This document shows, piece by piece, positions 1 to 64,000 of a stretch of DNA of 64,000 nt. Position numbers and translations under genes: made by a program. The stretch lies in contig VFIW01000038.1 of the NCBI GenBank assembly GCA_006386115.1, positions 485,248 through 549,247 of the forward strand, in the 5' to 3' direction. Each line of letters begins with the position of its first letter. Position 1 is the stretch's first letter. The stretch comes from Globisporangium splendens (taxonomy: Eukaryota; Oomycota; Peronosporomycetes; Pythiales; Pythiaceae). The notes under the pieces are model-generated. The model worked only from the letters and a program-made list of their open reading frames with translations, was not told the DNA's origin and made no database searches.

Positions 1-1
1 G

Positions 2-1351
2 GTGACCAAGCGCCACGACTCCGCGTTGAAGCTGATTACCGACACACTCCAGCCCCGAGTGCTCCGATCGCAGGAGCGACTCCAACTCCGAGTCAACCAG
101 ACGGTCGAAGGTATGGCAGGTCAGCTCCGGCCAGACCTCCAGCTCTTCGACACCAGGAGCAAGACGGTGGTGGTCGCCGACCTGGCGATCACCTACGAAG
201 ACCACCAGCAGGACGGACCCGAGTTTTCCAGCCTAGCGGCCTCAGCCCAGCGCAAGATTGAGAAGTACCAACCCATCAAGGCGCATTTGATGCAGCAAGG
301 ATGGACGGTACACCTATCTGCACTGGTGTACGGCTCGCTCGGCTCGGTGCTACCTGGGAACTTCAAGGTATACACCGAGGAGCTCGGGCTCCTGAAGAAG
401 GATGCCAGGCGGCTCAACACCACCATCTCGACCGAAGCGATCAAGGCGAGCCGCCGCATCTGGAACCTCCACTGCGCCCTACACCGAGGGCCAACCCGAC
501 GTGTGGAGACGCAAGCGACGACGCATCCAGATCCAGTCCAGATCCAGACTCCAGACCGACGACTCCAGGCCAGTCCTGCTCAACTCCAACATGATCCAGC
601 ACCAGAACGCCGGCCCCAACCCACGGACACCCGGGCACCAGCCCCGGAGCAGCGAAAACGACGCGTGCGAATCACGGCACCGGCACCGGAGCAACAACAG
701 GGAGATCGGCCAGCCACGAACTCGGCACCAGACGAACGGCAGCGACACCAGACGCTCCAGCACCGGCATCCAGCACCTCCAGGACGACAACCCGAGCTCC
801 AACACCGACTCCCGCCCGTGCGGAACCAGCCCAACCAGCCCCGGCACCGGCGCCCGACGCTCCGAGGTGGAGCTCCGGTGCACCGAGCTCCAGCGACCGA
901 AACGACGCGACCGACACCGGAACTTCAACGCGGGCAACCAAGCGGCACCGGAACGCAAGTGAGACGGTCCACACTGTCCACGAGCATAGCCGGGACAGCA
1001 GCAGGGCCCAGATCAGCACCAGCTCCGACCAGAGGGGGGACAGACGGAGAAGCACGGAGGCCCACGCCTCCGGCGCGCGCAGGCAGATCGACAAGCGACC
1101 CCACAGCCACCCGACGACCCCGAAGCGCATTCAGTGCGACAGCCGGGGCACCAGCGACACGACAACCCCGACGCGCATACAGTGCGACAGCCGGGACACC
1201 AGCGACACGACCGGCCCGACGCGCATACAGTGCGACAGCCGGGACACCAGCGACACGACCGGCCCGACGCACATTCAGTGCGACAGCCGGGACACCAGAG
1301 GCGCCGACACGTGGTCCGGGGGGACCCACCGGCACCAACCAGAGCGTGTAG
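2..1351 (+). CDS. B-type polyprotein, C-terminal part (endonuclease core and tail), 5' partial
   Basis: The frame is open from the window edge; the GTG at position 2 is an internal Val codon in complete copies, not a start. The zinc knuckle lies just outside the window. Visible are the restriction-like endonuclease core (RPD followed 15 residues later by D in VVVADLAITYED, around nt 134-205) and a conserved region ending in SRRIWNLHC. After that comes a long Pro/Arg/Thr/Gln-rich tail of about 280 residues with no recognisable fold. The tail ends in four copies of a 16-residue repeat of the type YSATAGTPATRPARRA. A-type proteins lack this tail. The endonuclease nicks the target during target-primed reverse transcription. 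No break is seen in the visible part. Confidence 0.88.
   Translation: MTKRHDSALKLITDTLQPRVLRSQERLQLRVNQTVEGMAGQLRPDLQLFDTRSKTVVVADLAITYEDHQQDGPEFSSLAASAQRKIEKYQPIKAHLMQQGWTVHLSALVYGSLGSVLPGNFKVYTEELGLLKKDARRLNTTISTEAIKASRRIWNLHCALHRGPTRRVETQATTHPDPVQIQTPDRRLQASPAQLQHDPAPERRPQPTDTRAPAPEQRKRRVRITAPAPEQQQGDRPATNSAPDERQRHQTLQHRHPAPPGRQPELQHRLPPVRNQPNQPRHRRPTLRGGAPVHRAPATETTRPTPELQRGQPSGTGTQVRRSTLSTSIAGTAAGPRSAPAPTRGGTDGEARRPTPPARAGRSTSDPTATRRPRSAFSATAGAPATRQPRRAYSATAGTPATRPARRAYSATAGTPATRPARRTFSATAGTPEAPTRGPGGPTGTNQSV
1127..1310 (+). repeat. 48-bp tandem repeat in the B0 C-terminal tail (4 units)
   Basis: Four tandem 48-bp units, the last partial, start with GCATWCAGTGCGACAGCC. Each encodes 16 residues (SATAGTPATRPARRAY type). 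The unit is a multiple of three, so copy-number change keeps the frame. Confidence 0.9.
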
Positions 1352-1403
1352 TGACTACACATCAAAAGGACATCGTGCGAACCCAGCCTCCCCAAGGCTA
1401 CCA

Positions 1404-1440
1404 GGGCATCACCCACGTAGGGAACGGCCCTCCAAACCCA
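1404..1440 (+). promoter_or_regulatory. Conserved 3' UTR block shared by A and B elements (B0 copy)
   Basis: The block GGGCAYCAYCCACGTAGG followed by CCCT and CAAACCCA is shared by the otherwise different 3' UTRs of A and B. In REL-endonuclease retrotransposons the 3' UTR RNA is what the RT binds to start reverse transcription, so this is a candidate recognition element. That role is inference. Confidence 0.5.
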
Positions 1441-1528
1441 AGAGACGCAACATGGTCACAATGAGGTAACCTCTTTATACCTGATAACCTCTTTATTTGA
1501 TCGTTAATTGGTAAATATACATTCTTTC

Positions 1529-1675
1529 TCTGTTCTAATCAGTGTGAAAACTGATTGCCGGGCGACAAACCCGGTTTTATTTTCACATTCATTTTTGAGG
1601 GTGTCGCCTGGCAGAGCAGCTTGCTGTGAGCCTGCGACCGGTCTCCCGGGGATTGCACTCTCCCCCGGCGAGGCC
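1529..1675 (+). ncRNA. U2 snRNA 3' segment, type A (A1 leader)
   Basis: Compared by eye with human U2 from about nucleotide 39 to the end. Stem-loop IIa pairs AATCAGT (1537-1543) with ACTGATT (1550-1556). Stem-loop IIb is GCCGGG (1557-1562) with CCCGGT (1570-1575). The Sm site is ATTTTTGA (1591-1598). Stem-loop III pairs GTCGC (1603-1607) with GCGAC (1634-1638) and GGC with GCC, with CTTG at its tip as in U2. Stem-loop IV pairs CCGGGG with CCCCGG around a loop with ATTGCA. The 5' part (stem I, branch-site recognition) is missing, so this is not a complete U2 gene. T1575 is C in all other copies, giving a G-U pair. Confidence 0.78.
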
Positions 1676-1788
1676 CACTACACTTGACTCTTTCTACTTT
1701 CCGACTTCCTCCCATCCCTCTCTCTCCGCGCACACTCTCTCTTTCTTCTAATTTTAGTCTCGTACTGAATTTAGTTAGTTTAGAGAGG

Positions 1789-4700
1789 ATGCGCTTCTTC
1801 TGGCCGCTGCGCGACCGCTCCCCGTCCACGGACAGCGAGTGCTCCACAGCCAGTCAGAGCAGCCTCGCCAGCGACGCGTCTTTTTATAGCGCAGCTGGCG
1901 GGGAGGAGATGAGCACCGCGCCCTCTCGCCCAGCGGACCCGATAGTGGACCTCCGAGGGGATCCGCCAGCGGATCCACTGGGGGATCCACCAGAGGATCC
2001 GCTGGGGGACCAGCCGCCCATGCCGTGCTTCACGTTTGGAGCCGGCTGGGAGCCGCAAGACCCCCTCCGAGTCGCCGCGGGAGGTGCAAGCTTCCCGGGC
2101 CCCCAGCCACCCCCAGGCGCTGCAACTTCGGGCACGGGTGCGCAACCTGCTGCGCCCATTGCACCTCAACGTGCTGCGGCGCGGACGACCTCTGGCAGAA
2201 ATGACAGAATCGCGCCGTCCTCCGCGCCGCAGCTCGTTTTTGACATCGAAGCGCCGTCCGCCCGATCCGCTCCGGGCGGACGGGTCCAAGATCCGAGCGG
2301 ACGCGCCCTCCCCCCAGCTTTTCTCGGTCTCCCACTGACCGAGAACCGAGCTGATGGCGCTGCCCCAACAGCAGCGCCTCGAGCCCCGACGCCAGCCGAA
2401 GCCCCCCCGACCGCGCCGCCACACTGGCTCGCTCCGCCGACTCTCCCGCCGACCGCCGCCGACTCCCTCCCGACTGCGCGCCCCCCGCTCTCCCTGACCC
2501 CCCTTGTGCTCGCCCAGAACGAGGCGAATCGCTCGCCGATGGGCGAGCACCCGATCTCGCCACCGAGCGTGACGAGATTCCAGCACCAGCGCCACCGTCT
2601 TCCCCCCGTGAACTCTTGCAGCCGCTCAACGGCAGCTCCCAAGACGTGGCGCTGGCGGTGTACGCGCACAACGCCGCGCTCTTTGAGTGCACGTTGTGTG
2701 CGCACACCGCGCGGGATCTCGCCGCGCTCCAACAGCATCGGCGCTCCGCGCACCGCAACACCCGCTTCGTGGACCACTTCCACAGCGGGTGCGCGTGCGG
2801 CGTGAGCTTTTTCTCGCGTGCGGCGGCGACCAAGCACGCGCGCGAATGTCCAGAGAGCGCGTTCTCGGCCGCCGCCGCCGCGCGCACCGCAGCGGCCAAC
2901 ACCGCAGGTATGTCTCTCGGCGCCGACGAACGCGACGACCTCGCGTCCGCCGGCGTCTTGCATGATGTTGCATCCCCCGCCTTTGGCAGCATTTTGCCGG
3001 CTGCGCTTGCGACCGCGGCAGACGCACCGAGCGCCACCGCGACCGCAGACGCAGCCACGCAGCAGAGCACTGTGCCCCCCGCTGCCGCCCAACCCCCCCG
3101 GCGTGCGCACGTCCCCCCCGTGCCGCGCGCCCTCTCGCCACCGTCCGCGCTGCGGATTGGTGGCAAACGCCGACGCCTCAACGGCGACGACGACGACAGC
3201 GGCGGTGACCTCGATGTGCTGATGCACGACGAGGACATCGCTGCACACGTGGAGGCGCTCCCAGAGCCGCACCACAACGGCGCAGCAGCACCTGTGCCGA
3301 CCGGCCCCGCGACCACGCGCCGCCGCCACACGCGATGGGGACCCAGAGTGCTCGTGAACGTGGCGCGCCTTCCGCGCCGCACTCACACACGCTGGGGCCC
3401 TCCACTCCACCGCGACCACCAGCATGCAGCAAACATGGAGAACTCGAACCAGCTGCGGGTGGCCGCGGCGGAGGACGCAGCGACAGCGCGGAACGCGAGC
3501 GCAACAGCAGCAGCGACAGCGACGACCGCGCCAACGCGCCAACGACGACGCAGACGACCGACACCAGCGACGAGCGCGGCAACCGCGACAACCACGACGA
3601 CACGCGAACCGACGCCGAGTACGACAACAAGCACCAGAGACGCGCCGACGCGCCAACGACGCCGCGGACGATCGAGAGCGGCGACAACAACGACGAGCGC
3701 GCCGACTGCGAACACGAGCGCGACGACGGCGACACCTGCGACGACGACACGCGCGACACCTGCGAGCGCGACAACGACAGCAACGACTCGAACCAAGGCA
3801 CCGGGTCCGACGGCAACAGCGACGGCCACAGCTCCGACGGCGACACCATCGGACGCAACCTGGACCCTGCGATTTGACGGCGCATGCCGCCACAACCCAG
3901 GGCCAGGCGGAGCTGGCGCAGCGCTGTTCGCCCCCGACGGAGCCGTAGTATGGACTTGCGTCCACTACATGCCCGGCACCGAGACGAACAACACGGCCGA
4001 GTACACGGCCATGCTGACGGGTGTCGAGAGCGCAGTGCAGCACGGCGCCACGAGCCTGCGCGTGGAAGGCGACAGCCACCTTGTGCTGTCGCAGGTACGC
4101 GGCACGTTCGCCTGCGCGAACAAACGCCTGCGCGGCCTGCGCAACCGCGTCCGCGCGGCACTGCGGCGCATCGAGTGCACGCGGCTGGTGCACATCGACC
4201 GGCAGGCCAACGCGCACGCCGACCGCCTCGCCAACCGCGCGCTCGACACCAAGCGCACCAAGACTCAGTGCGCGCAGCACTGTGAGGGCGATGAGCGCTG
4301 CTACCACCCTGAGCGGCCCCTGGCGTCCCGCAGCGAACGGCCGGCACCCGAGCAACAGCGCAGCGACCACGGCGACTCCGCCCACGACCACGCCGACAAC
4401 GACGTGGACATGGAAGCGGACGAGGCCGACGCCGCGACAGCAGCGCGCAATGAAGGCGAGCTCTTTCCGGCCATGCCGCTCAGCGCGGACGCGTTCCCTG
4501 CCCGGCAGCCGCGACTGCGCCTCCGTCAGCTCAGCGACGAGGAATTCGACGCAGCCGCGGCGGCCGTGGAGCAGATGGCGCAGATCTGGGCGTGCCGCAT
4601 TGACGACGCCCCAGATTGGGACACGGGCGAAGGGTACATCCAGGCCCTACCCACCCAGCTCCGCGCCGCGCTCCAGCAGTACAGCGTCCCCCCGCCCGTC

Positions 4701-7697
4701 CAGCCGCCAGCGCGCCGCACCCGTGCGCCGCCCAAGCCAGCCCGACCGTCGCGCACTGCGCACGACCACCGCGAGCAGCGTCTCGACGAGGCGCTCGACG
4801 ACCTCGCGGCAGTGCAGCAGCGCGCCGCGCCCGACCGCCAGCAAATCAAGAAGGCGCGGCGGCGGGTGGCGAGGATCCGGGCGGCGCTCGAGACCCAGCG
4901 CGTGCGCCAGCAGTTTGGGACGCGCGAACGCGAGTGCGTCGAGGCCATCCTCGCGCGCGCGCATCCAGACGCGACGGCACCGTCGCCGGCCACGTGCCCG
5001 CTGCCGAGCGAGACGCTCCAGCAACACTTTACGGGCACGTGCACGCCGGCGACGACCTTTGACTACGACGCCGCTGAGGGCGCCAAGTTCCGCGACTCGA
5101 TCCGACCGTCGGCCACGACCGAGGAACACGACGCCGACGCACTGTGCGACGCGCCGACGGTCGACGAGGTCGAGGACCAGCTCAAACGCGCGAAGGCGGC
5201 GACGAGCCCCGGCCACGATGGCATCGGGTACGACGTGCTCAAGCGTTTCGCAACGCAAATCGCGCCGATGCTCGCCGCCGCCTTCGCGTTCTGCTGGCGC
5301 CACCAGCGCGTACCGGCCGTGTGGAAGGTCGGCAACGTCCGCTTGATCCACAAGAAGGGAGACGCTGTCGACCCATCCAACTGGCGGCCGATTTGCCTCC
5401 AGCCCACCGTGTACAAACTTTACACCGGGCTGCTCGCGCAGCGCCTGTCACGATGGCTGGAGGCAAACGGCCGCCTGCCGATGACGCAGAAGGGGTTTCG
5501 GCCATTCAACGGGTGCCACGAGAACAATTTCGTGAGCACCACGTTGCTGGACCAGACCCGGCGCCTGCACCGCAAGTTGTACCTCGTCTGGTACGACTTG
5601 CGGGACGCGTTCGGCTCGCTGCCGCAGCAGCTTATGTGGAGCGTGCTGGCAGACATGGGCGCGGCACCAGAGTTTGTGCAGCGCTGCCGCACGCTCTACG
5701 CGGACGCGTCCTTCACCATCACCAACGCCGCGGACGGCACCACACAGCCGATCCGTCGCGAGGTGGGGGTGTTCCAAGGCTGTCCGCTGAGCCCACTTCT
5801 CTTCATCACCGCGCTCGCACCGCTGCAACGCGTGCTCGAGCGGCTTGATGGCGTCGGCGTTGCGCTCGCGGACGGCGTGCGACCGTGCTGCGCAGCGTAC
5901 GCCGACGACATTAAGGTTTACTGTGACAGCGCCGACGGCATCCGCCGGTGCCACGACGCTGTCACACAATTCTTGTCGTGGACGGGGTTGCGTGCGAACC
6001 CAAAGAAATGCGCAGCCCTCGGAGTCACAACGAATGCGCGTGGCAACCCCGTCCTCGACAAGACTCTCCAGCTCGCCGTGGACGACGAAGCCATCCCCAC
6101 GCTCGGGCTACATGAGTCCTACGCGTACCTCGGCGTGGGTGATGGCTTCGACCACGTGCGCCACCGCCTCCAGCTCGAACCCAAGCTCAAGCAGCTCAAG
6201 CTGGAGGCGGTGGCGCTACTGCGATCGGAGCTGGCGCCATGGCAGATTCTCAAGGCGCTCAAGGTATACATCTACCCGAAGGTAGAGTACGCCTTGCGGC
6301 ACCTACGCCCGCTCCGATCGCAGCTCGAAGGCTTCGACCGAGCAGTCAGCCGCGGCATGCGCCACCTGCTGCGCCTCCCACCCACCGCGACGACAGAGAT
6401 CCTCTACTCGCCAACGTCTAGCGGTGGGTTGGGACTATTGCCTCTCGTGGAGACACACCAGGCGCTCCAGGTGGCGCACGCATGGCAGATGCTGCACTCC
6501 AAGGACCTTGCGATCCGCGCCATTGCGCGAGAGCAGGTCGTGCAGATCTGCCGCACGCGCCACACTCTGGACGTCGAGCACTGGCGAGACGGCGAGCGCA
6601 GAGAAGAGATGGTGCAGCTCTTTCTCAACTCGAAGCTCGCCGATTCGCCACACGCCCCGTCCAAGCGACGCAACGGCGACATCGGTTCGCTCTGGGTGGA
6701 CGTCCAGCGCCACCTGCGGACATGGGAGCTGGCGCTGGACACCCGCCACGACAACGGCACCACCGAGCTGCTGCAACTGAAGGTGCCGCACCACCACAAG
6801 TGGCTCAGCCACAAAACGGTACTGCGGCACCTGAAGCTGCACCTCAAGCTCCGCCACCTGGAGCGGTGGAGGTCCATGACGGACCAAGGACGCACTGTGC
6901 GCGCACACGGCGGTGCCGGCGCCAAGTTCGTGTCGACTGCGGCGGGCCTGACCGATGCGGAATATCGGTTCGCGATCCAAGCCCGCCTGAACCAAGTCGA
7001 CACGAACGCGACGCTCAAGCGCCGCCGCCTACGAGCCAACGCCACCTGCCGCGCACCGAACTGCTCGAGAGCAGAGACGCTGGCGCACGTTCTCAACCAT
7101 TGTGCGCCGAACATGGACACAATTCGCCAGCGTCACGACAGCGCACTGGAGCAGATCGGAGCGCAACTGCAGTGCATGGTCGACCGCTCCCGTGGATCCC
7201 AGGAGATCCGACTGAACCAGACGGTACCGGGATACACGGGAGCGGCGCTCCGACCCGACATCCAGGTCAGCAATCCAGCGGCCAAGACCATGGTGATTGC
7301 CGACCTGGCGATCACCTTTGAAGACCAGCCGGCCAGTCAGCAGGCATCCTCGTCGCTCCAACTCAGCCACGACCACAAGATCCTCAAATACCAACCGATC
7401 GTGGCTGAGTTGCAGCACAAGGGCTGGCGGGTTCAGACGGCGGCCATCATCTACGGCTCGCTCGGCTCGGTTCACCCCAGCAACTTTGTGACTTACACAG
7501 AGAAGCTGGGGCTGCTCAAGCGTGAGGCTCGACGGCTAAACATCCAGCTGTCGAGCCATTGCATCAGAGCAAGCCACCGCATCTGGAACTGGCATTGCAG
7601 CCAGCACCGGATGCGGCAACAAAGCGGCACTGCCTCGCGAGCACCGCGCGGACCTGGGGGGGTCCCGCGGAGCACATCGCAGGCAGAGGCACGGTAA
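1789..7697 (+). pseudogene. A-type polyprotein of A1, broken by clustered small deletions
   Basis: The start ATG (1789) begins MRFFWPL, matching MRLYWP of B elements; an in-frame ATG at 1684 is rejected because it lies in the pyrimidine leader. Compared with A2, four deletions totalling 10 nt lie between about 2401 and 2471 and shift the frame, so the first frame ends at 2805. The correct downstream frame is open to 7697 and holds both zinc fingers, RNase H (from about 3869), RT with YADD (near 5899), zinc knuckle (near 7048) and endonuclease (near 7252). Apart from this 70-bp patch the copy is nearly identical to intact A6. Either it is a recent loss of function or the patch is a sequencing error. 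Confidence 0.85.
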
Positions 7698-7717
7698 GCA
7701 GGTCATATTGACCGAAA

Positions 7718-7755
7718 GGGCACCATCCACGTAGGACACCACCCTAGCAAACCCA
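7718..7755 (+). promoter_or_regulatory. Conserved 3' UTR block (A1)
   Basis: The A-type version of the 3' UTR block begins 21 nt after the stop codon (GGGCACCATCCACGTAGG ... CCCTAGCAAACCCA). Confidence 0.5.
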
Positions 7756-7852
7756 GTTCAGTATATTGACACCCTCCACTTAGTGACATGCATATTCAAA
7801 CCGATACATATTCGTTAGGAGAGGTTACTAACTGGTAATATATCATCATTTC

Positions 7853-7999
7853 TCTGTTCTAATCAGTGTGAAAACTGATTGCCGGGCGACAAACCCGGCT
7901 TTATTTTCACATTCATTTTTGAGGGTGTCGCCTGGCAGAGCAGCTTGCTGTGAGCCTGCGACCGGTCTCCCGGGGATTGCACTCTCCCCCGGCGAGGCC
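7853..7999 (+). ncRNA. U2 snRNA 3' segment, type A (A2 leader)
   Basis: 147 nt with all U2 elements from IIa to IV intact, including the full G-C closing pair of IIb and Sm site ATTTTTGA. The 5' part of U2 is absent; element A1 abuts it directly. Confidence 0.78.
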
Positions 8000-8112
8000 C
8001 ACTACACTTGACTCTTTCTACACTCCGACTTCCTCCCATCCCTCTCTCTCCGCGCACACTCTCTCTTTCTTCTAATTCTAGTCTCGTACTGAATTTAGTT
8101 AGTTTAGAGAGG

Positions 8113-11100
8113 ATGCGCTTCTTCTGGCCGCTGCGCGACCGCTCCCCGTCCACGGACAGCGAGTGCTCCACAGCCAGTCAGAGCAGCCTCGCCAGCGACG
8201 CGTCTTTTTATAGCGCAGCTGGCGGGGAGGAGATGAGCACCGCGCCCTCTCGCCCAGCGGACCCGATAGTGGACCTCCGAGGGGATCCGCCAGCGGATCC
8301 ACTGGGGGATCCACCAGAGGATCCGCTGGGGGACCAGCCGCCCATGCCGTGCTTCACGTTTGGAGCCGGCTGGGAGCCGCAAGACCCCCTCCGAGTCGCC
8401 GCGGGAGGTGCAAGCTTCCCGGGCCCCCAGCCACCCCCAGGCGCTGCAACTTCGGGCACGGGTGCGCAACCTGCTGCGCCCATTGCACCTCAACGTGCTG
8501 CGGCGCGGACGACCTCTGGCAGAAATGACAGAATCGCGCCGTCCTCCGCGCCGCAGCTCGTTTTTGACATCGAAGCGCCGTCCGCCCGATCCGCTCCGGG
8601 CGGACGGGTCCAAGATCCGAGCGGACGCGCCCTCCCCCCAGCTTTTCTCGGTCTCCCACTGACCGAGAACCGAGCTGATGGCGCTGCCCCAACAGCAGCG
8701 CCTCGAGCCCCGACGCCAGCCGAAGCCCCCCTCGACCGCGCCAGCCACACTGGCTCGCTCCGACCACCAGCGACTCTCCCGCCGACCGCCGCCGACTCCC
8801 TCGCCGACTGCGCGCCCCCCGCTCTCCCTGACCCCCCTTGTGCTCGCCCAGAACGAGGCGAATCGCTCGCCGATGGGCGAGCACCCGATCTCGCCACCGA
8901 GCGTGACGAGATTCCAGCACCAGCGCCACCGTCTTCCCCCCGTGAACTCTTGCAGCCGCTCAACGGCAGCTCCCAAGACGTGGCGCTGGCGGTGTACGCG
9001 CACAACGCCGCGCTCTTTGAGTGCACGTTGTGTGCGCACACCGCGCGGGATCTCGCCGCGCTCCAACAGCATCGGCGCTCCGCGCACCGCAACACCCGCT
9101 TCGTGGACCACTTCCACAGCGGGTGCGCGTGCGGCGTGAGCTTTTTCTCGCGTGCGGCGGCGACCAAGCACGCGCGCGAATGTCCAGAGAGCGCGTTCTC
9201 GGCCGCCGCCGCCGCGCGCACCGCAGCGGCCAACACCGCAGGTATGTCTCTCGGCGCCGACGAACGCGACGACCTCGCGTCCGCCGGCGTCTTGCATGAT
9301 GTTGCATCCCCCGCCTTTGGCAGCATTTTGCCGGCTGCGCTTGCGACCGCGGCAGACGCACCGAGCGCCACCGCGACCGCAGACGCAGCCACGCAGCAGA
9401 GCACTGTGCCCCCCGCTGCCGCCCAACCCCCCGGCGTGCGCACGTCCCCCCCGTGCCGCGCGCCCTCTCGCCACCGTCCGCGCTGCGGATTGGTGGCAAA
9501 CGCCGACGCCTCAACGGCGACGACGACGACAGCGGCGGTGACCTCGATGTGCTGATGCACGACGAGGACATCGCTGCACACGTGGAGGCGCTCCCAGAGC
9601 CGCACCACAACGGCGCAGCAGCACCTGTGCCGACCGGCCCCGCGACCACGCGCCGCCGCCACACGCGATGGGGACCCAGAGTGCTCGTGAACGTGGCGCG
9701 CCTTCCGCGCCGCACTCACACACGCTGGGGCCCTCCACTCCACCGCGACCACCAGCATGCAGCAAACATGGAGAACTCGAACCAGCTGCGGGTGGCCGCG
9801 GCGGAGGACGCAGCGACAGCGCGGAACGCGAGCGCAACAGCAGCAGCGACAGCGACGACCGCGCCAACGCGCCAACGACGACGCAGACGACCGACACCAG
9901 CGACGAGCGCGGCAACCGCGACAACCACGACGACACGCGAACCGACGCCGAGTACGACAACAAGCACCAGAGACGCGCCGACGCGCCAACGACGCCGCGG
10001 ACGATCGAGAGCGGCGACAACAACGACGAGCGCGCCGACTGCGAACACGAGCGCGACGACGGCGACACCTGCGACGACGACACGCGCGACACCTGCGAGC
10101 GCGACAACGACAGCAACGACTCGAACCAAGGCACCGGGTCCGACGGCAACAGCGACGGCCACAGCTCCGACGGCGACACCATCGGACGCAACCTGGACCC
10201 TGCGATTTGACGGCGCATGCCGCCACAACCCAGGGCCAGGCGGAGCTGGCGCAGCGCTGTTCGCCCCCGACGGAGCCGTAGTATGGACTTGCGTCCACTA
10301 CATGCCCGGCACCGAGACGAACAACACGGCCGAGTACACGGCCATGCTGACGGGTGTCGAGAGCGCAGTGCAGCACGGCGCCACGAGCCTGCGCGTGGAA
10401 GGCGACAGCCACCTTGTGCTGTCGCAGGTACGCGGCACGTTCGCCTGCGCGAACAAACGCCTGCGCGGCCTGCGCAACCGCGTCCGCGCGGCACTGCGGC
10501 GCATCGAGTGCACGCGGCTGGTGCACATCGACCGGCAGGCCAACGCGCACGCCGACCGCCTCGCCAACCGCGCGCTCGACACCAAGCGCACCAAGACTCA
10601 GTGCGCGCAGCACTGTGAGGGCGATGAGCGCTGCTACCACCCTGAGCGGCCCCTGGCGTCCCGCAGCGAACGGCCAGCACCCGAGCAACAGCGCAGCGAC
10701 CACGGCGACTCCGCCCACGACCACGCCGACAACGACGTGGACATGGAAGCGGACGAGGCCGACGCCGCGACAGCAGCGCGCAATGAAGGCGAGCTCTTTC
10801 CGGCCATGCCGCTCAGCGCGGACGCGTTCCCTGCCCGGCAGCCGCGACTGCGCCTCCGTCAGCTCAGCGACGAGGAATTCGACGCAGCCGCGGCGGCCGT
10901 GGAGCAGATGGCGCAGATCTGGGCGTGCCGCATTGACGACGCCCCAGATTGGGACACGGGCGAAGGGTACATCCAGGCCCTACCCACCCAGCTCCGCGCC
11001 GCGCTCCAGCAGTACAGCGTCCCCCCGCCCGTCCAGCCGCCAGCGCGCCGCACCCGTGCGCCGCCCAAGCCAGCCCGACCGTCGCGCACTGCGCACGACC

Positions 11101-14030
11101 ACCGCGAGCAGCGTCTCGACGAGGCGCTCGACGACCTCGCGGCAGTGCAGCAGCGCGCCGCGCCCGACCGCCAGCAAATCAAGAAGGCGCGGCGGCGGGT
11201 GGCGAGGATCCGGGCGGCGCTCGAGACCCAGCGCGTGCGCCAGCAGTTTGGGACGCGCGAACGCGAGTGCGTCGAGGCCATCCTCGCGCGCGCGCATCCA
11301 GACGCGACGGCACCGTCGCCGGCCACGTGCCCGCTGCCGAGCGAGACGCTCCAGCAACACTTTACGGGCACGTGCACGCCGGCGACGACCTTTGACTACG
11401 ACGCCGCTGAGGGCGCCAAGTTCCGCGACTCGATCCGACCGTCGGCCACGACCGAGGAACACGACGCCGACGCACTGTGCGACGCGCCGACGGTCGACGA
11501 GGTCGAGGACCAGCTCAAACGCGCGAAGGCGGCGACGAGCCCCGGCCACGATGGCATCGGGTACGACGTGCTCAAGCGTTTCGCAACGCAAATCGCGCCG
11601 ATGCTCGCCGCCGCCTTCGCGTTCTGCTGGCGCCACCAGCGCGTACCGGCCGTGTGGAAGGTCGGCAACGTCCGCTTGATCCACAAGAAGGGAGACGCTG
11701 TCGACCCATCCAACTGGCGGCCGATTTGCCTCCAGCCCACCGTGTACAAACTTTACACCGGGCTGCTCGCGCAGCGCCTGTCACGATGGCTGGAGGCAAA
11801 CGGCCGCCTGCCGATGACGCAGAAGGGGTTTCGGCCATTCAACGGGTGCCACGAGAACAATTTCGTGAGCACCACGTTGCTGGACCAGACCCGGCGCCTG
11901 CACCGCAAGTTGTACCTCGTCTGGTACGACTTGCGGGACGCGTTCGGCTCGCTGCCGCAGCAGCTTATGTGGAGCGTGCTGGCAGACATGGGCGCGGCAC
12001 CAGAGTTTGTGCAGCGCTGCCGCACGCTCTACGCGGACGCGTCCTTCACCATCACCAACGCCGCGGACGGCACCACACAGCCGATCCGTCGCGAGGTGGG
12101 GGTGTTCCAAGGCTGTCCGCTGAGCCCACTTCTCTTCATCACCGCGCTCGCACCGCTGCAACGCGTGCTCGAGCGGCTTGATGGCGTCGGCGTTGCGCTC
12201 GCGGACGGCGTGCGACCGTGCTGCGCAGCGTACGCCGACGACATTAAGGTTTACTGTGACAGCGCCGACGGCATCCGCCGGTGCCACGACGCTGTCACAC
12301 AATTCTTGTCGTGGACGGGGTTGCGTGCGAACCCAAAGAAATGCGCAGCCCTCGGAGTCACAACGAATGCGCGTGGCAACCCCGTCCTCGACAAGACTCT
12401 CCAGCTCGCCGTGGACGACGAAGCCATCCCCACGCTCGGGCTACATGAGTCCTACGCGTACCTCGGCGTGGGTGATGGCTTCGACCACGTGCGCCACCGC
12501 CTCCAGCTCGAACCCAAGCTCAAGCAGCTCAAGCTGGAGGCGGTGGCGCTACTGCGATCGGAGCTGGCGCCATGGCAGATTCTCAAGGCGCTCAAGGTAT
12601 ACATCTACCCGAAGGTAGAGTACGCCTTGCGGCACCTACGCCCGCTCCGATCGCAGCTCGAAGGCTTCGACCGAGCAGTCAGCCGCGGCATGCGCCACCT
12701 GCTGCGCCTCCCACCCACCGCGACGACAGAGATCCTCTACTCGCCAACGTCTAGCGGTGGGTTGGGACTATTGCCTCTCGTGGAGACACACCAGGCGCTC
12801 CAGGTGGCGCACGCATGGCAGATGCTGCACTCCAAGGACCTTGCGATCCGCGCCATTGCGCGAGAGCAGGTCGTGCAGATCTGCCGCACGCGCCACACTC
12901 TGGACGTCGAGCACTGGCGAGACGGCGAGCGCAGAGAAGAGATGGTGCAGCTCTTTCTCAACTCGAAGCTCGCCGATTCGCCACACGCCCCGTCCAAGCG
13001 ACGCAACGGCGACATCGGTTCGCTCTGGGTGGACGTCCAGCGCCACCTGCGGACATGGGAGCTGGCGCTGGACACCCGCCACGACAACGGCACCACCGAG
13101 CTGCTGCAACTGAAGGTGCCGCACCACCACAAGTGGCTCAGCCACAAAACGGTACTGCGGCACCTGAAGCTGCACCTCAAGCTCCGCCACCTGGAGCGGT
13201 GGAGGTCCATGACGGACCAAGGACGCACTGTGCGCGCACACGGCGGTGCCGGCGCCAAGTTCGTGTCGACTGCGGCGGGCCTGACCGATGCGGAATATCG
13301 GTTCGCGATCCAAGCCCGCCTGAACCAAGTCGACACGAACGCGACGCTCAAGCGCCGCCGCCTACGAGCCAACGCCACCTGCCGCGCACCGAACTGCTCG
13401 AGAGCAGAGACGCTGGCGCACGTTCTCAACCATTGTGCGCCGAACATGGACACAATTCGCCAGCGTCACGACAGCGCACTGGAGCAGATCGGAGCGCAAC
13501 TGCAGTGCATGGTCGACCGCTCCCGTGGATCCCAGGAGATCCGACTGAACCAGACGGTACCGGGATACACGGGAGCGGCGCTCCGACCCGACATCCAGGT
13601 CAGCAATCCAGCGGCCAAGACCATGGTGATTGCCGACCTGGCGATCACCTTTGAAGACCAGCCGGCCAGTCAGCAGGCATCCTCGTCGCTCCAACTCAGC
13701 CACGACCACAAGATCCTCAAATACCAACCGATCGTGGCTGAGTTGCAGCACAAGGGCTGGCGGGTTCAGACGGCGGCCATCATCTACGGCTCGCTCGGCT
13801 CGGTTCACCCCAGCAACTTTGTGACTTACACAGAGAAGCTGGGGCTGCTCAAGCGTGAGGCTCGACGGCTAAACATCCAGCTGTCGAGCCATTGCATCAG
13901 AGCAAGCCACCGCATCTGGAACTGGCATTGCAGCCAGCACCGGATGCGGCAACAAAGCGGCACTGCCTCGCGAGCACCGCGCGGACCTGGGGGGGTCCCG
14001 CGGAGCACATCGCAGGCAGAGGCACGGTAA
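8113..14030 (+). pseudogene. A-type polyprotein of A2, broken by one base lost in a C run
   Basis: The frame starting MRFFWPL at 8113 is intact through the two zinc fingers. At about 9427-9432 a run of seven C, as in all other A copies, has only six C. Translation then leaves the frame and stops at 9555. The correct frame resumes at once and stays open to 14030 through RNase H, RT, zinc knuckle and endonuclease. Everything else matches the intact copies, so restoring one base would give about 1972 aa. Homopolymer loss is a common sequencing error, so functional status is undecided. Confidence 0.87.
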
Positions 14031-14050
14031 GCAGGTCATATTGACCGAAA

Positions 14051-14088
14051 GGGCACCATCCACGTAGGACACCACCCTAGCAAACCCA
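14051..14088 (+). promoter_or_regulatory. Conserved 3' UTR block (A2)
   Basis: Identical to the A1 block, 21 nt after the stop codon, although the next unit is B-type. The block therefore belongs to the upstream element's 3' end. Confidence 0.5.
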
Positions 14089-14185
14089 GTTCAGTATATT
14101 GACACCCTCCACTTAGTGACATGCATATTCAAACCGATACATATTCGTTAGGAGAGGTTACTAACTGGTAATATATCATCATTTC

Positions 14186-14334
14186 TCTGTTCTAATCAGT
14201 GTGAAAACTGATTGCCGGGCGACAAACCCGGCTTTATTTTCACATTTATTTCTGAGCTCGGTCGGACTGCGAGCAGCTTGCTGCCTCGTCTCTGGCTCGG
14301 TTTCCCGGGGATTGCACCTTCCCCCGGCGAGGCC
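14186..14334 (+). ncRNA. U2 snRNA 3' segment, type B (B1 leader)
   Basis: 149 nt. IIa and IIb are identical to type A, but stem-loop III differs strongly in sequence (GAGC...GCTC outside, CGAG...CTCG and CAG-CTTG-CTG inside) and still folds with the CTTG tip. The Sm site is ATTTCTGA, which fits AUUUNUGR. Stem-loop IV has ATTGCA in its loop. The segment follows an A element, yet is of the type of the B element downstream. Confidence 0.77.
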
Positions 14335-14679
14335 AACCCTCTATATTACGGTAGTTGTCTATTCCCTTGTTATCTTTACTGTGTTGTTTATATTTGCTAC
14401 CCTTCTATTTCGCTATTGTTCTTTCTGCTCTTTCGGTAGTCGGAAACAGTACCTAATTAGACAGGCGCAGAGTAGACAGGCGGTAGTGTAACTTGCGTGT
14501 CAAAAAAAAAAAAAGAAGAAAAAAAAAAAAAAAAAAAAAGTCGACCCCACAAAAGAGCACTTTGCCACGCTTCTAGAGCGAACTAAAACAAAAGAAAAAC
14601 ATCAAAAGTAAGAAGACACGCAGGGCTACAAGAGAACACAAGGAATAGATAATTTTACCATAATATATCAACAGTTGGT
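14335..14679 (+). other. B1 5' leader between U2 segment and start codon
   Basis: 345 nt without a supported gene. The first part is T-rich (to about 14440). It is followed by repeated ACAGGCG motifs, an A tract at 14502-14539 whose length differs between B copies, and an A-rich stretch up to the start ATG. Small frames here run through the U2 segment and are not credible. The leader shows no similarity to the A leader. Confidence 0.7.
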
Positions 14680-15483
14680 ATGCGTCTCTACTGGCCCCGT
14701 TTCGAGACCCGCGACCGCGCGGACTCCATCGGGAGCAACGCCTCCACTGTCTCGTCCAGTCAGGGGTCGCTCGGCAGCGATGCCGGCTTCCTCCTAGACA
14801 GCGACGAGGACAGCGACGTCGAGGACGACCTCGACAACGACGAAGACCACCACCACCACGCTCACGAAGACCCGCCGCCGCCACCACCACCCCAAACCCG
14901 CGCCACGGTCACGGAGGTGCACCCGCACAGAGGACCACACTACGTGTGCACTCTGTGTGGGTTCAGCGCCCCCCACATGTTCGTGCTCGGCCGCCACCGC
15001 GCACTCGCACACGAGAATGACCACTTTGTGGACATCTTCACGTGCGAGTGTGCGTGCGACCGGCACTTTACCACCCGCGGTGCTGCTGCTAACCACGAAC
15101 GTGGATGCAGCACCGCCCAGAACACTACCACACTTGGCCTTGCGCCACAGAATGATGGTCCTGACCCGGAGACAGCCGCGCCAAGCAGCATCCCCGAGCC
15201 AGGGCCACCCCCAACCACGATGTCCCCCCCCGCCACGGTACCCGAGCGCACTTCAACGTGCACGAGTACCGTCGGCTACCAAACCGAGGGTGCCAAGAGG
15301 CGCCGCCTCGCCCCTCCCCTCCCCGATGACGAACGTCAGCAAGGTGCCAGTGTACCCCCCTCCCAGACGACGGTGTTCCTCACCGACCTGCTGACGCTCA
15401 CCCGGTACCGAGTACACCAAGACAACGACGCCGCACACCCAGTCCCCCCTCCAGCGACGACAACGACAACAACCAACACTCAG

Positions 15484-15538
15484 GTAAGTATAGTGAACTC
15501 AAATGAAATGGTTATTAACTATGATTATGCCCCTACAG
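15484..15538 (+). other. Intron-like cassette in B1 (55 nt)
   Basis: CAG before GTAAGTATAG, then TTATTAACTATG (branch-like), then CCCCTACAG: every mark of a short GT-AG intron. Unspliced it is in frame. Removing all 55 nt gives a shifted frame that ends after about 70 codons. Using the second donor GTATAG 4 nt downstream removes 51 nt and keeps the polyprotein frame. Confidence 0.55.
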
Positions 15539-16067
15539 CGACGGTTTTCGGCCCCCAGACCGAAAATCCAATATACGAAAACGAGAACCCGAGCACCTAC
15601 GAAGACGACGACGCATGGGCGGAGTCAACCGACAGTGCCCGAGCACAAATCGACATCCCTCCGGCCCAGACCAGCTTTTTTGACGAAGAAAACTCAAGTT
15701 TGGATGCGGCAATTGCGGTTTCTGGCCCTGGGACCGCCGTAACGGCTAATCTCAGGCCAGGAACTCCACGCACAACCGCCGCAACATGTGAGATGACCCA
15801 GGACCCAGCTCCAATGACTGGTCTGAGTGCAGAACCGGCACATTTGACCCAATTTGGACCTGGTGCACCTACGAACCCAGCTCCAGCGACCAGCCCAAGT
15901 ACGGAAAGTGCACTTTTGACCAGATTTGGTGCAAATGCAACCAGGGACCAAGCATCTGGTGCTAGTCCAGGGCCTGTGTCAGCTATTGCTGGTGGCACAG
16001 GAGCAAATGCAAGACCAGAACCGACCGAAAGTGCACTTCCGCGTGCGCGGCCACCCCGCGCGAACCT

Positions 16068-17146
16068 AACTACTGCTCGGAACAGTAGTTTGGGCCCCAG
16101 AAATGCAATTTCTGTGGGGGAAAGTGCAAATGCACGGACAACTACTGCTCCGAGCAGTAGTTTGAGCCATGAGAACGCTCCGCCCGTGCCAGAGAATGCT
16201 CTAGCACGTCTAACTACTGCTCGGAACAGTAGTTTGGGCCCCAGAAATGCAATTTCTGTGGGGGAAAGTGCAAAAATGCAATTTCTGTGGGGGAAAGTGC
16301 AAATGCACGCACAATTACTGCTCCGAGCAGTAGTTTGAGCCATGAGAACGCTCCGCCAGTGCCAGAGAATGCTCTAGCACGTCCAACTACTGCTCGGAAC
16401 AGTAGTTTGGGCCCCAGAAATGCAATTTCTGTGGGGAAAAGTGCAAATGCACGCACAACTACTGCTCCGAGCAGTAGTTTGAGCCATGAGAACGCTCCGC
16501 CCGTGCCAGAGAATGCTCTAGCACGTACAACTACTGCTCGGAACAGTAGTTTGGGCCCCAGAAATGCAATTTCTGTGGGGGAAAGTGCAAATGCACGAAC
16601 AACTACTGCTCCGAGCAGTAGTTTGAGCCATGAGAACGCTCCGCCCGTGCCAGAGAATGCTCTAGCACGTACAACTACTGCTCGGAACAGTAGTTTGGGC
16701 CCCAGAAATGCAATTTCTGTGGGGGAAAGTGCAAATGCACGCACAACTACTGCTCCGAGAAGTAGTTTGAGCCATGAGAACGCTCCGCCCGTGCCAGAGA
16801 ATGCTCTAGCACGTCCAACTACTGCTCGGAACAGTAGTTTGGGCCCCAGAAATGCAATTTCTGTGGGGGAAAGCGCAAATGCACGCACAACTACTGCTCC
16901 GAGCAGTAGTTTGAGCCATGAGAACGCTCCGCCCGTGCCAGAGAATGCTCTAGCACGTCCAACTACTGCTCTGAACAGTAGTTTGGGCCCCAGAAATGCA
17001 ATTTCTGTGGGGGAAAGTGCAAATGCACGCACAACTACTGCTCCGAGCAGTGGTTTGAGCCATGAGAACGCTCCGCCCGTGCCAGAGAATGCTCTAGCAC
17101 GTCCAACTACTGCTCGGAACAGTAGTTTGGGCCCCAGAAATGCAAT
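16068..17146 (+). repeat. 144-bp tandem repeat in B1 (7 units plus partial)
   Basis: Units of 144 bp (48 codons) starting AACTACTGCTCGGAACAGTAG. Each contains two short inverted repeats (ACTACTG...CAGTAGT and ACTACTGCT...AGCAGTAGT). The spacing of first and last unit starts is 1037 bp, seven units plus 29 nt; the 29 nt is a duplicated piece that breaks the frame. Confidence 0.93.
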
Positions 17147-20100
17147 TTTGGAGGCGGCTAGTACAGCGATGAGAACGAGGACTCAAGGAGAGCGAACCCT
17201 CACCGCGAACCCATTGAATTGGAGGTCAGACACGGTGCCAGCGGCCCGTCCTGACCGAAATGAGCGAGTTTTGACGGCGAGACCGTCTCGATGGCGATCC
17301 GCAACCACTCCTACGACGCCAATCACGACTGAAGCTATCAACGAGACCCCGGCGACCACGACAACGACCCAAGCGATCACGCCAGAAGCACCAGACGACG
17401 GCCGGCCATGGTTATTGAGATTTGATGGAGCATGTCCAGGAAATCCAGGGAAAGGAGGCGCTGGATCAGCCCTCTATGAACCTGGAGGAGCCATCCTCTG
17501 GACATGCCACCACTTTCTACCCGAGAATTTCAACACAAACAACACCGCCGAGTACACAGCGTTACTCGACGGCGTCCAGGCGGCCAAACGACATGGAGCA
17601 AGGCGACTCCGAGTGGAAGGGGATAGCATACTCGTCATCAGGCAGGTCCGAGGCATATATGCATGCGGCAATAAGCGTCTGAGAGCACTTAGAAACCGCA
17701 TCCTCGGATGCCTACGGAGCCTCGACAGCTTCGAGCTCCACAACATCGACCGCAAGGCAAACACCCAAGCGGACGCACTCGCAAACCGTGCACTCGACCA
17801 CGCCGCAACGAAATCGGTGTGCGCGGTGCACTGTGCTGGCGATGACCGATGCTGGACCCCGATCCAACGGAAGACGACCTCGCAGCTGCCATCACCCAAG
17901 GCCACCGTCGGTTGAGGAAATGAAGGAAAACCAGCGTACGATGACGAAGACGAAGTAGTGCGCCGTGATGAGGGAAGGTGGTACGCACCTTGTACGACTG
18001 GTACACCAGGCACGATCCGGCCAAACGACCAAGACTGTCGCGCCAACTACGAGCGCTTGAGTTGAGACTAGGATGAAAGAGTCCGAGCGTCATCGAGATG
18101 TTTCGCAAGAAGATGGCCACCAGATCACCGGTCTGTGAGGTTGTGAACGGGAAGGATATTACAGCACTTCTATGCAAATGTATGACCTATCCAGGCGTAA
18201 TACTACACAACGAAGAAACCCCGATCAATGATGAAGACCAAGAAGAAAACCACAGCGACCAAGACGATGATGCGACCACCACGACCAAGCACACAGCACC
18301 GTGAAGCGCGACTTGAAGAAGCACTCGACGACCTGATCATCGCACAGCGGGCTGAACCCAGCCAACAAGGACGCATCCAAAAAGCACGTCGGCGGGTGGG
18401 CCGAGTGAAAGCGGCAATCCTGAGATCAAAGCTCCGGCTCAAATTTGAGCAAAAAGAAAAAGAGTGCGTACAGGAACTCCTCCGAGGAGTGAACGAGGAC
18501 GTCACTGAGGGTCCAATGGAAGACACCACCTGTCCCATCGGCAGGGAGGACCTGTACGCATTCTTCCAAGGCGTCAACACACCGAACATGGTGTTTGACT
18601 TTGACAGCGATGTAGGAGCACCGTTCCGAGCGGTGCTCCAGCGGCTGCCACCCCCGGAGCAGGTCCGAGAGGCATTAACCGATGACCTCACGATAGATGA
18701 GATCGAGGACCAACTCCAGATCGTGAACGGTGCCTCCAGCCCCGGACTGGATGGCATCGGCCACGATGTATATAAGCACTTCCGGCTCCAGTTGCTACCC
18801 GCACTCCACGCAGCCTTCAGCTTCTGCTGGAAGCACAGAAAGGTCCCCACTGCGTGGAAAGTGGGCACGGTCAGGCTCCTATACAAAAAGGGAGACCCGA
18901 ACCAACCCAGCAACTGGAGACCGATATGCTTGCAACAATGCATCTACAAGCTCTACTCAGGCATCCTTGCGAAGAGATTCACTCGTTGGATGGACACCAA
19001 CGAGCGATTCTCACTAGCGCAGAAGGGATTCAGAGCATTCAATGGATGCCACGAACACAACTTCCTGAGCACCTCGCTCCTCGACCAAACGAGACGGATG
19101 CACAGGAAGTTGTACAACGTGTGGTATGACCTGAAGAATGCCTTCGGGTCCCTGCCACAGGAGCTCATGTGGCGAGTCCTCGGGATGCTCCGAGTCGATG
19201 CTGCTTTCATCGAGCGCGCTCAGAACATCTACGAGGACTCCCACTTTGTCGTGAACAACGCCCACGATGGCCCCACGGACCCCATCCGCCAGGAGATCGG
19301 CGTGTACCAGGGTTGCCCGCTCAGTCCGTACCTCTTCATTGCGGCCCTGATACCGCTGCTCCGAGGGCTCCAGGAGCTACCTGGCGTGGGAGTGCCGCTC
19401 GCGGAGAACTTCAGACCATGTGTCTCGGCGTACGCCGACGACATCAAGATCTTCAGTGACTCCGCGAGCGGCATCAGGTCAGCGCACCAACTAGTGGAAC
19501 GTTTCCTGAAATGGACCACGATGCGAGCCAACCCGTCCAAGTGCGCTCTGCTGGCGGTAACCACGAACTCCCGTGGGAACCCTGAGCTCGACACCGAGCT
19601 CCAGCTGCATCTGGACGGCACCCCGATACCCAGGCTCACTCTCAGCGACAGCTATGCATACCTAGGTATCGGGGATGGCTTTGACCACATCCAGCGCAGG
19701 TTTGCCTTGGTGCCAAAGCTGGGGGAGTTGAAAAAGAACGTGGTGGCACTCCTCCGCTCACCTTTGGCACCATGGCAGATCCTGAAGGCAGTGAAGACGT
19801 ACATCTACCCCCAGGTAGAATACGCGCTCCGCCATCTCAGGCCCCTGCACTCCCAACTCCAGGGTTTCGACCGCGTACTGAGCAAGGGTCTGAGGCACCT
19901 CCTCCGCCTACCCAGTTCCGCCACCACAGCGTTCATGTACGCACCGACATCCCATGGAGGCCTGGGGCTACTGCCACTCACCGAGCTCCATGCAGCACTG
20001 CAGATAGCTCATGGGTGGCAGATGCTCCACTCCAAAGACCACACCATCCAGGCGGTGGCGCGCACGCAGATCACGCAGATCATACGAAAGCGCTACCGGC

Positions 20101-21779
20101 TGGATGAAGAGTACTGGAAGGAGCGCACCGAGGAAGCCATCCAACGCTTCCTCAACTCCGACCTGGACTCATCGCTCACGAACATCAGGAAGCGAAGGAA
20201 CGGCGACATCGGCTCGCTCTGGACAGACATCCAGCGCCACCTGGCCACACACCAGCTCCGACTAGCCGATGTCGTCGACCCCAGCTCCGGCGAGCGACAG
20301 TGGCTCCAATTGAAGACCCCGAGCTCCAGGGACTGGCTCGAGCACACCACCGTGCTCCGACAGGTCAAGCTCCACATGAAGAATGCACACCTAAACAGGT
20401 GGAAGGAGATGTCGGACCAAGGACGCACGGTGCGAGCTCAGGGCGGTCCCGGGAGCTCATTCCTCACGCGTGGCACCGGCATGTGGGACAATGACTATGT
20501 CTTTGCAGTCCAAGCGCGCCTCAATCAGCTGGACACCAGGTCGGTGCTCAAGCGAAAAAGGGTGCGTACGAACGCCACATGCCGGTACGCTGAGTGCCGG
20601 AGCACGGAGACACTAGCCCACGTGCTGAACCACTGCCCCGGCACCAGCGACGCGGTGACCAAGCGCCACGACTCCGCGTTGAAGCTGATTACCGACACAC
20701 TCCAGCCCCGAGTGCTCCGATCGCAGGAGCGACTCCAACTCCGAGTCAACGAGACGGTCGAAGGTATGGCAGGTCAGCTCCGGCCAGACCTCCAGCTCTT
20801 CGACACCAGGAGCAAGACGGTGGTGGTCGCCGACCTGGCGATCACCTACGAAGACCACCAGCAGGACGGACCCGAGTTCTCCAGCCTAGCGGCCTCAGCC
20901 CAGCGCAAGATTGAGAAGTACCAACCCATCAAGGTGCATTTGATGCAGCAAGGATGGACGGTACACCTATCTGCACTGGTGTACGGCTCGCTCGGCTCGG
21001 TGCTACCTGGGAACTTCAAGGTATACACCGAGGAGCTCGGGCTCCTGAAGAAGGATGCCAGGCGGCTCAACACCACCATCTCGACCGAAGCGATCAAGGC
21101 GAGCCGCCGCATCTGGAACCTCCACTGCGCCCTACACCGAGGGCCAACCCGACGTGTGGAGACGCAAGCGACGACGCATCCAGATCCAGTCCAGATCCAG
21201 ACTCCAGACCGACGACTCCAGGCCAGTCCTGCTCAACTCCAACATGATCCAGCACCAGAACGCCGGCCCCAACCCACGGACACCCGGGCACCAGCCCCGG
21301 AGCAGCGAAAACGACGCGTGCGAATCACGGCACCGGCACCGGAGCAACAACAGGGAGATCGGCCAGCCACGAACTCGGCACCAGACGAACGGCAGCGACA
21401 CCAGACGCTCCATCACCGGCATCCAGCACCTCCAGGACGACAACCCGAGCTCCAACACCGACTCCCGCCCGTGCGGAACCAACCCAACCAGCCCCGGCAC
21501 CGGCGCCCGACGCTCCGAGGTGGAGCTCCGGTGCACCGAGCTCCAGCGACCGAAACGACGCGACCGACACCGGAACTTCAACGCGGGCAACCAAGCGGCA
21601 CCGGAACGCAAGTGAGACGGTCCACACTGTCCACGAGCATAGCCGGGACAGCAGCAGGGCCCAGATCAGCACCAGCTCCGACCAGAGGGGGGACAGACGG
21701 AGAAGCACGGAGGCCCACGCCTCCGGCGCGCGCAGGCAGATCGACAAGCGACCCCACAGCCACCCGACGACCCCGAAGC

Positions 21780-21963
21780 GCATTCAGTGCGACAGCCGGG
21801 ACACCAGCGACACGACAACCCCGACGCGCATACAGTGCGACAGCCGGGACACCAGCGACACGACCGGCCCGACGCACATACAGTGCGACAGCCGGGACAC
21901 CAGCGACACGACCGGCCCGACGCACATACAGTGCGACAGCCGGGACACCAGAGGCGCCGACAC
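21780..21963 (+). repeat. 48-bp tandem repeat in the B1 C-terminal tail (4 units)
   Basis: Four in-frame units encoding the SATAGTPATRPARR type repeat, as in B0 and B2. Confidence 0.88.
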
Positions 21964-22056
21964 GTGGTCCGGGGGGACCCACCGGCACCAACCAGAGCGT
22001 GTAGTGACTACACATCAAAAGGACATCGTGCGAACCCAGCCTCCCCAAGGCTACCA

Positions 22057-22093
22057 GGGCATCACCCACGTAGGGAACGGCCCTCCAAACCCA
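22057..22093 (+). promoter_or_regulatory. Conserved 3' UTR block (B1)
   Basis: The B-type version of the block shared with A, 53 nt after the stop codon. Confidence 0.5.
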
Positions 22094-22181
22094 AGAGACG
22101 CAACATGGTCACAATGAGGTAACCTCTTTATACCTGATAACCTCTTTATTTGATCGTTAATTGGTAAATATACATTCTTTC

Positions 22182-22330
22182 TCTGTTCTAATCAGTGTGA
22201 AAACTGATTGCCGGGCGACAAACCCGGCTTTATTTTCACATTTATTTCTGAGCTCGGTCGGACCGCGAGCAGCTTGCTGCCTCGTCTCTGGCTCGGTTTC
22301 CCGGGGATTGCACCTTCCCCCGGCGAGGCC
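22182..22330 (+). ncRNA. U2 snRNA 3' segment, type B (B2 leader)
   Basis: 149 nt, almost identical to the B1 segment (one difference in stem III, GGACC for GGACT). U2 elements IIa to IV are present, the 5' part is absent. Confidence 0.77.
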
Positions 22331-22675
22331 AACCCTCTATATTACGGTAGTTGTCTATTCCCTTGTTATCTTTACTGTGTTGTTTATATTTGCTACCCTT
22401 CTATTTCGCTATTGTTCTTTCTGCTCTTTCGGTAGTCGGAAACAGTACCTAATTAGACAGGCGCAGAGTAGACAGGCGGTAGTGTAACTTGCGTGTCAAA
22501 AAAAAAAAAAGAAGAAAAAAAAAAAAAAGAGGAAAGTCGACCCCACAAAAGAGCACTTTGCCACGCTTCTAGAGCGAACTAAAACAAAAGAAAAACATCA
22601 AAAGTAAGAAGACACGCAGGGCTACAAGAGAACACAAGGAATAGATAATTTCACCGTAATATATTAACAGTTGGT
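22331..22675 (+). other. B2 5' leader
   Basis: Same organisation as the B1 leader. The A tract (22498-22535) is interrupted by GAAG and GAGG. I see no gene in it. Confidence 0.7.
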
Positions 22676-25600
22676 ATGCGTCTCTACTGGCCCCGTTTCG
22701 AGACCCGCGACCGCGCGGACTCCATCGGGAGCAACGCCTCCACTGTCTCGTCCAGTCAGGGGTCGCTCGGCAGCGATGCCGGCTTCCTCCTAGACAGCGA
22801 CGAGGACAGCGACGTCGAGGACGACCTCGACAACGACGAAGACCACCACCACCACGCTCACGAAGACCCGCCGCCGCCACCACCACCCCAAACCCGCGCC
22901 ACGGTCACGGAGGTGCACCCGCACAGAGGACCACACTACGTGTGCACTCTGTGTGGGTTCAGCGCCCCCCACATGTTCGTGCTCGGCCGCCACCGCGCAC
23001 TCGCACACGAGAATGACCACTTTGTGGACATCTTCACGTGCGAGTGTGCGTGCGACCGGCACTTTACCACCCGCGGTGCTGCTGCTAACCACGAACGTGG
23101 ATGCAGCACCGCCCAGAACACTACCACACTTGGCCTTGCGCCACAGAATGATGGTCCTGACCCGGAGACAGCCGCGCCAAGCAGCATCCCCGAGCCAGGG
23201 CCATCCCCAACCACGATGTCCCCCCTCGCCACGGTACCCGAGCGCACTTCAACGTGCACGAGTACCGTCGGCTACCAAACCGAGGGTGCCAAGAGGCGCC
23301 GCCTCGCCCCTCCCCTCCCCGATGACGAACGTCAGCAAGGTGCCAGTGTACCCCCCTCCCAGACGACGGTGTTCCTCACCGACCTGCTGACGCTCACCCG
23401 GTACCGAGTACACCAAGACAACGACGCCGCACACCCAGTCCCCCCTCCAGCGACGACAACGACAACAACCAACACTCAGGTAAGTATAGTGAACTCAAAT
23501 GAAATGGTTATTAACTATGATTATCCCCTACAGCGACGGTTTTCGGCCCCCAGACCGAAAACCCAACATACGAAAACGAGAATCCGAGCACCTACGAAGA
23601 CGACGACGCATGGGCGGAGTCAACCGACAGTGCCCGAGCACAAATCGACATCCCTCCGGCCCAGACCAGCTTTTTTGACGAAGAAAACTCAAGTTTGGAT
23701 GCGGCAATTGCGGTTTCTGGCCCTGGGACCGCCGTAACGGCTGATCTCAGGCCAGGAACTCCACGCACAACCGCCGCAACATGTGAGATGACCCAAGACC
23801 CAGCTCCAATGACTGGTCTGAGTGCAGAACCGGCACTTTTGACCCAATTTGGGCCTGGTGCACCTACGAACCCAGCTCCAGCGACCAGCCCAAGTACGGA
23901 AAGTGCACTTTTGACCAGATTTGGTGCAAATGCAACCAGGGACCAAGCATCTGGTGCTAGTCCAGGGCCTGTGTCAGCTATTGCTGGTGGCACAGGAGCA
24001 AATGCAAGACCAGAACCGACCGAAAGTGCACTTCCGCGTGCGCGGCCACCCCGCGCGAACCTAACTACTGCTCGGAACAGTAGTTTGGGCCCCAGAAATG
24101 CAATTTCTGTGGGGGAAAGTGCAAATGCACGCACAACTACTGCTCCGAGCAGTAGTTTGAGCCATGAGAACGCTCCGCCCGTGCCAGAGAATGCTCTAGC
24201 ACGTCCAACTACTGCTCGGAACAGTAGTTTGGGCCCCAGAAATGCAATTTCTGTGGGGGAAAGTGCAAATGCACGCACAACTACTGCTCCGAGCAGTAGT
24301 TTGAGCCATGAGAACGCTCCGCCCGTGCCAGAGAATGCTCTAGCACGTCCAACTACTGCTCGGAACAGTAGTTTGGGCCCCAGAAATGCAATTTCTGTGG
24401 GGGAAAGTGCAAATGCACGCACAACTACTGCTCCGAGCAGTAGTTTGAGCCATGAGAACGCTCCGCCCGTGCCAGAGAATGCTCTAGCACGTCCAACTAC
24501 TGCTCGGAACAGTAGTTTGGGCCCCAGAAATGCAATTTCTGTGGGGGAAAGTGCAAATGCACGCACAACTACTGCTCCGAGCAGTAGTTTGAGCCATGAG
24601 AACGCTCCGCCCGTGCCAGAGAATGCTCTAGCACGTCCAACTACTGCTCGGAACAGTAGTTTGGGCCCCAGAAATGCAATTTCTGTGGGGGAAAGTGCAA
24701 ATGCACGCACAACTACTGCTCCGAGCAGTAGTTTGAGCCATGAGAACGCTCCGCCCGTGCCAGAGAATGCTCTAGCACGTCCAACTACTGCTCGGAACAG
24801 TAGTTTGGGCCCCAGAAATGCAATTTCTGTGGGGGAAAGTGCAAATGCACGCACAACTACTGCTCCGAGCAGTAGTTTGAGCCATGAGAACGCTCCGCCC
24901 GTGCCAGAGAATGCTCTAGCACGTCCAACTACTGCTCGGAACAGTAGTTTGGGCCCCAGAAATGCAATTTTGGAGGCGGCTAGTACAGCGATGAGAACGA
25001 GGACTCAAGGAGAGCGAACCCTCACCGCGAACCCATTGAATTGGAGGTCAGACACGGTGCCAGCGGCCCGTCCTGACCGAAATGAGCGAGTTTTGACGGC
25101 GAGACCGTCTCGATGGCGATCCGCAACCACTCCTACGACGCCAACCACGACTGAAGCTATCAACGAGACCCCGGCGACCACGACAACGACCCAAGCGATC
25201 ACGCCAGAAGCACCAGACGACGGCCGGCCATGGTTATTGAGATTTGATGGAGCATGTCCAGGAAATCCAGGGAAAGGAGGCGCTGGATCAGCCCTCTATG
25301 AACCTGGAGGAGCCATCCTCTGGACATGCCACCACTTTCTACCCGAGAATTTCAACACAAACAACACCGCCGAGTACACAGCGTTACTCGACGGCGTCCA
25401 GGCGGCCAAACGACATGGAGCAAGGCGACTCCGAGTGGAAGGGGATAGCATACTCGTCATCAGGCAGGTCCGAGGCATATATGCATGCGGCAATAAGCGT
25501 CTGAGAGCACTTAGAAACCGCATCCTCAGATGCCTACGGAGCCTCGACAGCTTCGAGCTCCACCACATCGACCGCAAGGCAAACACCCAAGCGGACGCAC

Positions 25601-28600
25601 TCGCAAACCGTGCACTCGACCACGCCGCAACGAAATCGGTGTGCGCGGTGCACGGTGCTGGCGATGACCGATGCTGGACCCCGATCCAACGGAAGACGAC
25701 CTCGCAGCGGCCAGACCCAGAGGCCACCGTCGATGAGGAAATGAAGGAAACCAGCGACGATGACGAAGAAGTAGTGCGCCGTGATGAGGGAGAGGTGTAC
25801 GCACCTGTACGACTGGAACCAGGCACGATCCCGGCAAAACGACCAAGACTGCAACTACGAGCGCTGAGTGAGAACGAGGATGAAAAGAGCCGAGCGATAA
25901 TAGAGAGGTTCGCCAAGAAGATGGCCACCAAGATCACCGACTGTGAGGATTGGGAAACCGGAGAAGGATATATTACAGCACTTACTATGCAAATGTATGA
26001 CCTACTCCAGGAGTACTCCACAACGAAGAAACCCCGATCAATGATGAAGACCAAGAAGAAAACCACAGCGACCAAGACGATGATGCGACCACCACGACCA
26101 AGCACACAGCACCGTGAAGCGCGACTTGAAGAAGCACTCGACGACCTGATCATCGCACAGCGGGCTGAACCCAGCCAACAAGGACGCATCCAAAAAGCAC
26201 GTCGGCGGGTGGGCCGAGTGAAAGCGGCAATCCTGAGATCAAAGCTCCGGCTCAAATTTGAGCAAAAAGAAAAAGAGTGCGTACAGGAACTCCTCCGAGG
26301 AGTGAACGAGGACGTCACTGAGGGTCCAATGGAAGACACCACCTGTCCCATCGGCAGGGAGGACCTGTACGCATTCTTCCAAGGCGTCAACACACCGAAC
26401 ATGGTGTTTGACTTTGACAGCGATGTAGGAGCACCGTTCCGAGCGGTGCTCCAGCGGCTGCCACCCCCGGAGCAGGTCCGAGAGGCATTAACCGATGACC
26501 TCACGATAGATGAGATCGAGGACCAACTCCAGATCGTGAACGGTGCCTCCAGCCCCGGACTGGATGGCATCGGCCACGATGTATATAAGCACTTCCGGCT
26601 CCAGTTGCTACCCGCACTCCACGCAGCCTTCAGCTTCTGCTGGAAGCACAGAAAGGTCCCCACTGCGTGGAAAGTGGGCACGGTCAGGCTCCTATACAAA
26701 AAGGGAGACCCGAACCAACCCAGCAACTGGAGACCGATATGCTTGCAACAATGCATCTACAAGCTCTACTCAGGCATCCTTGCGAAGAGATTCACTCGTT
26801 GGATGGACACCAACGAGCGATTCTCACTAGCGCAGAAGGGATTCAGAGCATTCAATGGATGCCACGAACACAACTTCCTGAGCACCTCGCTCCTCGACCA
26901 AACGAGACGGATGCACAGGAAGTTGTACAACGTGTGGTATGACCTGAAGAATGCCTTCGGGTCCCTGCCACAGGAGCTCATGTGGCGAGTCCTCGGGATG
27001 CTCCGAGTCGATGCTGCTTTCATCGAGCGCGCTCAGAACATCTACGAGGACTCCCACTTTGTCGTGAACAACGCCCACGATGGCCCCACGGACCCCATCC
27101 GCCAGGAGATCGGCGTGTACCAGGGTTGCCCGCTCAGTCCGTACCTCTTCATTGCGGCCCTGATACCGCTGCTCCGAGGGCTCCAGGAGCTACCTGGCGT
27201 GGGAGTGCCGCTCGCGGAGAACTTCAGACCATGTGTCTCGGCGTACGCCGACGACATCAAGATCTTCAGTGACTCCGCGAGCGGCATCAGGTCAGCGCAC
27301 CAACTAGTGGAACGCTTCCTGAAATGGACCACGATGCGAGCCAACCCGTCCAAGTGCGCTCTGCTGGCGGTAACCACGAACTCCCGTGGGAACCCTGAGC
27401 TCGACACCGAGCTCCAGCTGCATCTGGACGGCACCCCGATACCCAGGCTCACTCTCAGCGACAGCTATGCATACCTAGGTATCGGGGATGGCTTTGACCA
27501 CATCCAGCGCAGGTTTGCCTTGGTGCCAAAGCTGGGGGAGTTGAAAAAGAACGTGGTGGCACTCCTCCGCTCACCTTTGGCACCATGGCAGATCCTGAAG
27601 GCAGTGAAGACGTACATCTACCCCCAGGTAGAATACGCGCTCCGCCATCTCAGGCCCCTGCACTCCCAACTCCAGGGTTTCGACCGCGTACTGAGCAAGG
27701 GTCTGAGGCACCTCCTCCGCCTACCCAGCTCCGCCACCACAGCGTTCATGTACGCACCGACATCCCATGGAGGCCTGGGGCTACTGCCACTCACCGAGCT
27801 CCATGCAGCACTGCAGATAGCTCATGGGTGGCAGATGCTCCACTCCAAAGACCACACCATCCAGGCGGTGGCGCGCACGCAGATCACGCAGATCATACGA
27901 AAGCGCTACCGGCTGGATGAAGAGTACTGGAAGGAGCGCACCGAGGAAGCCATCCAACGCTTCCTCAACTCCGACCTGGACTCATCGCTCACGAACATCA
28001 GGAAGCGAAGGAACGGCGACATCGGCTCGCTCTGGACAGACATCCAGCGCCACCTGGCCACACACCAGCTCCGACTAGCCGATGTCGTCGACCCCAGCTC
28101 CGGCGAGCGACAGTGGCTCCAATTGAAGACCCCGAGCTCCAGGGACTGGCTCGAGCACACCACCGTGCTCCGACAGGTCAAGCTCCACATGAAGAATGCA
28201 CACCTAAACAGGTGGAAGGAGATGTCGGACCAAGGACGCACGGTGCGAGCTCAGGGCGGTCCCGGGAGCTCATTCCTCACGCGTGGCACCGGCATGTGGG
28301 ACAATGACTATGTCTTTGCAGTCCAAGCGCGCCTCAATCAGCTGGACACCAGGTCGGTGCTCAAGCGGAAAAGGGTGCGTACGAACGCCACATGCCGGTA
28401 CGCTGAGTGCCGGAGCACGGAGACACTAGCCCACGTGCTGAACCACTGCCCCGGCACCAGCGACGCGGTGACCAAGCGCCACGACTCCGCGTTGAAGCTG
28501 ATTACCGACACACTCCAGCCCCGAGTGCTCCGATCGCAGGAGCGACTCCAACTCCGAGTCAACGAGACGGTCGAAGGTATGGCAGGTCAGCTCCGGCCAG

Positions 28601-29817
28601 ACCTCCAGCTCTTCGACACCAGGAGCAAGACGGTGGTGGTCGCCGACCTGGCGATCACCTACGAAGACCACCAGCAGGACGGACCCGAGTTCTCCAGCCT
28701 AGCGGCCTCAGCCCAGCGCAAGATTGAGAAGTACCAACCCATCAAGGTGCATTTGATGCAGCAAGGATGGACGGTACACCTATCTGCACTGGTGTACGGC
28801 TCGCTCGGCTCGGTGCTACCTGGGAACTTCAAGGTATACACCGAGGAGCTCGGGCTCCTGAAGAAGGATGCCAGGCGGCTCGACACCACCATCTCGACCG
28901 AAGCGATCAAGGCGAGCCGCCGCATCTGGAACCTCCACTGCGCCCTACACCGAGGGCCAACCCGACGTGTGGAAACGCAAACGACGACGCATCCAGATCC
29001 AGTCCAGATCCAGACTCCAGACCGACGACTCCAGGCCAGTCCTGCTCAACTCCAACATGATCCAGCACCAGAACGCCGGCCCCAACCCACGGACACCCGG
29101 GCACCAGCCCCGGAGCAGCGAAAACGACGCGTGCGAATCACGGCACCGGCACCGGAGCAACAACAGGGAGATCGGCCAGCCACGAACTCGGCACCAGACG
29201 AACGGCAGCGACACCAGACGCTCCAGCACCGGCGTCCAGCACCTCCAGGACGACAACCCGAGCTCCAACACCGACTCCCGCCCGTGCGGAACCAGCCCAA
29301 CCAACCCCGGCACCGGCGCCCGACGCTCCGAGGTGGAGCTCCGGTGCACCGAGCTCCAGCGACCGAAACGACGCGACCGACACCGGAACTTCAACGCGGG
29401 CAACCAAGCGGCACCGGAACGCAAGTGAGACGGTCCACACTGTCCATGAGCATAGCCGGGACAGCAGCAGGGCCCAGATCAGCACCAGCTCCGACCAGAG
29501 GGGGGACAGACGGAGAAGCACGGAGGCCCACGCCTCCGGCGCGCGCAGGCAGATCGACAAGCGACCCCACAGCCACCCGACGACCCCGAAGCGCATTCAG
29601 TGCGACAGCCGGGGCACCAGCGACACGACAACCCCGACGCGCATACAGTGCGACAGCCGGGACACCAGCGACACGACCGGCCCGACGCGCATACAGTGCG
29701 ACAGCCGGGACACCAGCGACACGACCGGCCCGACGCACATTCAGTGCGACAGCCGGGACACCAGAGGCGCCGACACGTGGTCCGGGGGGACCCACCGGCA
29801 CCAACCAGAGCGTGTAG
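22676..29817 (+). CDS. B-type polyprotein of B2, one base short inside a putative intron
   Basis: It starts MRLYWP at 22676 and holds the two zinc fingers. The intron-like cassette at 23480-23533 is 54 nt here against 55 in B1 and B3, so the unspliced frame ends at 23737. The downstream frame, open to 29817, holds the 144-bp repeat region, RNase H (DGA near 25247, AEY, GDS, QAD), RT (YDLKNAFGS, YQGCPLSP, YADD near 27244), zinc knuckle, RPD...D endonuclease and tail. Splicing from the second donor (23484) would remove 50 nt and join both parts in frame, giving the same protein as the other B copies. So this copy is either dead unspliced or functional if spliced. Confidence 0.8.
23480..23533 (+). 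other. Intron-like cassette in B2 (54 nt)
   Basis: Same donor, branch-like and acceptor sequences as B1, with one base fewer before CCCCTACAG. The missing base lies strictly inside the putative intron. Confidence 0.55.
24063..24971 (+). repeat. 144-bp tandem repeat in B2 (6 units plus partial)
   Basis: Unit starts at 24063, 24207, 24351, 24495, 24639 and 24783, with a partial unit from 24927. The units are almost identical, which points to recent expansion or homogenisation. Confidence 0.95.
29593..29776 (+). repeat. 48-bp tandem repeat in the B2 C-terminal tail (4 units)
   Basis: Four in-frame units with the same order of variants as B0 (first unit GAPATRQ, last ending PEAPTRG). Confidence 0.88.
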
Positions 29818-29869
29818 TGACTACACATAAAAAGGACATTGTGCGAACCCAGCCTCCCCAAGGCTACCA

Positions 29870-29906
29870 GGGCATCACCCACGTAGGGAACGGCCCTCCA
29901 AACCCA
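29870..29906 (+). promoter_or_regulatory. Conserved 3' UTR block (B2)
   Basis: B-type block 53 nt after the stop codon, although the next unit is A-type. Confidence 0.5.
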
Positions 29907-29994
29907 AGAGACGCAACATGGTCACAATGAGGTAACCTCTTTATACCTGATAACCTCTTTATTTGATCGTTAATTGGTAAATATACATTCTTTC

Positions 29995-30141
29995 TCTGTT
30001 CTAATCAGTGTGAAAACTGATTGCCGGGCGACAAACCCGGCTTTATTTTCACATTCATTTTTGAGGGTGTCGCCTGGCAGAGCAGCTTGCTGTGAGCCTG
30101 CGACCGGTCTCCCGGGGATTGCACTCTCCCCCGGCGAGGCC
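29995..30141 (+). ncRNA. U2 snRNA 3' segment, type A (A3 leader)
   Basis: 147 nt, type A, although the element before it (B2) is B-type. All U2 elements from IIa to IV are intact. Confidence 0.78.
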
Positions 30142-30254
30142 CACTACACTTGACTCTTTCTACTTTCCGACTTCCTCCCATCCCTCTCTCTCCGCGCACA
30201 CTCTCTCTCTCTTCTAATTTTAGTCTCGTACTGAATTTAGTTAGTTTAGAGAGG

Positions 30255-33200
30255 ATGCGCTTCTTCTGGCCGCTGCGCGACCGCTCCCCGTCCACGGACA
30301 GCGAGTGCTCCACAGCCAGTCAGAGCAGCCTCGCCAGCGACGCGTCTTTTTATAGCGCAGCTGGCGGGGAGGAGATGAGCACCGCGCCCTCTCGCCCAGC
30401 GGACCCGATAGTGGACCTCCGAGGGGATCCGCCAGCGGATCCACTGGGGGATCCACCAGAGGATCCGCTGGGGGACCAGCCGCCCATGCCGTGCTTCACG
30501 TTTGGAGCCGGCTGGGAGCCGCAAGACCCCCTCCGAGTCGCCGCGGGAGGTGCAAGCTTCCCGGGCCCCCAGCCACCCCCAGGCGCTGCAACTTCGGGCA
30601 CGGGTGCGCAACCTGCTGCGCCCATTGCACCTCAACGTGCTGCGGCGCGGACGACCTCTGGCAGAAATGACAGAATCGCGCCGTCCTCCGCGCCGCAGCT
30701 CGTTTTTGACATCGAAGCGCCGTCCGCCCGATCCGCTCCGGGCGGACGGGTCCAAGATCCGAGCGGACGCGCCCTCCCCCCAGCTTTTCTCGGTCTCCCA
30801 CTGACCGAGAACCGAGCTGATGGCGCTGCCCCAACAGCAGCGCCTCGAGCCCCGACGCCAGCCGAAGCCCCCCTCGACCGCGCCAGCCACACTGGCTCGC
30901 TCCGACCACCAGCGACTCTCCCGCCGACCGCCGCCGACTCCCTCGCCGACCGCGCGCCCCCCGCTCTCCCTGACCCCCCTTGTGCCCGCCCAGAACGAGG
31001 CGAATCGCTCGCCGATGGGCGAGCACCCGACCTCGCCACCGAGCGTGACGAGATTCCAGCACCAGCGCCACCGTCTTCCCCCCGTGAACTCTTGCAGCCG
31101 CTCGACGGCAGCTCCCAAGACGTGGCGCTGGCGGTGTACGCGCACAACGCCGCGCTCTTTGAGTGCACGTTGTGTGCGCACACCGCGCGGGATCTCGCCG
31201 CGCTCCAACAGCATCGGCGCTCCACGCACCGCAACACCCGCTTCGTGGACCACTTCCACAGCGGGTGCGCGTGCGGCGTGAGCTTTTTCTCGCGTGCGGC
31301 GGCGACCAAGCACGCGCGCGAATGTCCAGAGAGCGCGCTCTCGGCCGCCGCCGCCGCGCGCACCGCAGCGGCCAACACCGCAGGTATGTCTCTCGGCGCC
31401 GACGAACGCGACGACCTCGCGTCCGCCGGCGTCTTGCATGATGTTGCATCCCCCGCCTTTGGCAGCATTTTGCCGGCTGCGCTTGCGACCGCGGCAGACG
31501 CACCGAGCGCCACCGCGACCGCAGACGCAGCCACGCAGCAGAGCACTGTGCCCCCCGCTGCCGCCCAACCCCCCCGGCGTGCGCACGTCCCCCCCGTGCC
31601 GCGCGCCCTCTCGCCACCGTCCGCGCTGCGGATTGGTGGCAAACGCCGACGCCTCAACGACGACGACGACGACAGCGGCGGTGACCTCGATGTGCTGATG
31701 CACGACGACGACAGCGGCGGTGACCTCGATGTGCTGATGCACGACGACGACAGCGGCGGTGACCTCGATGTGCTGATGCACGACGAGGACATCGCTGCAC
31801 ACGTGGAGGCGCTCCCAGAGCCGCACCACAACGGCGCAGCAGCACCTGTGCCGACCGGCCCCGCGACCACGCGCCGCCGCCACACGCGATGGGGACCCAG
31901 AGTGCTCGTGAACGTGGCGCGCCTTCCGCGCCGCACTCACACACGCTGGGGCCCTCCACTCCACCGCGGCCACCAGCATGCAGCAAACATGGAGAACTCG
32001 AACCAGCTGCGGGTGGCCGCGGCGGAGGACGCAGCGACAGCGCGGAACGCGAGCGCACCAGCGAGCGCAACAGCAGCAGCGACAGCGACGACCGCGCCAA
32101 CGCGCCAACGACGACGCAGACGACCGACACCAGCGACGAGCGCGGCAACCGCGACAACCACGACGACACGCGAACCGACGCCGAGTACGACAACAAGCAC
32201 CAGAGACGCGCCGACGCGCCAACGACGCCGCGGACGATCGAGAGCGGCGACAACAACGACGAGCGCGCCGACTGCGAACACGAGCGCGGCGACGGCGACA
32301 CCTGCGACGACGACACGCGCGACACCTGCGAGCGCGACAACGACAGCAACGACTCGAACCAAGGCACCGGGTCCGACGGCAACAGCGACGGCCACAGCTC
32401 CGACGGCGACACCATCGGACGCAACCTGGACCCTGCGATTTGACGGCGCATGCCGCCACAACCCAGGGCCAGGCGGAGCTGGCGCAGCGCTGTTCGCCCC
32501 CGACGGAGCCGTGGTATGGACTTGCGTCCACTACATGCCCGGCACCGAGACGAACAACACGGCCGAGTACACGGCCATGCTGACGGGTGTCGAGAGCGCA
32601 GTGCAGCACGGCGCCACGAGCCTGCGCGTGGAAGGCGACAGCCACCTTGTGCTGTCGCAGGTACGCGGCACGTTCGCCTGCGCGAACAAACGCCTGCGCG
32701 GCCTGCGCAACCGCGTCCGCGCGGCACTGCGGCGCATCGAGTGCACGCGGCTGGTGCACATCGACCGGCAGGCCAACGCGCACGCCGACCGCCTCGCCAA
32801 CCGCGCGCTCGACACCAAGCGCACCAAGACTCAGTGCGCGCAGCACTGTGAGGGCGATGAGCGCTGCTACCACCCTGAGCGGCCCCTGGCGTCCCGCAGC
32901 GAACGGCCAGCACCCGAGCAACAGCGCAGCGACCACGGCGACTCCGCCCACGACCACGCCGACAACGACGTGGACATGGAAGCGGACGAGGCCGACGCCG
33001 CGACAGCAGCGCGCAATGAAGGCGAGCTCTTTCCGGCCATGCCGCTCAGCGCGGACGCGTTCCCTGCCCGGCAGCCGCGACTGCGCCTCCGTCAGCTCAG
33101 CGACGAGGAATTCGACGCAGCCGCGGCGGCCGTGGAGCAGATGGCGCAGATCTGGGCGTGCCGCATTGACGACGCCCCAGATTGGGACACGGGCGAAGGG

Positions 33201-36200
33201 TACATCCAGGCCCTACCCACCCAGCTCCGCGCCGCGCTCCAGCAGTACAGCGTCCCCCCGCCCGTCCAGCCGCCAGCGCGCCGCACCCGTGCGCCGCCCA
33301 AGCCAGCCCGACCGTCGCGCACTGCGCACGACCACCGCGAGCAGCGTCTCGACGAGGCGCTCGACGACCTCGCGGCAGTGCAGCAGCGCGCCGCGCCCGA
33401 CCGCCAGCAAATCAAGAAGGCGCGGCGGCGGGTGGCGAGGATCCGGGCGGCGCTCGAGACCCAGCGCGTGCGCCAGCAGTTTGGGACGCGCGAACGCGAG
33501 TGCGTCGAGGCCATCCTCGCGCGCGCGCATCCAGACGCGACGGCACCGTCGCCGGCCACGTGCCCGCTGCCGAGCGAGACGCTCCAGCAACACTTCACGG
33601 GCACGTGCACGCCGGCGACGACCTTTGACTACGACGCCGCTGAGGGCGCCAAGTTCCGCGACTCGATCCGACCGTCGGCCACGACCGAGGAACACGACGC
33701 CGACGCACTGTGCGACGCGCCGACGGTCGACGAGGTCGAGGACCAGCTCAAACGCGCGAAGGCGGCGACGAGCCCCGGCCACGATGGCATCGGGTACGAC
33801 GTGCTCAAGCGTTTCGCAACGCAAATCGCGCCGATGCTCGCCGCCGCCTTCGCGTTCTGCTGGCGCCACCAGCGCGTACCGGCCGTGTGGAAGGTCGGCA
33901 ACGTCCGCTTGATCCACAAGAAGGGAGACGCTGTCGACCCATCCAACTGGCGGCCGATTTGCCTCCAGCCCACCGTGTACAAACTTTACACCGGGCTGCT
34001 CGCGCAGCGCCTGTCACGATGGCTGGAGGCAAACGGCCGCCTGCCGATGACGCAGAAGGGGTTTCGGCCATTCAACGGGTGCCACGAGAACAATTTCGTG
34101 AGCACCACGTTGCTGGACCAGACCCGGCGCCTGCACCGCAAGTTGTACCTCGTCTGGTACGACTTGCGGGACGCGTTCGGCTCGCTGCCGCAGCAGCTTA
34201 TGTGGAGCGTGCTGGCAGACATGGGCGCGGCACCAGAGTTTGTGCAGCGCTGCCGCACGCTCTACGCGGACGCGTCCTTCACCATCACCAACGCCGCGGA
34301 CGGCACCACACAGCCGATCCGTCGCGAGGTGGGGGTGTTCCAAGGCTGTCCGCTGAGCCCACTTCTCTTCATCACCGCGCTCGCACCGCTGCAACGCGTG
34401 CTCGAGCGGCTTGATGGCGTCGGCGTTGCGCTCGCGGACGGCGTGCGACCGTGCTGCGCAGCGTACGCCGACGACATTAAGGTTTACTGTGACAGCGCCG
34501 ACGGCATCCGCCGGTGCCACGACGCTGTCACACAATTCTTGTCGTGGACGGGGTTGCGTGCGAACCCAAAGAAATGCGCAGCCCTCGGAGTCACAACGAA
34601 TGCGCGTGGCAACCCCGTCCTCGACAAGACTCTCCAGCTCGCCGTGGACGACGAAGCCATCCCCACGCTCGGGCTACATGAGTCCTACGCGTACCTCGGC
34701 GTGGGCGATGGCTTCGACCACGTGCGCCACCGCCTCCAGCTCGAACCCAAGCTCAAGCAGCTCAAGCTGGAGGCGGTGGCGCTACTGCGATCGGAGCTGG
34801 CGCCATGGCAGATTCTCAAGGCGCTCAAGGTATACATCTACCCGAAGGTAGAGTACGCCTTGCGGCACCTACGCCCGCTCCGATCGCAGCTCGAAGGCTT
34901 CGACCGAGCAGTCAGCCGCGGCATGCGCCACCTGCTGCGTCTCCCACCCACCGCGACGACAGAGATCCTCTACTCGCCAACGTCTAGCGGTGGGTTGGGA
35001 CTATTGCCTCTCGTGGAGACACACCAGGCGCTCCAGGTGGCGCACGCATGGCAGATGCTGCACTCCAAGGACCGTGCAATCCGCGCCATTGCGCGAGAGC
35101 AGGTCGTGCAGATCTGCCGCACGCGCCACACTCTGGACGTCGAGCACTGGCGAGACAGCGAGCGTAGAGAAGAGATGGTGCAGCTCTTTCTCAACTCGAA
35201 GCTCGCCGATTCGCCACACGCCCCGTCCAAGCGACGCAACGGCGACATCGGTTCGCTCTGGGTGGACGTCCAGCGCCACCTGCGGACATGGGAGCTGGCG
35301 CTGGACACCCGCCACGACAACGGCACCACCGAGCTGCTGCAACTGAAGGTGCCGCACCACCACAAGTGGCTCAGCCACAAAACGGTACTGCGGCACCTGA
35401 AGCTGCACCTCAAGCTCCGCCACCTGGAGCGGTGGAGGTCCATGACGGACCAAGGACGCACTGTGCGCGCACACGGCGGTGCCGGCGCCAAGTTCGTGTC
35501 GACTGCGGCGGGCCTGACCGATGCGGAATATCGGTTCGCGATCCAAGCCCGCCTGAACCAAGTCGACACGAACGCGACGCTCAAGCGCCGCCGCCTACGA
35601 GCCAACGCCACCTGCCGCGCACCGAACTGCTCGAGAGCAGAGACGCTGGCGCACGTTCTCAACCACTGTGCGCCGAACATGGACACAATTCGCCAGCGTC
35701 ACGACAGCGCTCTGGAACAGATCGGAGCGCAACTGCAGTGCATGGTCGACCGCTCCCGTGGATCCCAGGAGATCCGACTGAACCAGACGGTACCGGGATA
35801 CACGGGAGCGGCGCTCCGACCGGACATCCAGGTCAGCAATCCAGCGGCCAAGACCATGGTGATTGCCGACCTGGCGATCACCTTTGAAGACCAGCCGGCC
35901 AGTCAGCAGGCATCCTCGTCGCTCCAACTCAGCCACGACCACAAGATCCTCAAATACCAACCGATCGTGGCTGAGTTGCAGCACAAGGGCTGGCGGGTTC
36001 AGACGGCGGCCATCATCTACGGCTCGCTCGGCTCGGTTCACCCCAGCAACTTTGTGACTTACACAGAGAAGCTGGGGCTGCTCAAGCGTGAGGCTCGACG
36101 GCTAAACATCCAGCTGTCGAGCCATTGCATCAGAGCAAGCCACCGCATCTGGAACTGGCATTGCAGCCAGCACCGGATGCGGCAACAAAGCGGCACTGCC

Positions 36201-36263
36201 TCGCGAGCACCGCGCGGACCTGGGGGGGTCCCGCGGAGCACATCGCAGGCAGAGGCACGGTAA
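30255..36263 (+). CDS. A-type polyprotein: zinc fingers, RNase H, reverse transcriptase, restriction-like endonuclease (A3, intact)
   Basis: 2002 aa from the MRFFWPL start. Finger 1 is C304, C307, H320, H325; finger 2 is C338, C340, H353, C357. The Ala/Thr/Arg-rich linker (about 500-720) is low complexity. RNase H spans about 725-853: D730 (FDGA, then NPGPGG), E771 (NTAEY), D795 (GDSH), D845 (NAHADRLAN), an archaeal/plant-type domain. RT spans about 1160-1500: SPGHDGIGYD, YDLRDAF with D1303, FQGCPLSP near 1362, YADD 1404-1407. Zinc knuckle C1787, C1792, H1800, C1805. Endonuclease R1855-P-D1857, D1872, E1878. Such proteins bind and nick the target and copy their own RNA into it; RNase H may remove the RNA strand. 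The RNase H position before RT matches what is known of oomycete Utopia elements. All catalytic residues are present. Confidence 0.93.
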   Translation: MRFFWPLRDRSPSTDSECSTASQSSLASDASFYSAAGGEEMSTAPSRPADPIVDLRGDPPADPLGDPPEDPLGDQPPMPCFTFGAGWEPQDPLRVAAGGASFPGPQPPPGAATSGTGAQPAAPIAPQRAAARTTSGRNDRIAPSSAPQLVFDIEAPSARSAPGGRVQDPSGRALPPAFLGLPLTENRADGAAPTAAPRAPTPAEAPLDRASHTGSLRPPATLPPTAADSLADRAPPALPDPPCARPERGESLADGRAPDLATERDEIPAPAPPSSPRELLQPLDGSSQDVALAVYAHNAALFECTLCAHTARDLAALQQHRRSTHRNTRFVDHFHSGCACGVSFFSRAAATKHARECPESALSAAAAARTAAANTAGMSLGADERDDLASAGVLHDVASPAFGSILPAALATAADAPSATATADAATQQSTVPPAAAQPPRRAHVPPVPRALSPPSALRIGGKRRRLNDDDDDSGGDLDVLMHDDDSGGDLDVLMHDDDSGGDLDVLMHDEDIAAHVEALPEPHHNGAAAPVPTGPATTRRRHTRWGPRVLVNVARLPRRTHTRWGPPLHRGHQHAANMENSNQLRVAAAEDAATARNASAPASATAAATATTAPTRQRRRRRPTPATSAATATTTTTREPTPSTTTSTRDAPTRQRRRGRSRAATTTTSAPTANTSAATATPATTTRATPASATTTATTRTKAPGPTATATATAPTATPSDATWTLRFDGACRHNPGPGGAGAALFAPDGAVVWTCVHYMPGTETNNTAEYTAMLTGVESAVQHGATSLRVEGDSHLVLSQVRGTFACANKRLRGLRNRVRAALRRIECTRLVHIDRQANAHADRLANRALDTKRTKTQCAQHCEGDERCYHPERPLASRSERPAPEQQRSDHGDSAHDHADNDVDMEADEADAATAARNEGELFPAMPLSADAFPARQPRLRLRQLSDEEFDAAAAAVEQMAQIWACRIDDAPDWDTGEGYIQALPTQLRAALQQYSVPPPVQPPARRTRAPPKPARPSRTAHDHREQRLDEALDDLAAVQQRAAPDRQQIKKARRRVARIRAALETQRVRQQFGTRERECVEAILARAHPDATAPSPATCPLPSETLQQHFTGTCTPATTFDYDAAEGAKFRDSIRPSATTEEHDADALCDAPTVDEVEDQLKRAKAATSPGHDGIGYDVLKRFATQIAPMLAAAFAFCWRHQRVPAVWKVGNVRLIHKKGDAVDPSNWRPICLQPTVYKLYTGLLAQRLSRWLEANGRLPMTQKGFRPFNGCHENNFVSTTLLDQTRRLHRKLYLVWYDLRDAFGSLPQQLMWSVLADMGAAPEFVQRCRTLYADASFTITNAADGTTQPIRREVGVFQGCPLSPLLFITALAPLQRVLERLDGVGVALADGVRPCCAAYADDIKVYCDSADGIRRCHDAVTQFLSWTGLRANPKKCAALGVTTNARGNPVLDKTLQLAVDDEAIPTLGLHESYAYLGVGDGFDHVRHRLQLEPKLKQLKLEAVALLRSELAPWQILKALKVYIYPKVEYALRHLRPLRSQLEGFDRAVSRGMRHLLRLPPTATTEILYSPTSSGGLGLLPLVETHQALQVAHAWQMLHSKDRAIRAIAREQVVQICRTRHTLDVEHWRDSERREEMVQLFLNSKLADSPHAPSKRRNGDIGSLWVDVQRHLRTWELALDTRHDNGTTELLQLKVPHHHKWLSHKTVLRHLKLHLKLRHLERWRSMTDQGRTVRAHGGAGAKFVSTAAGLTDAEYRFAIQARLNQVDTNATLKRRRLRANATCRAPNCSRAETLAHVLNHCAPNMDTIRQRHDSALEQIGAQLQCMVDRSRGSQEIRLNQTVPGYTGAALRPDIQVSNPAAKTMVIADLAITFEDQPASQQASSSLQLSHDHKILKYQPIVAELQHKGWRVQTAAIIYGSLGSVHPSNFVTYTEKLGLLKREARRLNIQLSSHCIRASHRIWNWHCSQHRMRQQSGTASRAPRGPGGVPRSTSQAEAR
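31665..31781 (+). repeat. 39-bp tandem repeat in A3 (3 units)
   Basis: Three perfect 39-bp units (31665, 31704, 31743), each encoding DDDSGGDLDVLMH, an acidic stretch between the zinc fingers and the RNase H. Confidence 0.95.
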
Positions 36264-36283
36264 GCAGGTCATATTGACCGAAA

Positions 36284-36321
36284 GGGCACCATCCACGTAG
36301 GACACCACCCTAGCAAACCCA
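36284..36321 (+). promoter_or_regulatory. Conserved 3' UTR block (A3)
   Basis: A-type block 21 nt after the stop codon, identical to A1. Confidence 0.5.
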
Positions 36322-36418
36322 GTTCAGTATATTGACACCCTCCACTTAGTGACATGCATATTCAAACCGATACATATTCGTTAGGAGAGGTTACTAACTG
36401 GTAATATATCATCATTTC

Positions 36419-36565
36419 TCTGTTCTAATCAGTGTGAAAACTGATTGCCGGGCGACAAACCCGGCTTTATTTTCACATTCATTTTTGAGGGTGTCGCCTG
36501 GCAGAGCAGCTTGCTGTGAGCCTGCGACCGGTCTCCCGGGGATTGCACCTTCCCCCGGCGAGGCC
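36419..36565 (+). ncRNA. U2 snRNA 3' segment, type A (A4 leader)
   Basis: 147 nt, type A. The loop of stem IV reads GCACCTTC as in type B, where A1-A3 and A6 have GCACTCTC; A5 shares this. Confidence 0.78.
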
Positions 36566-36678
36566 CACTACACTTGACTCTTTCTACTTTCCGACTTCCT
36601 CCCATCCCTCTCTCTCCGCGCACACTCTCTCTCTCTTCTAATTTTAGTCTCGTACTGAATTTAGTTAGTTTAGAGAGG

Positions 36679-39600
36679 ATGCGCTTCTTCTGGCCGCTGC
36701 GCGACCGCTCCCCGTCCACGGACAGCGAGTGCTCCACAGCCAGTCAGAGCAGCCTCGCCAGCGACGCGTCTTTTTATAGCGCAGCTGGCGGGGAGGAGAT
36801 GAGCACCGCGCCCTCTCGCCCAGCGGACCCGATAGTGGACCTCCGAGGGGATCCGCCAGCGGATCCACTGGGGGATCCACCAGAGGATCCGCTGGGGGAC
36901 CAGCCGCCCATGCCGTGCTTCACGTTTGGAGCCGGCTGGGAGCCGCAAGACCCCCTCCGAGTCGCCGCGGGAGGTGCAAGCTTCCCGGGCCCCCAGCCAC
37001 CCCCAGGCGCTGCAACTTCGGGCACGGGTGCGCAACCTGCTGCGCCCATTGCACCTCAACGTGCTGCGGCGCGGACGACCTCTGGCAGAAATGACAGAAT
37101 CGCGCCGTCCTCCGCGCCGCAGCTCGTTTTTGACATCGAAGCGCCGTCCGCCCGATCCGCTCCGGGCGGACGGGTCCAAGATCCGAGCGGACGCGCCCTC
37201 CCCCCAGCTTTTCTCGGTCTCCCACTGACCGAGAACCGAGCTGATGGCGCTGCCCCAACAGCAGCGCCTCGAGCCCCGACGCCAGCCGAAGCCCCCCTCG
37301 ACCGCGCCAGCCACACTGGCTCGCTCCGACCACCAGCGACTCTCCCGCCGACCGCCGCCGACTCCCTCGCCGACCGCGCGCCCCCCGCTCTCCCTGACCC
37401 CCCTTGTGCTCGCCCAGAACGAGGCGAATCGCTCGCCGATGGGCGAGCACCCGATCTCGCCACCGAGCGTGACGAGATTCCAGCACCAGCGCCACCGTCT
37501 TCCCCCCGTGAACTCTTGCAGCCGCTCGACGGCAGCTCCCAAGACGTGGCGCTGGCGGTGTACGCGCACAACGCCGCGCTCTTTGAGTGCACGTTGTGTG
37601 CGCACACCGCGCGGGATCTCGCCGCGCTCCAACAGCATCGGCGCTCCGCGCACCGCAACACCCGCTTCGTGGACCACTTCCACAGCGGGTGCGCGTGCGG
37701 CGTGAGCTTTTTCTCGCGTGCGGCGGCGACCAAGCACGCGCGCGAATGTCCAGAGAGCGCGCTCTCGGCCGCCGCCGCCGCGCGCACCGCAGCGGCCAAC
37801 ACCGCAGGTATGTCTCTCGGCGCCGACGAACGCGACGACCTCGCGTCCGCCGGCGTCTTGCATGATGTTGCATCCCCCGCCTTTGGCAACATTTTGCCGG
37901 CTGCGCTTGCGACCGCGGCAGACGCACCGAGCGCCACCGCGACCGCAGACGCAGCCACGCAGCAGAGCACTGTGCCCCCCGCTGCCGCCCAACCCCCCCG
38001 GCGTGCGCACGTCCCCCCCGTGCCGCGCGCCCTCTCGCCACCGTCCGCGCTGCGGATTGGTGGCAAACGCCGACGCCTCAACGACGACGACGACGACAGC
38101 GGCGGTGACCTCGATGTGCTGATGCACGACGACGACAGCGGCGGTGACCTCGATGTGCTGATGCACGACGAGGACATCGCTGCACACGTGGAGGCGCTCC
38201 CAGAGCCGCACCACAACGGCGCAGCAGCACCTGTGCCGACCGGCCCCGCGACCACGCGCCGCCGCCACACGCGATGGGGACCCAGAGTGCTCGTGAACGT
38301 GGCGCGCCTTCCGCGCCGCACTCACACACGCTGGGGCCCTCCACTCCACCGCGGCCACCAGCATGCAGCAAACATGGAGAACTCGAACCAGCTGCGGGTG
38401 GCCGCGGCGGAGGACGCAGCGACAGCGCGGAACGCGAGCGCACCAGCGAGCGCAACAGCAGCAGCGACAGCGACGACCGCGCCAACGCGCCAACGACGAC
38501 GCAGACGACCGACACCAGCGACGAGCGCGGCAACCGCGACAACCACGACGACACGCGAACCGACGCCGAGTACGACAACAAGCACCAGAGACGCGCCGAC
38601 GCGCCAACGACGCCGCGGACGATCGAGAGCGGCGACAACAACGACGAGCGCGCCGACTGCGAACACGAGCGCGGCGACGGCGACACCTGCGACGACGACA
38701 CGCGCGACACCTGCGAGCGCGACAACGACAGCAACGACTCGAACCAAGGCACCGGGTCCGACGGCAACAGCGACGGCCACAGCTCCGACGGCGACACCAT
38801 CGGACGCAACCTGGACCCTGCGATTTGACGGCGCATGCCGCCACAACCCAGGGCCAGGCGGAGCTGGCGCAGCGCTGTTCGCCCCCGACGGAGCCGTAGT
38901 ATGGACTTGCGTCCACTACATGCCCGGCACCGAGACGAACAACACGGCCGAGTACACGGCCATGCTGACGGGTGTCGAGAGCGCAGTGCAGCACGGCGCC
39001 ACGAGCCTGCGCGTGGAAGGCGACAGCCACCTTGTGCTGTCGCAGGTACGCGGCACGTTCGCCTGCGCGAACAAACGCCTGCGCGGCCTGCGCAACCGCG
39101 TCCGCGCGGCACTGCGGCGCATCGAGTGCACGCGGCTGGTGCACATCGACCGGCAGGCCAACGCGCACGCCGACCGCCTCGCCAACCGCGCGCTCGACAC
39201 CAAGCGCACCAAGACTCAGTGCGCGCAGCACTGTGAGGGCGATGAGCGCTGCTACCACCCTGAGCGGCCCCTGGCGTCCCGCAGCGAACGGCCAGCACCC
39301 GAGCAACAGCGCAGCGACCACGGCGACTCCGCCCACGACCACGCCGACAACGACGTGGACATGGAAGCGGACGAGGCCGACGCCGCGACAGCAGCGCGCA
39401 ATGAAGGCGAGCTCTTTCCGGCCATGCCGCTCAGCGCGGACGCGTTCCCTGCCCGGCAGCCGCGACTGCGCCTCCGTCAGCTCAGCGACGAGGAATTCGA
39501 CGCAGCCGCGGCGGCCGTGGAGCAGATGGCGCAGATCTGGGCGTGCCGCATTGACGACGCCCCAGATTGGGACACGGGCGAAGGGTACATCCAGGCCCTA

Positions 39601-42600
39601 CCCACCCAGCTCCGCGCCGCGCTCCAGCAGTACAGCGTCCCCCCGCCCGTCCAGCCGCCAGCGCGCCGCACCCGTGCGCCGCCCAAGCCAGCCCGACCGT
39701 CGCGCACTGCGCACGACCACCGCGAGCAGCGTCTCGACGAGGCGCTCGACGACCTCGCGGCAGTGCAGCAGCGCGCCGCGCCCGACCGCCAGCAAATCAA
39801 GAAGGCGCGGCGGCGGGTGGCGAGGATCCGGGCGGCGCTCGAGACCCAGCGCGTGCGCCAGCAGTTTGGGACGCGCGAACGCGAGTGCGTCGAGGCCATC
39901 CTCGCGCGCGCGCATCCAGACGCGACGGCACCGTCGCCGGCCACGTGCCCGCTGCCGAGCGAGACGCTCCAGCAACACTTTACGGGCACGTGCACGCCGG
40001 CGACGACCTTTGACTACGACGCCGCTGAGGGCGCCAAGTTCCGCGACTCGATCCGACCGTCGGCCACGACCGAGGAACACGACGCCGACGCACTGTGCGA
40101 CGCGCCGACGGTCGACGAGGTCGAGGACCAGCTCAAACGCGCGAAGGCGGCGACGAGCCCCGGCCACGATGGCATCGGGTACGACGTGCTCAAGCGTTTC
40201 GCAACGCAAATCGCGCCGATGCTCGCCGCCGCCTTCGCGTTCTGCTGGCGCCACCAGCGCGTACCGGCCGTGTGGAAGGTCGGCAACGTCCGCTTGATCC
40301 ACAAGAAGGGAGACGCTGTCGACCCATCCAACTGGCGGCCGATTTGCCTCCAGCCCACCGTGTACAAACTTTACACCGGGCTGCTCGCGCAGCGCCTGTC
40401 ACGATGGCTGGAGGCAAACGGCCGCCTGCCGATGACGCAGAAGGGGTTTCGGCCATTCAACGGGTGCCACGAGAACAATTTCGTGAGCACCACGTTGCTG
40501 GACCAGACCCGGCGCCTGCACCGCAAGTTGTACCTCGTCTGGTACGACTTGCGGGACGCGTTCGGCTCGCTGCCGCAGCAGCTTATGTGGAGCGTGCTGG
40601 CAGACATGGGCGCGGCACCAGAGTTTGTGCAGCGCTGCCGCACGCTCTACGCGGACGCGTCCTTCACCATCACCAACGCCGCGGACGGCACCACACAGCC
40701 GATCCGTCGCGAGGTGGGGGTGTTCCAAGGCTGTCCGCTGAGCCCACTTCTCTTCATCACCGCGCTCGCACCGCTGCAACGCGTGCTCGAGCGGCTTGAT
40801 GGCGTCGGCGTTGCGCTCGCGGACGGCGTGCGACCGTGCTGCGCAGCGTACGCCGACGACATTAAGGTTTACTGTGACAGCGCCGACGGCATCCGCCGGT
40901 GCCACGACGCTGTCACACAATTCTTGTCGTGGACGGGGTTGCGTGCGAACCCAAAGAAATGCGCAGCCCTCGGAGTCACAACGAATGCGCGTGGCAACCC
41001 CGTCCTCGACAAGACTCTCCAGCTCGCCGTGGACGACGAAGCCATCCCCACGCTCGGGCTACATGAGTCCTACGCGTACCTCGGCGTGGGTGATGGCTTC
41101 GACCACGTGCGCCACCGCCTCCAGCTCGAACCCAAGCTCAAGCAGCTCAAGCTGGAGGCGGTGGCGCTACTGCGATCGGAGCTGGCGCCATGGCAGATTC
41201 TCAAGGCGCTCAAGGTATACATCTACCCGAAGGTAGAGTACGCCTTGCGGCACCTACGCCCGCTCCGATCGCAGCTCGAAGGCTTCGACCGAGCAGTCAG
41301 CCGCGGCATGCGCCACCTGCTGCGTCTCCCACCCACCGCGACGACAGAGATCCTCTACTCGCCAACGTCTAGCGGTGGGTTGGGACTATTGCCTCTCGTG
41401 GAGACACACCAGGCGCTCCAGGTGGCGCACGCATGGCAGATGCTGCACTCCAAGGACCGTGCAATCCGCGCCATTGCGCGAGAGCAGGTCGTGCAGATCT
41501 GCCGCACGCGCCACACTCTGGACGTCGAGCACTGGCGAGACAGCGAGCGTAGAGAAGAGATGGTGCAGCTCTTTCTCAACTCGAAGCTCGCCGATTCGCC
41601 ACACGCCCCGTCCAAGCGACGCAACGGCGACATCGGTTCGCTCTGGGTGGACGTCCAGCGCCACCTGCGGACATGGGAGCTGGCGCTGGACACCCGCCAC
41701 GACAACGGCACCACCGAGCTGCTGCAACTGAAGGTGCCGCACCACCACAAGTGGCTCAGCCACAAAACGGTACTGCGGCACCTGAAGCTGCACCTCAAGC
41801 TCCGCCACCTGGAGCGGTGGAGGTCCATGACGGACCAAGGACGCACTGTGCGCGCACACGGCGGTGCCGGCGCCAAGTTCGTGTCGACTGCGGCGGGCCT
41901 GACCGATGCGGAATATCGGTTCGCGATCCAAGCCCGCCTGAACCAAGTCGACACGAACGCGACGCTCAAGCGCCGCCGCCTACGAGCCAACGCCACCTGC
42001 CGCGCACCGAACTGCTCGAGAGCAGAGACGCTGGCGCACGTTCTCAACCACTGTGCGCCGAACATGGACACAATTCGCCAGCGTCACGACAGCGCACTGG
42101 AGCAGATCGGAGCGCAACTGCAGTGCATGGTCGACCGCTCCCGTGGATCCCAGGAGATCCGACTGAACCAGACGGTACCGGGATACACGGGAGCGGCGCT
42201 CCGACCCGACATCCAGGTCAGCAATCCAGCGGCCAAGACCATGGTGATTGCCGACCTGGCGATCACCTTTGAAGACCAGCCGGCCAGTCAGCAGGCATCC
42301 TCGTCGCTCCAACTCAGCCACGACCACAAGATCCTCAAATACCAACCGATCGTGGCTGAGTTGCAGCACAAGGGCTGGCGGGTTCAGACGGCGGCCATCA
42401 TCTACGGCTCGCTCGGCTCGGTTCACCCCAGCAACTTTGTGACTTACACAGAGAAGCTGGGGCTGCTCAAGCGTGAGGCTCGACGGCTAAACATCCAGCT
42501 GTCGAGCCATTGCATCAGAGCAAGCCACCGCATCTGGAACTGGCATTGCAGCCAGCACCGGATGCGGCAACAAAGCGGCACTGCCTCGCGAGCACCGCGC

Positions 42601-42648
42601 GGACCTGGGGGGGTCCCGCGGAGCACATCGCAGGCAGAGGCACGGTAA
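36679..42648 (+). CDS. A-type polyprotein of A4, intact
   Basis: 1989 aa from MRFFWPL, uninterrupted, with the domain order of A3. The 13-residue difference in length equals one 39-bp unit. It shares with A3 and A6 the substitutions giving KDRAIRAIA and WRDSERRE, where A1, A2 and A5 have KDLAIRAIA and WRDGERRE. One substitution (FGNIL for FGSIL, near 37889) is unique to this copy. Catalytic motifs (FDGA, NTAEY, YDLRDAF, YADD near 40849, RPD) are unchanged. It is a candidate for an active master copy. Confidence 0.92.
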   Translation: MRFFWPLRDRSPSTDSECSTASQSSLASDASFYSAAGGEEMSTAPSRPADPIVDLRGDPPADPLGDPPEDPLGDQPPMPCFTFGAGWEPQDPLRVAAGGASFPGPQPPPGAATSGTGAQPAAPIAPQRAAARTTSGRNDRIAPSSAPQLVFDIEAPSARSAPGGRVQDPSGRALPPAFLGLPLTENRADGAAPTAAPRAPTPAEAPLDRASHTGSLRPPATLPPTAADSLADRAPPALPDPPCARPERGESLADGRAPDLATERDEIPAPAPPSSPRELLQPLDGSSQDVALAVYAHNAALFECTLCAHTARDLAALQQHRRSAHRNTRFVDHFHSGCACGVSFFSRAAATKHARECPESALSAAAAARTAAANTAGMSLGADERDDLASAGVLHDVASPAFGNILPAALATAADAPSATATADAATQQSTVPPAAAQPPRRAHVPPVPRALSPPSALRIGGKRRRLNDDDDDSGGDLDVLMHDDDSGGDLDVLMHDEDIAAHVEALPEPHHNGAAAPVPTGPATTRRRHTRWGPRVLVNVARLPRRTHTRWGPPLHRGHQHAANMENSNQLRVAAAEDAATARNASAPASATAAATATTAPTRQRRRRRPTPATSAATATTTTTREPTPSTTTSTRDAPTRQRRRGRSRAATTTTSAPTANTSAATATPATTTRATPASATTTATTRTKAPGPTATATATAPTATPSDATWTLRFDGACRHNPGPGGAGAALFAPDGAVVWTCVHYMPGTETNNTAEYTAMLTGVESAVQHGATSLRVEGDSHLVLSQVRGTFACANKRLRGLRNRVRAALRRIECTRLVHIDRQANAHADRLANRALDTKRTKTQCAQHCEGDERCYHPERPLASRSERPAPEQQRSDHGDSAHDHADNDVDMEADEADAATAARNEGELFPAMPLSADAFPARQPRLRLRQLSDEEFDAAAAAVEQMAQIWACRIDDAPDWDTGEGYIQALPTQLRAALQQYSVPPPVQPPARRTRAPPKPARPSRTAHDHREQRLDEALDDLAAVQQRAAPDRQQIKKARRRVARIRAALETQRVRQQFGTRERECVEAILARAHPDATAPSPATCPLPSETLQQHFTGTCTPATTFDYDAAEGAKFRDSIRPSATTEEHDADALCDAPTVDEVEDQLKRAKAATSPGHDGIGYDVLKRFATQIAPMLAAAFAFCWRHQRVPAVWKVGNVRLIHKKGDAVDPSNWRPICLQPTVYKLYTGLLAQRLSRWLEANGRLPMTQKGFRPFNGCHENNFVSTTLLDQTRRLHRKLYLVWYDLRDAFGSLPQQLMWSVLADMGAAPEFVQRCRTLYADASFTITNAADGTTQPIRREVGVFQGCPLSPLLFITALAPLQRVLERLDGVGVALADGVRPCCAAYADDIKVYCDSADGIRRCHDAVTQFLSWTGLRANPKKCAALGVTTNARGNPVLDKTLQLAVDDEAIPTLGLHESYAYLGVGDGFDHVRHRLQLEPKLKQLKLEAVALLRSELAPWQILKALKVYIYPKVEYALRHLRPLRSQLEGFDRAVSRGMRHLLRLPPTATTEILYSPTSSGGLGLLPLVETHQALQVAHAWQMLHSKDRAIRAIAREQVVQICRTRHTLDVEHWRDSERREEMVQLFLNSKLADSPHAPSKRRNGDIGSLWVDVQRHLRTWELALDTRHDNGTTELLQLKVPHHHKWLSHKTVLRHLKLHLKLRHLERWRSMTDQGRTVRAHGGAGAKFVSTAAGLTDAEYRFAIQARLNQVDTNATLKRRRLRANATCRAPNCSRAETLAHVLNHCAPNMDTIRQRHDSALEQIGAQLQCMVDRSRGSQEIRLNQTVPGYTGAALRPDIQVSNPAAKTMVIADLAITFEDQPASQQASSSLQLSHDHKILKYQPIVAELQHKGWRVQTAAIIYGSLGSVHPSNFVTYTEKLGLLKREARRLNIQLSSHCIRASHRIWNWHCSQHRMRQQSGTASRAPRGPGGVPRSTSQAEAR
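38089..38166 (+). repeat. 39-bp tandem repeat in A4 (2 units)
   Basis: Two perfect units starting at 38089 and 38128, encoding DDDSGGDLDVLMH twice. Confidence 0.95.
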
Positions 42649-42668
42649 GCAGGTCATATTGACCGAAA

Positions 42669-42706
42669 GGGCACCATCCACGTAGGACACCACCCTAGCA
42701 AACCCA
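42669..42706 (+). promoter_or_regulatory. Conserved 3' UTR block (A4)
   Basis: A-type block 21 nt after the stop codon. Confidence 0.5.
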
Positions 42707-42803
42707 GTTCAGTATATTGACACCCTCCACTTAGTGACATGCATATTCAAACCGATACATATTCGTTAGGAGAGGTTACTAACTGGTAATATATCATCAT
42801 TTC

Positions 42804-42950
42804 TCTGTTCTAATCAGTGTGAAAACTGATTGCCGGGCGACAAACCCGGCTTTATTTTCACATTCATTTTTGAGGGTGTCGCCTGGCAGAGCAGCTTGCT
42901 GTGAGCCTGCGACCGGTCTCCCGGGGATTGCACCTTCCCCCGGCGAGGCC
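42804..42950 (+). ncRNA. U2 snRNA 3' segment, type A (A5 leader)
   Basis: 147 nt, with the same GCACCTTC stem IV loop as A4. Confidence 0.78.
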
Positions 42951-43063
42951 CACTACACTTGACTCTTTCTACTTTCCGACTTCCTCCCATCCCTCTCTCT
43001 CCGCGCACACTCTCTCTCTCTTCTAATTTTAGTCTCGTACTGAATTTAGTTAGTTTAGAGAGG

Positions 43064-46000
43064 ATGCGCTTCTTCTGGCCGCTGCGCGACCGCTCCCCGT
43101 CCACGGACAGCGAGTGCTCCACAGCCAGTCAGAGCAGCCTCGCCAGCGACGCGTCTTTTTATAGCGCAGCTGGCGGGGAGGAGATGAGCACCGCGCCCTC
43201 TCGCCCAGCGGACCCGATAGTGGACCTCCGAGGGGATCCGCCAGCGGATCCACTGGGGGATCCACCAGAGGATCCGCTGGGGGACCAGCCGCCCATGCCG
43301 TGCTTCACGTTTGGAGCCGGCTGGGAGCCGCAAGACCCCCTCCGAGTCGCCGCGGGAGGTGCAAGCTTCCCGGGCCCCCAGCCACCCCCAGGCGCTGCAA
43401 CTTCGGGCACGGGTGCGCAACCTGCTGCGCCCATTGCACCTCAACGTGCTGCGGCGCGGACGACCTCTGGCAGAAATGACAGAATCGCGCCGTCCTCCGC
43501 GCCGCAGCTCGTTTTTGACATCGAAGCGCCGTCCGCCCGATCCGCTCCGGGCGGACGGGTCCAAGATCCGAGCGGACGCGCCCTCCCCCCAGCTTTTCTC
43601 GGTCTCCCACTGACCGAGAACCGAGCTGATGGCGCTGCCCCAACAGCAGCGCCTCGAGCCCCGACGCCAGCCGAAGCCCCCCTCGACCGCGCCAGCCACA
43701 CTGGCTCGCTCCGACCACCAGCGACTCTCGCCGCCGACCGCCGCCGACTCCCTCGCCGACCGCGCGCCCCCCGCTCTCCCTGACCCCCCTTGTGCTCGCC
43801 CAGAACGAGGCGAATCGCTCGCCGATGGGCGAGCACCCGATCTCGCCACCGAGCGTGACGAGATTCCAGCACCAGCGCCACCGTCTTCCCCCCGTGAACT
43901 CTTGCAGCCGCTCGACGGCAGCTCCCAAGACGTGGCGCTGGCGGTGTACGCGCACAACGCCGCGCTCTTTGAGTGCACGTTGTGTGCGCACACCGCGCGG
44001 GATCTCGCCGCGCTCCAACAGCATCGGCGCTCCGCGCACCGCAACACCCGCTTCGTGGACCACTTCCACAGCGGGTGCGCGTGCGGCGTGAGCTTTTTCT
44101 CGCGTGCGGCGGCGACCAAGCACGCGCGCGAATGTCCAGAGAGCGCGCTCTCGGCCGCCGCCGCCGCGCGCACCGCAGCGGCCAACACCGCAGGTATGTC
44201 TCTCGGCGCCGACGAACGCGACGACCTCGCGTCCGCCGGCGTCTTGCATGATGTTGCATCCCCCGCCTTTGGCAGCATTTTGCCGGCTGCGCTTGCGACC
44301 GCGGCAGACGCACCGAGCGCCACCGCGACCGCAGACGCAGCCACGCAGCAGAGCACTGTGCCCCCCGCTGCCGCCCAACCCCCCCGGCGTGCGCACGTCC
44401 CCCCCGTGCCGCGCGCCCTCTCGCCACCGTCCGCGCTGCGGATTGGTGGCAAACGCCGACGCCTCAACGACGACGACGACGACAGCGGCGGTGACCTCGA
44501 TGTGCTGATGCACGACGACGACAGCGGCGGTGACCTCGATGTGCTGATGCACGACGAGGACATCGCTGCACACGTGGAGGCGCTCCCAGAGCCGCACCAC
44601 AACGGCGCAGCAGCACCTGTGCCGACCGGCCCCGCGACCACGCGCCGCCGCCACACGCGATGGGGACCCAGAGTGCTCGTGAACGTGGCGCGCCTTCCGC
44701 GCCGCACTCACACACGCTGGGGCCCTCCACTCCACCGCGGCCACCAGCATGCAGCAAACATGGAGAACTCGAACCAGCTGCGGGTGGCCGCGGCGGAGGA
44801 CGCAGCGACAGCGCGGAACGCGAGCGCACCAGCGAGCGCAACAGCAGCAGCGACAGCGACGACCGCGCCAACGCGCCAACGACGACGCAGACGACCGACA
44901 CCAGCGACGAGCGCGGCAACCGCGACAACCACGACGACACGCGAACCGACGCCGAGTACGACAACAAGCACCAGAGACGCGCCGACGCGCCAACGACGCC
45001 GCGGACGATCGAGAGCGGCGACAACAACGACGAGCGCGCCGACTGCGAACACGAGCGCGGCGACGGCGACACCTGCGACGACGACACGCGCGACACCTGC
45101 GAGCGCGACAACGACAGCAACGACTCGAACCAAGGCACCGGGTCCGACGGCAACAGCGACGGCCACAGCTCCGACGGCGACACCATCGGACGCAACCTGG
45201 ACCCTGCGATTTGACGGCGCATGCCGCCACAACCCAGGGCCAGGCGGAGCTGGCGCAGCGCTGTTCGCCCCCGACGGAGCCGTAGTATGGACTTGCGTCC
45301 ACTACATGCCCGGCACCGAGACGAACAACACGGCCGAGTACACGGCCATGCTGACGGGTGTCGAGAGCGCAGTGCAGCACGGCGCCACGAGCCTGCGCGT
45401 GGAAGGCGACAGCCACCTTGTGCTGTCGCAGGTACGCGGCACGTTCGCCTGCGCGAACAAACGCCTGCGCGGCCTGCGCAACCGCGTCCGCGCGGCACTG
45501 CGGCGCATCGAGTGCACGCGGCTGGTGCACATCGACCGGCAGGCCAACGCGCACGCCGACCGCCTCGCCAACCGCGCGCTCGACACCAAGCGCACCAAGA
45601 CTCAGTGCGCGCAGCACTGTGAGGGCGATGAGCGCTGCTACCACCCTGAGCGGCCCCTGGCGTCCCGCAGCGAACGGCCGGCACCCGAGCAACAGCGCAG
45701 CGACCACGGCGACTCCGCCCACGACCACGCCGACAACGACGTGGACATGGAAGCGGACGAGGCCGACGCCGCGACAGCAGCGCGCAATGAAGGCGAGCTC
45801 TTTCCGGCCATGCCGCTCAGCGCGGACGCGTTCCCTGCCCGGCAGCCGCGACTGCGCCTCCGTCAGCTCAGCGACGAGGAATTCGACGCAGCCGCGGCGG
45901 CCGTGGAGCAGATGGCGCAGATCTGGGCGTGCCGCATTGACGACGCCCCAGATTGGGACACGGGCGAAGGGTACATCCAGGCCCTACCCACCCAGCTCCG

Positions 46001-49000
46001 CGCCGCGCTCCAGCAGTACAGCGTCCCCCCGCCCGTCCAGCCGCCAGCGCGCCGCACCCGTGCGCCGCCCAAGCCAGCCCGACCGTCGCGCACTGCGCAC
46101 GACCACCGCGAGCAGCGTCTCGACGAGGCGCTCGACGACCTCGCGGCAGTGCAGCAGCGCGCCGCGCCCGACCGCCAGCAAATCAAGAAGGCGCGGCGGC
46201 GGGTGGCGAGGATCCGGGCGGCGCTCGAGACCCAGCGCGTGCGCCAGCAGTTTGGGACGCGCGAACGCGAGTGCGTCGAGGCCATCCTCGCGCGCGCGCA
46301 TCCAGACGCGACGGCACCGTCGCCGGCCACGTGCCCGCTGCCGAGCGAGACGCTCCAGCAACACTTTACGGGCACGTGCACGCCGGCGACGACCTTTGAC
46401 TACGACGCCGCTGAGGGCGCCAAGTTCCGCGACTCGATCCGACCGTCGGCCACGACCGAGGAACACGACGCCGACGCACTGTGCGACGCGCCGACGGTCG
46501 ACGAGGTCGAGGACCAGCTCAAACGCGCGAAGGCGGCGACGAGCCCCGGCCACGATGGCATCGGGTACGACGTGCTCAAGCGTTTCGCAACGCAAATCGC
46601 GCCGATGCTCGCCGCCGCCTTCGCGTTCTGCTGGCGCCACCAGCGCGTACCGGCCGTGTGGAAGGTCGGCAACGTCCGCTTGATCCACAAGAAGGGAGAC
46701 GCTGTCGACCCATCCAACTGGCGGCCGATTTGCCTCCAGCCCACCGTGTACAAACTTTACACCGGGCTGCTCGCGCAGCGCCTGTCACGATGGCTGGAGG
46801 CAAACGGCCGCCTGCCGATGACGCAGAAGGGGTTTCGGCCATTCAACGGGTGCCACGAGAACAATTTCGTGAGCACCACGTTACTGGACCAGACCCGGCG
46901 CCTGCACCGCAAGTTGTACCTCGTCTGGTACGACTTGCGGGACGCGTTCGGCTCGCTGCCGCAGCAGCTTATGTGGAGCGTGCTGGCAGACATGGGCGCG
47001 GCACCAGAGTTTGTGCAGCGCTGCCGCACGCTCTACGCGGACGCGTCCTTCACCATCACCAACGCCGCGGACGGCACCACACAGCCGATCCGTCGCGAGG
47101 TGGGGGTGTTCCAAGGCTGTCCGCTGAGCCCACTTCTCTTCATCACCGCGCTCGCACCGCTGCAACGCGTGCTCGAGCGGCTTGATGGCGTCGGCGTTGC
47201 GCTCGCGGACGGCGTGCGACCGTGCTGCGCAGCGTACGCCGACGACATTAAGGTTTACTGTGACAGCGCCGACGGCATCCGCCGGTGCCACGACGCTGTC
47301 ACACAATTCTTGTCGTGGACGGGGTTGCGTGCGAACCCAAAGAAATGCGCAGCCCTCGGAGTCACAACGAATGCGCGTGGCAACCCCGTCCTCGACAAGA
47401 CTCTCCAGCTCGCCGTGGACGACGAAGCCATCCCCACGCTCGGGCTACATGAGTCCTACGCGTACCTCGGCGTGGGTGATGGCTTCGACCACGTGCGCCA
47501 CCGCCTCCAGCTCGAACCCAAGCTCAAGCAGCTCAAGCTGGAGGCGGTGGCGCTACTGCGATCGGAGCTGGCGCCATGGCAGATTCTCAAGGCGCTCAAG
47601 GTATACATCTACCCGAAGGTAGAGTACGCCTTGCGGCACCTACGCCCGCTCCGATCGCAGCTCGAAGGCTTCGACCGAGCAGTCAGCCGCGGCATGCGCC
47701 ACCTGCTGCGTCTCCCACCCACCGCGACGACAGAGATCCTCTACTCGCCAACGTCTAGCGGTGGGTTGGGACTATTGCCTCTCGTGGAGACACACCAGGC
47801 GCTCCAGGTGGCGCACGCATGGCAGATGCTGCACTCCAAGGACCTTGCGATCCGCGCCATTGCGCGAGAGCAGGTCGTGCAGATCTGCCGCACGCGCCAC
47901 ACTCTGGACGTCGAGCACTGGCGAGACGGCGAGCGCAGAGAAGAGATGGTGCAGCTCTTTCTCAACTCGAAGCTCGCCGATTCGCCACACGCCCCGTCCA
48001 AGCGACGCAACGGCGACATCGGTTCGCTCTGGGTGGACGTCCAGCGCCACCTGCGGACATGGGAGCTGGCGCTGGACACCCGCCACGACAACGGCACCAC
48101 CGAGCTGCTGCAACTGAAGGTGCCGCACCACCACAAGTGGCTCAGCCACAAAACGGTACTGCGGCACCTGAAGCTGCACCTCAAGCTCCGCCACCTGGAG
48201 CGGTGGAGGTCCATGACGGACCAAGGACGCACTGTGCGCGCACACGGCGGTGCCGGCGCCAAGTTCGTGTCGACTGCGGCGGGCCTGACCGATGCGGAAT
48301 ATCGGTTCGCGATCCAAGCCCGCCTGAACCAAGTCGACACGAACGCGACGCTCAAGCGCCGCCGCCTACGAGCCAACGCCACCTGCCGCGCACCGAACTG
48401 CTCGAGAGCAGAGACGCTGGCGCACGTTCTCAACCACTGTGCGCCGAACATGGACACAATTCGCCAGCGTCACGACAGCGCACTGGAGCAGATCGGAGCG
48501 CAACTGCAGTGCATGGTCGACCGCTCCCGTGGATCCCAGGAGATCCGACTGAACCAGACGGTACCGGGATACACGGGAGCGGCGCTCCGACCCGACATCC
48601 AGGTCAGCAATCCAGCGGCCAAGACCATGGTGATTGCCGACCTGGCGATCACCTTTGAAGACCAGCCGGCCAGTCAGCAGGCATCCTCGTCGCTCCAACT
48701 CAGCCACGACCACAAGATCCTCAAATACCAACCGATCGTGGCTGAGTTGCAGCACAAGGGCTGGCGGGTTCAGACGGCGGCCATCATCTACGGCTCGCTC
48801 GGCTCGGTTCACCCCAGCAACTTTGTGACTTACACAGAGAAGCTGGGGCTGCTCAAGCGTGAGGCTCGACGGCTAAACATCCAGCTGTCGAGCCATTGCA
48901 TCAGAGCAAGCCACCGCATCTGGAACTGGCATTGCAGCCAGCACCGGATGCGGCAACAAAGCGGCACTGCCTCGCGAGCACCGCGCGGACCTGGGGGGGT

Positions 49001-49034
49001 CCCGCGGAGCACATCGCAGGCAGAGGCACGGTAA
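43064..49034 (+). pseudogene. A-type polyprotein of A5, one-base insertion in the N-terminal region
   Basis: The frame from MRFFWPL (43064) runs to about 43729, where ACTCTCGCCGCC replaces ACTCTCCCGCC of A4, one base more. The first frame then ends at 43783. The frame after the insertion is open to 49034 and contains both zinc fingers, RNase H, RT with YADD near 47235, zinc knuckle and endonuclease without further damage. The lesion lies in a Pro-rich, C-rich stretch before the fingers, close to where A1 is also damaged. The ATG at 43629 happens to be in the downstream frame, but no copy supports it as a real start. Confidence 0.86.
44475..44552 (+). repeat. 39-bp tandem repeat in A5 (2 units)
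   Basis: Two perfect units from 44475 and 44514. Confidence 0.95.
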
Positions 49035-49054
49035 GCAGGTCATATTGACCGAAA

Positions 49055-49092
49055 GGGCACCATCCACGTAGGACACCACCCTAGCAAACCCA
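49055..49092 (+). promoter_or_regulatory. Conserved 3' UTR block (A5)
   Basis: A-type block 21 nt after the stop codon. Confidence 0.5.
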
Positions 49093-49189
49093 GTTCAGTA
49101 TATTGACACCCTCCACTTAGTGACATGCATATTCAAACCGATACATATTCGTTAGGAGAGGTTACTAACTGGTAATATATCATCATTTC

Positions 49190-49336
49190 TCTGTTCTAAT
49201 CAGTGTGAAAACTGATTGCCGGGCGACAAACCCGGCTTTATTTTCACATTCATTTTTGAGGGTGTCGCCTGGCAGAGCAGCTTGCTGTGAGCCTGCGACC
49301 GGTCTCCCGGGGATTGCACTCTCCCCCGGCGAGGCC
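49190..49336 (+). ncRNA. U2 snRNA 3' segment, type A (A6 leader)
   Basis: 147 nt, matching the A2 and A3 segments; U2 elements IIa to IV intact. Confidence 0.78.
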
Positions 49337-49449
49337 CACTACACTTGACTCTTTCTACTTTCCGACTTCCTCCCATCCCTCTCTCTCCGCGCACACTCTC
49401 TCTTTCTTCTAATTTTAGTCTCGTACTGAATTTAGTTAGTTTAGAGAGG

Positions 49450-52400
49450 ATGCGCTTCTTCTGGCCGCTGCGCGACCGCTCCCCGTCCACGGACAGCGAG
49501 TGCTCCACAGCCAGTCAGAGCAGCCTCGCCAGCGACGCGTCTTTTTATAGCGCAGCTGGCGGGGAGGAGATGAGCACCGCGCCCTCTCGCCCAGCGGACC
49601 CGATAGTGGACCTCCGAGGGGATCCGCCAGCGGATCCACTGGGGGATCCACCAGAGGATCCGCTGGGGGACCAGCCGCCCATGCCGTGCTTCACGTTTGG
49701 AGCCGGCTGGGAGCCGCAAGACCCCCTCCGAGTCGCCGCGGGAGGTGCAAGCTTCCCGGGCCCCCAGCCACCCCCAGGCGCTGCAACTTCGGGCACGGGT
49801 GCGCAACCTGCTGCGCCCATTGCACCTCAACGTGCTGCGGCGCGGACGACCTCTGGCAGAAATGACAGAATCGCGCCGTCCTCCGCGCCGCAGCTCGTTT
49901 TTGACATCGAAGCGCCGTCCGCCCGATCCGCTCCGGGCGGACGGGTCCAAGATCCGAGCGGACGCGCCCTCCCCCCAGCTTTTCTCGGTCTCCCACTGAC
50001 CGAGAACCGAGCTGATGGCGCTGCCCCAACAGCAGCGCCTCGAGCCCCGACGCCAGCCGAAGCCCCCCTCGACCGCGCCAGCCACACTGGCTCGCTCCGA
50101 CCACCAGCGACTCTCCCGCCGACCGCCGCCGACTCCCTCGCCGACCGCGCGCCCCCCGCTCTCCCTGACCCCCCTTGTGCTCGCCCAGAACGAGGCGAAT
50201 CGCTCGCCGATGGGCGAGCACCCGATCTCGCCACCGAGCGTGACGAGATTCCAGCACCAGCGCCACCGTCTTCCCCCCGTGAACTCTTGCAGCCGCTCGA
50301 CGGCAGCTCCCAAGACGTGGCGCTGGCGGTGTACGCGCACAACGCCGCGCTCTTTGAGTGCACGTTGTGTGCGCACACCGCGCGGGATCTCGCCGCGCTC
50401 CAACAGCATCGGCGCTCCGCGCACCGCAACACCCGCTTCGTGGACCACTTCCACAGCGGGTGCGCGTGCGGCGTGAGCTTTTTCTCGCGTGCGGCGGCGA
50501 CCAAGCACGCGCGCGAATGTCCAGAGAGCGCGCTCTCGGCCGCCGCCGCCGCGCGCACCGCAGCGGCCAACACCGCAGGTATGTCTCTCGGCGCCGACGA
50601 ACGCGACGACCTCGCGTCCGCCGGCGTCTTGCATGATGTTGCATCCCCCGCCTTTGGCAGCATTTTGCCGGCTGCGCTTGCGACCGCGGCAGACGCACCG
50701 AGCGCCACCGCGACCGCAGACGCAGCCACGCAGCAGAGCACTGTGCCCCCCGCTGCCGCCCAACCCCCCCGGCGTGCGCACGTCCCCCCCGTGCCGCGCG
50801 CCCTCTCGCCACCGTCCGCGCTGCGGATTGGTGGCAAACGCCGACGCCTCAACGGCGACGACGACGACAGCGGCGGTGACCTCGATGTGCTGATGCACGA
50901 CGAGGACATCGCTGCACACGTGGAGGCGCTCCCAGAGCCGCACCACAACGGCGCAGCAGCACCTGTGCCGACCGGCCCCGCGACCACGCGCCGCCGCCAC
51001 ACGCGATGGGGACCCAGAGTGCTCGTGAACGTGGCGCGCCTTCCGCGCCGCACTCACACACGCTGGGGCCCTCCACTCCACCGCGACCACCAGCATGCAG
51101 CAAACATGGAGAACTCGAACCAGCTGCGGGTGGCCGCGGCGGAGGACGCAGCGACAGCGCGGAACGCGAGCGCAACAGCAGCAGCGACAGCGACGACCGC
51201 GCCAACGCGCCAACGACGACGCAGACGACCGACACCAGCGACGAGCGCGGCAACCGCGACAACCACGACGACACGCGAACCGACGCCGAGTACGACAACA
51301 AGCACCAGAGACGCGCCGACGCGCCAACGACGCCGCGGACGATCGAGAGCGGCGACAACAACGACGAGCGCGCCGACTGCGAACACGAGCGCGACGACGG
51401 CGACACCTGCGACGACGACACGCGCGACACCTGCGAGCGCGACAACGACAGCAACGACTCGAACCAAGGCACCGGGTCCGACGGCAACAGCGACGGCCAC
51501 AGCTCCGACGGCGACACCATCGGACGCAACCTGGACCCTGCGATTTGACGGCGCATGCCGCCACAACCCAGGGCCAGGCGGAGCTGGCGCAGCGCTGTTC
51601 GCCCCCGACGGAGCCGTAGTATGGACTTGCGTCCACTACATGCCCGGCACCGAGACGAACAACACGGCCGAGTACACGGCCATGCTGACGGGTGTCGAGA
51701 GCGCAGTGCAGCACGGCGCCACGAGCCTGCGCGTGGAAGGCGACAGCCACCTTGTGCTGTCGCAGGTACGCGGCACGTTCGCCTGCGCGAACAAACGCCT
51801 GCGCGGCCTGCGCAACCGCGTCCGCGCGGCACTGCGGCGCATCGAGTGCACGCGGCTGGTGCACATCGACCGGCAGGCCAACGCGCACGCCGACCGCCTC
51901 GCCAACCGCGCGCTCGACACCAAGCGCACCAAGACTCAGTGCGCGCAGCACTGTGAGGGCGATGAGCGCTGCTACCACCCTGAGCGGCCCCTGGCGTCCC
52001 GCAGCGAACGGCCGGCACCCGAGCAACAGCGCAGCGACCACGGCGACTCCGCCCACGACCACGCCGACAACGACGTGGACATGGAAGCGGACGAGGCCGA
52101 CGCCGCGACAGCAGCGCGCAATGAAGGCGAGCTCTTTCCGGCCATGCCGCTCAGCGCGGACGCGTTCCCTGCCCGGCAGCCGCGACTGCGCCTCCGTCAG
52201 CTCAGCGACGAGGAATTCGACGCAGCCGCGGCGGCCGTGGAGCAGATGGCGCAGATCTGGGCGTGCCGCATTGACGACGCCCCAGATTGGGACACGGGCG
52301 AAGGGTACATCCAGGCCCTACCCACCCAGCTCCGCGCCGCGCTCCAGCAGTACAGCGTCCCCCCGCCCGTCCAGCCGCCAGCGCGCCGCACCCGTGCGCC

Positions 52401-55368
52401 GCCCAAGCCAGCCCGACCGTCGCGCACTGCGCACGACCACCGCGAGCAGCGTCTCGACGAGGCGCTCGACGACCTCGCGGCAGTGCAGCAGCGCGCCGCG
52501 CCCGACCGCCAGCAAATCAAGAAGGCGCGGCGGCGGGTGGCGAGGATCCGGGCGGCGCTCGAGACCCAGCGCGTGCGCCAGCAGTTTGGGACGCGCGAAC
52601 GCGAGTGCGTCGAGGCCATCCTCGCGCGCGCGCATCCAGACGCGACGGCACCGTCGCCGGCCACGTGCCCGCTGCCGAGCGAGACGCTCCAGCAACACTT
52701 TACGGGCACGTGCACGCCGGCGACGACCTTTGACTACGACGCCGCTGAGGGCGCCAAGTTCCGCGACTCGATCCGACCGTCGGCCACGACCGAGGAACAC
52801 GACGCCGACGCACTGTGCGACGCGCCGACGGTCGACGAGGTCGAGGACCAGCTCAAACGCGCGAAGGCGGCGACGAGCCCCGGCCACGATGGCATCGGGT
52901 ACGACGTGCTCAAGCGTTTCGCAACGCAAATCGCGCCGATGCTCGCCGCCGCCTTCGCGTTCTGCTGGCGCCACCAGCGCGTACCGGCCGTGTGGAAGGT
53001 CGGCAACGTCCGCTTGATCCACAAGAAGGGAGACGCTGTCGACCCATCCAACTGGCGGCCGATTTGCCTCCAGCCCACCGTGTACAAACTTTACACCGGG
53101 CTGCTCGCGCAGCGCCTGTCACGATGGCTGGAGGCAAACGGCCGCCTGCCGATGACGCAGAAGGGGTTTCGGCCATTCAACGGGTGCCACGAGAACAATT
53201 TCGTGAGCACCACGTTGCTGGACCAGACCCGGCGCCTGCACCGCAAGTTGTACCTCGTCTGGTACGACTTGCGGGACGCGTTCGGCTCGCTGCCGCAGCA
53301 GCTTATGTGGAGCGTGCTGGCAGACATGGGCGCGGCACCAGAGTTTGTGCAGCGCTGCCGCACGCTCTACGCGGACGCGTCCTTCACCATCACCAACGCC
53401 GCGGACGGCACCACACAGCCGATCCGTCGCGAGGTGGGGGTGTTCCAAGGCTGTCCGCTGAGCCCACTTCTCTTCATCACCGCGCTCGCACCGCTGCAAC
53501 GCGTGCTCGAGCGGCTTGATGGCGTCGGCGTTGCGCTCGCGGACGGCGTGCGACCGTGCTGCGCAGCGTACGCCGACGACATTAAGGTTTACTGTGACAG
53601 CGCCGACGGCATCCGCCGGTGCCACGACGCTGTCACACAATTCTTGTCGTGGACGGGGTTGCGTGCGAACCCAAAGAAATGCGCAGCCCTCGGAGTCACA
53701 ACGAATGCGCGTGGCAACCCCGTCCTCGACAAGACTCTCCAGCTCGCCGTGGACGACGAAGCCATCCCCACGCTCGGGCTACATGAGTCCTACGCGTACC
53801 TCGGCGTGGGTGATGGCTTCGACCACGTGCGCCACCGCCTCCAGCTCGAACCCAAGCTCAAGCAGCTCAAGCTGGAGGCGGTGGCGCTACTGCGATCGGA
53901 GCTGGCGCCATGGCAGATTCTCAAGGCGCTCAAGGTATACATCTACCCGAAGGTAGAGTACGCCTTGCGGCACCTACGCCCGCTCCGATCGCAGCTCGAA
54001 GGCTTCGACCGAGCAGTCAGCCGCGGCATGCGCCACCTGCTGCGTCTCCCACCCACCGCGACGACAGAGATCCTCTACTCGCCAACGTCTAGCGGTGGGT
54101 TGGGACTATTGCCTCTCGTGGAGACACACCAGGCGCTCCAGGTGGCGCACGCATGGCAGATGCTGCACTCCAAGGACCGTGCAATCCGCGCCATTGCGCG
54201 AGAGCAGGTCGTGCAGATCTGCCGCACGCGCCACACTCTGGACGTCGAGCACTGGCGAGACAGCGAGCGTAGAGAAGAGATGGTGCAGCTCTTTCTCAAC
54301 TCGAAGCTCGCCGATTCGCCACACGCCCCGTCCAAGCGACGCAACGGCGACATCGGTTCGCTCTGGGTGGACGTCCAGCGCCACCTGCGGACATGGGAGC
54401 TGGCGCTGGACACCCGCCACGACAACGGCACCACCGAGCTGCTGCAACTGAAGGTGCCGCACCACCACAAGTGGCTCAGCCACAAAACGGTACTGCGGCA
54501 CCTGAAGCTGCACCTCAAGCTCCGCCACCTGGAGCGGTGGAGGTCCATGACGGACCAAGGACGCACTGTGCGCGCACACGGCGGTGCCGGCGCCAAGTTC
54601 GTGTCGACTGCGGCGGGCCTGACCGATGCGGAATATCGGTTCGCGATCCAAGCCCGCCTGAACCAAGTCGACACGAACGCGACGCTCAAGCGCCGCCGCC
54701 TACGAGCCAACGCCACCTGCCGCGCACCGAACTGCTCGAGAGCAGAGACGCTGGCGCACGTTCTCAACCATTGTGCGCCGAACATGGACACAATTCGCCA
54801 GCGTCACGACAGCGCACTGGAGCAGATCGGAGCGCAACTGCAGTGCATGGTCGACCGCTCCCGTGGATCCCAGGAGATCCGACTGAACCAGACGGTACCG
54901 GGATACACGGGAGCGGCGCTCCGACCCGACATCCAGGTCAGCAATCCAGCGGCCAAGACCATGGTGATTGCCGACCTGGCGATCACCTTTGAAGACCAGC
55001 CGGCCAGTCAGCAGGCATCCTCGTCGCTCCAACTCAGCCACGACCACAAGATCCTCAAATACCAACCGATCGTGGCTGAGTTGCAGCACAAGGGCTGGCG
55101 GGTTCAGACGGCGGCCATCATCTACGGCTCGCTCGGCTCGGTTCACCCCAGCAACTTTGTGACTTACACAGAGAAGCTGGGGCTGCTCAAGCGTGAGGCT
55201 CGACGGCTAAACATCCAGCTGTCGAGCCATTGCATCAGAGCAAGCCACCGCATCTGGAACTGGCATTGCAGCCAGCACCGGATGCGGCAACAAAGCGGCA
55301 CTGCCTCGCGAGCACCGCGCGGACCTGGGGGGGTCCCGCGGAGCACATCGCAGGCAGAGGCACGGTAA
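49450..55368 (+). CDS. A-type polyprotein of A6, intact
   Basis: 1972 aa from MRFFWPL, uninterrupted. It is the shortest intact A protein, because it has a single DDDSGGDLDVLMH unit and lacks the four residues (APAS) inserted in the linker of A3-A5. Fingers, RNase H catalytic residues, YADD (near 53569), C-x4-C-x7-H-x4-C knuckle (near 54718) and RPD...D...E endonuclease (near 54922) are all conserved. With A3 and A4 it is one of three A copies able to make a full protein. Confidence 0.92.
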   Translation: MRFFWPLRDRSPSTDSECSTASQSSLASDASFYSAAGGEEMSTAPSRPADPIVDLRGDPPADPLGDPPEDPLGDQPPMPCFTFGAGWEPQDPLRVAAGGASFPGPQPPPGAATSGTGAQPAAPIAPQRAAARTTSGRNDRIAPSSAPQLVFDIEAPSARSAPGGRVQDPSGRALPPAFLGLPLTENRADGAAPTAAPRAPTPAEAPLDRASHTGSLRPPATLPPTAADSLADRAPPALPDPPCARPERGESLADGRAPDLATERDEIPAPAPPSSPRELLQPLDGSSQDVALAVYAHNAALFECTLCAHTARDLAALQQHRRSAHRNTRFVDHFHSGCACGVSFFSRAAATKHARECPESALSAAAAARTAAANTAGMSLGADERDDLASAGVLHDVASPAFGSILPAALATAADAPSATATADAATQQSTVPPAAAQPPRRAHVPPVPRALSPPSALRIGGKRRRLNGDDDDSGGDLDVLMHDEDIAAHVEALPEPHHNGAAAPVPTGPATTRRRHTRWGPRVLVNVARLPRRTHTRWGPPLHRDHQHAANMENSNQLRVAAAEDAATARNASATAAATATTAPTRQRRRRRPTPATSAATATTTTTREPTPSTTTSTRDAPTRQRRRGRSRAATTTTSAPTANTSATTATPATTTRATPASATTTATTRTKAPGPTATATATAPTATPSDATWTLRFDGACRHNPGPGGAGAALFAPDGAVVWTCVHYMPGTETNNTAEYTAMLTGVESAVQHGATSLRVEGDSHLVLSQVRGTFACANKRLRGLRNRVRAALRRIECTRLVHIDRQANAHADRLANRALDTKRTKTQCAQHCEGDERCYHPERPLASRSERPAPEQQRSDHGDSAHDHADNDVDMEADEADAATAARNEGELFPAMPLSADAFPARQPRLRLRQLSDEEFDAAAAAVEQMAQIWACRIDDAPDWDTGEGYIQALPTQLRAALQQYSVPPPVQPPARRTRAPPKPARPSRTAHDHREQRLDEALDDLAAVQQRAAPDRQQIKKARRRVARIRAALETQRVRQQFGTRERECVEAILARAHPDATAPSPATCPLPSETLQQHFTGTCTPATTFDYDAAEGAKFRDSIRPSATTEEHDADALCDAPTVDEVEDQLKRAKAATSPGHDGIGYDVLKRFATQIAPMLAAAFAFCWRHQRVPAVWKVGNVRLIHKKGDAVDPSNWRPICLQPTVYKLYTGLLAQRLSRWLEANGRLPMTQKGFRPFNGCHENNFVSTTLLDQTRRLHRKLYLVWYDLRDAFGSLPQQLMWSVLADMGAAPEFVQRCRTLYADASFTITNAADGTTQPIRREVGVFQGCPLSPLLFITALAPLQRVLERLDGVGVALADGVRPCCAAYADDIKVYCDSADGIRRCHDAVTQFLSWTGLRANPKKCAALGVTTNARGNPVLDKTLQLAVDDEAIPTLGLHESYAYLGVGDGFDHVRHRLQLEPKLKQLKLEAVALLRSELAPWQILKALKVYIYPKVEYALRHLRPLRSQLEGFDRAVSRGMRHLLRLPPTATTEILYSPTSSGGLGLLPLVETHQALQVAHAWQMLHSKDRAIRAIAREQVVQICRTRHTLDVEHWRDSERREEMVQLFLNSKLADSPHAPSKRRNGDIGSLWVDVQRHLRTWELALDTRHDNGTTELLQLKVPHHHKWLSHKTVLRHLKLHLKLRHLERWRSMTDQGRTVRAHGGAGAKFVSTAAGLTDAEYRFAIQARLNQVDTNATLKRRRLRANATCRAPNCSRAETLAHVLNHCAPNMDTIRQRHDSALEQIGAQLQCMVDRSRGSQEIRLNQTVPGYTGAALRPDIQVSNPAAKTMVIADLAITFEDQPASQQASSSLQLSHDHKILKYQPIVAELQHKGWRVQTAAIIYGSLGSVHPSNFVTYTEKLGLLKREARRLNIQLSSHCIRASHRIWNWHCSQHRMRQQSGTASRAPRGPGGVPRSTSQAEAR

Positions 55369-55388
55369 GCAGGTCATATTGACCGAAA

Positions 55389-55426
55389 GGGCACCATCCA
55401 CGTAGGACACCACCCTAGCAAACCCA
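55389..55426 (+). promoter_or_regulatory. Conserved 3' UTR block (A6)
   Basis: A-type block 21 nt after the stop codon, before a B unit. Confidence 0.5.
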
Positions 55427-55523
55427 GTTCAGTATATTGACACCCTCCACTTAGTGACATGCATATTCAAACCGATACATATTCGTTAGGAGAGGTTACT
55501 AACTGGTAATATATCATCATTTC

Positions 55524-55672
55524 TCTGTTCTAATCAGTGTGAAAACTGATTGCCGGGCGACAAACCCGGCTTTATTTTCACATTTATTTCTGAGCTCGGT
55601 CGGACTGCGAGCAGCTTGCTGCCTCGTCTCTGGCTCGGTTTCCCGGGGATTGCACCTTCCCCCGGCGAGGCC
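55524..55672 (+). ncRNA. U2 snRNA 3' segment, type B (B3 leader)
   Basis: 149 nt, type B, although it follows an A element. All elements from IIa to IV are present, with Sm site ATTTCTGA. Confidence 0.77.
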
Positions 55673-56017
55673 AACCCTCTATATTACGGTAGTTGTCTAT
55701 TCCCTTGTTATCTTTACTGTGTTGTTTATATTTGCTACCCTTCTATTTCGCTATTGTTCTTTCTGCTCTTTCGGTAGTCGGAAACAGTACCTAATTAGAC
55801 AGGCGCAGAGTAGACAGGCGGTAGTGTAACTTGCGTGTCAAAAAAAAAAAAAGAAGAAAAAAAAAAAAAAGAGGAAAGTCGACCCCACAAAAGAGCACTT
55901 TGCCACGCTTCTAGAGCGAACTAAAACAAAAGAAAAACACCAAAAGTAAGAAGACACGCAGGGCTACAAGAGAACACAAGGAATAGATAATTTCACCGTA
56001 ATATATTAACAGTTGGT
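55673..56017 (+). other. B3 5' leader
   Basis: Like the B2 leader, with its A tract at 55840-55876. No gene or clear promoter motif seen. Confidence 0.7.
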
Positions 56018-59000
56018 ATGCGTCTCTACTGGCCCCGTTTCGAGACCCGCGACCGCGCGGACTCCATCGGGAGCAACGCCTCCACTGTCTCGTCCAGTCA
56101 GGGGTCGCTCGGCAGCGATGCCGGCTTCCTCCTAGACAGCGACGAGGACAGCGACGTCGAGGACGACCTCGACAACGACGAAGACCACCACCACCACCAC
56201 GCTCACGAAGACCCGCCGCCGCCACCACCACCCCAAACCCGCGCCACGGTCACGGAGGTGCACCCGCACAGAGGACCACACTACGTGTGCACTCTGTGTG
56301 GGTTCAGCGCCCCCCACATGTTCGTGCTCGGCCGCCACCGCGCACTCGCACACGAGAATGACCACTTTGTGGACATCTTCACGTGCGAGTGTGCGTGCGA
56401 CCGGCACTTTACCACCCGCGGTGCTGCTGCTAACCACGAACGTGGATGCAGCACCGCCCAGAACACTACCACACTTGGCCTTGCGCCACAGAATGATGGT
56501 CCTGACCCGGAGACAGCCGCGCCAAGCAGCATCCCCGAGCCAGGGCCATCCCCAACCACGATGTCCCCCCTCGCCACGGTACCCGAGCGCACTTCAACGT
56601 GCACGAGTACCGTCGGCTACCAAACCGAGGGTGCCAAGAGGCGCCGCCTCGCCCCTCCCCTCCCCGATGACGAACGTCAGCAAGGTGCCAGTGTACCCCC
56701 CTCCCAGACGACGGTGTTCCTCACCGACCTGCTGACGCTCACCCGGTACCGAGTACACCAAGACAACGACGCCGCACACCCAGTCCCCCCTCCAGCGACG
56801 ACAACGACAACAACCAACACTCAGGTAAGTATAGTGAACTCAAATGAAATGGTTATTAACTATGATTATTCCCCTACAGCGACGGTTTTCGGCCCCCAGA
56901 CCGAAAACCCAACATACGAAAACGAGAATCCGAGCACCTACGAAGACGACGACGCATGGGTGGAGTCAACCGACAGTGCCCGAGCACAAATCGACATCCC
57001 TCCGGCCCAGACCAGCTTTTTTGACGAAGAAAACTCAAGTTTGGATGCGGCAATTGCGGTTTCTGGCCCTGGGACCGCCGTAACGGCTGATCTCAGGCCA
57101 GGAACTCCACGCACAACCACCGCAACATGTGAGATGACCCAGGACCCAGCTCCAATGACTGGTCTGAGTGCAGAACCGGCACTTTTGACCCAATTTGGGC
57201 CTGGTGCACCTACGAACCCAGCTCCAGCGACCAGCCCAAGTACGGAAAGTGCACTTTTGACCAGATTTGGTGCAAATGCAACCAGGGACCAAGCATCTGG
57301 TGCTAGTCCAGGGCCTGTGTCAGCTATTGCTGGTGGCACAGGAGCAAATGCAAGACCAGAACCGACCGAAAGTGCACTTCCGCGTGCGCGGCCACCCCGC
57401 GCGAACCTAACTACTGCTCGGAACAGTAGTTTGGGCCCCAGAAATGCAATTTCTGTGGGGGAAAGTGCAAATGCACGCACAACTACTGCTCCGAGCAGTG
57501 GTTTGAGCCATGAGAACGCTCCGCCCGTGCCAGAGAATGCTCTAGCACGTCCAACTACTGCTCGGAACAGTAGTTTGGGCCCCAGAAATGCAATTTTGGA
57601 GGCGGCTAGTACAGCGATGAGAACGAGGACTCAAGGAGAGCGAACCCTCACCGCGAACCCATTGAATTGGAGGTCAGACACGGTGCCAGCGGCCCGTCCT
57701 GACCGAAATGAGCGAGTTTTGACGGCGAGACCGTCTCGATGGCGATCCGCAACCACTCCTACGACGCCAATCACGACTGAAGCTATCAACGAGACCCCGG
57801 CGACCACGACAACGACCCAAGCGATCACGCCAGAAGCACCAGACGACGGCCGGCCATGGTTATTGAGATTTGATGGAGCATGTCCAGGAAATCCAGGGAA
57901 AGGAGGCGCTGGATCAGCCCTCTATGAACCTGGAGGAGCCATCCTCTGGACATGCCACCACTTTCTACCCGAGAACTTCAACACAAACAACACCGCCGAG
58001 TACACAGCGTTACTCGACGGCGTCCAGGCGGCCAAACGACATGGAGCAAGGCGACTCCGAGTGGAAGGGGATAGCATACTCGTCATCAGGCAGGTCCGAG
58101 GCATATATGCATGCGGCAATAAGCGTCTGAGAGCACTTAGAAACCGCATCCTCGGATGCCTACGGAGCCTCGACAGCTTCGAGCTCCACCACATCGACCG
58201 CAAGGCAAACACCCAAGCGGACGCACTCGCAAACCGTGCACTCGACCACGCCGCAACGAAATCGGTGTGCGCGGTGCACGGTGCTGGCGATGACCGATGC
58301 TGGACCCCGATCCAACGGAAGACGACCTCGCAGCGGCCAGACCCAGAGGCCACCGTCGATGAGGAAATGAAGGAAACCAGCGACGATGACGAAGAAGTAG
58401 TGCGCCGTGATGAGGGAGAGGTGTACGCACCTGTACGACTGGAACCAGGCACGATCCCGGCAAAACGACCAAGACTGCAACTACGAGCGCTGAGTGAGAA
58501 CGAGGATGAAAAGAGCCGAGCGATAATAGAGAGGTTCGCCAAGAAGATGGCCACCAAGATCACCGACTGTGAGGATTGGGAAACCGGAGAAGGATATATT
58601 ACAGCACTTACTATGCAAATGTATGACCTACTCCAGGAGTACTCCACAACGAAGAAACCCCGATCAATGATGAAGACCAAGAAGAAAACCACAGCGACCA
58701 AGACGATGATGCGACCACCACGACCAAGCACACAGCACCGTGAAGCGCGACTTGAAGAAGCACTCGACGACCTGATCATCGCACAGCGGGCTGAACCCAG
58801 CCAACAAGGACGCATCCAAAAAGCACGTCGGCGGGTGGGCCGAGTGAAAGCGGCAATCCTGAGATCAAAGCTCCGGCTCAAATTTGAGCAAAAAGAAAAA
58901 GAGTGCGTACAGGAACTCCTCCGAGGAGTGAACGAGGACGTCACTGAGGGTCCAATGGAAGACACCACCTGTCCCATCGGCAGGGAGGACCTGTACGCAT

Positions 59001-62000
59001 TCTTCCAAGGCGTCAACACACCGAACATGGTGTTTGACTTTGACAGCGATGTAGGAGCACCGTTCCGAGCGGTGCTCCAGCGGCTGCCACCCCCGGAGCA
59101 GGTCCGAGAGGCATTAACCGATGACCTCACGATAGATGAGATCGAGGACCAACTCCAGATCGTGAACGGTGCCTCCAGCCCCGGACTGGATGGCATCGGC
59201 CACGATGTATATAAGCACTTCCGGCTCCAGTTGCTACCCGCACTCCACGCAGCCTTCAGCTTCTGCTGGAAGCACAAAAAGGTCCCCACTGCGTGGAAAG
59301 TGGGCACGGTCAGGCTCCTATACAAAAAGGGAGACCCGAACCAACCCAGCAACTGGAGACCGATATGCTTGCAACAATGCATCTACAAGCTCTACTCAGG
59401 CATCCTTGCGAAGAGATTCACTCGTTGGATGGACACCAACGAGCGATTCTCACTAGCGCAGAAGGGATTCAGAGCATTCAATGGATGCCACGAACACAAC
59501 TTCCTGAGCACCTCGCTCCTCGACCAAACGAGACGGATGCACAGGAAGTTGTACAACGTGTGGTATGACCTGAAGAATGCCTTCGGGTCCCTGCCACAGG
59601 AGCTCATGTGGCGAGTCCTCGGGATGCTCCGAGTCGATGCTGCTTTCATCGAGCGCGCTCAGAACATCTACGAGGACTCCCACTTTGTCGTGAACAACGC
59701 CCACGATGGCCCCACGGACCCCATCCGCCAGGAGATCGGCGTGTACCAGGGTTGCCCGCTCAGTCCGTACCTCTTCATTGCGGCCCTGATACCGCTGCTC
59801 CGAGGGCTCCAGGAGCTACCTGGCGTGGGAGTGCCGCTCGCGGAGAACTTCAGACCATGTGTCTCGGCGTACGCCGACGACATCAAGATCTTCAGTGACT
59901 CCGCGAGCGGCATCAGGTCAGCGCACCAACTAGTGGAACGCTTCCTGAAATGGACCACGATGCGAGCCAACCCGTCCAAGTGCGCTCTGCTGGCGGTAAC
60001 CACGAACTCCCGTGGGAACCCTGAGCTCGACACCGAGCTCCAGCTGCATCTGGACGGCACCCCGATACCCAGGCTCACTCTCAGCGACAGCTATGCATAC
60101 CTAGGTATCGGGGATGGCTTTGACCACATCCAGCGCAGGTTTGCCTTGGTGCCAAAGCTGGGGGAGTTGAAAAAGAACGTGGTGGCACTCCTCCGCTCAC
60201 CTTTGGCACCATGGCAGATCCTGAAGGCAGTGAAGACGTACATCTACCCCCAGGTAGAATACGCGCTCCGCCATCTCAGGCCCCTGCACTCCCAACTCCA
60301 GGGTTTCGACCGCGTACTGAGCAAGGGTCTGAGGCACCTCCTCCGCCTACCCAGCTCCGCCACCACAGCGTTCATGTACGCACCGACATCCCATGGAGGC
60401 CTGGGGCTACTGCCACTCACCGAGCTCCATGCAGCACTGCAGATAGCTCATGGGTGGCAGATGCTCCACTCCAAAGACCACACCATCCAGGCGGTGGCGC
60501 GCACGCAGATCACGCAGATCATACGAAAGCGCTACCGGCTGGATGAAGAGTACTGGAAGGAGCGCACCGAGGAAGCCATCCAACGCTTCCTCAACTCCGA
60601 CCTGGACTCATCGCTCACGAACATCAGGAAGCGAAGGAACGGCGACATCGGCTCGCTCTGGACAGACATCCAGCGCCACCTGGCCACACACCAGCTCCGA
60701 CTAGCCGATGTCGTCGACCCCAGCTCCGGCGAGCGACAGTGGCTCCAATTGAAGACCCCGAGCTCCAGGGACTGGCTCGAGCACACCACCGTGCTCCGAC
60801 AGGTCAAGCTCCACATGAAGAATGCACACCTAAACAGGTGGAAGGAGATGTCGGACCAAGGACGCACGGTGCGAGCTCAGGGCGGTCCCGGGAGCTCATT
60901 CCTCACGCGTGGCACCGGCATGTGGGACAATGACTATGTCTTTGCAGTCCAAGCGCGCCTCAATCAGCTGGACACCAGGTCGGTGCTCAAGCGGAAAAGG
61001 GTGCGTACGAACGCCACATGCCGGTACGCTGAGTGCCGGAGCACGGAGACACTAGCCCACGTGCTGAACCACTGCCCCGGCACCAGCGACGCGGTGACCA
61101 AGCGCCACGACTCCGCGTTGAAGCTGATTACCGACACACTCCAGCCCCGAGTGCTCCGATCGCAGGAGCGACTCCAACTCCGAGTCAACCAGACGGTCGA
61201 AGGTATGGCAGGTCAGCTCCGGCCAGACCTCCAGCTCTTCGACACCAGGAGCAAGACGGTGGTGGTCGCCGACCTGGCGATCACCTACGAAGACCACCAG
61301 CAGGACGGACCCGAGTTCTCCAGCCTAGCGGCCTCAGCCCAGCGCAAGATTGAGAAGTACCAACCCATCAAGGTGCATTTGATGCAGCAAGGATGGACGG
61401 TACACCTATCTGCACTGGTGTACGGCTCGCTCGGCTCGGTGCTACCTGGGAACTTCAAGGTATACACCGAGGAGCTCGGGCTCCTGAAGAAGGATGCCAG
61501 GCGGCTCAACACCACCATCTCGACCGAAGCGATCAAGGCGAGCCGCCGCATCTGGAACCTCCACTGCGCCCTACACCGAGGGCCAACCCGACGTGTGGAA
61601 ACGCAAACGACGACGCATCCAGATCCAGTCCAGATCCAGACTCCAGACCGACGACTCCAGGCCAGTCCTGCTCAACTCCAACATGATCCAGCACCAGAAC
61701 GCCGGCCCCAACCCACGGACACCCGGGCACCAGCCCCGGAGCAGCGAAAACGACGCGTGCGAATCACGGCACCGGCACCGGAGCAACAACAGGGAGATCG
61801 GCCAGCCACGAACTCGGCACCAGACGAACGGCAGCGACACCAGACGCTCCATCACCGGCATCCAGCACCTCCAGGACGACAACCCGAGCTCCAACACCGA
61901 CTCCCGCCCGTGCGGAACCAACCCAACCAGCCCCGGCACCGGCGCCCGACGCTCCGAGGTGGAGCTCCGGTGCACCGAGCTCCAGCGACCGAAACGACGC

Positions 62001-62491
62001 GACCGACACCGGAACTTCAACGCGGGCAACCAAGCGGCACCGGAACGCAAGTGAGACGGTCCACACTGTCCACGAGCATAGCCGGGACAGCAGCAGGGCC
62101 CAGATCAGCACCAGCTCCGACCAGAGGGGGGACAGACGGAGAAGCACGGAGGCCCACGCCTCCGGCGCGCGCAGGCAGATCGACAAGCGACCCCACAGCC
62201 ACCCGACGACCCCGAAGCGCATTCAGTGCGACAGCCGGGGCACCAGCGACACGACAACCCCGACGCGCATACAGTGCGACAGCCGGGACACCAGCGACAC
62301 GACAACCCCGACGCGCATACAGTGCGACAGCCGGGACACCAGCGACACGACCGGCCCGACGCGCATACAGTGCGACAGCCGGGACACCAGCGACACGACC
62401 GGCCCGACGCGCATACAGTGCGACAGCCGGGACACCAGAGGCGCCGACACGTGGTCCGGGGGGACCCACCGGCACCAACCAGAGCGTGTAG
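56018..62491 (+). CDS. B-type polyprotein: zinc fingers, RNase H, reverse transcriptase, restriction-like endonuclease (B3, intact)
   Basis: 2157 aa, the only uninterrupted B frame. MRLYWP start; Ser/Asp-rich N-terminus with a His run. Finger 1 is C91, C94, H107, H112; finger 2 is C125, C127, H140, C144. The intron-like cassette is translated in frame as VSIVNSNEMVINYDYSP. RNase H spans about 614-742: D619 (FDGA, then NPGKGG), E661 (NTAEY), D685 (GDS), D735 (NTQADALAN). RT: YDLKNAF with D1184, YQGCPLSP, YADD 1285-1288. Zinc knuckle C1668, C1673, H1681, C1686. Endonuclease R1735-P-D1737, D1752, E1758. Unlike A proteins it has a long Pro/Arg/Thr-rich tail after about residue 1850, with five 16-residue repeats. 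The region from RT to endonuclease is clearly related to A throughout. Confidence 0.93.
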   Translation: MRLYWPRFETRDRADSIGSNASTVSSSQGSLGSDAGFLLDSDEDSDVEDDLDNDEDHHHHHAHEDPPPPPPPQTRATVTEVHPHRGPHYVCTLCGFSAPHMFVLGRHRALAHENDHFVDIFTCECACDRHFTTRGAAANHERGCSTAQNTTTLGLAPQNDGPDPETAAPSSIPEPGPSPTTMSPLATVPERTSTCTSTVGYQTEGAKRRRLAPPLPDDERQQGASVPPSQTTVFLTDLLTLTRYRVHQDNDAAHPVPPPATTTTTTNTQVSIVNSNEMVINYDYSPTATVFGPQTENPTYENENPSTYEDDDAWVESTDSARAQIDIPPAQTSFFDEENSSLDAAIAVSGPGTAVTADLRPGTPRTTTATCEMTQDPAPMTGLSAEPALLTQFGPGAPTNPAPATSPSTESALLTRFGANATRDQASGASPGPVSAIAGGTGANARPEPTESALPRARPPRANLTTARNSSLGPRNAISVGESANARTTTAPSSGLSHENAPPVPENALARPTTARNSSLGPRNAILEAASTAMRTRTQGERTLTANPLNWRSDTVPAARPDRNERVLTARPSRWRSATTPTTPITTEAINETPATTTTTQAITPEAPDDGRPWLLRFDGACPGNPGKGGAGSALYEPGGAILWTCHHFLPENFNTNNTAEYTALLDGVQAAKRHGARRLRVEGDSILVIRQVRGIYACGNKRLRALRNRILGCLRSLDSFELHHIDRKANTQADALANRALDHAATKSVCAVHGAGDDRCWTPIQRKTTSQRPDPEATVDEEMKETSDDDEEVVRRDEGEVYAPVRLEPGTIPAKRPRLQLRALSENEDEKSRAIIERFAKKMATKITDCEDWETGEGYITALTMQMYDLLQEYSTTKKPRSMMKTKKKTTATKTMMRPPRPSTQHREARLEEALDDLIIAQRAEPSQQGRIQKARRRVGRVKAAILRSKLRLKFEQKEKECVQELLRGVNEDVTEGPMEDTTCPIGREDLYAFFQGVNTPNMVFDFDSDVGAPFRAVLQRLPPPEQVREALTDDLTIDEIEDQLQIVNGASSPGLDGIGHDVYKHFRLQLLPALHAAFSFCWKHKKVPTAWKVGTVRLLYKKGDPNQPSNWRPICLQQCIYKLYSGILAKRFTRWMDTNERFSLAQKGFRAFNGCHEHNFLSTSLLDQTRRMHRKLYNVWYDLKNAFGSLPQELMWRVLGMLRVDAAFIERAQNIYEDSHFVVNNAHDGPTDPIRQEIGVYQGCPLSPYLFIAALIPLLRGLQELPGVGVPLAENFRPCVSAYADDIKIFSDSASGIRSAHQLVERFLKWTTMRANPSKCALLAVTTNSRGNPELDTELQLHLDGTPIPRLTLSDSYAYLGIGDGFDHIQRRFALVPKLGELKKNVVALLRSPLAPWQILKAVKTYIYPQVEYALRHLRPLHSQLQGFDRVLSKGLRHLLRLPSSATTAFMYAPTSHGGLGLLPLTELHAALQIAHGWQMLHSKDHTIQAVARTQITQIIRKRYRLDEEYWKERTEEAIQRFLNSDLDSSLTNIRKRRNGDIGSLWTDIQRHLATHQLRLADVVDPSSGERQWLQLKTPSSRDWLEHTTVLRQVKLHMKNAHLNRWKEMSDQGRTVRAQGGPGSSFLTRGTGMWDNDYVFAVQARLNQLDTRSVLKRKRVRTNATCRYAECRSTETLAHVLNHCPGTSDAVTKRHDSALKLITDTLQPRVLRSQERLQLRVNQTVEGMAGQLRPDLQLFDTRSKTVVVADLAITYEDHQQDGPEFSSLAASAQRKIEKYQPIKVHLMQQGWTVHLSALVYGSLGSVLPGNFKVYTEELGLLKKDARRLNTTISTEAIKASRRIWNLHCALHRGPTRRVETQTTTHPDPVQIQTPDRRLQASPAQLQHDPAPERRPQPTDTRAPAPEQRKRRVRITAPAPEQQQGDRPATNSAPDERQRHQTLHHRHPAPPGRQPELQHRLPPVRNQPNQPRHRRPTLRGGAPVHRAPATETTRPTPELQRGQPSGTGTQVRRSTLSTSIAGTAAGPRSAPAPTRGGTDGEARRPTPPARAGRSTSDPTATRRPRSAFSATAGAPATRQPRRAYSATAGTPATRQPRRAYSATAGTPATRPARRAYSATAGTPATRPARRAYSATAGTPEAPTRGPGGPTGTNQSV
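56825..56879 (+). other. Intron-like cassette in B3 (55 nt)
   Basis: As in B1, with TCCCCTACAG at the acceptor. It is open in frame when unspliced, so the intact B3 protein does not need splicing. Confidence 0.55.
57409..57594 (+). repeat. 144-bp repeat in B3 (1 unit plus partial)
   Basis: One full unit (57409-57552) followed by the partial end unit. The second half carries the variant SSGLSHEN found in the last full unit of B1. Confidence 0.93.
62219..62450 (+). repeat. 48-bp tandem repeat in the B3 C-terminal tail (5 units)
   Basis: Five units, one more than the other B copies. The extra unit duplicates the type with TRQPRRAY. Confidence 0.9.
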
Positions 62492-62543
62492 TGACTACAC
62501 ACCAAAAGGACATCGTGCGAACCCAGCCTCCCCAAGGCTACCA

Positions 62544-62580
62544 GGGCATCACCCACGTAGGGAACGGCCCTCCAAACCCA
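62544..62580 (+). promoter_or_regulatory. Conserved 3' UTR block (B3)
   Basis: B-type block 53 nt after the stop codon. Confidence 0.5.
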
Positions 62581-62668
62581 AGAGACGCAACATGGTCACA
62601 ATGAGGTAACCTCTTTATACCTGATAACCTCTTTATTTGATCGTTAATTGGTAAATATACATTCTTTC

Positions 62669-62787
62669 TCTGTTCTAATCAGTGTGAAAACTGATTGCCG
62701 GGCGACAAACCCGGCTTTATTTTCACATTTATTTCTGAGCTCGGTCGGACCGCGAGCAGCTTGCTGCCTCGTCTCTGGCTCGGTTTC
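62669..62787 (+). ncRNA. U2 snRNA 3' segment, type B, stem IV deleted (B4 leader)
   Basis: IIa, IIb, Sm site and stem III are as in B3. About 62 nt covering stem-loop IV, the U2 3' end and the first part of the leader are missing. As a U2 3' end this copy can no longer be complete. Confidence 0.72.
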
Positions 62788-63098
62788 TTGTTATCTTTAC
62801 TGTGTTGTTTATATTTGCTACCCTTCTATTTCGCTATTGTTCTTTCTGCTCTTTCGGTAGTCGGAAACAGTACCTAATCAGACAGGCGCAGAGTAGACAG
62901 GCGGTAGTGTAACTTGCGTGTCAAAAAAAAAAAGAAGAAAAAAAAAAGAGGAAAGTCGACCCCTACAAATCAGAGCACTTTGTCACACTCTTCTAGAGCG
63001 ACCTAAACAAAGAAAAACACCAAAAGTACGAAGACAAGCAGGGCTACAAGAGAACCAAGGAATAGATCATTTTCACCATAATTAATTCACCAGTTGGT
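62788..63098 (+). other. B4 5' leader, diverged
   Basis: About 311 nt; lacks the beginning of the B leader because of the deletion. A tract at 62923-62956. Several substitutions and indels against B1-B3. No gene seen. Confidence 0.65.
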
Positions 63099-64000
63099 AT
63101 GCGTCTCTACTGGCCCCGTTTCGAGACCCGCGACCGCGCGGACTCCATCGGGAGCAACGCCTCCACTGTCTCGTCCAGTCAGGGGTCGCTCGGCAGCGAT
63201 GCCGGCTTCCTCCTAGACAGCGACGAGGACAGCGACGTCGAGGACGACCTCGACAACGACGAAGACCACCACCACCACCACGCTCACGAAGACCCGCCGC
63301 CGCCACCACCACCCCAAACCCGCGCCACGGTCACGGAGGTGCACCCGCACAGAGGACCACACTACGTGTGCACTCTGTGTGGGTTCAGCGCCCCCCACAT
63401 GTTCGTGCTCGGACGCCACCGCGCACTCGCACACGAGAATGACCACTTTGTGGACATCTTCACGTGCGAGTGTGCGTGCGACCGGCACTTTACCACCCGC
63501 GGTGCTGCTGCTAACCACGAACGTGGATGCAGCACCGCCCAGAACACTACCACACTTGGCCTTGCGCCACAGAATGATGGTCCTGACCCGGAGACAGCCG
63601 CGCCAAGCAGCATCCCCGAGCCAGGGCCATCCCCAACCACGATGTCCCCCCTCGCCACGGTACCCGAGCGCACTTCAACGTGCACGAGTACCGTCGGCTA
63701 CCAAACCGAGGGTGCCAAGAGGCGCCGCCTCGCCCCTCCCCTCCCCGATGACGAACGTCAGCAAGGTGCCAGTGTACCCCCCTCCCAGACGACGGTGTTC
63801 CTCACCGACCTGCTGACGCTCACCCGGTACCGAGTACACCAAGACAACGACGCCGCACACCCAGTCCCCCCTCCAGCGACGACAACGACAACAACCAACA
63901 CTCAGGTAAGTATAGTCGGCCCCCAGACCGAAAACCCAACATACGAAAACGAGAATCCGAGCACCTACGAAGACGACGACGCCTGGGTGGAGTCAACCGA
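63099..64000 (+). CDS. B-type polyprotein of B4, N-terminal part, 3' partial
   Basis: It opens with MRLYWP at 63099 and is open to the window end (about 300 codons). It contains the His run (five, as in B3) and both zinc fingers (first C near 63369). After GTAAGTATAG the cassette continues directly with CGGCCCCCAG: 54 nt including the branch-like and acceptor sequences are gone, leaving the frame unshifted (VSIVGPQTENP). RNase H and RT lie outside the window, so integrity of the rest is unknown. Confidence 0.85.
   Translation, partial: MRLYWPRFETRDRADSIGSNASTVSSSQGSLGSDAGFLLDSDEDSDVEDDLDNDEDHHHHHAHEDPPPPPPPQTRATVTEVHPHRGPHYVCTLCGFSAPHMFVLGRHRALAHENDHFVDIFTCECACDRHFTTRGAAANHERGCSTAQNTTTLGLAPQNDGPDPETAAPSSIPEPGPSPTTMSPLATVPERTSTCTSTVGYQTEGAKRRRLAPPLPDDERQQGASVPPSQTTVFLTDLLTLTRYRVHQDNDAAHPVPPPATTTTTTNTQVSIVGPQTENPTYENENPSTYEDDDAWVEST
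63906..63916 (+). other. Remnant of the intron-like cassette in B4
   Basis: Only the donor part GTAAGTATAGT remains. The in-frame 54-nt deletion removed the acceptor, so this copy cannot splice here. Confidence 0.6.

Follow-up and report, generated by a model that had tools for sequence, protein, structure and literature searches.

In the genome of Globisporangium splendens, retrotransposons seated in spliceosomal snRNA genes form arrays whose repeating unit is the 3′ part of the target snRNA gene (the leader) followed by an element, and each unit starts at the cut site of its target, i.e., U2 nt 39, U1 nt 11 or U5 about nt 54. This layout is common to five lineages (A, B, D, E, and F) lying on separate branches of a reverse transcriptase (RT) tree. 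In the best reading of these sequences, which we regard as probable, an element that splits a gene also completes it, and the former 3′ part ends up downstream. Insertion appears to leave the gene whole because the start of the unit and the passage from leader to element are constant, a complete gene heads every array whose left end is visible, and no U2 5′ stub was found on a leaderless element among exact matches.

U2 segments and elements in the window

The window, a stretch of 64,000 nucleotides (C131:485248-549247), belongs to the 53.3-Mb genome of the one species considered, a plant-infecting water mould (oomycete) of which a draft assembly from PacBio and Illumina data has been published for strain rgcb-1 (PMC7163027). 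Ten U2 3′ segments were found in it, with nt 39 at 1529, 7853, 14186, 22182, 29995, 36419, 42804, 49190, 55524, and 62669; all of them precede an element of type A or B, and the Rfam cut-off (RF00004) was reached by nine of them. The positions named for such segments in the first-pass annotation match the starts found here.

All features lie on the forward strand. The window opens within the 3′ part of a type B element (1-1528, the C131:478019 unit), recognised by blastn to the B reference and closed by the B 3′ end at the junction; a type A U2 leader running from U2 nt 39 to the gene 3′ end follows (1529-1675, Rfam match at 1500-1683, the junction reading B 3′ end, A leader, A 5′ end), and then a type A element whose long frame is split in two (1676-7852, 99.8% to the A reference). 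The next type A leader (7853-7999) precedes the type A element that serves as A reference from base 8008 (8000-14185), after which a type B leader (14186-14334) introduces a type B element (14335-22181, blastn to the B reference), and another type B leader (22182-22330) introduces the type B element serving as B reference from base 22338 (22331-29994). A type A leader comes after this B element (29995-30141), and the type A element that it precedes (30142-36418) has a 2037-aa frame (30150-36263) in which RT is preceded by RNase H and followed by an RPD-x-D motif. Type A leaders at 36419-36565, 42804-42950, and 49190-49336 are each followed by a type A element (36566-42803, 42951-49189, and 49337-55523, all by blastn to the A reference), and the last of these elements by a type B leader (55524-55672) and a type B element with a 2157-aa frame at 56018-62491 (55673-62668, blastn to the B reference). 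The leaders from 7853 to 55672 were identified by Rfam match and by the survey of junctions. The window closes with a type B leader lacking stem IV and the first bases of the element, and with a type B element that is incomplete because the contig stops there (62669-64000).

When complete, the A and B elements of the window measure 6-8 kb, and those of the same type are about 98-100% like the reference copy (blastn); outside the window some element stretches are noisier (94-95% to the reference) or derive from other bodies. With repeats as close to identity as these the assembly may misplace units, and the order of the arrays rests on the assembly; the local joints, of a few hundred bases each, are safer evidence than that order. 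A single N at C131:388273 marks where the two arrays of C131 were joined, and the first of them ends there.

RNase H (RVT_3) lies upstream of RT (RVT_1) in A, B, D (P0041), E (P0023), and F (P0035), and the RT of A matches R2 proteins. In the order of RNase H and RT and in the match to R2 the elements resemble the Utopia non-LTR retrotransposons of oomycetes. The RPD-x-D motif is present in both A and B and may belong to a restriction-like endonuclease at the C terminus; no endonuclease profile matched the elements. The 3′ junction with U2 nt 39, a feature of Utopia, is present in A and B, while D, E, and F are inserted in U1 or U5 and are for this reason called Utopia-like rather than Utopia. 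The RT tree was built by a quick method with SH-aLRT support only from 37 rows hand-chosen among 89 matches, included no named Utopia reference and left some forks open; in it A, B, D, E, and F fell on separate branches among oomycete RTs. A DNA-pattern search for relatives gave 0 matches in viral contigs and 0 in genome contigs, from which records of the own genome may be left out.

Leader type and the downstream element

It had been noted from the window alone that A and B segments differ in stem III and that, at mixed junctions, the segment is of the type of the element downstream. The first point is borne out by an alignment in which 65 of the first 66 columns are equal as against 30 of the next 49, the stem III region, and the second is confirmed across the genome. 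U2 from nt 39 on is carried by 35 segments, all in arrays on C131, C97, and C7, of which 32 come after an element-type 3′ end and three after U2 nt 1-38. Thirty-four could be typed as A or B, and in 34/34 the type equals that of the downstream element; the remaining one closes the C7 array on the right and is of a third type (C). Among the 31 typed segments that come after an A or B 3′ end, 22 stand between like elements and nine between unlike ones, and at these nine mixed junctions, which include the four named earlier, the type was that of the downstream element in 9/9 and of the upstream element in 0/9. If the nine were independent coin tosses, which is uncertain, the probability of such an outcome would be 2⁻⁹ = 0.002. 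Any two mixed junctions of the same direction (B to A, A to B) are separated, on at least one side, by 5 or more substitutions per 1.5 kb, the closest pair (458937 and 486775) showing 5 upstream and 2 downstream, but array copies in general differ about as much. The cut lies at U2 nt 38/39, and the insertion at position 39-46 or so that had been proposed needs to be corrected to this site. The exact element 5′ end stands at the U2 end in 32 of the 34 typed units, with small changes in one and a deletion in another, and no 5′-truncated insertion in U2 was seen among the 34.

A long target-site duplication could produce a similar layout: with the bottom strand cut where the element inserts and the top strand where the snRNA gene ends on its 3′ side, 65-151 nt of the target would be duplicated and a complete gene would remain on the left, and the A/B linkage would come from later recombination between arrays in the common stretch of about 66 nt. 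The gene would be preserved in this way as well, and the array copies are indeed recombinant mosaics. However, if an A element entered a gene with a B 3′ part, the segment in front of A would be of type B, an arrangement found at none of the mixed junctions, all nine of which would then have to be crossovers; moreover, 5′-truncated insertions would be harmless, yet none was seen. The target copies on either side of the element before each of the nine mixed U2 junctions are of unlike type, and not identical as in a duplication of the R9 kind. The U2 segment at the right end of the C7 array also speaks against a duplication, since its type differs and the arms of its stem III can pair nonetheless. 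The 15 kb beyond it contain no match to an A, B or E protein, and this right end, like that of the C123 array described below, fits a displaced old 3′ part. A 3′ flank signal common to type B and the C7 U2 was considered and dropped, not being significant (p 0.13). Taken with the U1 and U5 evidence given below, which points both ways, we hold a duplication to be unlikely, and the leader is favoured to arrive in the element RNA.

Across 151 aligned columns the A and B leaders agree in 128, and the next 80 nt are without similarity (shuffle p 0.93). In each of A, B, and C, the two arms of stem III pair better with each other than with those of another type; the same is true of the stem IV arms for type C, those of A and B being interchangeable, and several of the stem III pairs expected from the consensus of the Rfam alignment are non-standard in A. 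The case for constraint therefore rests on the hairpins as folded. On this basis the leaders look selected as U2 RNA, even if no A leader heads an array in this assembly. The Sm-binding site has a role in snRNA, and the leader types of U2 contain both the Sm-site region and the stem-loops, as would be expected if the snRNA part were kept for the sake of the element RNA, as an Sm-binding, snRNP-like 5′ domain giving stability or nuclear import, with gene repair as a by-product. Such a role may hold together with gene repair; as a replacement for it we find it highly improbable, given that it offers no reason for the leader to begin exactly at the cut site in all three target genes. A ribozyme at the element 5′ end was rejected, with no credible match in A, B, E, E′, and F to the ribozyme types of Rfam: the A and B 5′ ends matched no HDV-like ribozyme, giving only a sub-cut-off RNaseP-T match on the other strand, and the E, E′, and F stretches matched only U1 or U5.

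Complete snRNA genes at the left ends of arrays

If elements bring the missing 3′ part of U2, the left flank of an array should present a complete U2 gene joined to the first element, and this is what was found, outside the window, at C131:361942, C131:400111, and C97:15546, where a complete U2 runs straight into a type B element. These were all the complete U2 genes found, three being a lower bound from scoring the best 46 of 519 candidates. C131:400111 and C97:15546 are probably alleles, at 96.3% over a 3.8-kb alignment ending in U2 and element; we also considered C97 as an allele with a different left edge, but despite the likeness of the flank the units do not pair off one to one. Upstream of the two C131 genes the DNA is unrelated (58 of 200 bases agree, and blastn gives no match), and the two loci are alike from U2 nt 1 on (389 of 408 columns). 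U2 at C131:361942 carries two differences in stem I, so that this gene may be a pseudogene or an assembly error; the element sequence that it runs into reaches only 94% likeness to other copies.

The opposite case, a U2 5′ part joined to an element that has no leader, was not met among the four exact genome-wide matches to U2 nt 25-39, i.e., the three complete genes and C112:288210. Allowing 0-2 mismatches gave 76 matches against 51 for the control, 72 of them with 1-2 mismatches. C112:288210 was examined as a leaderless insertion and discarded: U2 nt 1-39 (two mismatches) and a short tail lie between AAATTTGCAACT repeats with no array match beyond U2, and the locus is apparently a retropseudogene. 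The same search for genes, with its lower-bound reach, returned no complete U2 without an element-borne 3′ part, nor any complete U2 with an A leader in this assembly.

U1 shows the same anatomy. Utopia-like lineages also form arrays on C123, C34, and C125, whose junctions hold U1 instead of U2; U1 is cut at nt 10/11 and the leader extends for about 151 nt to the gene 3′ end. Complete U1 was found twice (C125:411830 and C123:132422; best 41 of 862 candidates), each time running into an element, and twelve further U1 segments, all without nt 1-10, stand between the 3′ end of one element and the 5′ start of another. The last U1 segment, at the right end of the C123 array (C123:68610), is diverged, with no D or E element start in the 300 bases after it and a U5 gene 1.5 kb further on. 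Mixed junctions account for 5 of the 12 internal ones. D and E have the same U1 leader throughout its 151 nt and remain alike for about ten bases beyond the gene 3′ end, so that only one mixed junction is informative: at C34:1050406, with E′ before and D after, the downstream variant is present. Family D was placed in the genome by its junction sequence and by the length of its contig, which equals that of C123. The D and E proteins are only distantly related; leaders are therefore not always inherited with their element. The identity of these leaders also speaks for a target-site duplication, and it makes D and E uninformative as to whether the copies flanking an element are alike.

In U5, lineage F forms a tandem pair on C67 behind a complete gene (C67:587335; best 46 of 1462 candidates). 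The cut lies near nt 53/54 and the internal junction holds U5 nt 54-118, a leader of 65 nt. The left and internal copies differ at 3 of 65 sites; the internal leader equals the element-free U5 gene on C162 in 65/65 positions, and in our reading the left copy fits the local 5′ stub better than the internal leader would, at two co-varying stem positions. This pattern speaks partly against a simple import of the leader, because the left copy fits the stub and the internal leader equals the C162 gene. Duplication of the target would account for the fit of the left copy, yet not for two copies that flank one element and differ, one of them being equal to a gene elsewhere. No F element follows the U5 genes on C162 and C123, which resemble the leaders only as far as the U5 3′ end. 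The idea that a uniform leader of about 150 nt reflects a fixed geometry was dropped because of the U5 leader, the lengths being 147-149 (U2), 151 (U1), and 65 nt (U5), all to about the gene 3′ end; a staggered cut would need to coincide with the end of the gene in each case, at distances of about 65, 149, and 151 nt.

A complete snRNA gene running into an element was thus present at 6/6 visible left ends, of which two are probably allelic: the three of U2, the two of U1 and that of U5 on C67. The left ends covered are those on C131, C97, C125, C123, and C67, and the right ends covered are those of the C7 and C123 arrays. At all six the element carries the gene end and the gene is whole by sequence, with two U2 stem I changes in one case. 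The proposal that the U2 gene is rebuilt by an element-borne 3′ part with displacement of the old one is supported, and the same layout at U1 and U5 generalises it. Kojima and Jurka (2015) explained intact U2 genes upstream of Utopia in Phytophthora by a deletion on insertion, where the top strand is cut upstream, the 5′ stub is lost and the element ends up behind a neighbouring intact U2 gene, other causes being left open in the sections of that paper considered here (PMC4640811). This account predicts neither a link between U2 type and element nor a fixed joint at the gene 3′ end, in contrast to the link in every typed segment and the nearly constant joint observed here. It also costs one gene per insertion, but the complete genes found were few, at least three U2, two U1, three U5, one U4, and two U6. 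Deletion on insertion is already disfavoured, and we consider it very improbable for these arrays.

Insertion, array growth and comparison with known systems

The leader arriving in the element RNA is favoured because U2 types follow the element, the U5 copies flanking one element differ, the leader length tracks the gene end in three genes and the 34 U2 units include no 5′-truncated insertion. Insertion would begin with the element endonuclease nicking a complete snRNA gene. The element RNA, probably produced by read-through from the snRNA promoter, would carry the 3′ part of the gene at its own 5′ end, target-primed reverse transcription would copy it including the snRNA leader, and the far end of the cDNA would anneal to the target over the common snRNA sequence. 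A new 3′ part would thereby be joined to the 5′ stub, which measures 38 nt in U2, 10 nt in U1 and about 53 nt in U5, the gene would remain complete and the old 3′ part would be left downstream of the new element; repeated rounds would yield an array growing at its 5′ end behind one working gene. Two observations stand partly against simple carriage in RNA, namely the U1 leaders common to the distant D and E and the left U5 copy that suits its local stub. If annealing occurred within the snRNA part and repair went either way, similar leaders would be homogenised, as in U1, and the divergent U2 A and B, which differ in stem III, would stay with their element; we infer that annealing with two-way repair would reconcile both observations with the leader model.

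Growth at the left edge, as first suggested for the window, fits the anatomy of the arrays, but no age gradient is readable along them. Recombination also shapes the arrays, given that their near-identical copies are mosaics and A 5′ modules are joined to other bodies. Such copies might suggest that the units of snRNA 3′ part and element multiply at the DNA level, by unequal crossing-over, gene conversion or reinsertion of circles via snRNA homology, with retrotransposition rare or past. Against this, close relatives often lie in other arrays rather than as neighbours, 20 of the 31 full-length units keep a stop-free frame of at least 1900 codons, and unrelated flanks together with three target genes require insertion at some point; we judge a spread at the DNA level to be decidedly improbable as the main process.

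For the wider claim the chances appear to us about even: gene-completing leaders would be a general trait of oomycete snRNA-targeting retrotransposons (here five lineages in three genes), all the complete U1 and U2 genes found and one U5 would be host 5′ stubs finished by retrotransposon 3′ parts, snRNA 3′ domains would be inherited and swapped by a selfish element, and the runs of A and B would record repeated exchange of the U2 3′ domain. If insertion does spare the gene, the paradox of Utopia persistence is removed, a target of one or two copies suffices, and the survival of elements in genes with few host copies could be explained. Such insertion would also show how nature can place DNA in an essential gene and keep that gene intact, and a part of the spliceosomal snRNAs would be the property of a mobile element.

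Integrative elements that restore the 3′ ends of tRNA genes likewise bring the missing gene end. In both cases mobile DNA supplies it, though theirs is a recombinase-based integration of DNA and not target-primed reverse transcription. R9 of rotifers reportedly makes a long duplication of target sequence at insertion, of 126 bp. The R9 copy derives from the target, whereas here the U2 copy follows the type of the element. In R2, 5′ ends may carry sequence of the target gene, and cDNA of such leaders is thought to anneal to the target; in the earwig, 22 bp of 28S from downstream of the site are found at all 5′ junctions, according to the parts of Eickbush et al. (2013, PMC3774820) considered. 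The leaders described here differ in that the whole remainder of the gene (65-151 nt) completes it, and in the lack of a matching HDV-like ribozyme. The Dada-U1 DNA transposons also insert in U1 snRNA genes, with a DDE transposase and short 6-8 bp duplications, and the sections of PMC3706591 considered report no gene completion. Non-LTR elements targeting U1 were found neither in the literature searched for U1 nor among the known snRNA-targeting elements given in the consulted sections of PMC4640811.

Utopia remains the closest comparison. In the same sections of PMC4640811 it is reported as strictly U2-specific in Phytophthora. Its 3′ end adjoins U2 nt 39, RNase H comes before RT, one U2 array can hold more than one family and intact U2 lies upstream, four traits that recur here; the long survival of several families in about ten intact U2 genes is called a surprise. 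The U2 5′ part is read there as lost by deletion, and those sections contain no link between leader type and element, no gene completion and no U1 or U5 retrotransposon target. Our results suggest that the same leaders may exist in Phytophthora.

Chimeric elements and variation among B units

Chimeric elements lie outside the window at C131:430530-442849, on the contig that also holds the window, and on contig C7 (reverse strand, 34919-45153). They carry an A leader, i.e., the U2 3' part from nt 39 that matches A elements, followed by 1.5-1.75 kb of A 5' end at about 98-99% identity to A, and the bodies joined to this module are only 72-80% like A. The A leader and the A 5' module travel jointly from body to body.

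B elements (window 22331-29994 and others) contain tandem repeats in their 5' third; the repeat period is about 144 bp, and the array is variable, its copy number differing from one B unit to the next. The B leader at 62669-62790, the final one in the window, has no stem IV, and the element after it is missing its first bases as well; this loss may reflect either a deletion once the copy had become internal or an assembly fault close to the contig end.

U5 copies and snRNA gene numbers

Behind the complete U5 gene of contig C67 stands a tandem element pair. In the stretch C67:587335-592905, the complete U5 co-varies, in our reading of the alignment, with the local 5' stub, upstream of the cut site, at two stem positions. 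The internal U5 leader of this stretch is identical to the element-free U5 gene of contig C162 (65/65 positions). The whole assembly yielded very few genes for snRNAs, with lower bounds of three complete U2, two complete U1, three U5 (one with a low score), one U4 and two U6.

A further U2 fragment (C112:288210-288248), consisting of nt 1-39 and a short tail flanked by 12-bp direct repeats, is apparently a retropseudogene. By eye, a repeat resembling part of its flank also occurs at C67:598420.

Element 3' ends preceding U2

In the 40 bases that lie ahead of the U2 segments in the window, the 3' ends of A elements read TTACTAACTGGTAATATATCA. The element end preceding the right-end U2 of C7 has CACTAAC and that of B has GTTAAT; therefore the likeness of the A 3' ends to TACTAAC, the branch-point consensus recognised by U2, may be due to chance.
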